DNA of 64,000 nt, from positions 46,598,332 through 46,662,331 of the forward strand of contig OZ024938.1 of NCBI GenBank assembly GCA_964017235.1. Direction: 5' to 3'. Positions 1 to 64,000 of the stretch are shown here, piece by piece. Both the position numbers and the translations under genes were made by a program. Below the pieces are notes generated by a model. That model did no database searches, was not told the origin of the DNA, and saw nothing but the letters and a program-made list of their open reading frames with translations. This DNA is from Sabellastarte sp. h YS-2021 (Eukaryota; Annelida; Polychaeta; Sabellida; Sabellidae). The number at the start of each line of letters is the position of its first letter. The stretch's first letter is position 1.

Positions 1-203
1 TTTACCACTTTGGAACCTCCTACTAAGAGCCTACTAAGTTCTAGAATGCAAAGTACACTATCTTCTACATATAGAAGGCTTTAACAAAACCGGCCCAAGG
101 TTTTGATTTCAGGATAATTTGTCTGGCTCTTTAGCAAGTTCAGTTTTATGAGAATCCCCTGAAGGTGTTGACAGAGGTGTTACAATTCTGGATTTTAAAA
201 TAC

Positions 204-359
204 CTTGTTGTAGCCACCATGTTCATGCACAGTGACAAAGAATTGAAAGAATGAAACAGGTACATCCTTCCAACAGGGAGCTCTTGACAGGGTCAGACTG
301 TGTGTGTTCATGAATGACTTCAAATTCCTCTCAAACCGAGCCTGATTCTTCACATACAT
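204..359 (-). CDS. Exon: N-terminal half of an ARID-like DNA-binding domain
   Basis: Fifty-two codons between acceptor gtaatttacag and donor AACAAG|gtattt. The pattern F-x3-L-x2-FM, a proline loop, then PVSFFQFFVTVHEHGGY matches the first helices of ARID/BRIGHT domains (L-x2-F, DLyxLYxxV, GG-aromatic). The conserved GGY sits just before the donor. The rest of the domain would be left of position 1. An unrelated helical domain cannot be excluded without the next exon. Confidence 0.55.
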
Positions 360-3300
360 CTGTAAATTACACAAAAGGAACTTAAACCATGCTTCATTAT
401 TTGCATACATCAATTAGTTTAGACTACCAATGACCAACTGCAATGTTACATTGTAACTAACAATTACTCCAGCACACATCAAATTATTACACCACTAAGT
501 GTAACATATTGTCACTTACATCCAGATCCATGGCATATTTCTCTTCCTTAGTTCTTCCCTGCAATGAGGCAGATTCATTCAGTTTTTCAGACAGATTCTG
601 GCCCCTCTCCAACCAGTCAGGACTTGTGATATCCTTACCAGCTGCTCCACCCCTTGATTCTGGACATTGTGTTGGATTTTCTGCAAATGAACAAGATGCA
701 GTTGAGACCAGTACAAAAGGACTTCTTGATTATTACTTGGCTTGCATGCAAGTATTTACTCAACTTATTATCTCAGACATTGACAGTTGCTATGTTGCAA
801 ACATGGGTATCAGCTGTAAAGAGGGACATTAAACTCCGACTGTGACAATCGTTTAGAGGAGAGCAAATGGATTCAATATGCTGTGCCAAACATGTCTCTT
901 GCTCCAGTAGATACACAATAAAACTAATGCATTCATGAAAGTCACTGAGCAGTCTAGTGATAGAACAACTGTCTACAGACATCGAATGGTCGGAAGAAAT
1001 TCACATTAGAAGCGAGGATCAATCTGGAAGTAGTGTCCATCGATTCATCATTATTGCTGACAATTTCATAATATTTAGTTACTTTCCTTATGTATTTAAT
1101 ATCTACATGTGTTTTAAAAATATTTTTGGCAGTTTTCCTAAAAAAATTGACAGATTTGTTACAAATTTTGGTTTTGTTTATATCTACCACCATAATTACA
1201 GGAAGTGAGTGTTTCTGGTAGATTATAAATATTGGAACACTGTTAGTCCAATTGCATCAACATAAACTTCATCCCGGAATGTGTTTCAAGATATAACCAA
1301 CAATGAAATCGATTATGGCTCGATTATCGCTCTGAAAAATTCATGATTAACCAACCATTCAACTTGTAGGTGATTCCCATCACTATTGAGCACAGTGCTA
1401 AAAGAATTTTCTGGTATACCTTTTTGATCTGTGCCTTTTTCTAGGTTTTCACATTTTCTGACGAGACCAGGTTCAGTGGAAAGTTTCTTGAAAAGCTTCT
1501 TCCTTCTTTTCAACATGTTGGTCACAATCTTTGTATTTTCTTTATTTAACATCCCAGATGATTTTGGTTTCGAAACTTTGTAACATAAAGAAAATATTGT
1601 ATAGACATATAATCTCAAGAGTAGTTACATCTAGGCTAAGGATGTGACATGCAATGCAGTTACCCAGAAATGGTCCATCTTTGTTGAGAAACCAAGTTAT
1701 AAGTTAAACTTACATTGCAAGTATGGTATCAAGAACTATTAAAATATATATGTACTTTAATCCACACATAACCTATAATGAACCTTGGTATTCAGTTGGA
1801 TCTGAATATCTAATATTAGTTTTTAGTGTAATTTCCCTTAATTTTCACACATATATAACATTTTACTTTAGATTAAATCTTTTTACATTATCCACCACGT
1901 TAGCTTCACTGGTATTTCTAGGTGGATACCACTTAAATATAGTACTGCAGACTTGGGTTACTCCTTGCAAATGAATACCTGGGGCCAGTTTCACAAAGGG
2001 TGTTAGACTTAGCCTGGACTTAGGCTAAGTGTAAGACTTAGATCTGAGCCTTTTATCCTGGCTAAGTCTGGGACTTAAATGGGTTTCATAAAGGGTGACT
2101 TAGCTAAGACAAAGCCTTTATATTTCCAGTAAAAATATTTTACTGATAATATATATCATTTGTTTAACATACTTTATCTTTAGTAAAATGCTTCTTTTCA
2201 ATGGAAAACCTTGTTACCACATAAAAATGTCCAGAGACTAATTTACGGAGTTCTACTATATATTCATTCTTTATTTTTTAGGAATTTCAAACACTTCCTA
2301 TTAGCTTGCCTATTGGACTGGGGCACACTGAAAGAGAAAATTGTTTTCAGTATGGTGAAGTCAGAATGGTTTTGCAGAAATGGGATACTGAGGAGGAAAA
2401 TCTGTTTATCATCTTCTCCTTAACAGTAGAAATATTGATTTTATAAAGCAAAAGACAAAACCATATTCACTCGATTACCAGTAAACTGCCAACCCAAAAT
2501 GCTTTACAATCATGCACACTATTGGAATATTGACTTACTTAAGACACCCTTTTCTGACAAAGGATTCTACAGTGTGATTTTATTACTGCATGAATACAAG
2601 ATAAATTTACCATCGTTTACACTGTTTACTTCTGCTGAATTTTGCTTGAAGACACATTTTTCCAGTCTGTCATGAGGAAGCAGTTCCAGCATGTCATTAG
2701 CCTCTTGTTCTGCACATTCCACTGTCATTCCCTGGTATCTTCTCTTCTTAACGGGTAGATATCCAGGCCCTTTTTTCTGCATAAACATAATGTCAAAAAT
2801 TCTGCTACAAAAAATCATAAAAATACAGTATCAAATAAACATTTCACCATGAGTTGATAGATCTGAAAAAAATAATAAATTGTGACACTAAATAACCGAT
2901 ATTGATAATGTAGGGTACAATATTAATATTGGATCTACATAATAGTTCCACTTTTGCTGTCTTCTATTAAAATAAAGTACAAAATTTGATGGTGTTAATG
3001 CTTTTCATGTCATTTTTCATAACTATTACCGCAAAAATGGAACTGCCTTATTTGTTTACATTTGGGACACTACCAAAACTTGCAAAAGAGTTTAGAAGGT
3101 CTCCCCAGGAAACCATCTCTCATACCCTGATATTTTATTTTAATATTGATCGATATGGAGGGTAAAAATATGGTTTGATATCAATATACATACTTTTATT
3201 TGATACTAACACTAGGGGTAACCCTTCACAGTACAGTGAATGATTCACACCTTTCAAAATAAGGAAACTGAGAGTTTCAGTGACAAAGTTCACATCCTAT

Positions 3301-6300
3301 AGCAAAGTGCATATCTTTTACTTTTCGTGCAATACAATGGATGCATTGTACTCAAGATGTTCTAAGATTCTCTAGTCAGTGAAAATGTCTGTTCAAATGG
3401 CACTTATTTTTTTTTTTGCTTTATTATGTTACTATTTTTCAGAATTTTATTACCTTCTGAGCTTTGACATCATTGAAGCTTTTTCTTTCATTTCTATATT
3501 GGACTATCTTACACACAAAACCTACACCGACCCTTACATCCCAAAGTATGTGTACACACGAGCTGTCCATGGCCAAAAATAGGCTAACCTTGAAGATACA
3601 TGCACATGACACTCATGTTACACCCAATTGGTATGTGGGTAGTTTCAACACACAGACAAAACGCCATGGCCGTTGAGAAGAAATTGGAATGCATATTAAA
3701 TTCTACAAGGTCGTAGAAATAACCGATACTCAGCGAGTAAGATGCCCTTGCAAATATTTACTTCCCCCACAAACTGGCCACAGCCATAAATTTCACAAAA
3801 AAAAAAAAAAAAAAGTCTTAAGACAGTACCTATTTCTTATCCGTATGACGGGATGTAAGAGTAACTTAAATATTTACAATAGGTCACAGAAACGTAGCCA
3901 AAGTAATTTTCCAATGACAATTTGCAAAATTAATATACTATTTTTCACATATAGCTGCTGTAATTTATGATTACCTTTCTCCTATTTTGTGGCTTTGTGT
4001 TGTTGCCTTGGGCTGTACCATAAACCTGAACCTACAGTAGAAAAGGCACAGTGAACATACAATCAGTATTCCAAGTAAACTGACACCATATCTAAGAAAT
4101 AAGATTTCAAGTTGTCAGTATCAATAAAAGTAGGGACGTCATGACTTCAAATATTTCATGTCGACTAATCATTAAGTACTAATCGTCTCGACACCGAATA
4201 ACCGTCAAATTTAGAAAACCATCAAAAATCTTAAGTTTCATATTGTAAAAAGCAAAGAAAACGATAAATATGTGAAATAAAATGAAAATATAAGCCTATA
4301 ACCTGTACAATTTAATAAATATGCTGTTTTCCTGCGACTTCTGCTTCATTTATTTCAGACAGGAAGTGGGCGATATAAGAGGTAAATGGTACTTCCGGTT
4401 TTACATGAATGAACAAACAATACAGAAAATGTGGCTGTTTTTGGATTTTAACTTATTTTATGTGACAATATGGACAAATTTTACGCATTCAGACCTTCTG
4501 CCATCTTTTACTACATTAAGCGATTATTCTTATTTTAAAATATGAAACCGGTATATAGCACTATTCTAACCATTGTCGATTAGTTTGTCAGTTGTGACGG
4601 CCCTAAGTAAAAGGAAGCCAAAGTAACATGGATGGGGGTGGTCAGGCAGCTGAGTGGATGGGGGAAATGTGAACATACTAGTAAGTAAAGATTCTGCATC
4701 AAAAACCCAGTGGTTGCTGTGAATCAACAACTAGTTTCCCACTTTTAGTCCAGGCAAAGATTCAAACCTTCAACCTGTGATGGTAAAGGCGAGTGTGTCA
4801 ACCACCCACCACATTAATTTCCAGAAATAACATGGATTAAAATCAAAGCTAAGTGTTTCATCAAACCCATTAATCAACCAAATTGGTCTACCTAAAATTT
4901 GTAAATATACTGTATAATATTTTCATAGATATTTTACACTGTATTTTCATTAGATTTGTTTGCATCAACTGCCATATTTGCTGTACTGTGTTGTCAGTTG
5001 GTAGTTATAAGTATACCACCACAATAATGCCAGTACAAGGATTCATGTCAGTTTTTGTGATATGGAAAGCTATACCAGTTTTTTTCACCTCGGAGTCACA
5101 ACCCTACTCACAACAGATTTCCACTAAATAGATATGTAATTAAGACTGTGGTTCTTTTTATACTTGCCCGTTTATGGTTTATCCACCCGTGAGAGTGTTT
5201 TTCTCCAAGAAACTCCACATGATAGCTGTAAACGTGCCCATCAGTGTCAAAACAAGCATGGGTGAGAGAGTCTGGGTCCTTAGTTATCATGCCTGGCCAT
5301 CTAAACATAAGCAAAAAAATAGTCAAAACAAGAACAGAATGATGCAGGAATAGTATTAAAGCATAAATTATTATTATGTCAGAGTAGTTTAGATAGAACT
5401 GTTTTTGTTTTGTGGAAGAAATTAATTACTAATACAATTTTTTTTTATTTTTTTTTTATTTTTTTTTTTTTGGGGGGGGGGGGGGGGGTGTAATAAACTA
5501 CCTTGTTTACTGAATTGATATTTGAATACAAGGACTTCAGTTGATATTTAGCATCCTTGAAAATTGTCTCTGTTATAAAGCTTGTATGAACGTGGGACCA
5601 TATCCACTAATGTCACTAACAATTCCCTTTTGTAAATAAAAGTGAACATCAGGTGTCTATGGAAAGTAGAAATATTCTTCTGGTCCTTTCAAATAAAACT
5701 TCACATAGTTTGACAGTACTTCAACATTAACCAAAGATAAATTGCACAATCTGTAGGGATCAATCAGTGTCATATTTTCTTGTATCAGTAAAACCATTCA
5801 ATCTAGCATATCCAAAAGTTGGGTTCCAGTATACAAAAACTAAAACATTTGCAAAACCAAAACAACAAAAGGTTGCAATTTCTCCAGATACACTGATTCT
5901 CTCCAAATATTGTAATGACTATTTTCTATGCCAACAAATATAATGTACTGCAAAGATATTTTCGTAAAATGTAAAATGGTCTCTGTTTTACACAACAGTG
6001 TTATGAATTTATCATTAACTAGACCTATGCATTGGAGAACCGATGCAAATTTGTATCCACCAAAAAGACAACTCACCAAAGCCAGTGAACCATCGTTTGA
6101 CCTTGAAGGAGGGGCCCAAGGTCAAATCTGAAAACATCAGAAGATTCCCAGCCCATGACTTCCTATAAGTTGGTTTCATATTGCAAACCTCTAGGACCAA
6201 TAATAAGCAAGTTATCCACACTTTTAAGTTTGGCTATTGTCGTTTGACCTTGAAGGAGGGGACCAAGGTCAAATCTGACCAGATCAAAGATTCCCAGCCC

Positions 6301-8255
6301 ATGACTTCCTATAAGTCAGTTTACCATTCCAAACTGTACGACCAATAATAAGCAAGTTATAAGCACTTTTAAGTTTGGCTATCCTCGTTTGACCTTGAAG
6401 GAGGGGTCCAAGGTCAAATATGACCACACCAAGCGATTCCCAGCCCATGTTTTCCTATAGGTTGGTTTACCATCCCAAACCTCTAGGACCAATAATAAGG
6501 GAGATATAAGCACTTTTTATGACTGACAAAGAAATGCCCGTGGCGGCCATATTGTTTTTCAAACTGAGGCCAAAAATATTCCCAGTCAAGATTTTGTAAT
6601 GAGGAACATACCCTGCGAATTTGAGATCTCTACCTATAATACCCTTTGCTCTAGAGGGCCAAAATAAGTCCTTGCTGAAAGTCGAAAAAACGCCCATGGC
6701 AGCCATCTTAATTTCAAAATGAGGCCAAAAATATTCCCAGGCAAGATTTTGTGGTTATGAATATATCCTGGAAATTTGAGAAGGGTAGCTATAATAATTT
6801 TTCCATTACAGCGGTAACGGTGAAATCTCTCTACACACTGCGGCGGCAGCAGTGTAACGAAGCTTAATCCATAGTATCCACCGGATGCTACAATAATGTG
6901 AACCAAAATTACATTCATACCTACAAAACCCAGCCATCCTTGCCCACACCAAAGTTCCTTCTTCTAAAGTGGACTGCACATACTTCAATCGACATTTCTT
7001 GGCTAACCTTTCGAATTGTGCATAATTTTCCTTTGAAAAAAAAAGTGATAGATTTTATTATTTTACACTAACTTTCATGTTCTTTATTTATACTAGAATC
7101 AATCAAAAGTAATTACTTTAAATAGCATCAGAGATGCCCGTACCCCACAGCCTGGGGAAATAGTTTTCAACACCATGACATATAGAAGTAGTGAAACAGT
7201 ACAAAGACCGGAATACTTTCAGCGCATTGTCAATTATATAAAGGTCCAAATAATGTTTAAGTAGAGAAAATAACATCAAAGAGAAAGAAAATGTATGTAA
7301 AGATAAAGTACTAAAACAAGACAATTCAATAGCAAGATGACAGCATTAATAAGTAAACTAAAAAAAATATGAAGCTGTAAAATTTATTAATTGTAGTATA
7401 GCTGTGTCATTGGAAATAGCATAATAATGTAAAAGTGCATATAATAATCAGTTGCAGCAATCCATATGTCTCAAATATGGCAGCTGAACAAACTTTGGCA
7501 GAGCAAAAAGGTCACACCATGATGCAGACATACATTTACATACACCCCTAACCAATGTCCTTACCAAGTGTCAACCTTCCACACCTTATGGAATCCAAGA
7601 AATAGCTCCGACAAGATTTTATTGGTCAAGGTCACTATGGCAAGTTGAACGGTCAAATCAAGGTCACACCATGACAAGGCACACCTACACCTCCTACCCA
7701 ATGTCCCTACAAAGTATCATTTCCGAGATATAACCCAGACAAGATTTTATACGTCAAGGTCACTACCGCAAGGTCAAATCAAGGTCAGACCATGACGCTT
7801 CACACCTACACCCCCTAACCAATGTCCCTACCAAGTATCAACTTCCTACACCTTATGGTTTCTGAGATATAGCCTGGATAAGATTTTCAAACTCAAGCTC
7901 ACTACGGCAAAGAAAATGGTCAAATCAAGGTCACACCATGACGTTGCACACCTACACCTCCTAACCAATGTCCCTACCAAGTATCAACTTCCTACACCTT
8001 ACGGTTTCTGACATACAGCCCGGACATACTTCAAACAATTAAGTAACACAAAACTACATTTGAGAAATGAGAAAAGGAAATTTTTTTTTTTGCTGTTGTT
8101 ACCTGTGGATCATCACAAGCATTGAAATTTTCATCCCTGTTCATAAAACAGTACCAAGCACTCTCATTCTTCAGTGCATCTCCATGTGGTGGATTAATAC
8201 GCCTCCACTTTAAGCACTTAGGATTATCACACTGGACCCATGTATCTTCATACAT
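204..8255 (-). CDS. ZCWPW1/2: CW-PWWP(-ARID) chromatin reader, ZCWPW-like, partial gene of seven exons
   Basis: Exons in transcript order: 8255-8103, 7030-6921, 5300-5168, 2776-2611, 1575-1420, 680-520, 359-204. All junction phases agree (0, 2, 0, 1, 1, 0), and each exon is bounded by a plausible acceptor and donor, one of them GC. The product starts with a CW zinc finger, which in this family binds methylated H3K4. A PWWP domain, which reads methylated H3K36, follows, then a short basic helical segment with a motif ending RLEKC, as I recall it in vertebrate ZCWPW2. A lysine-rich linker and an ARID-like segment come next. The protein is presumably nuclear and binds chromatin. ZCWPW1 reads PRDM9 marks in mammalian meiosis; applying that here is inference. 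The 5' end is not fixed and the 3' end leaves the window. An exon may be missing between 5168 and 2776. Confidence 0.8.
520..680 (-). CDS. Exon: polar linker before the ARID-like exon
   Basis: A 161-nt open stretch between a strong acceptor (gttcatttgcag) and a consensus donor (GAT|gtaagt). It starts in phase 1 and ends in phase 0. The product is polar, rich in Glu, Lys, Ser and Gly, and ends EEKYAMDLD. No domain was recognised. The phases join it exactly to its neighbours on both sides. Confidence 0.5.
681..1419 (-). other. Intron, nothing else recognised
   Basis: AT-rich sequence between the lysine-rich and polar-linker exons. The short open frames here show no family resemblance or splice support. 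Confidence 0.4.
1420..1575 (-). CDS. Exon: lysine-rich linker
   Basis: Fifty-two codons rich in lysine, with MLKRRKKLFKKL as a likely nuclear localisation signal. The acceptor is ttacaaag and the donor AAAAAG|gtatac, both phase 1, which fit the exons on either side. No domain was recognised. Placement in this gene rests on strand, order and splice phase. Confidence 0.5.
1576..2610 (-). other. Intron with a short repeat
   Basis: AT-rich intron. The one structured part is the ACTTAGCC-motif repeat at about 1981-2112, described separately. Confidence 0.4.
1981..2112. repeat. Short repeat with an iterated ACTTAG motif
   Basis: The motif GACTTAG, or its complement CTAAGTC, occurs about six times in 100 bases. 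Two related copies of gtttcacaaagggtg lie at 1987 and 2090. It resembles the end of a small inverted-repeat element, but no matching second end was found. Confidence 0.4.
2611..2776 (-). CDS. ZCWPW1/2: Exon: ZCWPW-type segment after the PWWP domain
   Basis: Encodes a basic stretch (KKRRYQ), then an acidic helical segment ending PHDRLEKCVFK. The spacing and the R-L-E-x-C ending match the segment that follows the PWWP domain in vertebrate ZCWPW2. The acceptor is tttatgcag and the donor ACGATG|gtaaat, phase 1. Confidence 0.65.
2777..5167 (-). other. Intron region
   Basis: Holds an A-run near 3799-3814 and a tRNA-derived SINE at 4640-4812. A small ZCWPW exon could be hidden here, but none was recognised. 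Confidence 0.35.
4640..4812 (-). mobile_element. tRNA-derived SINE
   Basis: On the minus strand the head has an A-box-like sequence (tggttgacacactcgcc) and a B box (ggtttgaatct). A core with tgcagaatct follows, as in the copies at 36665, 56145 and 58775. It is intronic and diverged. Confidence 0.5.
5168..5300 (-). CDS. ZCWPW1/2: Exon: second half of the PWWP domain
   Basis: Begins with the W-P-G-M-I strand and continues through FDTDGHVYSYHVEFLGEKHS to HGWI. This is very close to vertebrate ZCWPW2, as I recall it (YDPDG, EYHIEFLG, HSRSWI). The acceptor is tgcttatgtttag. The best in-phase donor is CGG|gcaagt, a GC-type splice site. No GT donor fits before the frame leaves family-like sequence. 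Confidence 0.75.
5439..5490. repeat. Poly-T / poly-G homopolymer tract
   Basis: Long T runs broken by single A, followed directly by about 17 G. It lies inside an intron. Confidence 0.9.
6017..6800 (+). mobile_element. Pearl-like (probably Helitron-related) non-autonomous element, short array
   Basis: Opens with taactagacctatgcattgg, then an array of about 147-bp units starting at 6095, 6242 and 6387 (spacing 147, 145). A non-repetitive tail follows with agatggc/ggcggcc-type sequence. The same opening and units occur at 16401-17480. The pattern of leader, tandem core and tail resembles the bivalve pearl elements. The family label is inference. It lies in an intron. Confidence 0.6.
6921..7030 (-). 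CDS. ZCWPW1/2: Exon: first half of the PWWP domain
   Basis: A linker leads into GTLVWARMAGF, the first beta strand of a PWWP domain. The acceptor follows a run of T ending in caaag; the donor is TGTAG|gtatga. Splicing to the next exon gives C-R-W-P at the position of the name-giving P-W-W-P motif, so the variable first two residues are changed while W-P is kept, as in other ZCWPW proteins. The first in-frame codon is GAA, so the exon is phase 0 at its start and phase 2 at its end. Confidence 0.8.
7507..8033 (+). repeat. Tandem array, about 3.5 units of 121-152 bp
   Basis: The phrase aggtcacaccatgac or a close variant recurs at 7509, 7661, 7782 and 7928, each followed by caatgtcc and ccaagtatcaac motifs. 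The unit differs from the 147-bp pearl-like unit. It ends about 70 bases from the CW exon. Confidence 0.75.
8103..8255 (-). CDS. ZCWPW1/2: Exon: CW-type zinc finger
   Basis: Fifty-one codons, phase 0 at both ends. The four zinc ligands are visible: the pair in CDNPKC, then the cysteines of AWYCF and NFNAC. The conserved tryptophans are in TWVQC, LKWRR and AWYC. The acceptor has a pyrimidine-rich tract ending in gtag, and the donor is CAG|gtaac. The exon opens with an ATG, but the good acceptor just before it suggests an upstream exon, coding or 5' UTR. Confidence 0.85.
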
Positions 8256-9593
8256 CTACACAATGACAGGAAATAGAACAGGATTTTCAATAACCTGAAT
8301 AATAGTGATTTACCAAAACCAGCTGAATCCTGTTTACCAAAACCAGCTGAATCCCATTTAGGCTCAAGTGACCAGAAAAATGCTTTTACTTATCACATTT
8401 CTACATAACAGTGTAAATATTAATGGAAAAATCCTGCTAAGAACATGATACTTTACTTCCATTTAAAGGGGGATGCTATTTACCAGATGATTACTGAAAG
8501 GGGCTGAACAATTCAAAGGTGTAAAACTACCGACTTTTCAATCCAAAAAATTGCATTAGTACACCATTGTACCACTTAACTAGACACCTGGATCACTGTT
8601 TTATCATCTGAAGTGGACAAATTTAAACTGGGATGGTTCAGACATATCTTAACGCAATGCTTGATTAAAAATTAACATTTTGAAAATTGATATTTCACCT
8701 AAGAACCAAATTGTATGTCAAAACCTCTAATAAATTTAATGCAAAATGATTCATCATAGTTACAAGGAATACATTTTAAATCAGTTAACTTCATGCTGCA
8801 ATAAATAATATTATTCTAAAAGAAAGCTTCTTAAAGATATTTGCTTTGTTTATGTCGATGAATAATAATTCCAATACTTGAAACTGAAACTTAGTTCCAT
8901 TATTATTCCACCTCACATACTGTAGGTGATTAAGCACTGTAAAACTTGATTATAATTGCATGATACAGAAAGTCAAAGACTCTTACTCAGGAAACCATGC
9001 ATACCAATTCTTGTGCTCTTGTACCCTTGTATTGTTACACTGTGTTGCAACAAAATATCTATTTTTCAAGTGCGAAATAGTACGTTTTTTGCAAATTCTG
9101 AAGCTGAAATTATCTATTTCCCTGATTTTTCATAAGTATGAGGACACCTTTACAGACCTAACTAATACAAACAAATAAATATAATCAAAACTTGAGGAGT
9201 TTCACTGCTCATTGTTCATTTAAGTTGGAGTTTGAATGTTACTTTTTGCCAACTTTGATACTCTTACTAAAAAGTTGTAATAATGTAATGTATGCTTTAA
9301 CACTCTACAATATATTATTTACTTGTTTTCTCACAGTACTGTTTATGGAGCTGGTTGACGAAGGGGTTAACTGTTGTTCATCTTGTTCATGATTCATCAT
9401 TCAAGGGTTCAATTAGATGTTTGATCTGAAAAACACAAAGTTTTAGTACATCTCACTTATGAACCCCTAATAACAACCCTGTAATTAATAAGAAAAGTAT
9501 CATAATTTTTCAGAAAATATCACAAACTTGCAACAGTTAAGTTTATTTGTGTAAAATTTGATTTACTTCAGTATCAGTAATATTAACCATGTG
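8256..9593. other. Intron or upstream region of the CW-PWWP gene
   Basis: AT-rich DNA between the CW exon and the DIRS insertion. No further exon could be supported. A near-duplicate of about 21 bases (accaaaaccagctgaatcc) occurs at 8312 and 8337. Confidence 0.35.
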
Positions 9594-9800
9594 AAATTGA
9601 AAATTTTAATTACTTAAATGTAGCTTTTATAAGCTACAAGCTTACCATGTGGGACTGAATGCTTTACTGGTTGCCGCGAGGCACAGACGACCAACGCTCG
9701 AGAAAAACAAGCATGTAGTTGGTTCGGCCTCATAGGTTGTCGTGACGTCATCACTTCCTGTGTATCAGCCTCCTTTTCGTTGAGATTAAACCCATGTCCC
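9594..9800. repeat. DIRS left inverted terminal repeat
   Basis: From about 9640 it matches the right end in reverse complement, including tgggactgaatgcttta and the aagtgatgacgtcacgac block seen at the right end. Its outer part (9594-9640) matches one half of the internal complementary region. Confidence 0.85.
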
Positions 9801-9839
9801 CTCAGCTGTAATACAGCGGGGAGGTAGGGTGGGACTCTT

Positions 9840-9947
9840 CTCAGTCCCACATGGTAAGCTTGTAGCTTATAAAAGCTACATTTAAGTAATTAAAATTTTC
9901 AATTTTATTGCGCTACAATAGCTTACCATGTGGGACTGAATGCTGAA
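9840..9947. repeat. DIRS internal complementary region (circle junction copy)
   Basis: The reverse complement reads right terminus (tggtaagctattgtagcg) followed by left terminus (tgaaaattttaattactt), joined with overlap at AAAT. In DIRS1 such a region templates completion of the ends during replication; applying that role here is inference. Confidence 0.85.
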
Positions 9948-10385
9948 TTCAACCGCCCGGTGGCGGGATTACAGCTGAGACTGGAAGGTCTGAATGTTGT
10001 TTTTCTCGAATTGAGAGTAATAAAAAAATAGTTCCGAAAAATTTCCAGTCTGAGTCCCATTTACAGAGTCCCAATCCTGAAGGTCGGACTTGTAAAGAGC
10101 CAAAAACCTGATGAGAATATACAGTGTTGTACACTGTAGGGTGTTTGGAAGGAGGATTGTGTACCCGGAGTACACAGATAGGAAGAACCCCTAAGGGCTA
10201 TGACGTCAGAAATGAGGTCAAGGTTCGAGAATTGTTATTGCAACCTTATTTATAAGACAACCTTATGGTCCCAAGAATTTAAAGTTAACGTAAATTTAAT
10301 ATGAGAGACCTTACCTGTAACACCCTGATGAGGTAGCTTATACCTAGACCTGGGGAGACTCCTGAAGGCTTAGCTGTAGCGGACG

Positions 10386-10402
10386 TGCCCCCCCCCCCCC
10401 CC
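10386..10402. repeat. Poly-C tract
   Basis: About 17 C just downstream of the recombinase frame inside the DIRS element. Confidence 0.9.
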
Positions 10403-10422
10403 TTTTCTTCCCGAAGGAGACA

Positions 10423-11480
10423 TCACTGAGGAGAAGGGTCTAGGACCTGTTGAGCCGCTACTACTGGTCCCAGATACAAGTTGTTGTCGTTGTCCGACCA
10501 AGTAAGGTCTTTTAGATAAAAATTGGTAAACGTGTTGTGAGCTTTCCAGTGACACGCTTGCATGATCTGGTCCACCGATACCCCACCGTAAAAAGCCTTA
10601 GAGGCTGCGAAGGCCCTAATGTCATGCGCTTTAACTTGGACTAAGTCCAAGGCTTGCTGGTCTGCTTGCTTATAACAAAGTAGAATGGTTTGTTTCAACC
10701 ATGAAGAGAGAGTAGCGGGTCTGATATCTGAGGTATGTCCTTTCTTGAAGGAGATGAAAAGAAGAGACCGGGACCCTCTCAGGTCCTTGGTTCGGTCCAG
10801 ATAGTACCTCAGAGCCCGTACAGGACACAAGGTCCTGTCTTCTTTGAATTGTCTATCTACAATGGTAGTCAAGGCAGGAATAGTCACCGGAGACACACTT
10901 TGAGAACCTTCTCTTGCTAGCTGGTTTTTGGCTATAAAATCTGATGAAGGGAACAAGGCTACCTTTTCCCATTGGCCTAGATTAGATACTTTGTTTGCGA
11001 CCCAGGCGTGGATTTCGCTGCGGCGCTTGCCGGAGGCCAGAGCTAGCAAGAAAGCAGTCTTGAGAGTGAGATGTTTGAGGTCTGTGTCTTTCATAGGCTC
11101 AAAGGGCGCTTTTGTGAGCTCATTGAGGACAACAGATAGGTTCCACTGAGGAAGGTTTCTGGAACTCTTGGGGCGATCCCTGTGAAAACTGGAGAGCAAC
11201 CTGTGAAGGTCCTCATTATGGGCAATATGCTGGGCCGTAGGGCCCAGAGTGTCAACAATAGCTGTCCTGTAACCATCAATGGTAGAGGGGCGCCTGTTTA
11301 GGTCTTGGTACAGATACATAAAGAAATCTGAGATTTGCTTCACAGATGGTGAGGAGAAATCCACCGAATTATCTCTGCACCATTTTTCAAATAGGGCCCA
11401 CTTTGATTTGTAGATGTTCCTTGTTGAAGACCGCTGAGGTGCAGCAATTCTCTCTGCCACTTCCACAGAGAAGCCTTGTT
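10423..11480 (-). CDS. DIRS tyrosine recombinase (YR)
   Basis: The product cuts and joins DNA to insert the circular DIRS intermediate. Its catalytic signatures are visible in order: the first arginine in SGKRRSEIHA, H-x2-R as AHDIRAFAA, then ACHWK, and the nucleophile tyrosine in TNFYLKD about 30 residues from the C-terminus. The open frame runs further upstream (to 13320), but that part shadows the RT frame, so the start given is approximate. The recombinase overlaps the end of the RT frame, a layout known in DIRS. Expression may need frameshifting or re-initiation. Confidence 0.85.
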
Positions 11481-13577
11481 CTTGGAGTTGTCCACTCCTA
11501 GAGACCAGGCGTGGAGGTTGAGGTGCTGCGGGGAGCTGTGGAACACGAAGTTGTGGGACTGCTTGAGGAGTGTTGTCGACACCGGGAGTTGCAGAGGGAT
11601 CTCTGTTGAGAGCTGCACTAGGTCCCAAAACCAGGGCATCCCTGGCCAGCCTGGGGCTATTAGAATGATCAGGCAGGTGCACTGCCTGATTTTTTGGATC
11701 ACCCTGTGAAGGAGAGCCGTTGGAGGGTAAGCATAAGCAGTGAGACCCGTCCAGTCTATGTTTAGAGCATCTATGTCCCAGGCCTGGGGGTCTGGGATAG
11801 GAGACACGTACAGAGGGAGCTTGTGGTTCAGATGAGTGGCAAAGAGGTCCACGTGGGGAGTGAACCACTTTAGGCAGATCTGTTTGAACACCTGTGGATG
11901 AAGTGACCATTCGGTCGACTGGACCTGGTTCGACCTGGAAAGTAGGTCGGCCATCACATTCAGGCACCCTGGAATGTGCCTGGCTTTCAAGGTTATGTGA
12001 TAGTGGTGGCACCAGGTCATGAGTTTCCACAGGAGTGCGCACATCTCCGCCGAGTGTGTTCCCCCTTGTTTGTTTATGTAGGCTACCACAGTTGAGTTGT
12101 CCGTGGCAACGAGCACTGTTTGGTCCTGACACTGGTCTTTGAAGTGTCTGAGAGCCAGAGAGACAGCTTTTAATTCTAGGACGTTTATGTGAAGTCCTTT
12201 TTCCTGGAGAGACCACAGACCTTTGGTGGAACTTTGATCTAAGTGAGCGCCCCAACCTACGTTTGAGGCGTCGGTAAAGAGTTGGATACTGTGGTCTTTG
12301 GGATGAAGGTCTGCGCCTCTCATCACATTTGTAGGATTCTGCCACCAGTCCAGATGAGCAGAAATGACTTCTGTCCAGGGAAGGAGGCTGTCCAGCGACT
12401 GAGGAAATTTCCAGTGCTCTTTCAGGTGAAACTGAAACGGTCTCATGTGAAGGCGTCCCTCCGGGACCATCTTCTCCGTTGAGGCTAGCAACCCAATTAG
12501 AGACATCAAACATCTTGCAGTCAAAACATGTTTCGACTTGAGTCGTAGGATCAAATCCTGAAGTTTGAGCCATCTCTCTTGAGTGGGTTTTACAAGGGCT
12601 GAATCTAGGTGGTATTCGTAGCCCACGAACGAGAACACCTGAGTTGGTTTCAGTTCTGATTTCTCTTGGTTTATGATCCATCCCAAGGACTGGGTGAGAT
12701 CTACCACTGCCCGAGTGTTCACTAATGCTTCCTCCTGGGACTGAGACCTGATCAACCAGTCGTCCAGGTATTGGTGAAGTCTGAGTCCTCTGCTGAGGGC
12801 CATGAGTTTCACTTCTTTTACGACCATGGTGAATACCTGGGGGGCTGTGGCTAGTCCGAATGGGAGCGAGGTGAACTGGAACACCTGTGACCTGTGGCAA
12901 AATCTTAGGTACTTCCTTGAGTTTGGATGGATGGGGATGTGGAGGTAAGCGTCCGACAGATCTATTGACGCTACCCATTCCCCTGGAATCAGAGAAGTCC
13001 TGATGGACTCTGGCGTTTCCATTTTGAACTTTTCTACATGTAGAAAAGTGTTGAGCCTGCTTAGGTCTATTACTGGCCTCCACCTTTGGTGAGGCTTGGG
13101 TACAAGAAACAGGCGACTGTAAAACCCGAGAGATTTTACATTTTCCACCCTTTCGATAGCGTTCTTTAACAGGAGAGACTGGACGCAATCGGCCAAGGCT
13201 TGGTCTTTTTGAGGGGCCTTGTACTCTGACACAATCAGAGGAAATCTTATCAAGTTTGGCCTTGAGAGGAATGGCAGAACGTAGCCATTGGTGATGATAT
13301 TTAACACGTTGGCTGAGCAATTGTTTGCGTGCCAGTCTCTCCTGAAAGAACGGAGGCGACCTCCTACTGGTGGATTGATTGAGGCTTGATAGGAGTCATT
13401 GGGAAGAGGGGTTTCCACGCCCTTTTCCTCTGTTGTGGGGTCGAAAACGACCCCTGGAGCCTCTGAAGTTTGGTTTTCCTCTAGAAGAGGGAAACGAATA
13501 GTTGCTGCTTTGGGAGGAATTGCCCCCAAAGGGGCGTTTCCTGTAGGAGCCTCTTCTCTTATTGTGGTGGGAACCAC
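11340..13577 (-). CDS. DIRS reverse transcriptase / RNase H polyprotein
   Basis: A frame of 745 codons. RT spans about residues 100-345, with SIDLSDAY near 204 and the polymerase box YLDDWLI at 270. RNase H covers about 430-550: LFTDAS near 433, the glutamate in VLELKA, ATDNST near 491 and MADLLSR near 543. The following segment (about 575-652, with VDLFATHLN and APGWPGMPWFWDL) is conserved in DIRS elements and is often assigned to a methylase-like domain. The frame overlaps the Gag-like frame by about 180 bases. Confidence 0.9.
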   Translation of the reverse strand: MVPTTIREEAPTGNAPLGAIPPKAATIRFPLLEENQTSEAPGVVFDPTTEEKGVETPLPNDSYQASINPPVGGRLRSFRRDWHANNCSANVLNIITNGYVLPFLSRPNLIRFPLIVSEYKAPQKDQALADCVQSLLLKNAIERVENVKSLGFYSRLFLVPKPHQRWRPVIDLSRLNTFLHVEKFKMETPESIRTSLIPGEWVASIDLSDAYLHIPIHPNSRKYLRFCHRSQVFQFTSLPFGLATAPQVFTMVVKEVKLMALSRGLRLHQYLDDWLIRSQSQEEALVNTRAVVDLTQSLGWIINQEKSELKPTQVFSFVGYEYHLDSALVKPTQERWLKLQDLILRLKSKHVLTARCLMSLIGLLASTEKMVPEGRLHMRPFQFHLKEHWKFPQSLDSLLPWTEVISAHLDWWQNPTNVMRGADLHPKDHSIQLFTDASNVGWGAHLDQSSTKGLWSLQEKGLHINVLELKAVSLALRHFKDQCQDQTVLVATDNSTVVAYINKQGGTHSAEMCALLWKLMTWCHHYHITLKARHIPGCLNVMADLLSRSNQVQSTEWSLHPQVFKQICLKWFTPHVDLFATHLNHKLPLYVSPIPDPQAWDIDALNIDWTGLTAYAYPPTALLHRVIQKIRQCTCLIILIAPGWPGMPWFWDLVQLSTEIPLQLPVSTTLLKQSHNFVFHSSPQHLNLHAWSLGVDNSKNKASLWKWQRELLHLSGLQQGTSTNQSGPYLKNGAEIIRWISPHHL

Positions 13578-15486
13578 GAAAGGGCTTATTTTGGTAGGGT
13601 CCGAAACCCTGAGTATCTTTTGAGGTGCCTTTTTTGAGAAGGAAGTCCTCGCCTTCCTTCACTGACTGGGAGTTGAACAGGGAACGAGTCCAGAGAGAGG
13701 AATTCCTGAGCTCTTGACGTCTGGTTTCCCCTAATTGTGGCTGCAGATGGGACATTTCGGCTTCGCGTCTAAGCAAGCCGGAAGTTGCCATTGTGTAAAG
13801 TTCCCTTTGTAAAATATGGGCAAGGGATTTGCTCAGGCAGGTTATGGCCTTATGTTGAATAGTGAGGGTCTTCTCCCAGAGATCAAAGTAGTCATAGGCC
13901 TCATCATAACCACGTTTTACTGCTTTTTCAGGGTCGGCACCTTTCCTGACCTGGGACTTGACCTTCTTGAAGGTCTCTTTTAGTCCATAACGACACCTCC
14001 TCATGGTGGAGTTGCAGGAGGAGGATGTCTTGGCAAAAGTGGTCGTGAAATTCAACGTGGTTAAATTGTACCTTGCCTGTTGTTCTAAGTCCTTGAGGAC
14101 AGAGAGTGGGACCTTGCCTAAAGGGGCCCCCGAAGGTTTAGGAGAAATACAGATCTTAGCAAAGTCTGCATTTAATTCTTGGAGTTTCTCCGAAAAGCAA
14201 GGTTGTCCAACCTTGTACCACTTAGAAGTGGAAGGGGGGGGCTTTGGGTATTTGCCCTCTGCCAGGTTTGCAGCCATAAGGTCATTGTTGAATTTGTCAA
14301 AGGCATCTCTTATACCAGAGTTGAGGGGCAACATAGCTGATGGACCCGTAGGTCTCAGCTCCTGGACGGCCACCTCGTCATCGATACCTATGATAGCAGT
14401 AGCAGGTCTGGGGACTGAGTCCCTCGGATCAGGTAATTTGAGGATACGTCGAAAAGTATCTACCTCCTCCGCATATTGATTTGGGATGTCAGCCAAAGCT
14501 ACATCCCTATAGTAGGGCGGATCAAGGTCAATTTGAGGATGTTCCTGATCATCAGAGGCCATTCTCTGGGGCTTGGGAGACCTGTGTCTACGTCTAGGGG
14601 ACTGATCCTCCCCTGACGATGAGGGCAAATATGTGGACCTTGACTTATGTTTAGACTTGTCAGAGTGCTTTTTTGGTCTAGGATATGAGGGGCGATCATG
14701 ATCGGAATCAGATCCCGAACCTGAGATTGGAGCATGGCTAACCTTGTGAGAGGACGTCTTGGGACGAACAGACTGTGTATGTTCGGAAGAGCTAGGACGA
14801 ACGTCCGAACCTTGCTCGGCCTGAAGGCGAGGAGGAAGAGAAGGGCCATATTCAATATCCATGGGTTCTGAAGCACTGACAGAGGTCTGAGGTTCGGTGC
14901 GAACAGCCGAAGAGGCGAGCTTATCAGCCAGCCCTTGTTGAGATTTTAGGAAATCGTCACGCATAGATTTAAGGGCATCATAGATGTTGGCTTGAAAAGC
15001 ACCCAATTTCTGATCAAATTTGTGGTCCAGAGCCTTCTCTACAGAAGAATGGACTTTATGATGTAAGGCTATACTGGGCGTGGGAGGAACAGTACGCCCT
15101 GGTGTAGTAAGAGGCAAAGGATCGAAAGATAAGGGTCTGGGACGTGGAGGTGAAGTAAACAAATGATCGGCCGCAGCCTCAAGCTCGGCTTGCGATCCAG
15201 AAAACGATTCAAAAGAATCGCCAAGAACCTCGTCCCGATCTTTGTCCGAAGCCTGTGAAGTGGGATGTTTTTTCTTGTATCGTCTTCTGTTAGCAATTTT
15301 AGTGGACTGTTCGTCTGTGAAAGACGCACAGATTTGACAAGTACCAGCTTTTGTAACACACAGATCATCGCCCTTCCCAGCATCTCTGCAGGAGGGACAA
15401 TAGCCATGACTGTCGAACGGCTGACAGAAATGATTGCATTTGCTGGATCTGGGTTTATCTTTAGAAGACTGGTGGGCGGTGGCCAT
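13396..15486 (-). CDS. DIRS Gag-like protein
   Basis: A frame of 696 codons opening the element. Near the N-terminus are paired cysteines (CNHFC, CPSC, CQIC) that could bind zinc. The middle is Ser/Pro/Arg-rich and low complexity. The C-terminus is rich in Arg, Gly and Ser, as expected for nucleic-acid binding. Position and composition support a Gag role; sequence alone does not prove it. The ATG lies about 420 bases inside the right end. Confidence 0.7.
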   Translation of the reverse strand: MATAHQSSKDKPRSSKCNHFCQPFDSHGYCPSCRDAGKGDDLCVTKAGTCQICASFTDEQSTKIANRRRYKKKHPTSQASDKDRDEVLGDSFESFSGSQAELEAAADHLFTSPPRPRPLSFDPLPLTTPGRTVPPTPSIALHHKVHSSVEKALDHKFDQKLGAFQANIYDALKSMRDDFLKSQQGLADKLASSAVRTEPQTSVSASEPMDIEYGPSLPPRLQAEQGSDVRPSSSEHTQSVRPKTSSHKVSHAPISGSGSDSDHDRPSYPRPKKHSDKSKHKSRSTYLPSSSGEDQSPRRRHRSPKPQRMASDDQEHPQIDLDPPYYRDVALADIPNQYAEEVDTFRRILKLPDPRDSVPRPATAIIGIDDEVAVQELRPTGPSAMLPLNSGIRDAFDKFNNDLMAANLAEGKYPKPPPSTSKWYKVGQPCFSEKLQELNADFAKICISPKPSGAPLGKVPLSVLKDLEQQARYNLTTLNFTTTFAKTSSSCNSTMRRCRYGLKETFKKVKSQVRKGADPEKAVKRGYDEAYDYFDLWEKTLTIQHKAITCLSKSLAHILQRELYTMATSGLLRREAEMSHLQPQLGETRRQELRNSSLWTRSLFNSQSVKEGEDFLLKKGTSKDTQGFGPYQNKPFRGSHHNKRRGSYRKRPFGGNSSQSSNYSFPSSRGKPNFRGSRGRFRPHNRGKGRGNPSSQ

Positions 15487-15744
15487 GTTTTAATGCAATA
15501 AAATATGAAATACTCCGAACCGTAGATTCGAGCAGTACTAGTGTAGTGGCGAGCACACAACACGTGAAATAAGAAGACGTTAAAACTGACAAAATAAAGC
15601 ACCGGAAGTGCTGAAAATTAGGTATAAGATTCTATACTGCTAAATAAGGGAAAAGCCGAATTATGGACGAATGACAAACAATATATCCAGAGATATAATA
15701 GAAAACAGCTTTGAAGACTTAGCAGAGCATCCAATATGGCGGCG

Positions 15745-15908
15745 ACCAACGAAAAGGAGGCGGATACACAGGAAGTGATGACGTCACGACAACCTATGAG
15801 GCCGAACCAACTACATGCTTGTTTTTCTCGAGCGTTGGTCGTCTGTGCCTCGCGGCAACCAGTAAAGCATTCAGTCCCACATGGTAAGCTATTGTAGCGC
15901 AATAAAAT
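15745..15908. repeat. DIRS right inverted terminal repeat
   Basis: Inverted copy of the left end. It ends tgtagcgcaataaaat, which is also found in the internal complementary region. Confidence 0.85.
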
Positions 15909-15969
15909 AATAACTTAATAAGGTAACCACAAAGTTTGCATAAAAACACATTCTCCTAAATATTCTTCC

Positions 15970-17870
15970 GTTGATTTGCTCAAATAAAATATGAAGAAAT
16001 CCCTAATAATCTTGTGACATCATGAATATCAATGATCTGCAAATTTTGATCTTTCAGCAGCCTTTATATTGATAATATATAGTTAGAATGTTAGGAAACC
16101 TCAAAGGATTCTGTGACCTCATTTGCTATCTACCAATTCATGAATATTTATGAGCTATACAAGTGCATTTGCAAATTTGAAGTAGTTAATCTTCAAACAG
16201 ACTTTTTAAGACTATATTGTTAGAAAATCCCATAGGATTCCATAACCTCATATACTATGTATTCATGAATATTAATGAGTTGTACAAGTCCATTTGAGAA
16301 TTTGAAGTATTGGTTCTTTAACCAGACTCTTTATTAAGATATTGTTAGGTAACTACACTTAAATCCGTGACATTATATATTTTCCATGCATACACAAATA
16401 TTAACTAGACCTATCGCATCGGAGAACCAATGCAAATTGTATCCACCAGAAAGAAAACTCACCAAAGCCATTTTAACATTGCTTAACCTTGAAGGAGAAG
16501 CCCAAGGTGAAATCTGACCATATCAAAAGATTCTTAGCCCATGATTTCCTATTGGTTGGTGTGACACTGCAAACCTCTAGGAATACGAATAAGCAAGATA
16601 TAAACACTGTTTATTTTGGCAATCCTCATTTGACCTTGAAAGAGGGGCCAAAGGTCAAATCCGATCACACCAAAAGATTCCCAGCCCATGATTTCCTAGA
16701 TTTTGGTTTACCATTCCAAACCTCTAGGACCAATAATAAGCGAGTTATAAGCACTTTTAAGTTTGGCTATCCGCGTTTGATCTTGATGGAGGGTCCAAGG
16801 TCAAATACAACCACAGCAATAGATTCTTTGCCCATGATTTTGTGTAGGATTGTTTACCATGCCAAACCTCTAGGACCAATAATAAGAAAGTTATAAGCAC
16901 TTTTAAGTTTGGCTATCCTCGTTTGACCTTGAAGGAGGGGTCCAAGGTCATATCTGACCACACCAAATGATTCCCAGCCCATGATTTGCTGTAGGTTGTT
17001 TTACCATCCCATGCCTCTAGGACCAATAATAAGCACGCTATAAGCACATATAAGTTTGGCTATGCTCATTTGACCTTGAAGGAGGGGTCCAAAGTCAAAT
17101 CCGGCCACACCAAAAGATTCCCAGCCCATGATCTCATGTAGGTTGGTTTACCATCGCAAACCTCTAGGACCAACAATAAACGAGTTATAAGCACTTTTAA
17201 GTTTGGCTATCCTCATTTAACCTTGAAGGAGGAGTCCAAGGTCAAATCCGATCACACCAAAAGACTCCCAGCCCATGATTTCCTATAGGTTGGTTTCCCA
17301 TCCCAAACCTCTAGGACCGATAATAAGCGAGTTATAAGCACTTTTAGGTTTGGCTATCCTCGTTTGACCTTGAAGGAGGGGTCCAAGGTCAAATCTGACC
17401 ACACCAAAAGATTCCCAGCCCATGATTTCCTATAGGTTGGTTTCCCATCCTAAACCTCTAGAACCAATAATAAGCAAGTTATAAAATTGCCAGTAACTCT
17501 GCGGAGTCAAAAGTTTTGTTGAAATTGTTCTATCTCACACTGTATCAAAGATAAATGTTTTTTTATGCGTCTTATGCTGAAATTCAAGATGGCGGCCAAA
17601 ACTGGCGGGAAAACAATTCTTGAAAAGAGTGACACATCACACTGCAGATACTGCCCCGTTTTTGAGATGTGTTTTTCTGTATTTTACGCTGAAATTCAAG
17701 ATGGCTGAAAAAATATTGGGAAAACTCTTTTTGGGAAAAGTCGCCAGATGACTCTACGGATACCCTTGGGGTCAAAAATTTTGCCAAAATCGCAACACAG
17801 CTGAGATATTTAAGATTTTTCATTTTCAGTGTTAAGAAAAATCATGGTGTTAAGTAAAAAAGTAAATAAC
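15970..17870 (+). mobile_element. Pearl-like element with two tandem cores
   Basis: First part (about 15990-16400): three diverged units of about 145 bp with tcatgaatattaatgag-type phrases. Second part: leader taactagacctatcgcatcg at 16397, then units starting at 16481, 16628, 16775, 16921, 17068, 17215 and 17362, that is, spacing 147, 147, 146, 147, 147, 147. A tail with tcaagatggcggcc ends near 17870. It starts about 60 bases from the DIRS right end. The Helitron relationship is inference. Confidence 0.65.
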
Positions 17871-19199
17871 TCGGCCATTGTGTATTGAATCACTTCCAAC
17901 AGTTAATGATTTACAGACATCTATATAACAAACCAACTTGACAGATTAATGTTAATAGGTGAAGCGCTTATTAAGTTATCTTCCGGACAAGTACACTCCT
18001 TTTAAAAACATGTTTTTGATCATGTGACTTCTCTAATTGGTTGAAATGTCATGACACCATATTCAGAAATTTTTACAAGGGCTACTGCATACATGTGCTA
18101 AATTTGAAGAGAATCTGCCCAGTGGCTGCTGAACTATAAGCAACAGTTGTGGGATGCTTAATAAGCCGCATGCACTGAGAATGAGGGATGGGTTGGTAGG
18201 CCTGGTATCTCAGTATCGAGAGCATTTTAATGAAATATCCCGAGATGAGATTTTACAACCGCCACTTCGCTTGTTAGCACATATAATGGAAGGAAAAATT
18301 TAACATACTGGGAACAAACCCCAAATCTGAAGAAATTATAAGCTTTTATCGAATATTTTTGTGCATTTTGCAGACTTTTATAACGATTATGTTAAGCAGA
18401 ACTGCCATGTTTTGGTTATAATACTTTATAACCTTAATTTCACTTATCAAAACATATAATTGAAGGTAAACTTTGTCTGAAAATATTGGAAACAAACCAG
18501 AAATCTGAAGAAATTCTGCATATTTATCTCATATTTTCTGTATATATGGACTATTATTGTGATGTCGTTAAGAGGAACGTCCATGTTTGGTTTGGGTGTA
18601 TTAAAATGTGGAATCCCGGAATCAGTATGGTTTTGCATTGGAAACCTCCCAATATACACATTTTCTGTACCGACCAATCCCTACTGAGAATACCAGCTTG
18701 AATTGGAAATGAGTTACAAAAAGTTGTGTGAATCGATTAACAATTTGTGCTAAACAATTTTAGTGCAAACAATCTATTATTCAATAATAATATAGTAAAC
18801 AAACTGGTACTTTCTGTTTACATGAAAAATGGGTGAAATAGAGTCTCTTTTTTTCTTGTAAACTACACTCTTGCTTGCATGTCTCATTGAAGGTATGATC
18901 ACCATTTTGTTCTTTATTCATTTAATTAAGAAACAGGTTAAAGATTGAATATATAATTCAATTAAAATGTACTGAGTACAACATAACCAAGAATTTAAAG
19001 GTTTGGTTCAACAATAAAATGCTTGTTTATTAGCATCGGAAAACAGAATTTTAATAAACTGGTAAATCAGGAGTGTATTCATATAATGACCACTTTCTTG
19101 TGATTTTTATTTAAGTGCGAGCTCTAGCAAGTCTCGTGTTTGTAGCGATCACTTTTTTCCATTTGTTTTGTTGTCTCCGGACTTTCATCAAATGTGGCA
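17871..19199. other. Intergenic, with a diverged duplication
   Basis: A segment of about 180 bp is repeated: aaatctgaagaaatt at 18330 and again at 18500, with related sequence after each. No gene was recognised. Confidence 0.4.
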
Positions 19200-19202
19200 C
19201 AG

Positions 19203-19295
19203 CGTGATGAGTACCTGTATCTTCACTGAAGTTAAGCAGGGATGGGCTACATTACTACTGGGATGGATGACCGCTTCAGTGCACTACTTGTGTCT
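19203..19295 (+). mobile_element. 5S rRNA-derived sequence (SINE3-type head or 5S pseudogene)
   Basis: Contains gaagttaagcaggg and gggatggatgaccgc at almost the spacing they have in 5S rRNA (the A and C boxes of the internal promoter). The 5' part of 5S is poorly kept and no complete gene is present. SINE3-type elements use such a 5S head. No clear tail was found. Confidence 0.6.
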
Positions 19296-21248
19296 CTGAT
19301 GGCTTTGCAGCTCACGCTAGTAGACCAAAACCAATTTTCGCCTTGTTAATTCAAAAGATCAGAATATATATTACAGGTACGCATTCATTAAGACACGACT
19401 GTTAAGCATGATTGTAAATATGTAACCTCATCCAGCAAGTGTCGTGACTTATATGCTCAATGACTTCATGCAATAGAAATTCCATATTTTCTGATAAGTC
19501 AAATAATGGTAAATTATTGGATTAATGACTGATATATGCATTTTAATACCTCAATCTCAGAAAAAAAAATTGGATAAAAGTTTATTATTTCTTCAGACTT
19601 GAGGCTTCGAGTCTCTTTTAACCTTTCCTTCAATTGTGTGGCTACACCTGTGAGATGAGGGTTGTAAAGTTTCATCATCGTACTTCAGTAAAATGCTCTT
19701 TATACCAAAATGCCACAGCCTGCTACCATCCCAAATTTTTACAGCAACTGTCTGAGCTGTACTGTGGGTTTACTGCTCCCTGCCATAACTTGGCACAACA
19801 TGGACACAAAAAGCTTGTCGTTATTTCACGCTTAATACTGTTGATTTGTACTGTGAAAATATGCCCCGACTAAAGTGCAAGCTATAAACAAACTTTAAGC
19901 AAGATTAATCAAAATAATATTTTACCGTACTTTCTCAACTCAGCAAAAGGTACAAGTGGAAAGTCCCAGAGACATTTAAGATATTTCTGATGTAAGTTCC
20001 ACTTTCTTATTTGGTATGCGAACATGCAGCAAGAAATACCCACAATTTTTCTTTAGATCATTTACTTTTTTCCATGATTATAGTCGAACTGGATCCCATT
20101 CACGTGTTACAGTATCCATCAGAATGGCTAAAGGGAACAGGTAACAACATATAACCTACACATACAAATAATGCAATTGCTTTTAAGAATGAAAACAAAC
20201 ACAAGTACACATATTATATAGCGGGCGATAATTGGTAGAGGGGCAGTAGGGCGCCAGGCATGGGCGATAATATAATAATTTCAGATATATCGCGAAAATG
20301 TACCAAAATCACATATAGTGAAGACACTGTCTTACTACTGGATCTTTACTACATTAAATACATAACAGTTACATTAGTTTTATCTGTAATAAAAGCAGAT
20401 ATTTACAAACCACACCCACAGAGGAAACATACTGGCGAATACTAAAAGTATGAGAGTAACTAAAGGTAAAACATGGGGTATCTTCTTAAATTGGGACTGA
20501 TATTTTGGAGGGCCGCCTATTTTGGACAAAGTCCGTATTTTTATGAAATGTAGGTTTTCATCACATCCCACTCACAGCTGATGAGATTAACCCATCACTT
20601 GAAAGCTAATGAAATTAGATTTCAAGGCAACAGATTAGCAAGGATACTGTATAGACTAGCTCTGAATCTAACTGTATTTTCTCATTAGCCAATACATTAG
20701 GGAATCTAGTTCTACAGTGTTAAAGGTTTTCTATTTCACAAATTGTCAAAGTCGAATTAATGTAATTTTTTGTTTTGTTTTTTCCTATCGAATGTTGTTA
20801 TGTCTTCTACAGCATATGTTTGTTTGGTTGTCTGAAAAATATGACCCATGCATGAAACAAATATTTCAATTTTTTTGGTGATCCGGATTTGGATTAATGA
20901 ATGATTTAAATAAAGCCATATTGGAGGTGTTGGGCTTTTGTAGAGGTATCCACTCTCTGGGTGCACATTTTAAATAGAAATCAACAAGAATTAAAAATAT
21001 GTGTATTGTAATTTTCATGTTGGCATGACTCTGAAAGTTGATAAGAACAAGATTAGAGTAAGAACTGGAGTGGAGAGGGATGAGAAAATTACAATAAAAA
21101 ATTTAAAACCCAAAGGACAGAAAAATGTCAGCATCACAGAGAAGCATTTCCAATAAAGGTTCTAGGGTGGATATTTTTGTACCCCTAGTTTATAACATTC
21201 TATGCTTGCCTCTTGAATTAAGTAAAAAACAAATTTGCTTAAATCTTG
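19296..21248. other. Intergenic, little recognised
   Basis: A solo end (ggcgataattggtag then gcagta, about 20224-20250) matches the right end of the element at 37765-38009. No gene was seen. Confidence 0.4.
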
Positions 21249-21955
21249 CCCAGATAACATTCCACTGGTGACCCAACAGCTTATGGTCGGTAGATTTTGC
21301 CACTGTTGGCCTACCGGTGGTTTTTGGTTGTATAATTAGCAGTGTGCCATCGTTGGGCCAACGGTGGCTTTCCAACTAATCTTCATGTCTGTAGAATTTG
21401 CCACTGGTGGGCCACTGGTTGTTTTTGTTCAAGAATGCGCTGAGCAATAATAAGGGGTTTTGGGAAACTTAGTAAAAATTTATTCATAAGTGTGTGTCTA
21501 ATAATGAATTTTCAGTGAGCCTACAATTTTTAACTTACTATTTAACAATTTTAGACATACAAACAATATTATTATAATAAATTTACAATACAATAGTTGT
21601 CACTGGACATATTATAATTTTATCAATGAATTATGGAATATCACATTAGGACTCCCATCCATTATTTATGTACGACTGATTACATCATTGGTCATGTGAC
21701 TTATCATTGATTCCTTAGCTAAGATTTGACCAAATCCTGTCAGTCATTTGCCTTATCCACAAATGGCCACATAACTAAAGGCTGCAATCTGATTGGCTGA
21801 TGGTATTGCAGAATTTTAACCAGCATATTGCCACCGTTGGGCCAACATTGGCCAATGGACAAAAAGTTGGTAACCCACCAGTGGCAGCCCATGGTTGGTC
21901 AACTGATTTGTCGCTGGTTGCCCACCTTTGGGCCACCAGTGGACTGTTATCTGGG
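21249..21955. mobile_element. Inverted-repeat element with iterated CCACTGGTGGGCC motif
   Basis: The ends are CCCAGATAACATTCCACTGG on the left and its near-perfect inverse on the right (ccagtggactgttatctggg). Each end region holds several more copies of the gtgggccactggtgg / ccgttgggccaacg motif. The AT-rich middle has no coding frame. No transposase was found and no target-site duplication is clear. Confidence 0.75.
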
Positions 21956-24703
21956 TAGAGGCTAATTTGAGGCTCAATGTATTTCACATTTCACTAGTAT
22001 ACATGAGATTTGACAAGTGTTAGTAAGTGGGTATTTTTATTTAGGCAGGACACAATCGTCACAACATGGGCAGTCTTCAAAGCATGTAGTGGATTTCTTA
22101 AAAATGCATGGAAACCTGATACTAGCTCTCACATGTTATATAATTAGGGGTGAAAACGAGTCGGAATAGCTATTTGGGGTGGCTTGTTTTTCAGCATCCA
22201 CTACCTGTACTCACAAAGTCCATTTACAGAGTAATAGGCAGAAGGTTGTGAACCAAACTTCAATTGCAATTGCAAGTTGCTATATTGCATGCTGTGTTTA
22301 GCTTGCGCAACTCACATGATCCACAAATATAAAGTCAAGGCTGCACAATGGCTGTTTGTTAAAAGCTCCAAAAGTTCAATAATAAGTACTTTAAGTTGAA
22401 AAAATACAAGTTGCCATGATAGAGAACAGTGTGAACAGGTGAGGGTTGTCTAACGGTGACAATATTGGGAAGGCTGAACACATCTTATCAGGTAGTTCAT
22501 TCCACTCTTCTGCTGTATTGAAAGTGAATAAATTATTTAATGAATTTTTGAACCACAAATCGTTACCATCACCTTGACATCATCCGCAACAATGTTGACA
22601 GATATTAGAGGAAAGATAAGCCTCAAAATATTTAGGATAATCTTTTTGAAGAAATTTGAATTCACATTGAATTCAAATATTCAAGTGGAAGGACCAAAAA
22701 AAAAAAAAAAAAAAACATCATCTCTTCACTAGCACATTATGTATCGCAGAATCTACCTCCTCGACCAGTTCATCCAGAGAAGTTCTATAATTGGTTTGAT
22801 TTTGATTTCTTTTACATGTGAACTACATGAGTCAAGCAGACTGTGTTACTCCCTTTCTCTACTTTACTTTGATTGTCCCATTGGCTTGAACTTGACTGTC
22901 ATGTAATGGACTCCCAGTTCAACTATTATTTATTGGCTTAAAGCCAGTGGTATTGGAACAAAAAGCGATTACACTACATCATGGTCTCATTGTGACTTCT
23001 GAATAAACTTGATGCATGTATACTGTTTTATGTTGTGGCCAAATGCATGACCTTTGCATAAGCTGAAGTCAGCATTATGAGATAATGGTTTTAATATTCT
23101 TTTACTAATATGTGATTGAAAATTCCAAAAACTTTTTTTATTCATACAAGTTTCATCTGGGTCCGTTTTACACACCACTGGTTCTAGTTTCAGAACCTGA
23201 ATCCATGCAAAACTATTTTGTGCAGGTTGTATGAAAATAGATAACAAGTGTGATCAAAGAACCAGCTAAACCTTTGTAGCCACAGAATCCAATTGTAATC
23301 ATCCCGTGGACACTTGGCTTACAGAGGGAATAATGACTGACTGTAATAAACTACAGTTACACTGGTACCTTGACCTTACATAAAAATAAAATAATCTAAT
23401 AATGCTAATAATGCTAATCTTGTAATAAAAGAGGTTAATCCAGTTAACATTTTCTCTTTTCTATAATTAGGACATTTCAGATAAATTAATGTAATTTTGA
23501 AAATATACCTTTTTATTTCATGTGTTTTTGTCTACCCCACTTGGGTGGATCATGGAGGAGTGGCAGATAGTATTTTTTCACATTTTATGACATATCAATT
23601 TTTGAATTTGTACCCCGGAAATAGTCAACTGTTAAAAGGTGGATATTTCAGTTATGCTACTTACATTTAAAAAAAAAATTCAATTCCATTTTATAATTTA
23701 CCAACAAAACATATTTCAACCAAATTACACAGAAAAAAACACTACTTAATTTTTGTTTGACTTTAATCTTATGACATAACTCTGTATTAGTTTTTCTCAT
23801 AAATTTTAAAGGTGTTTTCCTTCATCTATGCATAAAGATTATACTTTAACGTATAACATTGTCTATTTTATGAAATTGGCAAGCCACAGTGAATAATTCT
23901 TGCCTGTTTTACAAAAATAGGCAATTTTTGAATGCTTTCCACTGTATCACTTTTGGCATTTTCGAACTAAAGTACATGAACTTGGTTTTATTGGTGTTCA
24001 ATTTAAGTGTGTTACAGATCAACAAGTTTTTCAAATGTAGAAGGAAGTTCTTCGAATCTTCAAAAGCAAAAGAGGCATTTTTGTTGAATATATCAAAACA
24101 ACCTGTGTATCAGTATAAAATAAAATTTGACACTTTACTAGTATATCAATGATCTTGCTAAGGTGTATAGGTCACAGTCAAAAGAGAAGAGGACCCACAA
24201 CAGAACCTGAAGACTGGACAAGAGTTTATAAAGGTCCGATAATGTAGAGCAAATTCCCAAATTCTGATAGCAATCAGAATTTAGCAGGAACTAAAAGACT
24301 TCAGTACAGAATCACCGACAACTAACTATGATGAAAGGCAGAGTCGACTAAGAAATGATATCAAAAGTGGTGATAGATCAAGTAGTAGGAGGGTAGGTCA
24401 TTTTATTTTCATGGACAGTAAAGTAGTCTTGCTTGAACGATCAGATTGATTGTCAGACTGATATTTATTGCATAAACCATGTACACCAACATGCATGGGT
24501 ATAACATGTTCGGCCATATTTTGATATGAAGCTCAACCCCAATACAAGATGAGAATTCTTCAGATTATGTTCAAAAACAAAGGTTTTCTTTATTAAGGAG
24601 AGTCGCATTAACTTATTAATCCTGTATAAATATATTAGTGATACTGAAAAAAATGCAAAGACTATGAATCAAAAACCATTTTCACACACATATATATGTC
24701 ACA
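21956..24703. other. Intergenic, mostly unremarkable
   Basis: An A-run at 22697-22714 and an unrecognised coding-like stretch at 22379-22565 (minus). Otherwise AT-rich DNA. Confidence 0.35.
22379..22565 (-). other. Coding-like stretch, unrecognised
   Basis: About 62 minus-strand codons read without a stop. The composition is protein-like, for example LFTFNTAEEWNELPDKM. No family, start or splice sites were recognised. It may be a decayed transposon or gene fragment. Confidence 0.2.
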
Positions 24704-24935
24704 GGCGAAATTAAAATCCAGGCGGGTTTTAAATCCGCCTAGGTGAAATCAAAATTGTAATCTCGCCTAGGCAAAATTAAAATTGTGATCTGCCCTAGGC
24801 AGATTTTAAATCCACCTAGACCAAATTAAAATTTTGATTTCGCCTAGGTGAGATTACAATTTTACAAGCTGATTTTATCAAATTTTAATCTCACCTAGGC
24901 AAGATCAATATTTTAATTTGGTCTAGGCAAAATTC
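24704..24935. repeat. Cluster of CCTAGG-centred palindromes
   Basis: About seven copies of a motif like cgcctaggcaaaattaaaatt in both orientations within about 230 bases. The core is CCTAGG or one base off, flanked by gaaatTAAAATT-type arms. The arrangement is mirrored about the middle. It is probably a small fold-back element. Confidence 0.65.
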
Positions 24936-26519
24936 AAATTTTATTTGAATTGTTTATGGTGGATTCCAATATTTGATTTAGTTGAAATGTAAATTAATAT
25001 AATGAAGTTAGTTAAACAATTATGCTTTATAAATGGGGTATTTGAAATAGACTCGCACTGAATTTTACACACTTAATGAGGCATTGGTGGAATGAATTTG
25101 TCTCAAGGTAAGTTTATATCCTAGGTTAGTAGGTTTTTACTAGGTTAATGTGAAACTGATTTAGCAATGCCATCATTTTAATCAATGTGTTTAAAGTCAA
25201 TGATATAATTTAACTTTTAGTTGTTCAAATATTGAGATATATTAACATCATTAATCTGGCTTTAAACTAGTTCATTTATTATTATTCCCCTTTTATTAGT
25301 ATTATTAATTCAAGAACAATTAACAGTTAGCTTTGTTTCAATTCTCCCCCATATCTTGCCCACCACACTGACAGCTGGCCACAGTAATTGCAATTGCCAG
25401 TGGTCTACTGCACATGTATTGCACAATAGGTCACCTGTAATAGGGTAGCCTCTTACTTTTAAATGATATTCTCAGGAGTAAGAAGCATTTACATTTAATC
25501 TTCAAAGATTTCTTTGAGGTGCACTTCCTCTTTTATTTATACGCAGGGGCCATTCAGTAGCTTTTAGCTATAATCTTCTAAGATTTTCTACAGAGACTCC
25601 ATTTCTTTTATTTATGCTCAGGAGTCATTCAGTAACTTTTACATATAATCCTCAGAGGTTTTCTACAAAGATTATTTTCCTTTTATTTGTGCTCAGGACT
25701 GAGTTGTTTCTTTTTATATCTATATTTCAATAAAACATTAATGGGACATTTATAACTGTGGAAATTTGATCAAAGGAGATAGTGTTGCTTTCATGTCAGC
25801 CACATGAGAATATAAAAGCTGGTCAAAATTCTGAGAAGTTATTATTCAAATCTTGCATGATGGATCAGAAAGAACAATTCTATGAGCTGCTGGAGAAGCT
25901 GATTTTCATCTTTAGACAAGAAGAAGAAGAACAAGTCCATCATCACCCAAGAGGTCTACAAGAAGATCCTGGAATGTCTGCAACTCAAGAAAGAGAGTCC
26001 TTGTGCTGGAGGTCCTAGCTTCAAATTTTAGTGCCACTAACACTTTTCACATTGATTTTAGAATGACTGCATTAATTCATTTTTAGTTTTGTTTATAGAT
26101 GTACAAAGATTTCATCTGATTCTTTTGTAACACTGCACAAATGTTATCTTAAAATATCTTAAAACATGTTCCGAGTCTTATCATGGCTGTTTTTCCCCAG
26201 CTAATTAAAGAAACTACCATCTTTGGCTTATGTTTATATATGAATTTAGCCGGAGTGTCATATGGGTATTCGTATTCCCTATGAATAATCACCACTATGT
26301 GGTTTATTGTAAAGGGTAAAAGAAATTAATTTCTCCATTGTTCGTACTAATAATTTAAAACAAATTGGTGAATCCTGACTCATAATAAGTAACATCTTTG
26401 TAAATAAGGCCCACTATCAAATCACAGGGGTATATTTCTCCAAAAGGCTACCACAGATATTATGGCTCAGCTTTACTGTCATTTATTGATCATAAACTCA
26501 TTTCTTGAGTATGCTCTGA
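24936..26519. other. Intergenic with tandem-like phrases
   Basis: The region 25440-25700 holds three diverged units of about 75-95 bp (ctcaggag.cattcagtaacttttacatataat-type phrases). A possible integrase fragment at 25857-26030 is listed separately. Confidence 0.35.
25857..26030 (+). pseudogene. Possible integrase-element N-terminal fragment (KRBA2-like), broken
   Basis: Short segments read MDQKEQFYELLEKL and IITQEVYKKILECLQ. They resemble the region before the zinc-binding part of KRBA2-like/Ginger-type integrases. The match is from memory and weak. It is a broken relic if real. Confidence 0.25.
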
Positions 26520-26765
26520 TGCAAACTCAATTTTTAGATGAGTTTAAGCATAATCCTAGCCTGAGAATTTTAAAAAATGTCAACAAAAGTGAATTTAAGA
26601 ATAAACTCGGAAAATGAGTTTATGTCTGAGTTTTAAGGTGAGTTTAAGTTTAAAAATTCTGTAATGTGAAAAGTTTGAGTTTAAGCATAAACTGATAAAG
26701 TTAAGTTTATAAATGAGTTCTAACACGAATTTAAGTTTAAGAATCTTTGTAAATACTAGCCCTGA
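26520..26765. repeat. Iterated GAGTTTAAG motif region
   Basis: About ten copies of gagtttaag or ataaactc variants in both orientations, including the inverted pair ataaactc...gagtttat at 26602-26624. It is probably a small fold-back element. Ends are not defined. Confidence 0.45.
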
Positions 26766-28698
26766 AAACTCTAAGGGGTATCCTGACACCAATATATTTA
26801 ATAAAAAATCAAGTCAATCCTTGATCAATCGTCAGTGTTTATATTTTACATAATTAAAATTGTATATTATAAGATTGAGAAACCAGAAAAAGTAATATAA
26901 TAATATAACATGTGTTTTCTGTATAAAATTGGCATTTCTTTAATCCTTTGTGACAATAAAATCTTATTTGAGCTCAAATATAACACTATCAAAGGCTTTT
27001 TCAAAATCAAAACGCAGCTAACATGCAGGACGCTCAGTCATATGAGTTAACTGGGTGATGTGAATTTTGAGTTGAGCAACCCCCCAAAAGTCCCTGCTTG
27101 CTGGTCCACTTAATTAAGTCAAAACAGCAAATGTTTTAATTAAGTATTGCCAATCAGAAAATGGAATTATCTAATTTAAAACAGTCTCCAAACAATATGC
27201 CTACAATTGCATGTGTTCCTGTAATTTCAATACAAAATCTGTATCAACTAGCATAAATTAAGTACTATCGTATTGACACTTCAACCACTCTTTAATATAT
27301 AATATTTAAATTATAACTGACATGGTCCCTGAGGACTAAATCATGAAGTTAAAAGTGTCTTAATATTCATTATTCTCTGTTTACTTCACTGACATGTTTT
27401 GAGAAAATATATAATGACTCATGTCTAGTATAAGTCTTTGTCTATAAAGTCATCGACATTGCCCAGTATCCTCATGCTCATATTGTAGAAGTTACTTGTC
27501 CAGTGACTGATATGAATGTGGAAAGCAAATATCTATTCTGTTGTATTATCTTTCATATGTTAGAAACATATTTATAACAAATAAGGCTGCTCTAAAATAA
27601 TTCTCTGATGAAGTTTATTCCCCCCCCCCCCCCCCCCCCTGTCAGTTTTAGAAGTTGCAAATTTACCAAGAATACTGACCATAGGATAGATATTCAGAGC
27701 AGCAGAAGAGTTTTGAAAAATGTACTAGTGCACAGGGTTAAAATAGTATATACATGTGCCACGAAGTTTTTAAGAGATTTACTTTGAATTTATTATGTGT
27801 TTTAGACCCTGACACTATAAAGAAGTATATAAAGAATCATGTGTATTATTGACCAGTACACATCTCAAGCATTCAAATGAAAGGAAACCAACCTAGGGAA
27901 TCTTTGGAATATATTCCATTTCACTTTTGTTAATTATCGAGTGTATAAACAGTGTACTAATGTTCATTAATGTAAATTTCGTCCGTGAATCATGTACAAA
28001 CTGTATTACAAAATATTAAGAAACAATTGCCATTTAAATTGATAATACAATTTAATTATTGAGGCTACCATGCAGATCTGGTGTGGATTGACGTCTGAAC
28101 ATGAGATAACTTTATTTTGTCTTCTACCAGATGATGACATTAATGGATGTTCCAAACTGAGCGGTTTTCGTAAATTAAATTGCCTTATCTTGACTGGTTG
28201 TCAATGGTTTCTTTGGCAGTTTTCCGATGAATTTTTAGTTTGTATTTATTGGTGCTGTTGAAGTGCTTCTTCAAAATAGGGCGCGACTATTGTTGAGGTA
28301 AAACCATGTGAGCTTAAAGATATTCTCTTTTGTGAAATCTAACACATTCTTCTCTGTCTGAGATACTGTCCATATCTACCTTTCTCTAGTATATTACTAA
28401 GTGGGGTAGACATGAATTCAAGATACAGGTGTATATCCGCAGGTTTGTTGTATAGTGTAGTCATAGTGTAGATTAGGTCTACCCATATTTAACAGTAGTA
28501 TGTAGGAAGCTAACTTGTGTTTGAGCTTACTAATGAGCAAATTTGATTATCTGATGTAGTTATTTACAGTACACAATAAAGTGATTCAATGACACTTAAC
28601 GATGTATAAACATAATAAATATGTCATCAATAAAGCTTCTCCAGATGACGAATGCTAAACTCCATATTTCTCACAGAGTGATTTTCTGTGTGAAATGT
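26766..28698. other. Intergenic, nothing recognised
   Basis: AT-rich DNA with a C-run of about 19 at 27620-27639. The open frame at 28070-28261 has no family resemblance or splice support. Confidence 0.4.
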
Positions 28699-28920
28699 CT
28701 AGAGACTGGAGTGGTTTCTCTTGAGTCCGTTCCCTTTCTTAGAGACTGGCTCTTTAAGCTTCGTGGCTACACTCTCTAACAGTGCTGTGGTTTCACTGCA
28801 AACACTTGTAGTTGGAATTGGAGTACCACTGGTTGGAGTGTTAAAAGCACTGGTACTTTGAACTTCCAAGTTATTAAAATCAACAGACAGAGCTGTGTCA
28901 CTAACACTCATTTTACCCAA
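28699..28920 (-). CDS. Hypothetical 73-residue ORF
   Basis: Runs from ATG to stop with a protein-like composition: Ser/Thr-rich first half (SAFNTPTSGTPIPTTS), a short helix (TTALLESVATKL), then a basic tail (KKGNGLKRNHSSL). No family was recognised. Its start lies a few bases from the boundary of the DIRS-like fossil, so it may be a host exon or retrocopy next to the insertion. Chance is also possible. Confidence 0.3.
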   Translation of the reverse strand: MGKMSVSDTALSVDFNNLEVQSTSAFNTPTSGTPIPTTSVCSETTALLESVATKLKEPVSKKGNGLKRNHSSL

Positions 28921-28927
28921 CGAATAT

Positions 28928-28985
28928 AAGAATAATAAGTGACTGTGTGCGGTGACTAACAGTTATGCTCAGTAACCTGCCTTAT
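28928..28985. repeat. Inverted repeat partner of 36289-36345
   Basis: About 48 of 57 positions match the reverse complement of 36289-36345, including aagtgactgtgtg and cagtaacctg. Probable left end of the DIRS-like fossil. Confidence 0.65.
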
Positions 28986-29095
28986 TTTTCTCATCAGAGG
29001 CTGAAAAGTTCATCCCATTTTGCCCTGAGGTACAAAAATCCTATCTGCCTAGAGCCGCTCACCTGAGCCTCTTTTGGGCTCTGATGAGAAAAATC
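28986..29095. repeat. Hairpin with 16-base arms
   Basis: The arms tttttctcatcagagg and ctctgatgagaaaaa face each other across about 75 bases, just inside the probable left end of the fossil. It could be the remains of its internal complementary region, or an unrelated hairpin. Confidence 0.5.
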
Positions 29096-32000
29096 TAGCA
29101 CATTTAATAAGTAAATTAAATTTTTAATAGTTAATACCCTATCCAATGGACAATTGCTTTACCGGTCGGTATGACCAGTCCCGCCAAACACCAGAAAAAG
29201 ACATCCTGTATATACTACCGACAGAACTGGTCATGGCGTGTGCATTTGCCAGGTGGCACCTTAGAGGCAGCAAAGGTCCTTACATCATGGACTTTAGCCT
29301 GATGCAGTGTGAGGGCCTCCTGATCAGAGAGCTCATAACATAGGATCACAGTCTGCTTGATCCATGAGGAAATGGTGGCAGGTGAGATGTCCTTATCAAA
29401 ACTTTTCTTGAAGGAACTCCTTGTTCTGCCTAAGATCTGAGGTCCTGTCCAAGTAATAGCGAAGGGCTCTGACTGGAGACAAGGACCTGTCACCCTTGAC
29501 ACTGGGGCTACACTATTTGGACCCTCCTTAGCCAGCTGGTTCTTGGATAAAAAGCTGGGTAAGGGGTACAAACACACCTTAGACCAGTCTGACTGGTGTC
29601 TGATGTTCTTATGTAACCAAGCATGGATCTCACTTCTGCGTTTACCAGAACCCAAGGCCAACAGAAAAACAGTCTTGAAGGTCAAGTGTTTTAGTGAGGC
29701 CTCGTTTAATGGTTCAAAGGGAGCCTTTGTCAGCTGGCGTAAAACCAGGGAGAGGTTCCAGGAGGGTATGCCCCTCCTGCCCTTGGGTCTGTCTCTATGG
29801 AAACTATCCAGGAGACGAGTGAGATTCTCATCTTTGCTGACATTGATGGGAAAGTTGCCCAACTTGTCAGCAATGGCTGACCTGTACCCATCAATGGTAC
29901 CTGGTTTCAACTTCCTGTCCTGAAACAGGTGCCCTGAAGCCCACCTGATTACTGAAGCACCACTTTGTAAAAAATGGTCCACTTTGCCTCATAGATGGAT
30001 CTGGTTGATCCTATCTTAGGAGCCTCAATTCGTGCTGCCAGGTTGGGCAGACACAGTGGAATCTGACTCTACATTGCCACTAGATCCCAGAACCAGGGCA
30101 TGTTGGTCCACCCCGGTGCAATCAGAATGATTCTGTTGCATGGGTAGTCCTGCAACTTCTCCACCACTTTGCCCAAGATGGCTGCTGGTGGGAAGGCATA
30201 TGGGTCCAGATCTTTCCAGGACAGACTGAGTGCATCCACTGCCCATGCCTGGGGGACTGGGACCGGTGACACAAACTGTGGCAGTTTGTTGTTGAACCTG
30301 GTGGCAAACAGGTCCACCTGAGGCTGGTGCCACTGGGAGCATAGAGCTTGGAACACCTCTGGGTGAAGGGACCATTCCGTTTGAATGGTCTGGCCAAATC
30401 TGGATAGGTTGTCTGCTATCACATTCAGCCGGCCAGGGATGTGTCGTGCTTTGAGAGTTACCTGTTTCCTGGTGCACCAGGCGGGATTCTCCACAGCAGG
30501 GCACACAGAGAACCCGAGTTTATCCCCCCTTCCTTGTTGATATAGGCTACCACTGTTGTGTTGTCTGTGGCCACCAGGACTATGTTGTTTGAACAGAGGT
30601 CTTGGAACTCTTTTAGGGCCAGAAAGACTGCCTTTAGTTCCAAGTGGTTTATATGCAACTTGCTTTCTGGAAGGGACCAGGTTCCCCTTGCAGTGCGCTC
30701 GTTTAAGTGAGTGCCCCACCATTCTTTTGATGCATCCGTAAATATCTGCAGAGCATGTTTTAGAGGGTGTCATAGTTGACCTGGTAGCACATTGCTTTCC
30801 TCCTTAAGTGGGGATTGGAGCGACCTGGGGACTGGTATCACCTTTTCTAGTGATTCTGGTACCCTCCAGTTGTTCTTCAAGTGCCACTGTACGGGTCTCA
30901 TATGAAGTCGACCCAGGTGGACTTGCTTTTCTGTGGCTGTCAGAAGCCCTATGAAGGACATGAAATGCCGGACTGGACACACCGAACCAGATAAATTGTC
31001 TGAATTTTGTCTATCAAGGGCTGCCAACGCTCTGGTGTGGGTCTGACCTTGCCCTCTTTCAAGTTGAACTGGTAACCTACGAAGTTGAAAACCTGTTTTG
31101 GATCCAGTTCTGACTTTTCCTTGTTCACCAGCAAACCTAGTTCTCGACAGAGCTACCAAGGTCTGTGTATGTTGGAGACAAGTTTGGTGGGATGTAGCTT
31201 TCACCAACCAGTCGTCTAGGTACTGGTGGATTCTTATACCCCTCTGTAAAACCATCAATTTTGTCTATCAAGGGCTGCCAACGCTCTGGTGTGGGTCTGA
31301 CCTTGCCCTCTTTCAAGTTGAACTGGTAACCTACGAAGTTGAAAACCTGTTTTGGATCCAGTTCTGACTTTTCCTTGTTCACCAGCAAACCTAGTTCTCG
31401 ACAGAGAGCTACCAAGGTCTGTGTATGTTGGAGACAAGTTTGGTGGGATGTAGCTTTCACCAACCAATCGTCTAGGTACTGGTGGATCCTTATACCCCTC
31501 TATAAAGCCATCAATTTGGCCACCACTGTGAACTCCATTGGTGCTGTGGACAGGCCAAAGGGTAGGGCTTTGAACTGGTAGGACCGACCCTGGATGTAAA
31601 CATGCATGTACCTCCTGGACTGACTGTGAATTGGTATGTGGTAAGTATGCGTCCTTGAAATCTATGGAAGTGACCACTCCTCCCGCCTGTAGGGAGGTTC
31701 TTATTGTGTCTGGGGTCTCCATTTTAAATGACTCTGTGTTTAGGAAGGTGTTTAAGGTGCTCAGGTCCAAGATAGGTCTCCACCGGTTGTTGGGTTTGGG
31801 TACCAGAAATAGCCGGTTGTAAAACCCCATGGAGTTTTGGTTTTCTACTGGTTCTACTGCATTTCTGTTTACCAGCTGACACAGGTCCTCCAAAAGGTTG
31901 AGATTTTTGTGAGGGTTGGCATAGCTGCTTATGACAGTTGGTGATCTTGTTAGGTTGGGTCTGAACCGGAAAGGGACGGTGTAGCCCTTGGCTGGTTTCT

Positions 32001-33753
32001 GTGAGAAAGTTGTAGGCATGCCACGACCTTTCTTTCCCTGTTGGCATTCACGTATTTGCTTCCAAGCTGGGATAGACGACTTCCGGTCCGTTTAATGAGA
32101 AGGTTTGTCATTGGAAGCATATGGATGGAAACGACCGGGATTCCTGTGTGACTGGCTAGACAAACGCCTCTCTTCACTTGTGGCCACTTCCTCTTCAGCC
32201 TTAATGAGAAGCTGCTCCAGGAAAGGTGACTGCAAATGAACGGGGGCAGTACGCAGTGCAGTGAGTGTGTCCTCTTTTACTCCAAGTAAAATACTCCAAG
32301 TAGCTGTCTCTATGCACAAAGGTGAAGTTTGCGACACTAATGAACACACCTACTGGCAAGTCCTGCATTGTCCTGGCCATGGCTTACCAGCTTGCTGCAT
32401 TTTTTCAGAGGACTTGCCCTTGCCTTTCACCATGTCCAAACTCTTGCATTGTGTAGACATCACATCCTGAACTCTAGTCAAACACCTTGACAAACTGGCA
32501 GCCTGATTGCACGTGACAGTCTTCTCCCTAGCTGCTCTTTCCCAGTGTCTTAAAATGTCCTGACTAAGGGGCCGAGAGGGTGGGGCAGCAGGTAAACTAC
32601 GTCTGGCCACCCTGCTGAATGCGCTATTCAGCTTTGCCAGTTCTGGAGACCAGGAAGACACAGTGGATACATCAGAGTCTTTTTTATCAGCATGCATGTC
32701 GTACAATCTAGACGACCTAGGTGGCTTGACAAACTTGTCCCTGAGAAGTCCAGCAGTTTCTGTGTTCCTGGAGGGGTAGCCTTCAGTGATGGTGAGATTC
32801 AACTTCTCCATCTTCCAGCAAAGCCAGTCGTCTACAGGCAATTTCACAGATACCTGGGAACCGGCAAAATTGTTATCATCTGAAGATGTAACACTGTCGA
32901 ATTCAGGAATCTTGTGCCAGCCCATGAATGACCTCACACCTCTGATGGTCTCTCTGTAACTAACTTCTAGCGCTAGAGTTCTTGGTCACCGGAATCATCT
33001 TTGTCTGGGGAGCCATACCGGAAGTTGTCATCAGCAGGTGAACCAGGCTCACTTTGCAGATCTTCCTCACTGTCAGACTGCACAGCACTACTGGTACCAG
33101 ATAGCAGTACCTCAGGACCCGCACCGTTCTCCCAACTTCTCATCTAGGTCCCTGAGTTCATCAGACCTGGGTTTGCTGCTGGATTTTGATTTCTTCCTGC
33201 TTGACTTGGGAGAATCGTCAATTCTTTTCTTCTCGCCAGCAGGGGTTTCAGACTTCTTAACTGTCTTCTCTCCGTCCACCCATCCCAACACACTGACCTG
33301 TGAAGGGTCCACAAGAGTGGGGATGGGGGAGGCAGAAACCTTCTTTTCCTTATTCTTCCTCTCTCTGTAGGTGGGGGTGGCAAGTTGAAGAATCTCCTCT
33401 GGGGTAAAGGCCTTGCAGATGGACAATCTCGTTTGAGGACACACGGATTGTCTCCAACCCCCTTCTCTCTCCATCTTGCGCACTTGAGGTAGCCATCAAA
33501 CAAAGCCATAATATGGCCACACGTGCCTTTCTTCTGTCCAAGAGATGACATAATGATCAGTAATACAGAAAAATTATGTAGAAAGAATTAAAAGTTCATA
33601 AAATGATTGAATTCGTTGTAAAACTTCAGAAACATTTCTCTGTAGAAAACATGTCTGCACACTCCACGCACCAAACGAAAAAGATGCTATGACGTCATGA
33701 TGTCTAGACAGGAAGGAAGTATGATGCGCCACCTAGTGAATGCACACTCCATG

Positions 33754-35136
33754 ACCGGTGTAGCATCAGATAATGTATCCCTCAAAAAGTGTGTGGGGAT
33801 ACAGAATATGCTAGGTGGGGCTGTCAGATTCTGTATCCCCTGTTAAATTCTGTATCCCCCTGTCATATTTTGTATCCCCTGAAGTTGGGCTAGTCCTATT
33901 GGTATTTCAGTCACATGTGTGTGTTGTTTTCTTTATTTTGTGATTCACAAATATATGTATATTGTATGTTGTACCTGTATGATCTTTGTTCTACCATTCT
34001 TTCGAACTTTATTCCTTTAACCTCTGGTTAAGTGACTAGCTAAAAGTATTAATTGGGCATTGAAGTAAGACTCTTTAATGTGTTTTGAAGGTGATAGTTT
34101 AAATGTTTAACTGTTTATACACAAAAGTTTTTATTAAATCAGAATTTTCAAATGTTTAAATGCTAAGTTCTTAAATAGACAATAGACAATTACCCATCAG
34201 GGTTGGGTCTAGTACATTTGTACTAATAGAACATAATAAAAAAGTCAATTTTTTATGTGTGTATGACTAAATTGATCAAACTAACATGTTTGATTTATTT
34301 ATATTTTCATACTAAAATATTTAAAAATTTAAATAGGAAATTTTATAAGTAGGTTCACCCATAAAATCATCCTGGATAATTGTGTGGCCCTATTTGTATT
34401 TTACCCAATAAAGGTTTGGCAGAATTAAGCCTCATTATATTTAGAGATAACTTTGATGTTGATTTGTTTCACTTTATGATTTGAGGTGTTCCCTATTGTA
34501 TACTCCACCCAACCCAAGTGAAACAAATCAACATCAATAGAATATTAAGACAATAGACACAGATCCAATTAAGAAATCACCTCAATGAATGACAAATAAA
34601 TCAACATGAAAGGAATATATAATAATTTTCTTTTATTTGCACATGTTTGTTAATATATAATAATTTTCTTTTATTTGCACATGCTTGTTAATAGTTTTCA
34701 TTATATTCAGCATAAAATCATTATTGAATTTAATTAACTTAAGTTGGCCTGATATGTTTTCTCCCATCTTAAGATAGACTGACTCCTAAGTTGTGCTCCC
34801 AGATCTATAATGTATTTTTATACAATATGTTTTAAATTGTTTGGGTCTGTTGCAAAATAAGCTTTTACAATGTGTTAAGAACAGTGTGTCTTAGGACAAC
34901 TCAATGATTATATCTTGTTTTCATATAATTGGCCTTAATGTAACTTGTTTTAATCTCCCTCCCCAGGGCCACTTCAAAAGGATACAGGTTTTGATGGGGA
35001 TACAATATTTGATTGTCAAATAGTGCACCCCCTTAATCCCGCTATTGTTGGGGATACAAAATATTCTGTATCCCCTAAAAGATCAAAGAGGGGATACAGA
35101 ATTTGATGGGGATACACAATTTCATGTTACACCGGT
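33754..35136. mobile_element. Inverted-repeat element 1 of a pair, iterated TGTATCCCC motif
   Basis: Outer ends are accggtgtagca and its inverse tgttacaccggt. Each end carries four or more copies of a motif like attctgtatcccc, inverted between the ends. The AT-rich interior includes an inverted pair (tgatgttgatttgtttcact at about 34452 and its inverse near 34520) and a direct duplication at 34614-34690. It has no coding frame and is non-autonomous. Confidence 0.8.
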
Positions 35137-35140
35137 CCTG

Positions 35141-36212
35141 CCGGTGTAACACAAGATAATAACTCTCCCTTTGATCTTTAGGGGAGTAATTATCTTGCAA
35201 GTAATATTTTGCACCCACAAACAATAGAGGGATTATGGGGGGTCAAAATATAGCAGAAAGAGCTGCAAGATAATCACCCCCTGCTAGATGGTTACTCCCC
35301 TCTCTGTTAAAAGAGACAATAGGACAATACACTAGTGTGTTTATTTAGTCAATTGGGCAGTTGTCAATACATGCATATCAGTAACAATGCCTAAGACTAT
35401 TTGGAGGTGTTTTGGGGTGATACTTACATATTTATATGTTTAAAAGCAAAATGATTAACTTAATCACAATTTTTAAGTGTTTACATGCTAAGTTCTTAAA
35501 TAGATAGTTTCCCATATAACCTAGCCAAAAGATGCAACTTTATATGGATATCAGAGTGTTGTAGCACCAAATTCATCAGATTGATTTCTTTGATTTAATT
35601 ACATTTTCATATTAATTTGCATTGACTTGTGAAAATATAGTTTTCTTAATAATTCTTTGTTAAATAATAAGGTTCAACTATAGAATCACCACAAATATGT
35701 TTGCCCTGTTAAATGTTTAATTTGAGTAAGTCTCATTATATTTATATATTACTTTGATGCTGATTTGTTTCATTTCATGGTTTGACTCTATTTTCCTAAG
35801 ACATTATATAAAATAATATAATAAATGATGTGAATATTATTATTAATGTCAAAAGGAATCTCAACAAAAAGGCATATTTCTGTATAAGACTTGGTGCAAT
35901 AATTACTTCATTAGTCATGCAAGAATATAAAATCAACATAAATAAATAATAAATAAAAATTTAATGCAACATGTGCTGTGCTTGGCCCCACATCACTATT
36001 AAATAGAATGCAAGGGTTCCACTACAAGATAATCCCCAACACAATAGTAATCACTGATTTGGGGAGGGATTCCAAATCTTGCAAGGGCGGGGGGGGGGGT
36101 GGGGGTGGGGGGTGGGGGTGGGGGTGGGGTGTCAAAATATCTCAACCCCCATTGCAATATTTTACCCCCCTAGTGACAAATATAGGGGAGTCATTATTTC
36201 ACGCTACACCGG
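35141..36212. mobile_element. Inverted-repeat element 2 of a pair, iterated GGGGAGTAATTATC motif
   Basis: Ends are ccggtgtaac and its near inverse gctacaccgg, as in element 1, four bases away. The interior is clearly homologous to element 1 (catgctaagttcttaaatag at about 35486; tgatttgtttcat near 35760). The end-region motif is different: ggggagtaattatcttgc and inverses. No coding frame. Confidence 0.75.
36085..36131 (+). repeat. G-rich tract, possible G-quadruplex
   Basis: Nine or more runs of three or more G separated by single T, inside the right end of element 2. Confidence 0.75.
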
Positions 36213-36288
36213 TAGTATGTACAGGACGTCTTTTTCTGGCGTTTGGCGTTATTTTTCGAAATATTGCTATACAATTTTTTGAACAATA

Positions 36289-36345
36289 TAAGACAGGTTA
36301 CTGAAGGTAACTGATAGTCAGTACACACAGTCACTTGTTATTCTT
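36289..36345. repeat. Inverted repeat partner of 28928-28985
   Basis: Probable right end of the DIRS-like fossil, beyond the nested elements. Confidence 0.6.
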
Positions 36346-36664
36346 ACCAAATATAGCTACCTTGCTCTGATTTGCACCAAAATCCTTTACATAAATATTT
36401 GGTATTCATAAATCACAAAAACATGTTAGAAAAATGGCTGACAATACCAGATCCTTTTCTACAGAGAAAATCGGTACAGGACTAATTAACTTAACAAATT
36501 AACTTACTGACCAGTATATTGGCTACCAAGGACCCGTGTAAATTTTGGAGTTATCATATTTTGAACTTCGATTGTGGTTTCAGATTTTAACAGAAATTTA
36601 TCAATTTTTTTTTTGTTTTTGACACATAACAAATGCTTTGGAATTTTGAGGATCACATTAATTA
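36346..36664. other. Intergenic, nothing recognised
   Basis: AT-rich, no gene or repeat structure seen. Confidence 0.4.
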
Positions 36665-36860
36665 TTGAAATGGTAAATCATTCACCTTCCAGATTTAAGA
36701 TTGTGGGTTCAAACCTTAGTTATATTTAGTGGGATTAAGGTTGTTTATTAACTGCTGATGCCCAGTGGTTCTCGCCATCTTATATACAGTTTTTCAGTCG
36801 TCTGTGGCAAAATGTCACCCGTACATTGTGGTACTGGTACCTAAATATTATATTAAATAA
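36665..36860 (+). mobile_element. tRNA-derived SINE
   Basis: B box gtgggttcaaacc at about 36708 and the core actgctgatgcccagtggtt at 36751, shared with the copies at 56145 and 58775. Confidence 0.6.
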
Positions 36861-36942
36861 AGTTACTATTGTTGACTTTTTCACATTGTAAACAAATATT
36901 TAGCTTCACGTAAGTAGGAAGTGGCTAACAGCCACAATATAT

Positions 36943-37746
36943 TACACGGGCGACATCAATTTGGGACAGTTTTATCCTGTTTTTACATTTTTTTGCCACT
37001 TATCAAAATAAACGTATAGTTTCATGCATATTAATAAACAGAAGAGCATCAACATTTCATTGTGTGCTAATCAATTTTTCTTTTTCTATGTTTGTAAAAG
37101 CCGAAATTAGACAAAAACTGAATAATGTACCCAAAACAAAGGGTCATTGATTTGGGACACTTCTGGGAAACCCCCAAATTACAATCCACTAAATTGAGAC
37201 ATTCACTTTCATTGGTCCCCAATTTTTTGTAAATAAAAGACAAACATCAGTGACTTGACTTTCATCGTGTATGAGCCATATAAAGTGTATAAAATGAGCC
37301 AAAAAAGACATTTATTATAAAAGTACTTTATGGGAGATGAGAATTTTGGCTGCCATATTGGAATAGTATTGTATAGTCAACTAGAGTAGTAACAGCCTTG
37401 TTTACAATAAATATAAAATCACTCAAACTTAATTATATGTGTCCAGATAGAAGATACAATAAAAATGTTTAGTGGTTATTGTTTTGGACTGACCTTGTAC
37501 TTTGGTGATAACACAAGGATATTTTCCATTAGATGGATATGGAGAAGGTGTGGTATTTTCTTTTCTATAAATTGTTGCATATAAATGCTAAATGTACAGT
37601 ACCAGTGGGATATAATCACATGTATAAATGAGGTAATACTTCTGTATTCATTGTTTATGGTGCCAAGTCAAACAAACAGTATATTATCTCCAAATGTAAA
37701 AAGTGTCCCAAATTGATGACCGTCCCAAATCAATGCCACCCGTGTA
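36943..37746. mobile_element. Inverted-repeat element with iterated CATTGATTTGGGACACT motif
   Basis: The left end tacacgggcgacatcaattt is mirrored by the right end ggcattgatttggga / cacccgtgta (inverse). Further copies of the motif lie at about 37145 and twice near 37700. The middle is AT-rich and non-coding. No clear target-site duplication. Confidence 0.75.
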
Positions 37747-37764
37747 CTTGATATTATCAGTATA

Positions 37765-38009
37765 TACTGCCTTGCTACCAATTATCGCCGGTTACCAATT
37801 ATCGCCACCGGAAAATAAAACATCCATATTTATGTAATGGCCACATATTTTGAAAGCTTTTCATTGTGCTTCTGCTGTATTCACTGTTGAAACAGTTTTA
37901 CCTTATTTGCTAGACTTATCCCATGGGATGTACTTTTGGTCAAGTTATGTCTATTTGAATTTTGTTTGGCGATAATTGATACCCGGCGATAATTGGTAGC
38001 AAGGCAGTA
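37765..38009. mobile_element. Small inverted-repeat element with iterated TACCAATTATCGCC motif
   Basis: Near-perfect 44-bp inverted ends, each made of two motif copies: tgctaccaattatcgccgg then taccaattatcgcc. It is about 245 bp long, with no coding frame. It lies 18 bases from the previous element. A solo end survives near 20224. Confidence 0.8.
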
Positions 38010-38192
38010 CTTTCGTTTCCCAAATAAAGACCTCTATTTAAAGTATGAAAAGACCGATTACTTTGTATTTACCATGCTTCGTGTCACCTAGAAGACGTCA
38101 ATAATTCCTCTTTTCAGCCCAAGCCTTGGTTATCGACATTGAAAAGTGAAATCCACTATTTAGATCAATTTGAGGCCGGATATTTGCAGGCG

Positions 38193-38307
38193 GCCCCAGT
38201 AGCTCAGTCGGTTAGAGCGCGGTACTTATAGGCAGTATACAGTCTGTTTCTTACAGATGACGCGCTTGGCAATGCCGAGGTCGTGAGTTCGAGCCTCACC
38301 TGGGGCA
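38193..38307 (+). tRNA. tRNA-Ile-TAT: tRNA-Ile(UAU) with a 41-nt intron
   Basis: Acceptor stem GCCCCAG pairs perfectly with CTGGGGC, with discriminator A at 38307. D stem GCTC/GAGC, anticodon stem CGGTA/TGCCG with a T-G pair, T stem GTGAG/CTCAC around TTCGAGC. Anticodon TAT is at 38227-38229. The intron at 38231-38271 begins one base after the anticodon, the standard eukaryotic site, and this isoacceptor often has an intron. The mature length is 74 nt. It reads AUA codons. Confidence 0.95.
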
Positions 38308-38310
38308 CGA

Positions 38311-38317
38311 TTTTTTT
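38311..38317 (+). terminator. RNA polymerase III terminator of tRNA-Ile
   Basis: Seven T three bases after the tRNA 3' end. Confidence 0.9.
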
Positions 38318-39628
38318 ACTGTACTTTTAATTAACCTTTATTGCTGACAAATCTCACTAAGTAATTTGGTTCTCATGAAATAAACATGCGTTTCATTACA
38401 CAATGCACTAAAATGGTTATAATGATGTTCTATGGTATGGCAGATTGCCAACATATATGTACTCTTTGTTTATTGATTTCTACTCTTAGATCAGCATTGT
38501 TTTGCAGTGACTCATTATGGCGTGACTTACACTAATGCTATGGTGTCTTTTAAAAGGAATGATCATTCCAGTTATGTACGATTGTTTTTATTTATTATAA
38601 ATTATTATGTGATTTTTTTCCCTCGTCTTTCATGAAGGTGTGTTTGTATATGTTATTCAATGTGACCTGACAAAATCACATAATGATCTTATTTTTAATA
38701 TTTGATAATCATTTTGTGCCTTACTCATATGTTTTCTGAGTTATAAATTAAAACAACTTGTAAAAGAAATTAGTCTAATCATGTCAGTATCAATTAAACG
38801 TAAAAAACAATGATAGATCACGTCCTAATATTATCATAAATAGTCCACGAACCAATCCCATTGCTATGCAAATACGAAACATATAAACTATTGGAATTTT
38901 TAATTTTGTACATTTTTTAACAGCTAAAGTAAGGCTTGGCACTTTAAGTAAGTCATAAAACTATTCCCATGATTTTGAATGGCCGCTCATATTGGTTAGA
39001 TAGGGAAAACTTTTAGTTTGGATAATAAAGTTTCATTTAAATATAATATGCATGCTCTCATATATACTGGCCTTTGCACCAGCATATTGCTAATGTCACA
39101 TTCACACTACAGGCAGTTGTCCCGGAGTTAAAAGTTTTTCTCTGCAGTGGAACCGCCCGCAGGTCGCCCCATTTCGTCTGAGATGTTCACACTATAGGCG
39201 GATGGCCAAGGTTTTTTAACCATCAATAACAGTAGAATGACAATACTACAAACATTGGTCACTGAGAAGCAACCTTCATTTACCTAACTCACCTTCGTTA
39301 GCCATCGGACTAACTCGTGGTGAAATGGCCGATACCTTAACTCCTCCAATCACAACCTTATGTACACCATGGATCACACCTTAGGTTACTGTAGAAAGAA
39401 ACTCATACGCGCATTTGGTACCGAAATCAGAGGTGAAAACTTCAAATATTTCAATACTTTGATAGGTCTCATAAGGTAATGGACAGTTCGCCGATGACTC
39501 ACAAGGTCACATACAGATGGTGATCCAAGGACAGGGACATTTCCAAAAATGCGGGTTACTGCGGTTGATACCGCCTGAGATGTGTGAAAAGGATATAAGA
39601 AACTGTTTGATGAGGTTATATTCCCTAA
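38318..39628. other. Intergenic, nothing recognised
   Basis: AT-rich except for a more GC-rich patch at 39100-39230 with two attcacactac/gttcacactata phrases. No gene supported. Confidence 0.4.
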
Positions 39629-40031
39629 CATGTTTGAGTTATTTATAAATACCAAATATTTGTGTACATATTTGAAAACATATAGCACAAATTTGAGCAA
39701 GCAGCAAGACTACCATATGAATTCAACTATTCGCAGAAAAGCTAAATATCTCATGTCTGATCTTAATGTGTTGTCTCTGTCAGTAGAGATCTCTCATCTG
39801 TACCTTGCCTTTAGCCTTGCTGAAGGCTCAATTTTTTGCAGTTAGGGAAAATTTCCAGTTCAGAAAATGAAGTTTCAGTTTATATAATATAGTCATACAT
39901 GTACTTCTTTTACATTAGCATACAGCGGAGTGTCTGTCTGGTAAGCTTATTTCTTATAACATGTATGAGTGTTTTATGAATACCAGATATCTGTGTACAT
40001 GTTTGAAAAATATATCATGCAAATTTGAGCC
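39629..40031 (+). repeat. Two direct repeats of about 70 bp
   Basis: The phrase running from acatgtttgagttatttat to gcacaaatttgagc (39629-39697) returns, diverged, at 39960-40031, about 330 bases later. Confidence 0.6.
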
Positions 40032-42918
40032 TTACGCAAGCCTTGCATTTGGAAGTAGTTTGAGGACAAGGCTCGTGGTAAACCCCTGCCCCAAAACCAT
40101 ACACACCCATAAATAGCAATGAATGACACTCTTTCAGCTTTGTCATTTTGTTGTAAAAATATCCAGAAGTTTATTTGAGTTCTATGACAATTTGCTTGAC
40201 TACGATTTATTTGAGTTGAACACCACTTGAAACAGGCTATGTACATGTATAAGTGATATCATGACAAGTAGTTGTGAGGACTGAGAGCGTTCTCGCAAGA
40301 AAAGATTACCCACAACAAACTACCGAACATCTAGCCTTGCCACAGGCGTTTTTGTGTACGGTATAGACACAATTGTTTGATTGTATTGTGATTATTTTTC
40401 ATGATGTTCTCATATATTTATTTAGCTTAGCTAGTTGCGGAGAATGCCTTGTCACATTTATCTCCCAGACTAAAAGGCCTCTGGTGCAATATGCATTATG
40501 GCAAAAATATTTCACGTTTGCATTATGGTTCAGATAGCCTGGGAGGCCAGGCTTCCAAACATCAGCGAGTAGATAGAAAATTAGAGAAGTTCAAAAAAAG
40601 GAAGATCACTACACCAGTCTTTGTGCAAAAGTCACGGGAGAAGCTAGGATTTTTGATTTGGTTTGTCCCGATTTTTCAGAAAGTTGTGATTATATGCAGT
40701 ATTTGCAGGGGATGGACTGTAACTGCAGTTTCCACTTGGGGGAACTCTGATTTGGAGTCTCCACTAGTGGAATCACCGATTTCCTAGGCCCATGGTTTTG
40801 TAATATCAACAAAATATAAAATGCTAATGCTGGCGTTTTGCAGAGGATTTCGCTAAGGATTAATTATAGTTAACAACACATGAATGGTATAATATGAAAA
40901 ATAGAATAACCTGTTATCAAATTGTTATCAAATAATTTCACTATTCTAGAATGCTGAGCTCTGGCTGCTGGGGTATTGCATATCATCTTTCTGACACTGA
41001 TATCCTCTCTAGACCTTTATATTCACAGCAGTGTTACAGCTCTGTCATGTACATTAATTATCTGGCACTTACCATGCATAAGATATTTACTTTAGCATCA
41101 CATTTGACCGAGCAATGAATGATTTTAGATGCTCTCTGATCTCTCGAATTTGGGCTTTACATATCCCTGAGGATATTACTTCCGGTATTATTTTCCCGCT
41201 TAGTGTACCAGATTGAATGTAAAGCTATAGCCTGATGAGTTGAAACTGGCATAAAAATCACAGTTAAGTGATTAAGTGATAAATGATAAAACTGTATGAT
41301 TTATTTAAGCTCTCTGTGAAAACAAACATCATTGGCAGTCGGTGTAAAGGAAATGTAAACAACAAATATGAACTTTAACAATAATTTATTTGCTGACTTC
41401 AGGCAGTATTTAAACACAAACATCACAGAACTGTTTTCACAAAATTCACAAGACAACAATGCACCCATTTCGTCACAGGTTAATGTTTGGGGACATTCTG
41501 ACTAATATCTGTAGAGGACATGCACGAGTGCATTATGTGACAGGAAGTAATTGTTCTGAAACCATGTGAAAAATAACAGAAATACACTGTATACATAATC
41601 CTGAAACACTTAATATTTGCTTCATTAACATAGTAAGTCCAATAAATTATCCGGTTGGTTCTGTATAATAAAGCTTATTGCTGTTTATTGCTATCATATT
41701 CAAATAAATGAAACAAAAATCAACCCAGAATGAGAAAATATAGCAACTCGTATTCAAGATAATTGCTTTTGATAGATGCTATAAGTTGCGGTTATAAAAA
41801 CATAGACCACATGTCTACTTATAACAACGAAAATATTTTTAAAAATCTGTAATTATGCAGTCCTTAAAACTTCCTACACATAACTTCATCTGTGCTATTT
41901 TCTGTCATTTTAAGAAAAACTTTGAAAAACAAAAATTTCCATTTCTTGTAAATAGACATTATGAACATTTGAATTGCGCTCACATATTTAGTTTAGCTTT
42001 AACACAAAATTTCAGAGGCCAGAAATAATTTCATGTGTACATTTGTTTCAATTGGTTATTATATCACCAATTCGGGGATATAAGGTATAAGTTAAGCATA
42101 TAGCCAAGTACTTTGATATATTTATATATAAAATGTGAATGACTTTTAAAGATTTTTTTATGGAAACTAAACAGACAAGAAGTTACTCCGATTAGGCTCA
42201 GACTGCATGACTGATTAAAATATTTTAAACTATGGCTGGTGGATTTTAAAATATTTAAAACAATAGCAGATCTATCAGTAGCAGTAGATGTACTAAACAA
42301 AAGGCAATTTTGGCAATAAATTTACAACAACTCAGTAAAGTACAAAACATTTAGATGGATATAGCATAAATAGGCTTTTGTTGGCACCATGTATGAACAA
42401 AGTGTATACCATGAAACATGAAAAAGTAATAATACAAAAAACATTCAAATACAAGCAATGAAAAATGCAATAAATATAATACAGTAATAAACAACACAAG
42501 TGACTTAAATGCTTGAATACACATTCAACCAAGTACCTTAAACCATCTACTGAAGTTGTAGACTTTTAAACAGCATAGACAATATTGTTGGGACAAATAT
42601 GCTGAAAATAAAAATTGAAAATACATTGACAAAAGTGGCACCAAATGCCAGATTGTATCCAATGTAGTCTCATGATTGAATTAAGTATACCAACATGGCT
42701 CACGGAAACAGAAAAACCTGTCACAACAGAGAGATACCTTCTTGTATAAAAAATAAGATGTCCCTCAAGAAAACATATTTAAGAACCAATAATATTAAAC
42801 ACTAAACGATACAGTTAAAAGACAATATGAAATTTAATTATACTTCTTCACTGTCAAGCAAGACATAATAGGATAGCAGTAACAATGACTAACATATATA
42901 CTCAAATAAAACCATAGA
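40032..42918. other. Intergenic and BAMBI 3' untranslated region
   Basis: The part nearest 42919 is probably the BAMBI 3' UTR; its end was not located. The open frame at 40449-40787 (plus) has no recognised family. Confidence 0.35.
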
Positions 42919-43526
42919 TTAGACAACATCAATAGGTTGCGTATTAGACTTTTGCTCTTCAGGCCAAACCATGACTACAGATTCTTGTGGATTATCAACT
43001 GGTCCTGTGGAATCTCGTAGTTTTTCATATGGATATTTTTGAGATGATGTCTCTGACACCTTGACAGGAGATGGTGCCGGTTGTAGTCCCGAATGGGATG
43101 GTGTGGTGTCTCTGTAAATACCTTTATGGTTAATGCCCGAATGTGTGTGACTGTCGGTGCTTGCAGAAGTATGAACACAAGGTTGCACTTCACTATGGTA
43201 CTGTTTTAGATTATCTGTCTTGCCACCACCATCACAAGTCACATATGTGTGAAGCAGTTTGTTATTAGGATTATTATAAAAGTGATCAGCCACATAAAGC
43301 TGTGCCTTGGCTAGGCTTTGGTGGTGTTTATACTCTCTGTGGCGCTGGCTGTCTCTTCGGAGCATCCGCACTGCCAGTAGAACCAGCATAATGAGAATAA
43401 AACCTCCTGCAATGGGAACTGCTATAACAGCCGCCTTAAACCAGAGTACTTTCGAGGAATAATACACTTTGTTAGATTGGTCAGTGTTACCGTATCGCTT
43501 GTAGTCATTGTTTCTATTGGCTGACT
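42919..43526 (-). CDS. BAMBI: BAMBI exon: transmembrane segment and cytoplasmic tail
   Basis: About 202 codons from acceptor tgtatttgcag to stop. A polar juxtamembrane part is followed by the hydrophobic helix (AAVIAVPIAGGFILIMLVLL) and a basic stop-transfer RMLRRDSQRHR. The tail has a His/Ser/Thr-rich middle and ends QPIDVV, which could be a PDZ-binding end (inference). Confidence 0.92.
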
Positions 43527-46500
43527 CTGCAAATACACAAAATAGAATTGAAAGTACTAGTATGATTACATACATGCAAAGTCATAATAATGACTATCAG
43601 TAAGTTTTAAATATGAGTAAAATGTTTCATTTTATATACATTTAACAAATTCAGTTAATTGATTCATTCCTTTTAATGGTGAAAGTAAAGTTGTACATGT
43701 AAATAATTTACACATAATAGAAATATGTAAATGATATAAATTATATCAGACCCTCTTTGTCTAGGAAGAACAAAATCGCTGTGTTACAAAGCACACTCCT
43801 ATTCTCAATGATGAATCATCATAATATATAAAAAGTTTAAATCCATGAACAAGCAGGGAAGTCAAAACACATACGGTATATTGAATAAATCATTAAAAAG
43901 GTAATGCTTTCATCAAGTAATTAATAAAAAATCAAATCAGAAGAAAAACATGTTTTCACAAAAGAGCAAAATGCCTGGAAATATGTTATCAGTGAACACC
44001 TTAAAATGAGAGGGCAAAATATTGACTTGGACATTTAAAACCAAAAAAAAAACTCTCTTAGTTTCTGATACACTGGTCATTCTATGATAAATGGTGGATA
44101 AGATTACAATATATTAAACATATATGGAAACTGTTTTTATAAATAATTGACATTTGAAACCAAAAAAAAAGAGAAATTTGTTTTATTTTACTTGGAAATT
44201 TTTGATATTCAATAGAGGTGATTAAACATGCAAAAACTGAACTTGTAAGATTGATACTGAAAGAATTCAATCCTTCTGGTTAGATAAAGCAAAGAATATA
44301 TTACTCAGAACTTCACTTAAGGTATTATCAAGAAACTATTTCTTCTTGTGTTGTTTGCATTGGTAGATGTTAAGTCATAGCTATCTGGGAATGTGATAAC
44401 AGTTACTCCCAGAGAAAATCTACTCAGATAAACCCATCTAATGTTTTAAAAGGATCCTGAGAAATCTAGGAATTTGAGTAATTCTCTGATATAGTACGAA
44501 ACAAATTACACGTAAATAATGGTATGGTGTGATTTCCTGGTGTTTTACATTTTCTCAATTTTCACATCACTTCAATAAATTCTGGCACCCATTCTATATT
44601 TTTATGATTGCACTATCAAGGTGCTTAAAAGGCTGTGGTAAAAATATTGCACTAACTAATAAATATTTATGTAAACATGTCAATTTCCTTGTAAATTTTA
44701 TGCATCATGTCAGCAGTAAGTACTGATAAACATCATTAACCCTTTAAACCTTCATACTCTTTTACCAAACCCGATCACACAGCTTCTTTTAAATTGATTT
44801 AGAGATGAATAAAGTTACATGATTATTTGTAAGGTTGATAATGACTGTAATTAATGTGTTACACATCCTCACAAGACCATTTTGCCAAGAAGTGAAAATA
44901 TGGAAACTAGACCTACAACAATCTAGTAAAGCTCATTGTAAAAATACCCTAGAATACATTATGACTCTTAAAATAGGTCTGTGGGAAAACGGCTATTACA
45001 AAGAAAAGGAAGAATTGATAAATCTAGGCGGCTGCAAACTCCATTCATCTGACTGGAAAAAGTCAAAACATTTGCTTTAGAAGACCATCCGGGAGCGGAG
45101 ATTAAACAAACGTTTTGCTAAGGGAACATAAACGAAGTGCCTTGTTTTGGCAATTCTGTAATTAAATGCAATGATACGTTAACAACAGTTGTCAGAAAGT
45201 ACAAAAACAATATCCAGCGCCAGGGTTAGTGGAGTCGTCGAGAGCATAGTACCGTTGATTTATTATGACAGGGTAAGTTGTAGACTATATAACGAAAAAG
45301 AATGAAGCCAGGGATTTTTTTCTCTCTCTCTCTTGAGTGAGAGACACTTATGTCTAGGTTGCACAGTTCCGTTTAGGGGCTAAGGTAGCTTAGAGTTTCT
45401 TTATCATCTCCCGCCAGCAGCCGAAGGCGTGTGTCCGTCTGTCCGTTCGTCACGTTTTTGCATAAACCTTAATATCTCATTCATTTATAAAGATATTTTC
45501 ACCAAATTTGCAAGGAATGTTTATGGCTATGAAAACCTGTCTCTGCAAAATTTTAACCTCTTTTTGAAAAACATAATGGCCGCCATAGCTAATTGTTTGA
45601 AAATCATAAAGGTGCTCTAAATCTTGAAATATTCCAGCTAGCTTCATCAAATTTGCAGAAAAGCTATATGGCTAGAAAAGTTAGCCTGATAGCAATTTTG
45701 GCCTAGTTTTATTAGAACCTATGATTCTCATATGTTTGGCGTTATAATTTTGGTATACAATCTACTTCATAAACCCATATATAATTTTCAATTAAATGAA
45801 TGATCAGACCCACAAAAGTTTTTGAATGATGTTGATAATTCCAAACTGGTTACCTTTGAGAGGTATATACATGTATTTTGAATCTTGGCATAGGACTCAA
45901 GTTGGAAAGCTGTCAATTACTCACACAACCCTAGTGGTTAGTGGTCTACTTATTAACCAATTAATATGCAAAATAGCGTCATATAGATCTCTTATGTTAA
46001 ACAGTATTGGATAACCACCACAACGCTCAGAACTTTAAATGTCAAAGCTTAAAGGTAAAAGGACACCTGTAACCTTCATATGTTTTGCTCAAGTAAACAT
46101 TTTAACATTTAAACGGAGATTGCCACATCATCATAATAATAACAGTTATTATTATTATTAACACTTCTGAATATACCAAAATACCGAATATACTGAATTG
46201 CTGAGTGTATCTGCCCCGGGATGAAATACTGTCCGGTGTAAGTGTGACCTACACCTAAACGTGAAGTTGGTATTGCCCTCCACATTGCATAGTGGCTTTC
46301 TGTTTATTTAAGTAAATAGAGAATCCCCTTTCTTTGATGGGTTTGTTCATATTTTTCTACCTATTCTCCCCCTCCTATTCCTCGTGATCTGATTGTTTTA
46401 ACTACTCAAGTGGGAGCTGTCTTTTCTAGTAAATATCACTGTTACAGTAAGCAATGTAAAATTCCCCAGTACTTGTGAAATTTGCTACTGGGAGAGAGGA

Positions 46501-48459
46501 CATCTTCTAAAATTATGTCAAAGCAAGAGCATTCAGAGAGTAAAATACCTCCGCCGAGGTACGTATTAATAAGTAAATGGGAAAATTGGGATTTTCTTCA
46601 TATGTGGATATGTTTTTATCCAGAGGGTGATCCAGATCGCTCTCAAAATTTAATGGGATATACGTTGGACCAAGACCCATCTTCTGATTTTTTTCAGGAA
46701 GATCCAACCAGTAATATTTGCTTAATCCTGCTAACACACTGATTAACAGACAGACAGGCGGTGAAGAAAATAAAACCTCCTTGGCAGATGTAATAATCCA
46801 AAAATTGGTAACAAGTCTGGAGGTAGAAGACCTACGGTGATCACAAAATCCCAAATGTGTCAAGAATTGCCACCAAGTTAAGGAAATACAAGGGAGTAAA
46901 CTTGCTCCAAGCCTTTGTATTTCTCCTTCCACCAAATCTGACATGCAAGGAATCATTATGAATTCACCTGATGAGTGGGGAACCTACTGTCTGATGAAAT
47001 ACAAGCTTTTGTCAGCCCCAAATTCTGCCCAAAAAGTCATTCAGTCCTCATATAATAACTTAGACAAAAAGGATTTGAAGAAAGTCTAACAAGGGGGTTT
47101 CTTAACTGACACATAGTGTGGCGAATTTTTAGATTACTACCTCTATGTGTGTGTATGTGTGTTGGTTGAAGAATGAGAGAGAGATTTTACTTGTTGACTT
47201 TTTTTATCTGTGTGGAACTTGAGTCTTTCTTTTTCTTCTCTGGGTCTTTATGCTTTCTTTATTTTGATGTAGATAAAAAGGCTAATGGATTTAAAAGTAA
47301 TTTAATTGCATAAACACCACCAAGTATTTGTCATATAAATGATGGAAATCAAAAACAAATTGCTGTTTTAAAGAGAATTATATAAAACAGACCCCACTGG
47401 AAAACTTGCACAGGGATTTAAGGGGTACAATAAATAAGCAGTGGAGTTTTTATGTACAAAAAGAAGTCAAATAAAGCAAATTGATGTGCATCAACTATGA
47501 CTGGTGAAGTAGGTCATATTGTAAGCAGACATGGGTGTATCGCGGCAGCATGCATTTGTGGGGAGGGGGTGTCCTGTAAAACCATTATTGTAATATGACT
47601 TGGAATTTTGTTGCAATGCATCACAAACTGCTGGTATACAAGGCTTATGGCTTGTTAAACCAGAACAAAATTGTGATTCACTCCCTGTAATTCACCTTGT
47701 ATTGTGTTAAATAATGTTTTTGTGGCCTATTAATCTAATAAATTCCCATATGATGTTAAAGTGGATAATGTCTATATACTAGTACTCCATAGATGGATTG
47801 ACGATGGATATGACGATGGATATGACGCTAAAATGGACAATGTATGGGTACCATACTAACCTCACGAGTTCCCATATGCATGGCGTTAAAAAGGATGATG
47901 TGTATGTACGAGACTAACCCCACAGATGGACACATGCTGTTAAAATGGACAATGTATAGACACCATACTAACCTCATTAATTTCCTTGCTTGGTGTTAAA
48001 TGGATAATATCTATGTACAGGACTAATATCATGAATTCTCATATAATGTTGAAATGAACAATGCACCTGTATGACTATATCCCTGTTTCTCTATCTAACC
48101 TCTACCTAGTTCTTTTGAGCATGTGGTGTTCAAATAATGATATCTACCTGAGAGCAGAGAGCCATTCCCTGTTTCTATGTCTATGTCAATATCCATGACA
48201 CTGCCCTGCCAGTCCACATAATTGCAAGTGTCCCCTTTGCAGCACATCAGCGTATAATCTGAGTCCTTCTTTTTACTCAAAACGTCCCCAGCTCCCAAAC
48301 ATGAAGCCTGTTCATCCGCTTGTAGTTGTTCCGCACAGCCGTGTATATCTGGTTGATTAGTATTGATTGTCTGTTGGCTGAAGCACTTGCCCAGTTGTGA
48401 CGTACATGTGCTGACGTCACGCTCTTTGCAATATGGCGTGTTGCAATAACAAGTGATTT
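42919..48459 (-). CDS. BAMBI: BAMBI, BMP/activin membrane-bound inhibitor, last two coding exons
   Basis: Single-pass membrane pseudoreceptor of the TGF-beta family. Vertebrate BAMBI lacks a kinase and dampens BMP, activin and TGF-beta signalling by joining receptor complexes. Exons: 48459-48148 (ectodomain) and 43526-42919 (transmembrane and tail), joined in phase 1 across a 4.6-kb intron. The membrane segment and its flanks (LWFKAAVIAVPIAGG, then AVRMLRR) are nearly identical to my recollection of vertebrate BAMBI. No kinase follows. The tail is about 150 residues, longer than the roughly 85 of the human protein. The signal-peptide exon should lie at higher coordinates and was not found. 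Confidence 0.93.
46545..46795 (+). mobile_element. Short interspersed repeat with CCTCCGCCgAGG / CCTTGGCaGAtG ends
   Basis: Opens cctccgccgaggta and closes cctccttggcagatgtaat, after cagacagacaggcggtgaagaaa. This layout is common in marine animal genomes, as I recall it. The 147-codon open frame here is on the minus strand and is an accident of the repeat. Confidence 0.5.
47750..48075 (-). repeat. Minisatellite, about six units of 53-71 bp
   Basis: gttaaaatggacaatgtat-type phrases recur at about 47756, 47827, 47884, 47939, 47994 and 48047, each followed by actaac and cccatat-like blocks. The array ends about 75 bases from a BAMBI exon. Confidence 0.75.
48148..48459 (-). CDS. BAMBI: BAMBI exon: cysteine-rich ectodomain
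   Basis: About 103 codons with ten cysteines: EITCYCNTPYC at the start, then single cysteines, then MCCKGDTCNY. The last motif (CC-x3/4-CN) closes the three-finger fold of TGF-beta receptor ectodomains. Acceptor ttctttccag, donor TCTCAG|gtagat. An N-glycosylation site (NGS) lies near the end. Confidence 0.88.
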
Positions 48460-51439
48460 CTGGAAAGAATAAAGAATATGGCTTTTACTATATCTTCATA
48501 AATTATTTTTTTAGAATTACCTAACTATATAAATGTGTACAACTCTGATTCTGGTTATTACAAAAGAAAATTGTCTTTTGTACTCACTGGCTCTACACTT
48601 ATCTTTTAACAAAAAATCAACACTTTAATTTGACAAGGTATATTATGTTTTATTGGCAGAGTTATTATTGATGCTATCAAAGGTTACCAATAATTATGCA
48701 CACAGAAGGAATTGTTGCAAAGGCAATTAGAGCCAATATGTCCAGAATAAGCTTTTTGGGGGAACTGGTACCCCCAAACCTCGAGAATGTATATAATAAC
48801 AGTAAAGCTTTCCTGATTCGGGAGTTATGTGAATGTATGGTTATAAAGAAATACAAGAAGAAAATGTACACTGAAGATACATATATAATATGTATTGGCT
48901 GAGAATAGTGGGCCTTAGACTTAAAATAGAAAATTTAGAAAATCCCACAATTATGTATGTGGTCACCATAAGTCATATCAAGGTCCCACATATAGTGTAC
49001 AAAGGAAGTGTATATTTTCACTGGATAGGTGCTGATATATAGATATTCTGGCCAAAATGCCATGCTTATTTGTGTGACCAATGTTATAGTTTTGGGTGTA
49101 AGGTTTTGGGAGTTCAAGGCGGAGAAAAAGGTATTTCATTATGAGGTGATGTGTGTCATAGGTAGCCTCAGGAGATGCAATATTGTTGACAGTGATGTAC
49201 ACTTATTAGCATACTGACAGCTGGGTTATAGCTACCACAAGTTTGCCTTGTAAGTTTCTTTTCATGTTTACGACATGTAGTAAATCTGCTAAAATATGGT
49301 GTAGCTTTTGTTTTTTGGAAACACTGCATGCTATATATATTTTTTTAGAAAATGTTGCAAATTTCAATATTAGTTTTATAATTTTTACAACAATGGCAGA
49401 AAATATACATGATGGGGCAAATCGGCTTTGCACCATATGTATCTGTGAACATATTTTAAGAGAATGGCTACATTTTTTTCAGTAATTTACTGCATATGTA
49501 ATTTTCCTGATTAAATCTTGTGTTTGAGAGCACCAGTTACCCAAGGGCAAGAGTTGACTTTTAATTTATGAGAAAAAGATGCATATCACTTCTGTATTAT
49601 ATAGTCATAAGTGCCAACAGTTCCTTCAATCAGCACTAGCAATGTTTCTTTTTACACATTTGAGGGACTTTTGAATAAGTTTGATTTAACTATGACAACC
49701 AAAAGACATTGAATCTTGGTCTTATCTTAATGACTCAGCTTGAGTTCATCAAAACGCCTGCCAAACTGTTGGTAATTGGCATAATTTCCATATCTCTGTG
49801 CTTCATTATATAATCTCCATTTCCTTGCAAACCTAAACCAAGAATATTGTTGGTATTGCTATCAGTTGGACAGCAAGATTTGACTTGATTTGTAACATGA
49901 CTATTTCATATTTATCCTTATTACCAAAACAAGTTTTAAAATTTGAGCAGAGGTGCAGATATGGGGGAGCAGATAGCATATACAAGACATATATATCCCA
50001 CTAACCTCAAACACCTGAAGGAGTAGAGCATATAAAAATATGGGATGTAAAAATTCCTGGGAGCTACTCAGTTTCCCCTTACAGTCAGACTTGTACCAAG
50101 ACTTCTTGGCTTGAAGTTGGTTCCAGAGTTATTTCTGCTTATCAACAACTAAATGCACTATATACCTGTGCTGAGATATTTACTGGATGGCTGCAAATTA
50201 GTGATTTCCCGGGGTAAGCCAGTAATTCTACTCCTTTTATCCATTATCGTAAATTGATTGTTACGGCTTTTTAACGCTGCCCCAGCATATCCAGGCTCAT
50301 GGACGCCCAGATACGGGTAGCCTTTCTAAGGCGTACAAAAGATAACAAGAAAGATGGCAAACATGTGTTTCATGTAAAGACTGTCACCTCTGAGGTTCAA
50401 ATCTTATTCTAGTTACCTCTGATAAGGAGGTTTATTTGAATTGCGTGTATCTGTTTGCATGTTTGTTTGAAACATAACTATCAGGTGACCATATGCTTGA
50501 CATCCGAACTGGAGGATTATAAGGCACACCATCCAAATTGTAACGCACAAATCAGAAAGTCGTAAAACATAATGGAGTTGTCACCAAGGAGATCATCGGT
50601 GTTCGGTTCTTAGAAAAACTAGGGATGGAAAGACTTAAAGCCAGTGAAGAGATAGACCTTGTGCAAGGTCCTTCCTTAGTGTGCTATGATTCTATGAGAG
50701 CCTTTCCCTCCATAACTCTACTTCCACTGAGAGTGCAAAATCCAGACTGTTATAAAATGCACTCATTTATTGTCTCAAAACCCCCGCCAAAGTAGAGACT
50801 TGTGAGCAAGTCTATTGAAGAGACTTTAAGGTTGGAAACTAATTTTAAAGGCTTTTTTATCCTTGCACACAGAAGCAATATTGGAGGTATTGGACCTTGG
50901 CGGAGGAATGTACCCTCAGAGTACTCTTCCTAAATATGTGGGATGCACTGGGAGTCTGTCCAGATAGGACTTTGGTCATTGAAAATATTGATACTATCAC
51001 ATAATACTTAACATGGTCAATTATAATATTTTTTTGTTGCGAAGAAATATATTCTTTGATCATATACTTCAAGGAATCATTTAAGTATTCGTGTTATTTA
51101 GCATTTGTATTTGAGTTCTTTAAATCTGATAAAACTATATAAAATGGTTAACATTCGATTATTATTAAGGATTTGACTGTGTTAAACTGCACTGTACCAA
51201 AAAAAAACGTTTAAACGACTTTCTCAAGGTATACTATAAAACCGATTGGATAAAAACCTATCATAAATATTTAGCCATGGTGATGTGTAAGTAAGTAAAA
51301 GCCTGGTTTCAAAGTGACACTGTCTTGATATGAGCTTTGCCAATCTAATTATGTTAAAAATCTCAAAATAAATATGACTGCAAATCCTGTGTCAGACTAA
51401 TGATTATTCCCAAAGTCGCCTATCTCTGAAATCGGGAGA
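48460..51439. other. BAMBI upstream intron or 5' region
   Basis: Mostly unremarkable. A relic beginning acctctgataaggaggttta at about 50416 resembles one end of the repeat at 46545. Confidence 0.35.
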
Positions 51440-52702
51440 CGGAAAAAAACCCTCACAAAATGAGCTCTCAGGAGAAAACCCCTCAGGAGAAAACCCCTCA
51501 AAAGTCTCCTGTGGAGAAAACCCCTCACCCTATTTTGGGGCTTGTGGAGAAAACCCCTCATGTTATTTTCAGGCTTGTGGAGAAAACCCCTAAACTTAAA
51601 AAGCCCTCATTTTTTATTTAACCCTATATTTTTATTTAACTTGTACTCAAGCACCCCATCCTATATTCTATTTTCAGGCCTGTGGATTGGAACTTTGACA
51701 TTTTAAATTGAATTCAAATGTGATTCTAATTTTAAAAAAATGTTGTCCTTTGTTGTAAAATCTGAAAATATATACAAAGAATGCTTTTCTTTGAAATGTG
51801 CTCAGGATTGCACTACTCAGGTGATTGATCACTTTGAATTGAAGATGAATATTATGTTTTGGTCTATTGTTTCAAAACTTAAATCAGTGGACAGAATTAA
51901 AACTGTATACATTAGCATATATAAACAATCAAACATGTCCCCTATTGTGTCACTTTCAAGTATAATATAAAAAAGAGGGGTTTATACTTGTCCCTTTCAT
52001 AATTGCAATTAAACTGTTTAGCCCACTATTCTAGGGCTATCATCAGGCAGTATAAACTCTGGCATATCAGCTTAACTCTGGCTTGTCAGTAATAAGGTTT
52101 GAGACACTGCATTAACAGTATGGCTTCACTGGCAGTGAGTGGATAGAAATAAGTAGAAGCTATTCTAATCCTCAAATGACCCTAATGCCTAAGTTGTTAT
52201 GTACAATTGTATTTATGTGCTCATTCAGTGCTGATATATTTCATTCCATTTAAATATTATATTCATGTACTGTCATTTATATGCTATATACTTATAATAA
52301 AACCTTGCACACATTTAGCTGAATAAAGAGTTTTATGAAGCTTAAATAAAGTACATCATTGGTTTTTCCCCAAATTTGGCTTAAAAAATAATATTGCCCA
52401 GTATTGCCCACTTTTCAAAGTGCTATGTGATTTTAATGTGATTTTAAAGGTGTGTATGACTTAATAAAATTCTTCTTTGTTATACATGATTTTCTATGTG
52501 TAAATGAATGAATATTCCAAATTTCCAAAATGAGGGCTTTTTATAAAGTTGAGGGGTTTTCTCCACAAGCCTGAAAATAACACGAGGGGTTTTCTCCACA
52601 AGCTCCAAAATAGGGTGAGGGGTTTTCTCCACAGGAGACTTTTGAGGGGTCTTCTCCTGAGGGGTTTTCTCCTGAGAGCTCATTTTGTGAGGGGTTTTTT
52701 CC
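51440..52702. mobile_element. Fold-back element with about 175-bp inverted ends, GGAGAAAACCCCTCA motif
   Basis: Left end 51440-51613 and right end 52527-52702 are near-perfect inverses. Each holds about five copies of gtggagaaaacccctca with linkers such as ttattttcaggctt. The middle of about 910 bp is AT-rich; a 76-codon open frame there (51740-51970, plus) is unrecognised. No transposase. Target-site duplication not clear. Confidence 0.85.
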
Positions 52703-53248
52703 TGGATTCCTGAAATCTGTCTATTTTTTGCACCAGTCTTAGCAATCATTCTGTTTATTGAAAGGTTGCTACCTATTCACTCTTCTACCGAAATGACTTT
52801 GCGGATTCTAAAAACCGTCTCCAAATGAGCACTGTTTTCAGAGGACAAAACCTAATTTTCCTCACACCAAAGAGATTGGTGATTGATGATGTTTGAGATA
52901 GCATTGTTTCAAGTCGCCCCAATGTCTGGCAGGGGACACTTGACACTTCAACTAGAAAAAGTCGTGTACATAAGGTCTGGCCTAACCTTGGTCAGAGAAC
53001 ACGTTGAAGTGACCATACAACTGGCCTGCACACGGCGCATAGGGTTAGTACTGTGATCAATCCTGTACTTCTCTAATACCAAATAGAATGAATGAACAAA
53101 AATAAGTGCATGTAAACCTCTTAGCTTTCTGTGGTAAAAACTGGAACCAGATATTTCACACAGTTGTGTTTACTGAACCCCTCGTGATGATTACAAAAGG
53201 AAAAGAAAGTCAAAGTTGAGTTCTTAAGTCCTGGTCAACAACCAGGTA
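52703..53248. other. Intergenic or intron, nothing recognised
   Basis: No gene or repeat structure seen. Confidence 0.4.
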
Positions 53249-53344
53249 GTCCTCAGTATTGTAGCTTGTTGGATTTGAACCCACACAGAGGTGTCAGCCT
53301 CTGATTAGGTGTTAAAAATGCTAACCCACTAGGCCACTGAGGAC
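53249..53344 (-). repeat. tRNA-like sequence (tRNA pseudogene or SINE head)
   Basis: On the minus strand the ends GTCCTCA and TGAGGAC pair perfectly as a 7-bp acceptor stem. A box tggcctagtgggttagc and B box gggttcaaatcc are present. Between them no standard anticodon arm can be drawn, and there are about ten extra bases before the 3' acceptor strand. It is not a functional tRNA as read. Confidence 0.5.
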
Positions 53345-56144
53345 CTCGGTGTAAAAGGAAGAGAGACTCTCTAGCTCTGTGGATAACGAAAAGGCAAAAA
53401 AGTGGGCATTTATTCAAAATCAAGGTACAATGACTGATACATTGTCTGACAGAATTACACAAGTCTACGAAGACCAATCAGACCACCTAACCATACAGAG
53501 CTAAAAATCATGTATATTTTTCCTAATGTGATGGACAAATAATATAATAAAAGAAGAAACACGTTAAGACATCTGATGGTATTTTTTGGCTTAATATATC
53601 CAATGAAATGTCGGTAAGCATCCTATGACTTGATGTGGGTACATGGCTTGAATCTATTTCTAGAATGTATTACTATATATGATCTGCATTAATTTCAGGT
53701 GCTCAGACAATAAGTAGCTATACGGTGTAAACTAAAACCTTCAATTGAACAATGTGTCTGACATGTGGGGTTTTGTTTGAAAGATGGCACCTCAAACCCA
53801 TCTCAAAATGCGAATGTAGAAAGGCTAGTTGAGAAACTGTGATGAAATAAGGTTAGAAGTGCAAGACTTAAACTCATTCGAAGTAAGTGTACACACACAC
53901 ACATATATAATTAAAGACAGGTGACATTTAGATGAATGATTGCAAAACTTACCAATGCAATTATTTGAAAAAGTATCTACACAACAAATAATTTCCACTT
54001 ACACCTCGACTTTAAATTAGGAATCATTAACCAAGAATTTAAGTAAGAGTTAATACGACAAATCCTTAAAATACAGATTTACATTTTTAATAGGGAATTT
54101 CAAAGGCTCTCCTAGACATAGATAGCCCTGCAAGGGGCTGGCGTATTACACGTTTCAATATTTACTTTCCCTGTGACAACAATTTCTTCCTTGATTTGAC
54201 AGAGAGAAACAACAATTTGGCTGTCTGAAGTCAACCCATTGTTTTGTCTCGGCATTTCAAATAGTGACACTTTTGAGGTAAGCTACAGTTTCACACCTGA
54301 AACGTAAAGGTCATTTGAAAGTAGCAATATGACACCATAGCTTGACCAATTAAAATTTGCATTGGGAATTTGAAATGTCTTTGTTAATCCAAGAACTAGA
54401 CATCTGAGAGATAAACATGTGACACTTACGTTTCTCTTGTATTTTTTAAAACTTGCATTAGGAAAGCTAGTCATAAGATTTCTTTGTATTTCACTTGGAT
54501 GTCATATTTATATTTCTGAAACCTTTAGAAGAATCTCTCATGATATCTATTTTACCTGGGGATGGACACTGTGTACTCCGCCATTTTTGTAAACAGGACA
54601 ATTATATATTGTAGCAGGGCATTTTATCCCCAAAATTAACCGGACTGCAGATTTCCGCCCATTTTGGGGGAAGAATCTGCAGCAATTTTTAGCATTAGTT
54701 TGGGAAAGCGTTTTTAATGAAGCATTTGTTTATATATCTGAGACATGGACATATATAATGACTATAGAAATTCAAACAATTTTTACTTAAATTGACAACT
54801 TTAAATTTACAATTCATGTCAGTAAAACTAGACTTTTAAGAGATTAAGTTAACACCCAGGTAACAACAGAGCAGGAACTTATGTTAAACTACCGTGTCAT
54901 AATCTAACAAGCAGTATGTCTTTGCCACCCTGTTGCATCACAATCAATGCTTTTCCCTCGCTTCCAGAGACGTGGGGTAAGTGTATTGTAATTGCATTCA
55001 TTAGTATGTTTGTTTATCTGAGCACATAACTCGAAAGTTACAAAGCATCTGATTTTGGTCATACCTTAATGCAAGATGAGGTCTATGACCTGATATAATA
55101 TTGCTGTTTATCTTCACATATTTTGCTGATGTTGCTTCAATTTGCTCTAATGGTAACTGCGGGGTTCTGTTCACCCACCTGAAAAATCATCTCTGGGTTT
55201 TTGTCCCAGTAACCAGATTTTTTTTTGGTTTTGTCCTTCGGGGTATTGCCCGCCATTCATCTGTGACTCAGTCCTCGTCAAAGGTGATACTGACTTGCAC
55301 TGGGACTCCAGCTTTTTTATGGTTGGGATTTCTTTTGCCAATCTGACTCCGGATCCCCAGGCGAGGATTTGCTCTGCCCCAAGTACTGCATGTTATGTAC
55401 ATTTTTGAATTCTTTCGAGCTCATTATCCTCCATCTTTTAACCCATTATAAAAATAATCTCTCATATATTTTCAGGTAATGGTAAAATGTAGAGATTTTA
55501 TTTCATTATGTCCCTCCTTTGTGTAAAATACCATTGGAACTTAGCATAAATGACTAAGATTGCAGTTTTCTGCAATGGAATTTTATTGTCCCATTCCAAG
55601 ACCAAAAAATGATATGCAATTTCATCAAATCATTGAGATAAATGCATTTTATTGAAAAGAATAAAAAAACAACAACAGAACCAGATACATATCTTGATTT
55701 GTTATGGTGGGAGGGGGTGTGGGTGTGAGGTGTGATGGTTAAAAGGACTTTTATATACATGTATATATATTTGGGATGAAATGACTACATTATCCCAGTG
55801 CTGATGTATAGTTATTGTACAGAGATTTGGCGGGGTAAAACCTAATAGTACAATACTATCTTCGCTCATAGACTGCATATCCACTTAAAGAGGAGACAGT
55901 GAGGAGCCATTGAAGATCACTGATAAAATTGTTTCTTGGCCATGGCAGACCTCACTTCTAGCCTTTCTGGAGTCTCGTGTATGTTACAAGTAAAATATGT
56001 TTTATCAGCGAGTATGTGTTTTTTGGGGGGAAATATTCAGTGAATATGTGTATGCCTTGAGTTTTCAGGAGACGGGAACTTCCAATTCTCTCATACTATT
56101 ACTGTGGCTGCAACCAATCATACAGTTTGGAATTTTTACGTCAC
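53345..56144. other. Intergenic or intron, nothing recognised
   Basis: AT-rich DNA with short CA/TA runs near 53892. Open frames here have no family or splice support. Confidence 0.4.
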
Positions 56145-56352
56145 TTTCAACACTGTACAGGTCATATTGCGAGGGGCAGTTGGAAGGGCAGAGGAAACCA
56201 GTACATACAGTTCATCAGGGTTTCTGTACTGTAAACTGCTTACCAGCAGCAAGCAACTATTAGCATTCCCACTTGAGACCGTGCCGGGAACCGAACCCTG
56301 ACCTCAGAGGTGGGAGGTGAGAGTGTTACCACTCTGCCACCGTGGCCCCTCA
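56145..56352 (-). mobile_element. tRNA-derived SINE
   Basis: The head on the minus strand has A box tggcagagtggtaacactc and B box gggttcggttccc. The core follows (agttgcttgctgctggtaag, tttacagtacagaa, actggtttcctctgccc). Best-kept head of the four copies. Confidence 0.75.
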
Positions 56353-56536
56353 GTTTGGTCTCTAAGACAGAAGGAGTATTCATTCTTTGTTTACATACAA
56401 TATCTACATTCAATATTAACATACAGGAGACCAATAGTCTGTTCATTCTAAAAAAAAACTTAAGGTTCGTAAGCATCAGAGGGTACCTGGAGACATGTTA
56501 TAACCCATATAAGGTCTTATAACCATAAACTACATT

Positions 56537-56770
56537 AGGAGCACTCAGAGAGTGCAGACCTCTGCTGCCAAGGCCAAGCGAATCCTTTTACAAAATCCTG
56601 GATCCGGAATTGGTTTTGAAACATTCCCAAAATTGAATCACTTCAATGCTGGACCTAGACCCACATATTGTGAAAATCTGATATAAATCTGTGAAGTAGT
56701 TTTCGCAATTGTGCTAACAAACAAAACATAACCCAAAGATCATGTGACCTTGTTGGAGGTAATTATCTGT
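56537..56770 (+). mobile_element. Short interspersed repeat, diverged
   Basis: Opens gagcactcagagagtgcaga then cctctgctgccaaggc, and closes with aacaaacaaaacataaccc and gttggaggtaatt. Layout is like the repeat at 46545. Confidence 0.45.
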
Positions 56771-56799
56771 TGTGGCATGGCCCATATAATGTATTGTAA

Positions 56800-56876
56800 G
56801 TAAATCAATCACTTAATGATTCGATCAATCAATCAATCGATTGGTCAGTCGGTCAATCAATCAATCAATCGATGTC
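56800..56876. repeat. ATCA/TCGA simple repeat
   Basis: Run of aatcaatcaatcgatt-type tetramers with a few substitutions. Confidence 0.8.
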
Positions 56877-58774
56877 AATTTTTGTATGACACTTTAAGCC
56901 AAATGGTAAGGCTATAATTTTCTCTTGAAGACTGCCAAGACTAACCTATCAACCTCGCAGTGTAAAAGAAAGAATGAAGTTGGAGGGGTCAGAAAGAATG
57001 AGGAATATTTTTAGAAACGAGACTATATACTACTCTGTATTCTGAAGCCTTTTGATCTCAGGAGTCAATAACACTTAGTCATATTTACAAAGAAAGAATG
57101 AACAAAAAATCCAATTATTTATACATATTACAGATAGGGGTGTCTTTTTAAGGAAAAAAATACATCCATTGAGTTATCTGTCATCTGATTTGACATACCA
57201 AAACGTCTACTATATATGACAGTTTGGCTCCTTGGTGGTTACGCCAGAGAATATAGTGCGGTCATTTTTGTCTACTTTGGTTGGAGTTTCATAAATCATT
57301 TCCCATGAAAATAAAACAAAAAATATCAACAAGAGAAAGCTGGATGTTTTGTCTCTAATTAGGACACAGGTCGAGAGGTTTACTGTTTGCAAGAGGAAAT
57401 TAATGTCAAATTGATATAATTTAACGTCTGCACAGTCTGTGTTACATGTCCACCTTTAGTCCCCCCCCCCCCCACCTTTCAGGTAACAAAATACCATTAA
57501 TAAGTTTAAAGAGGCAATTTTCTACTGAGATATAAGTGCCTCTTTCTACCAAGTTTTAACTGTACTACACTTATCAATGAGAAGTAAGGGGTAGTGGTTA
57601 TTTACCTGTTTACAACTCTGTCTAGTGACTAGACATTTAAATCATTTTGCACATAAAAAGACCGCGGGCAGAAAAAAAACTCAGGCAGATTGTATCTTTT
57701 GTAATATTATTGGCCCTCTCCGACAGCACGTCGACTGTGAGAGCCCATCATAAGGCGATTAATAAAATATTAATTTGTCAAAAGAGGACACAAATTGCAA
57801 TGAGCTTTTATACTATGGCCACAGGAGACAGTCGTAAAATGGATTTATGCCCTTGTCATAAAACCACAATGGCTCGGTTGAGATCTCTTCAAATATACAT
57901 GATCGTTTGTTAATTTTCCTTTATCAGATGCTGTCACAAGGAATAATACTGTTACCTAAAAATATAGCGAGACTTCAATTTAGAATTGTTAAAGTTGGTT
58001 TTTATCTTTGCTAAACAGGGGAGCATCAATTTGGGCTACCATGAAATTGAGTTTGTACTAAGCCCAAGTGAAGAGAGTGGTATTTGGATGTCTGTTTAGT
58101 ATTCATATAGCTCATGTATCTCAGATATGATTGGCTAATACTCTAACAATGTTAATTTCACAGTCCGACAAACAGATCATCTGTGTCATTTTAACAGCAG
58201 ACTGAGCCTAACAGCTTTCCACAACATGGTAAAACTGTCAAATAATAAACCAAAAAAGCTAATTAAATGGGATTTTCTGGTTTACAAATTGTGATAAACA
58301 ATTGCAATTCTTTGAATATACTCGTAAAGCAATAATGTTCAGAGTTTCATGCTGAATTTTTAAAATATATGTGGGTTCAAACCTGCCTGACCAACGAAAA
58401 GATTCTCATTAAATTAACTACCATTAAAACAACCCTTCCAACACTGGCTAACCATATTTGGCAGACATCTGTGCAACTCTCACATGCTAAATTTCTATGC
58501 TTTGCCGCATGACAGACTCATCCAATTTCCAAGGCTCTTTACTTTCAAGTGGCATGACATTTTTTTTCTGTTTCCATTTGGGTAGAACCAACTCATTAAT
58601 GCTAATCACTGTAATTCAACACAGGGATTCGCATTAGGCAAGTAATTACAAGTTTAAAGTATCACAGAGGACATGGGGACGACCATGTGACATCTTGCTG
58701 TCCACCAGATACTGTTTCTAGATAGAATTTCATGGAGACAGGAAACTGAAGCTAGCCTGGAAAAAGACTCTGCT
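56877..58774. other. Intergenic or intron, nothing recognised
   Basis: C-run at 57461-57473. The 60-codon minus-strand frame at 57210-57392 has a hydrophobic stretch but no fitting splice donor for BAMBI exon 1. Confidence 0.35.
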
Positions 58775-59007
58775 AATAATAATAATATTTATTTATTTAT
58801 TGCTTTACCTTGCGTCAAACAGCCAGGGGCATAACTCAACGGGTAGTTTACAGGTGGAGAAACCAGTGCGCACTAGTTGGTCAAGATTCTGCACTGTAAA
58901 CCACTGGGCATCAGCAAGTAACTACCAACTTTCCAACATGAAATCTCCGGGCCGACATTCGAACCGGCAACCTTAGAGGTTGAAGGCAAGCACTCTTACC
59001 AACAGAA
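58775..59007 (-). mobile_element. tRNA-derived SINE with ATAA/ATT tail
   Basis: Minus-strand head: A box tggtaagagtgcttgcc, B box gccggttcgaatgtc. The core follows (gttacttgctgatgcccag, tggtttacagtgcagaatc), then gtttctccacc and a tail of ataaataaat and att repeats. Confidence 0.8.
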
Positions 59008-59031
59008 TAATAATAATAATAATAATAATAA
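59008..59031 (+). repeat. (AAT)n microsatellite
   Basis: About eight aat repeats abutting the SINE head. Confidence 0.85.
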
Positions 59032-59451
59032 CAACATTCCTTTCTAAAGTCTTGGTGATGCAACTTTTGAAGTATGTCAGTCCAAAGTATGACAAAAGTA
59101 TAGGGAGAGTTGTATTTATATGTTCTACTAATGCACTGCTTCAAAACTACTGTCGGAAGGAATGTTAATGTAAAGCATTATCTTTCTGTTTATTTTTAAT
59201 ATTTCAAAAAATAAGCTTTTCCCACCAGATAAAGGAAATTTTTTTTGTTAAAAGACAAGAAATGAGGTGAAATGAAGAAGGGCACCCCTTTTGGTTCATT
59301 CGTATTCATAAAATTGGGGTTATTAGCATGGTAAATACTCATCGGGGTATTAGAGTTTTGAAACAAAAGTTTCTAATCCAACTTATGGTGTACATAAAGG
59401 TATGTCTGGATCCAACTGAATCAGCTGTTAATTTAAGGGAAACGGTGTACG
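59032..59451. other. Intergenic, nothing recognised
   Basis: No gene or repeat structure seen. Confidence 0.4.
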
Positions 59452-59658
59452 GAAAAGTTCCCACCCGGTAAAGTTCCCACCCGGAAATGTTCCCACCCAA
59501 GAAAACTAAAGATTAATGAAAACACCAACTTCATTTATCTATCATGAGTAATTAATTTTTTTAATGTGGGAACTTTTCCCCCCCTTAAACCTTTGGGGTG
59601 GGAACTTTTCCAGGTGGGAACTTTTCCGGGTGGGAACTTTACCGGGTGGGAACTTTTC
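59452..59658. mobile_element. Small fold-back element with iterated GTGGGAACTTTTCCGG motif
   Basis: Near-perfect inverted ends of about 46 bases: three copies of gaaaagttcccacccggt-type motif on the left and four inverse copies on the right. Total about 207 bp. Similar phrases (aagggaaac) lie on both sides at 59436 and 59668 but do not abut the ends. Confidence 0.85.
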
Positions 59659-62600
59659 AGGGATTCAAGGGAAACAAACCCTTTGACTTTGTATACTTTC
59701 CCCCACAAACAAACGACAACAAAGAGTATTTATTTTTGCAAACATTGTCAACCAAGTAAATGTGAATTTATATTTGCATATCATATTTATATTAAATAGT
59801 TTAAAACTGTGTAACAGGCTGACTATCCTCAACAGATGATTTTTTTTCTGGTTAAAAGGACAGAAAATAGAAATTGTAAAAACTACCATTTTCATAACTA
59901 TACTGCAGCTGTCACTGATTTCAGAGATCACTATGTGTGTAGCATTTGTTATTTTGTATTACACTAACAATAAATGTAATTGCAAAATGATATCTTTTTT
60001 ATCCTTGAAATAATAAAGAGGTCGCCATTTAGTCTGTGCATAATATAGAAATCATGCACTCTAGTACAATGATGGAACCATTTTCCTGAACACAAATCAT
60101 TAACTATTGCTTTAATCTAATTTGATTTCCATTGAACTATAGACTGGCTAAAATATTAAAAAAATTACATCAAACTTATGTTCTGTGTAAATGTACCAAC
60201 TTTTAAATTAACTATGTGTGCAAAAATTTCTAATATCTGTAAATATGAATCCACGTCTCTTTTATTGAAAGTAAATTTAAACCGAAATTGACAAAAATGA
60301 GTAAATCTGTATCAAAATATAAACAAGTAACATGTATGTGTTACAACAGGATACAAAATTACATATACAATGAAAGATGAACAAACATAATAAAAGATTC
60401 ACTCCTATTAATCAAGGGTTATTCATTTAGTCAACAAGGATCTCCTAACCTTTTAACATGATTTTTATTACATTTTGGGGAATAGGAGAACAGACAAGAT
60501 AGAAAGGTTTTGTGTGGCCATTAAACACAAAAACCAAGGGTCAGGAGCACTACATAATAACACAAGCAGTTTTCTGTCTCTATGGAGACTTTGTGACGAC
60601 AGGAAAATGGCGCCAAAACTACGTGAGATGTCGTCTGCTCAGGGACACAGAGTAGCTGCTCTGATATTGTTTCCAAAACAAGGCATTTTATTAATTTGAC
60701 ATCATATTAGTCTTGATAAGGCTCAATCTTTCTTTTTAATATTGGCTTGAACAAGGCGGCATAAGGAACTCAGTTCACATTAAGTGCTATCTGAGGAGAC
60801 ACCTGGTGGAAAACCAAGAAACCCCTTTTAAATTCTAAGGTATTGTATATCATCCCTTTGATAGTGAAACCCACTTCAAACCCTCATATTATTTTCAACA
60901 CTAATACTGCTTTAATATGTATATTAATCACGTGGTATATGTCATGTATATACCCGGATGTTTCCGTTGTTTACTTTACAATTTGACAGAAGGAATGAGG
61001 GATTCAGAATATCCCCTAACTCTTTAAATTTGAGAGAAAGTGCCTCTCAAATAATTCCCACCAAGAAAATCATACTAATTCAGAATATTATAGTGCTATC
61101 CATTAGCATAAAAGGCGAGGTGGAAATATGTATCTTTTTATATAACTTCAGTATTTAATCTACCAATCTAACTGTGAAAAAGCTTATTATTTCAACTGGT
61201 TGTCAGAGCAATATAAGGACTCTAAAAACAATCAATCCAACATTACCCCTTGAATTAATGCAGTTTCACAGCCTTCTTTTTAATAGGCTCTATTTGTCTT
61301 TGTCCAGAGAGCTTTTTGCAAAGAAATCATTATTATGTTTTACTCTGGCAGTTTCTTATATATGTGTTTGTAATGCCCTTGATATTTCTAATCCAAAAAT
61401 TCAATCAAATACATGTATATACAGTCTATAATAGCCTACTGTTATCAAAAAGTACTTGACCAAAAGTACAACCCCCATATAGCTCCAGGTCTATTGTACA
61501 GTTTACACTATAACCCAAGCTTTATGCCATCATGATGAGCCATTATTTTACCAGCTTCAATATCCATCAATTTTGATCAAGTTCTAATTTTTTGATGATC
61601 AACCAACTGCCATATCCTCTCCAAAACCCCTCATGACCAGTCTAATTTGTAGCTAGGACTCCGTCTCTTGGACTAAACTGAAGAACTCTATCAATTTCCA
61701 GTGGCATAAAAAACGCCAACCAGATGCAAATGTAACTTGTCTCCAGTTGTAATTTGTTTCCATTCATTCATTTCCAGACAAGCTGTCCCCTCCTGTTCCC
61801 TCTATTTTACTGCACTGTTGTTGTCACAAGCTTTCCTCAAAGTCGTCTGAGATATCTGTCAAATTTTGAGGTGATTTATGCTTATACGCTTGCTATTTAT
61901 TTCATCAAACAATCACTGTAATATTTCATTTATAATTCCGTTATCAGAATCAGTAAGATTAAGATTTTGTAAAGCCTGACTTAATGTCATCTTAAGTTAG
62001 AGAAAAAAATATTCTCAAGTGTCATGAGCACACAGGTTAGGGGTTAAATAGCATGATGTCATTACTGGTACTTAGAGAAATGATGCATGTAGTTTTGTTG
62101 ATTGAACTCTTTTTTATCATGTCTCCTTAGTAATGGGAAATACACTGTGCGGCTTCTACATGTTCTGAGTTTGTTTTTGTTAGTTTTTGTTGAGTGCCTG
62201 AATTGTAAATACTACTGTCTGTCAGTTGTCATATTTATTCATAATATGAATGTCATAATGTCAGCTTGATTCAATTTAAAACACAGAGAAGCAGTCTATT
62301 GTTTTAAATGATGATTTATTATTCAATTGTCTAGTTCATGTTTATTCTTTCTTGAAAACAGAAACTATTAGTCTATTAAAAATACCACATTTGAAATTTT
62401 CTCTTTGTGGTTGTTAGTTATCAATGCCAACCTTGTCTGTGTCATTGCTGTCCCTTACAACAGGTAAGGTTGCATTAACAACGACACTTCCTGCATCCCA
62501 CATTTTATTATGAGCTGGACATGAACCCAACAACCCAGAGGGGAGATAGCTATCTGGCTCCAACGTGAAAACTAGATTGTGCTTACTCGACACCAACATA

Positions 62601-62754
62601 TCCCCAGGCAGGCCATCTCTCACAAAAGTCATTCACTTGGAAGTTTTGTAGCACCCATTTTGTGTGACTTACAATCGTTGTGAACTAGTTTTTATTTATT
62701 TATTTTTTGTCAAACCGTTGTTTTTCATTTTTAGTAAATTTAAAAACAAATCCT
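59659..62754. other. Intergenic or intron, nothing recognised
   Basis: AT-rich. Open frames at 60475, 60958 and 61174 have no family resemblance. Confidence 0.4.
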
Positions 62755-64000
62755 CTGGGTAGATTGTTGGCATGGGCCTCATTTACAAGTAAATGTCTAC
62801 TTAAAAGCCTTGATTATTAATATAATCCCAGATGAGATTTCAGCTCTATCAGTCACATAGTATGTCAGCTCTAGAGCTTAAAAGTGTTAAAAAGTCCATA
62901 AATTGGACATTTTAGAGACCTTAAGGTGACGTTAACATAAAAGCTACAGACTCCAAACTTAACACAGGCAAAAATTACACATAGAAATTATATGTAAAAC
63001 AGTTTGAGACTTGTCAGTATGGTCCTCATACACAGGTTAAATGTCTATTTATAGCCTTGGTTTTTGGCACATGTAAGAAGAAGATATTACTATATTCCCA
63101 TATGAAATTTCAGCTCATCAGCCACATAGTATGACAGCTATAGCGCTTTAAAGTGATAAGAGGTCCATAAATTAGGTCTCTGTTGGTATTTTAGAAACCT
63201 TAAGGTGACCTTAACATTAAAGCTACATACATCAATTTTTTTACAGAGAAACATTACATGTACACATTATATCTACTACAGTTGGAGACTTGTTAGATTT
63301 ACCATTTCCAAGTTACATGACAAAATATGTGAAAATGTCAAAAAGGTTCACTCAGGTTGGCGTTTATGATCCTCATGCACAGAATAAATGTCTATTAAAA
63401 GCCTTGATTTTTCTCTTATGTAAACATATTGATGTATTCCTAGATAAGATTTCAGCTCTATCAGTCACATAGTTTGACAGCTATAATGCTTAAAAGTGAC
63501 AAATAGTCCATAAATTGGGTCTCTGTGGGCTTTTAGAGACCTTAAATATTTCAAATCTTCCAATTATAAAGATTACATATAGAAGTTATATCTACTACAT
63601 TTTGAGACTTGTCAAACTTACAAGTTATAGGGCAAAATATATGAAGAATGACGAAAAAATTCCAAGTAGGGTCTTCATGGGGTTCAAACACAATTTTAAC
63701 CTTAACATAAAGTCTTGATTTTTGGTATGTGTGAGGAGAATATCTTAATGTGTCCCCAGATAATGTTTTAGCCACATGAGCCACATAGTTTTTGACCTAG
63801 ATGACATCAAGTGGCCAAAAGTCAAATTTCTTACCTTAAGGTGGCAATAAATTCTTTATTATTATAAATCTGAGGTCACCTTGAAATAGAGTTCATCTTC
63901 TGACCGAAATACATGTGTGCCAAGTTTGAATAAAATCCATGAAACCATTTTGAGTTATCAAGCACACAAGTCAAAACATATGGTGGCGGCTGCGGTTATC
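62755..64000 (+). repeat. Tandem array of about 270-340-bp units, reaching the window edge
   Basis: The block tcagctctatcagtcacata, then gacagctat, then tccataaattgg, then gaccttaaggtgac recurs at about 62839, 63109 and 63450, with a partial copy near 63768. The units differ by 20-30 percent by eye. The array probably continues right of the window. Confidence 0.7.

Follow-up and report, generated by a model that had tools for sequence, protein, structure and literature searches.

Small elements with motif-array ends in a Sabellastarte genome represent about four kinds of DNA transposon

Introduction

Several transposon groups described elsewhere resemble the elements considered here. In Aedes aegypti, Muta1 and other MULEs make 8-9 bp target duplications and encode a FLYWCH domain together with a MULE transposase; the end of Muta1 holds nine copies of a 12-bp unit with spacers of 3-4 bp, short subterminal tandem repeats occur in 10 of 12 long-TIR families, and the numerous non-autonomous derivatives have mainly their ends in common (PMC5225508). 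Tm1, a Mutator/Foldback family of root-knot nematodes, has a 9-bp duplication, miniature copies and a FLYWCH-MULE (Phantom) transposase, and its ends begin with 7-bp motifs, unequal between the two sides and external to the inverted repeat, after which come GGA and then tandem units of 13-15 bp (PMC3169594). The VANDAL MULEs of Arabidopsis encode a protein, VANC, that binds a short tandem-arrayed motif, and this motif varies among related families, changing along with the VANC protein (PMC5735166). Ginger1 elements are characterized by a 4-bp CCGG (or CCGT) duplication, TGTNR ends and inverted repeats of 40-270 bp, and non-autonomous copies are known (PMC2836005). Finally, ITm elements (Tc1/mariner and relatives) follow a TA duplication rule (PMC10045372).

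We analyzed a 64,000-nucleotide stretch of the genome of the annelid Sabellastarte sp. h YS-2021 (the window), for which an initial annotation made from the sequence alone had proposed at least seven small elements of common architecture, each end being a row of two to five copies of a private short motif. We find that the seven are not seven independent inventions but can be sorted into about four DNA transposon types, of which some have been described before. Three possible further members, at 1981, 24704 and 26520, were read within the window; the genome searches cover the seven.

Results

The seven small non-coding elements with motif-array ends are genuine transposon copies, at coordinates slightly shifted from the first reading (Table 1). 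Every end motif recurs throughout the genome, with controls at or near zero. Plus- and minus-strand matches numbered 313+/314- for A/B-type ends (control 0/0), 75+/89- for the right and 86+/88- for the left end of b (control 0/0 for each), 1154+/1169- for c ends at up to 2 mismatches (control 0/0), 167+/165- for d arrays with up to 3 mismatches allowed (control 0/0), 45+/51- for the e core (control 0/0) and 148+/118- for f ends (control 1/3). These searches are stronger evidence than the unit counts within A, B, b, c, d, e and f (9, 5, 4, 4, 12, 8 and 7, where shuffled sequence gave means between 0.03 and 0.18), which were equalled in 0 of 300 shuffles for every element in a test that is lenient because each unit had been derived from the element being scored, four of the stretches also lying 1-5 bases off the final ends.

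Table 1. Coordinates, ends and array units of the seven elements and of the repeat that holds A and B
Feature	Position	Position with duplication	Strand	Duplication	Ends	Unit	Remarks
f	21249..21955 (707 bp)		.		CCCAGATAACA	CCACTGGTGGCC	
Degenerate DIRS-like repeat	28927..36346		-				Inverted arms; holds A and B
A	33759-35131	33755..35135	.	CCGG	TGTAGCATC.. / TGTAACATG..	GGGGATACARAAT, 9 copies	Orientation mixed; inside DIRS-like repeat
B	35145-36208	35141..36212	.	CCGG	TGTAACAC.. / TGTAGCGTG..	GGGGAGTMATTATC	Same family as A; lies 5 bases past A
b	36945-37744 (800 bp)	36943..37746	.	TA	CACGGGCGAC / CACGGGTGGC	CATYRATTTGGGAC	
c	37767-38007 (241 bp)	37765..38009	.	TA	CTGCCTTGCTACCAATTATCGCC	2 and 2 copies	
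d	51434-52709	51426..52717	.	8 bp, CTGAAATC	GGGAGAC / GAATCCA	GGAGAAAACCCCTCA, 6 per end	Miniature MULE
e	59444-59666 (223 bp)	59435..59675	.	9 bp, AAGGGAAAC	GGTGTAC / GAATCCC	GGAAAAGTTCCCACCC, 3 and 5 copies	Miniature MULE

All seven proposed elements are present, and their middles are AT-rich and non-coding as described: the interiors measured have 21 to 35% G+C, and the longest stop-free run is at most 87 codons. The arrays, however, are not uniformly rows of two to five units in one orientation. Six units stand at each end of d; b has one and two units at its ends plus one in the interior; a single unit was scored at the right end of B; and orientation is mixed at both ends of A, at the left end of B and at that of f. 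The arrays do have fixed ends, with duplications abutting them in 7/12 d copies, 5/9 paired e copies and 8/8 paired b copies. These duplications are of 8 or 9 bp in d and e, CCGG in A and B, TA in b and c, and possibly AT in f. Since the ends look alike, one might suppose that all seven belong to a single superfamily with diverged ends, but the duplications are incompatible (a CCGG empty site, perfect 8- and 9-bp repeats, and TA in every paired b copy) and make this highly improbable; nor do the elements reduce to one known superfamily with ordinary ends. The impression of many families was nevertheless an overcount: A and B form one family, and d and e one group.

Element d has unequal 7-base ends followed by tandem GGA units of the 14-16-base type. 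Perfect 8-bp duplications flank seven of the 12 copies read, the window copy included; in the other five, one has a 7-base match by an altered end, two have intact ends and no match, and two have no recognizable end. Ten of the 11 copies fetched carry 5-7 units at each end (6 and 6 in the window copy; L097 has 5 and 2), counts that are partly selected because d copies were found through the array pattern. At one locus, L092, the two d ends lie within a perfect 8-bp duplication (GATTATAG) and enclose an uninterrupted 449-codon frame matching the Pfam MULE model (E 1.2e-7); no FLYWCH exon was recognized upstream by motif scan. For d, the genome thus still holds a transposase-coding relative with matching ends.

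Among 11 copies of e examined, two were unpaired; of the nine paired copies, four have perfect 9-bp duplications (the window copy among them), a fifth has a duplication with 1 mismatch, in two more the mismatches number 3, and the last two have none. Nine of the 11 have 4-5 units at both ends. A sister family (L117/L118/L133) has ends GAATCCCTGACAAGTTCCC and GGTGTACGGACAAGGTCCC, each sharing its terminal 10 bases with e, a unit that differs in 3 of 16 positions, and a 9-bp duplication with 1 mismatch; its transposase, in L133, matches MULE (E 2.5e-11), with a FLYWCH domain upstream (4.2e-6). When the 96 e ends were set against 96 MULE matches, a lower bound on those in the genome, only two pairs lay within 12 kb, and neither is an exact parent of e: in one the end faces away, and in the other it belongs to a complete 859-bp e copy ending before the gene.

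The catalytic D, D and E are present in 10/10 aligned MULE proteins, namely L092 and nine relatives (L136 and L139 are near-copies). Arrays of 15-16-base units starting with GGA or AGA lie beside eight of the ten relatives whose flanks were read, two-sided in three and one-sided in five; the flanks read at L127/L128 and L129/L130 hold no such array. A FLYWCH finger was found in all five upstream stretches sent to Pfam, which had been pre-picked by motif scan. Distances between units and between transposases are only weakly correlated (Spearman 0.50, 350 of 5000 permutations as high, not significant; after removal of one duplicate family, 0.40 and 686 of 5000). Co-divergence of unit and transposase is therefore not established for the MULEs.

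This layout (unequal 7-base ends, GGA, 14-16-base units, an 8-9-base duplication and a FLYWCH finger) is already on record for Tm1 and Muta1 (PMC3169594, PMC5225508). With Muta1 and the Aedes MULEs the MULE-type elements here share duplication size, tandem-repeat ends, non-autonomous derivatives with common ends and, in transposase-bearing relatives, the FLYWCH and MULE combination, whereas the unit sequences differ and units per end are fewer here, about 6 in d and 3-5 in e (PMC5225508). With Tm1 they share the unequal 7-bp ends, GGA, tandem units, the 9-bp duplication, miniatures and, in relatives, the FLYWCH-MULE transposase; unit and 7-bp motifs differ, and in Tm1 the arrays are of variable length, with a purine-rich motif after them (PMC3169594). 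In the VANDAL case, by contrast, VANC is an anti-silencing protein, and its arrays lie in non-coding regions and do not form the ends (PMC5735166).

Less expected than the MULE layout is that arrays also occur in a CCGG family, whose subfamilies vary in terminal site and interior units in concert. A and B sit in a DIRS-like repeat resembling the element at 9594-15908, which has a reverse transcriptase domain; the repeat's own frames gave no reverse transcriptase match. The view that the elements have no overall sequence in common is wrong for this pair, whose ends agree and whose interiors align in two stretches (78% over 115 and 86% over 59 bases). A and B represent two subfamilies of a single family that has TGTAR ends (TGTAG / TGTAA) and CCGG duplications, as in Ginger1; about 24 imperfect inverted-repeat bases, judged by eye, precede the arrays. 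The host repeat with both CCGG targets empty was matched once exactly and, with up to 3 mismatches allowed, in 1,656 places (control 0/0), over a span of 34 bases. CCGG stood at both ends in 20/20 A/B-type loci, but the search pattern demanded it. CCGG duplication, TGTNR ends and non-autonomous copies are as in Ginger1, where the inverted repeats span 40-270 bp; no integrase-like transposase was found here (PMC2836005). The text describing Ginger1 makes no use of the term 'subterminal' (PMC2836005), and none of the titles and abstract openings listed in searches of open-licence literature concerned arrays at Ginger-type ends.

Five long CCGG copies (L001-L004, L144) were read and rejected as parents of the family; no Gypsy-integrase-like transposase was recognized in reading them, and their extra length consists of other repeats. 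L001 holds a satellite-like insert with repetitive frames, the inserts of L002, L004 and L144 carry reverse transcriptase, and L003 is a Harbinger between two C-type elements. Longer CCGG-type end pairs also occur at C1:24623887 and C4:14599390. The MADF and DDE_Tnp_4 frames in L003, between two inverted C-type elements, and a DDE_Tnp_4 scrap in L071, slightly under the curated cut-off, would fit A and B (and f) being PIF/Harbinger-type miniatures. We regard this as very unlikely: the L003 frames are bordered on each side by an entire element that has two ends of its own, none of 29 other Harbinger copies fetched (about 1.5 kb either side) carries the A/B/C ends or motif, and the CCGG duplication of A and B is not the TWA of PIF/Harbinger elements (PMC4482050).

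Terminal site and interior units differ jointly across three subfamilies in 21/21 elements (A ends with A units in 5/5, B with B in 13/13, C with C in 3/3), which amounts to about two events. A and C have GATACA where B has GAGTCA, and A has TGATG/TGACA where C has TGGCG/TGGCA. One B-type word lies inside 3/5 A copies, and a variant site, GGCATACA, stands at one end of every C copy. Arrays could also be minisatellite-like by-products of slippage or folded intermediates with no binding role, their privacy reflecting drift and homogenization. On the one hand, several arrays consist of direct tandem copies, and self-homogenization of such an array would likewise make its units change together. 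On the other hand, unit number is near-constant in d and e copies, and in the CCGG family the units changed jointly with the terminal site, which lies outside the tandem row. On balance, this explanation is unlikely.

For the TA type, the duplication was seen in 8/8 paired b copies (12 examined), in a search that required TA at the right end only, and in 10/11 c copies, but there the pattern demanded TA. Element c, with the largest end-match total among the families searched, was found through a two-unit pattern, so its two units per end are partly selected. A further element, nested in L140, has a TA duplication when read against uninterrupted b. No b transposase was seen by eye in four long copies, and three frames from three copies had no Pfam match; L140-L143 were rejected as parents, being b copies that contain other DNA, identified in part. 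With ITm, b, c and the nested element share the TA duplication; no transposase was found in the copies read (PMC10045372).

The possible AT duplication of f is not visible at the window copy. It is seen for a relative nested in L142, in the context T-AT-G, and AT precedes 9/24 f ends. An assignment to ISL2EU was rejected, as the context is not A-AT-T and the termini start with CCC, not the usual GG. L071 was likewise rejected as a parent, since it contains one complete and two partial f-type copies.

Discussion

We consider it probable (roughly 0.8) that the seven elements are non-autonomous cut-and-paste DNA transposons, mobilized in trans by about four kinds of transposase, with the array units as presumed binding sites. 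The initial suggestion that the motifs are sites for different, absent transposases fits the four duplication types and the MULE genes between matching ends, with the sites remaining putative, but 'absent' is wrong for d: L092 combines shared ends with a transposase frame. For the CCGG, TA (b, c) and AT (f) types, limited searching found no such partner. The array units would be bound by transposase, and cleavage may fall at the terminal few bases; in MULEs, recognition of the units would be the task of an N-terminal FLYWCH finger, with the DDE domain cutting at the ends. Arrays might persist if several sites load the enzyme jointly, and would stay private if site and reader must change together.

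The puzzling pattern thus becomes a set of transposon groups whose parts can be tested. In a single genome, at least seven families of MULEs with related transposases and different array units offer a natural panel for how the FLYWCH finger selects its DNA site, and to these is added a CCGG-type family whose terminal site and interior units differ jointly between subfamilies. Such families are missed if annotation calls the arrays simple repeats. More tentatively, at least three unrelated transposase groups in this genome may have independently evolved array ends with private sites, the array switching sequence as a whole, its terminal site at once with its interior copies. If true, this rather doubtful proposal would describe a general way for a transposon lineage to re-key itself and evade cross-mobilization by sister families.

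Arrays of short units at both ends of seven elements

The initial annotation had described seven small elements ending in rows of a short motif, and direct reading of the sequence confirmed arrays of short units toward both ends at all seven places. Its statement that the motifs of a row face one way survived only in part: in A orientation is mixed at both ends, and in B and f at the left end. At 2-3 mismatches, the copies per element number 9 (A), 5 (B), 4 (b), 4 (c), 12 (d), 8 (e), and 7 (f); in each element the observed count was matched by none of 300 dinucleotide shuffles, a lenient test because the units were derived from the tested elements themselves. The window is C19:46598332-46662331 of an assembly of 1.786 Gb and 647 contigs. 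Pattern searches of this assembly yielded end motifs in numbers between 96 (e core) and 2,323 (c, with 2 mismatches allowed), and control counts were 0 except for f (4 vs 266).

Elements and other features of the window
Feature	Positions	Strand	Description
A	33759-35131		CCGG family
B	35145-36208		CCGG family
b	36945-37744		TA duplication
c	37767-38007		TA duplication
d	51434-52709		miniature Mutator-like element (MULE)
e	59444-59666		miniature MULE
f	21249-21955		
Two related inverted-arm repeats	9594-15908 and 28927-36346	minus	DIRS-like by reading
~147-bp tandem repeat	6093-6517 and 16486-17484		same repeat at both places; brackets first DIRS-like element
Palindromic array	24704-24945		compact; 28-base unit, CGCCTAGGC core
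tRNA-like stretch	38192-38306		reads as intron-containing tRNA gene; ARAGORN in bacterial mode gave none
BAMBI_C frame	42919-43581	minus	Pfam E 1.7e-16; receptor-decoy-like membrane protein exon

The CCGG family

Elements A and B both start TGTA[AG]C, have CCGG on either side, and lie in a host repeat with inverted arms, with 5 bases between their CCGG copies. The host resembles the first inverted-arm repeat, where a reverse transcriptase domain was recognised (E 1.9e-18); no such domain was found in the frames of the host itself. If each insertion duplicated CCGG, removal of both is expected to yield CTCCATGACCGGTCCTGCCGGTAGTATGTACAGG. The genome has one exact match to this sequence and 1,656 matches when up to 3 mismatches are allowed (811 on the plus and 845 on the minus strand; control 0/0), the matches spanning 34 bases, and they represent an empty site for the A and B insertions together. 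A and B have interior stretches in common (78% over 115 bases and 86% over 59 bases). CCGG is present at both ends of 20/20 CCGG-family loci, found with a search pattern that demanded it.

Subfamilies were assembled by selecting elements on their ends, without regard to interiors. The terminal sites of A and B, taken in the outward direction, are GGGATACATTATCTGATG-CTACA and GGGGAGTCATTATCTYGCG-YTACA, and the interior units are GGATACA-type and GGAGTMA-type, respectively. Both ends are ATAC-type in all five A elements, which contain 7-10 interior GGATACA and 0-1 GGAGTMA units (one in 3/5); both are AGT-type in all 13 B elements, which contain no GGATACA and 2-5 GGAGTMA. In a third subfamily, C, all three copies read have 6-9 interior GGATACA units and no GGAGTMA, with GGGGATACATTATCTGGCG at one end and the variant GGCATACAGAATATGGCG at the opposite one. 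A and C differ at one more position: it is G in the terminal sites of subfamily C and in 13/13 of its scored interior units, and A in 12/12 for subfamily A. The joint difference of terminal and interior units across three subfamilies represents about two events.

The published marks of Ginger1, as given in an excerpt of PMC2836005, are TGTNR ends and CCGG duplications, and A and B are like Ginger1 in both. No Ginger1-type transposase was found in the long CCGG copies L001-L004 and L144, whose extra length stems from other repeats. One of them (L003:202-7252) has the look of a composite transposon, with a PIF/Harbinger gene pair (MADF, DDE_Tnp_4) between two complete inverted C-type elements. 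Harbinger was rejected as the driver of A and B: 29/29 other Harbinger copies are without such ends, so the gene in L003 is a chance neighbour.

MULE families with transposase-bearing relatives

The ends of d are GGGAGAC and GAATCCA, with GGA units next to them. A perfect 8-bp duplication flanks 7 of the 12 copies read; among the other five, one has a 7-base match by a changed end, two have intact ends and no match, and two are without a recognisable end. One d copy, L092, retains both ends and is flanked by the duplication GATTATAG; its array ends are 2.35 kb apart, and between them lies a 449-codon frame in which Pfam recognises the MULE domain. A search with its protein gave at least 96 matches, and flanks were read for 10.

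Arrays are present in 8/10 MULE relatives (both sides in three, one side in five, with 0.6-1.05 kb read); none of this kind was found within that distance of L127/L128 and L129/L130. Seven of the eight, all but L117/L118, have units other than those of d and e: GACAAAAAGAAACC-type in three, and also GGACAAAAAGTATCT, GGACAAAACCCCGGA, GGAAAAAAGGCCTTGT, and GGACGTTTCGGCCAC. The catalytic D, D, E and a C/H pair are conserved in 10/10 proteins, and FLYWCH was detected in all five upstream stretches sent to Pfam, of eleven given by a motif scan. Unit distance correlated weakly and not significantly with transposase distance.

In a transposase-bearing sister of e (L117/L118), the outermost 10 bases at either end equal those of e, and the unit departs from the e unit at 3/16 bases. 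This sister also has a MULE domain, a FLYWCH finger, and a 9-bp duplication in which one base is mismatched. The exact transposase-bearing parent of e was not found among the 96 MULE matches listed. In nine paired e copies, the 9-bp duplication is perfect in four, has one mismatch in one and three in two, and is absent from two. Two e-type miniatures (C8:21334037-21335471 and C5:100549348-100550135) lie less than 1 kb from MULE transposase genes of other families, possibly through a shared insertion preference.

TA families and a possible AT family

Eleven b loci were fetched, four of them unpaired; TA flanks both sides in 8/8 paired copies, which are 796-800 bases long. For c, 9/10 loci and the window copy fit a pattern that itself included TA at both ends. 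An element laid out like c is nested in b at L140:3242-3468, with ends CTGCTTCCCTGCATAAGTTGGCC, two CATAAGTTGGCC-like units per end, and a TA duplication; comparison of the interrupted b copy with b provides its empty site. Also nested in b is a 2.4-kb relative of f (L142:506-2934; ends CCCAGATAGCAAGAC), with a 2-bp AT duplication evident from comparison with uninterrupted b. AT precedes 9/24 f ends (9.2% expected; P 0.0002), and the other 15, the window copy included, do not fit an AT duplication.

Arrays as putative binding sites

The elements are best explained as miniatures mobilised in trans. Minisatellite drift is a possible source of their arrays. A reading of the arrays as putative transposase-binding sites is supported by the presence of matching arrays on both sides of transposase genes, the almost invariant number of units among the d copies examined, the joint difference of terminal and interior units, and the direct binding demonstrated for VANC proteins of plant MULEs (excerpt of PMC5735166).

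The MULE part is of a kind already known from Tm1 and Muta1: in the partial accounts available of these two, the layout is that of d and e, and unequal 7-base ends with GGA match Tm1. Arrays may be less usual at ends of the CCGG, TA, and AT types, for which open-licence literature listings yielded no description of them.
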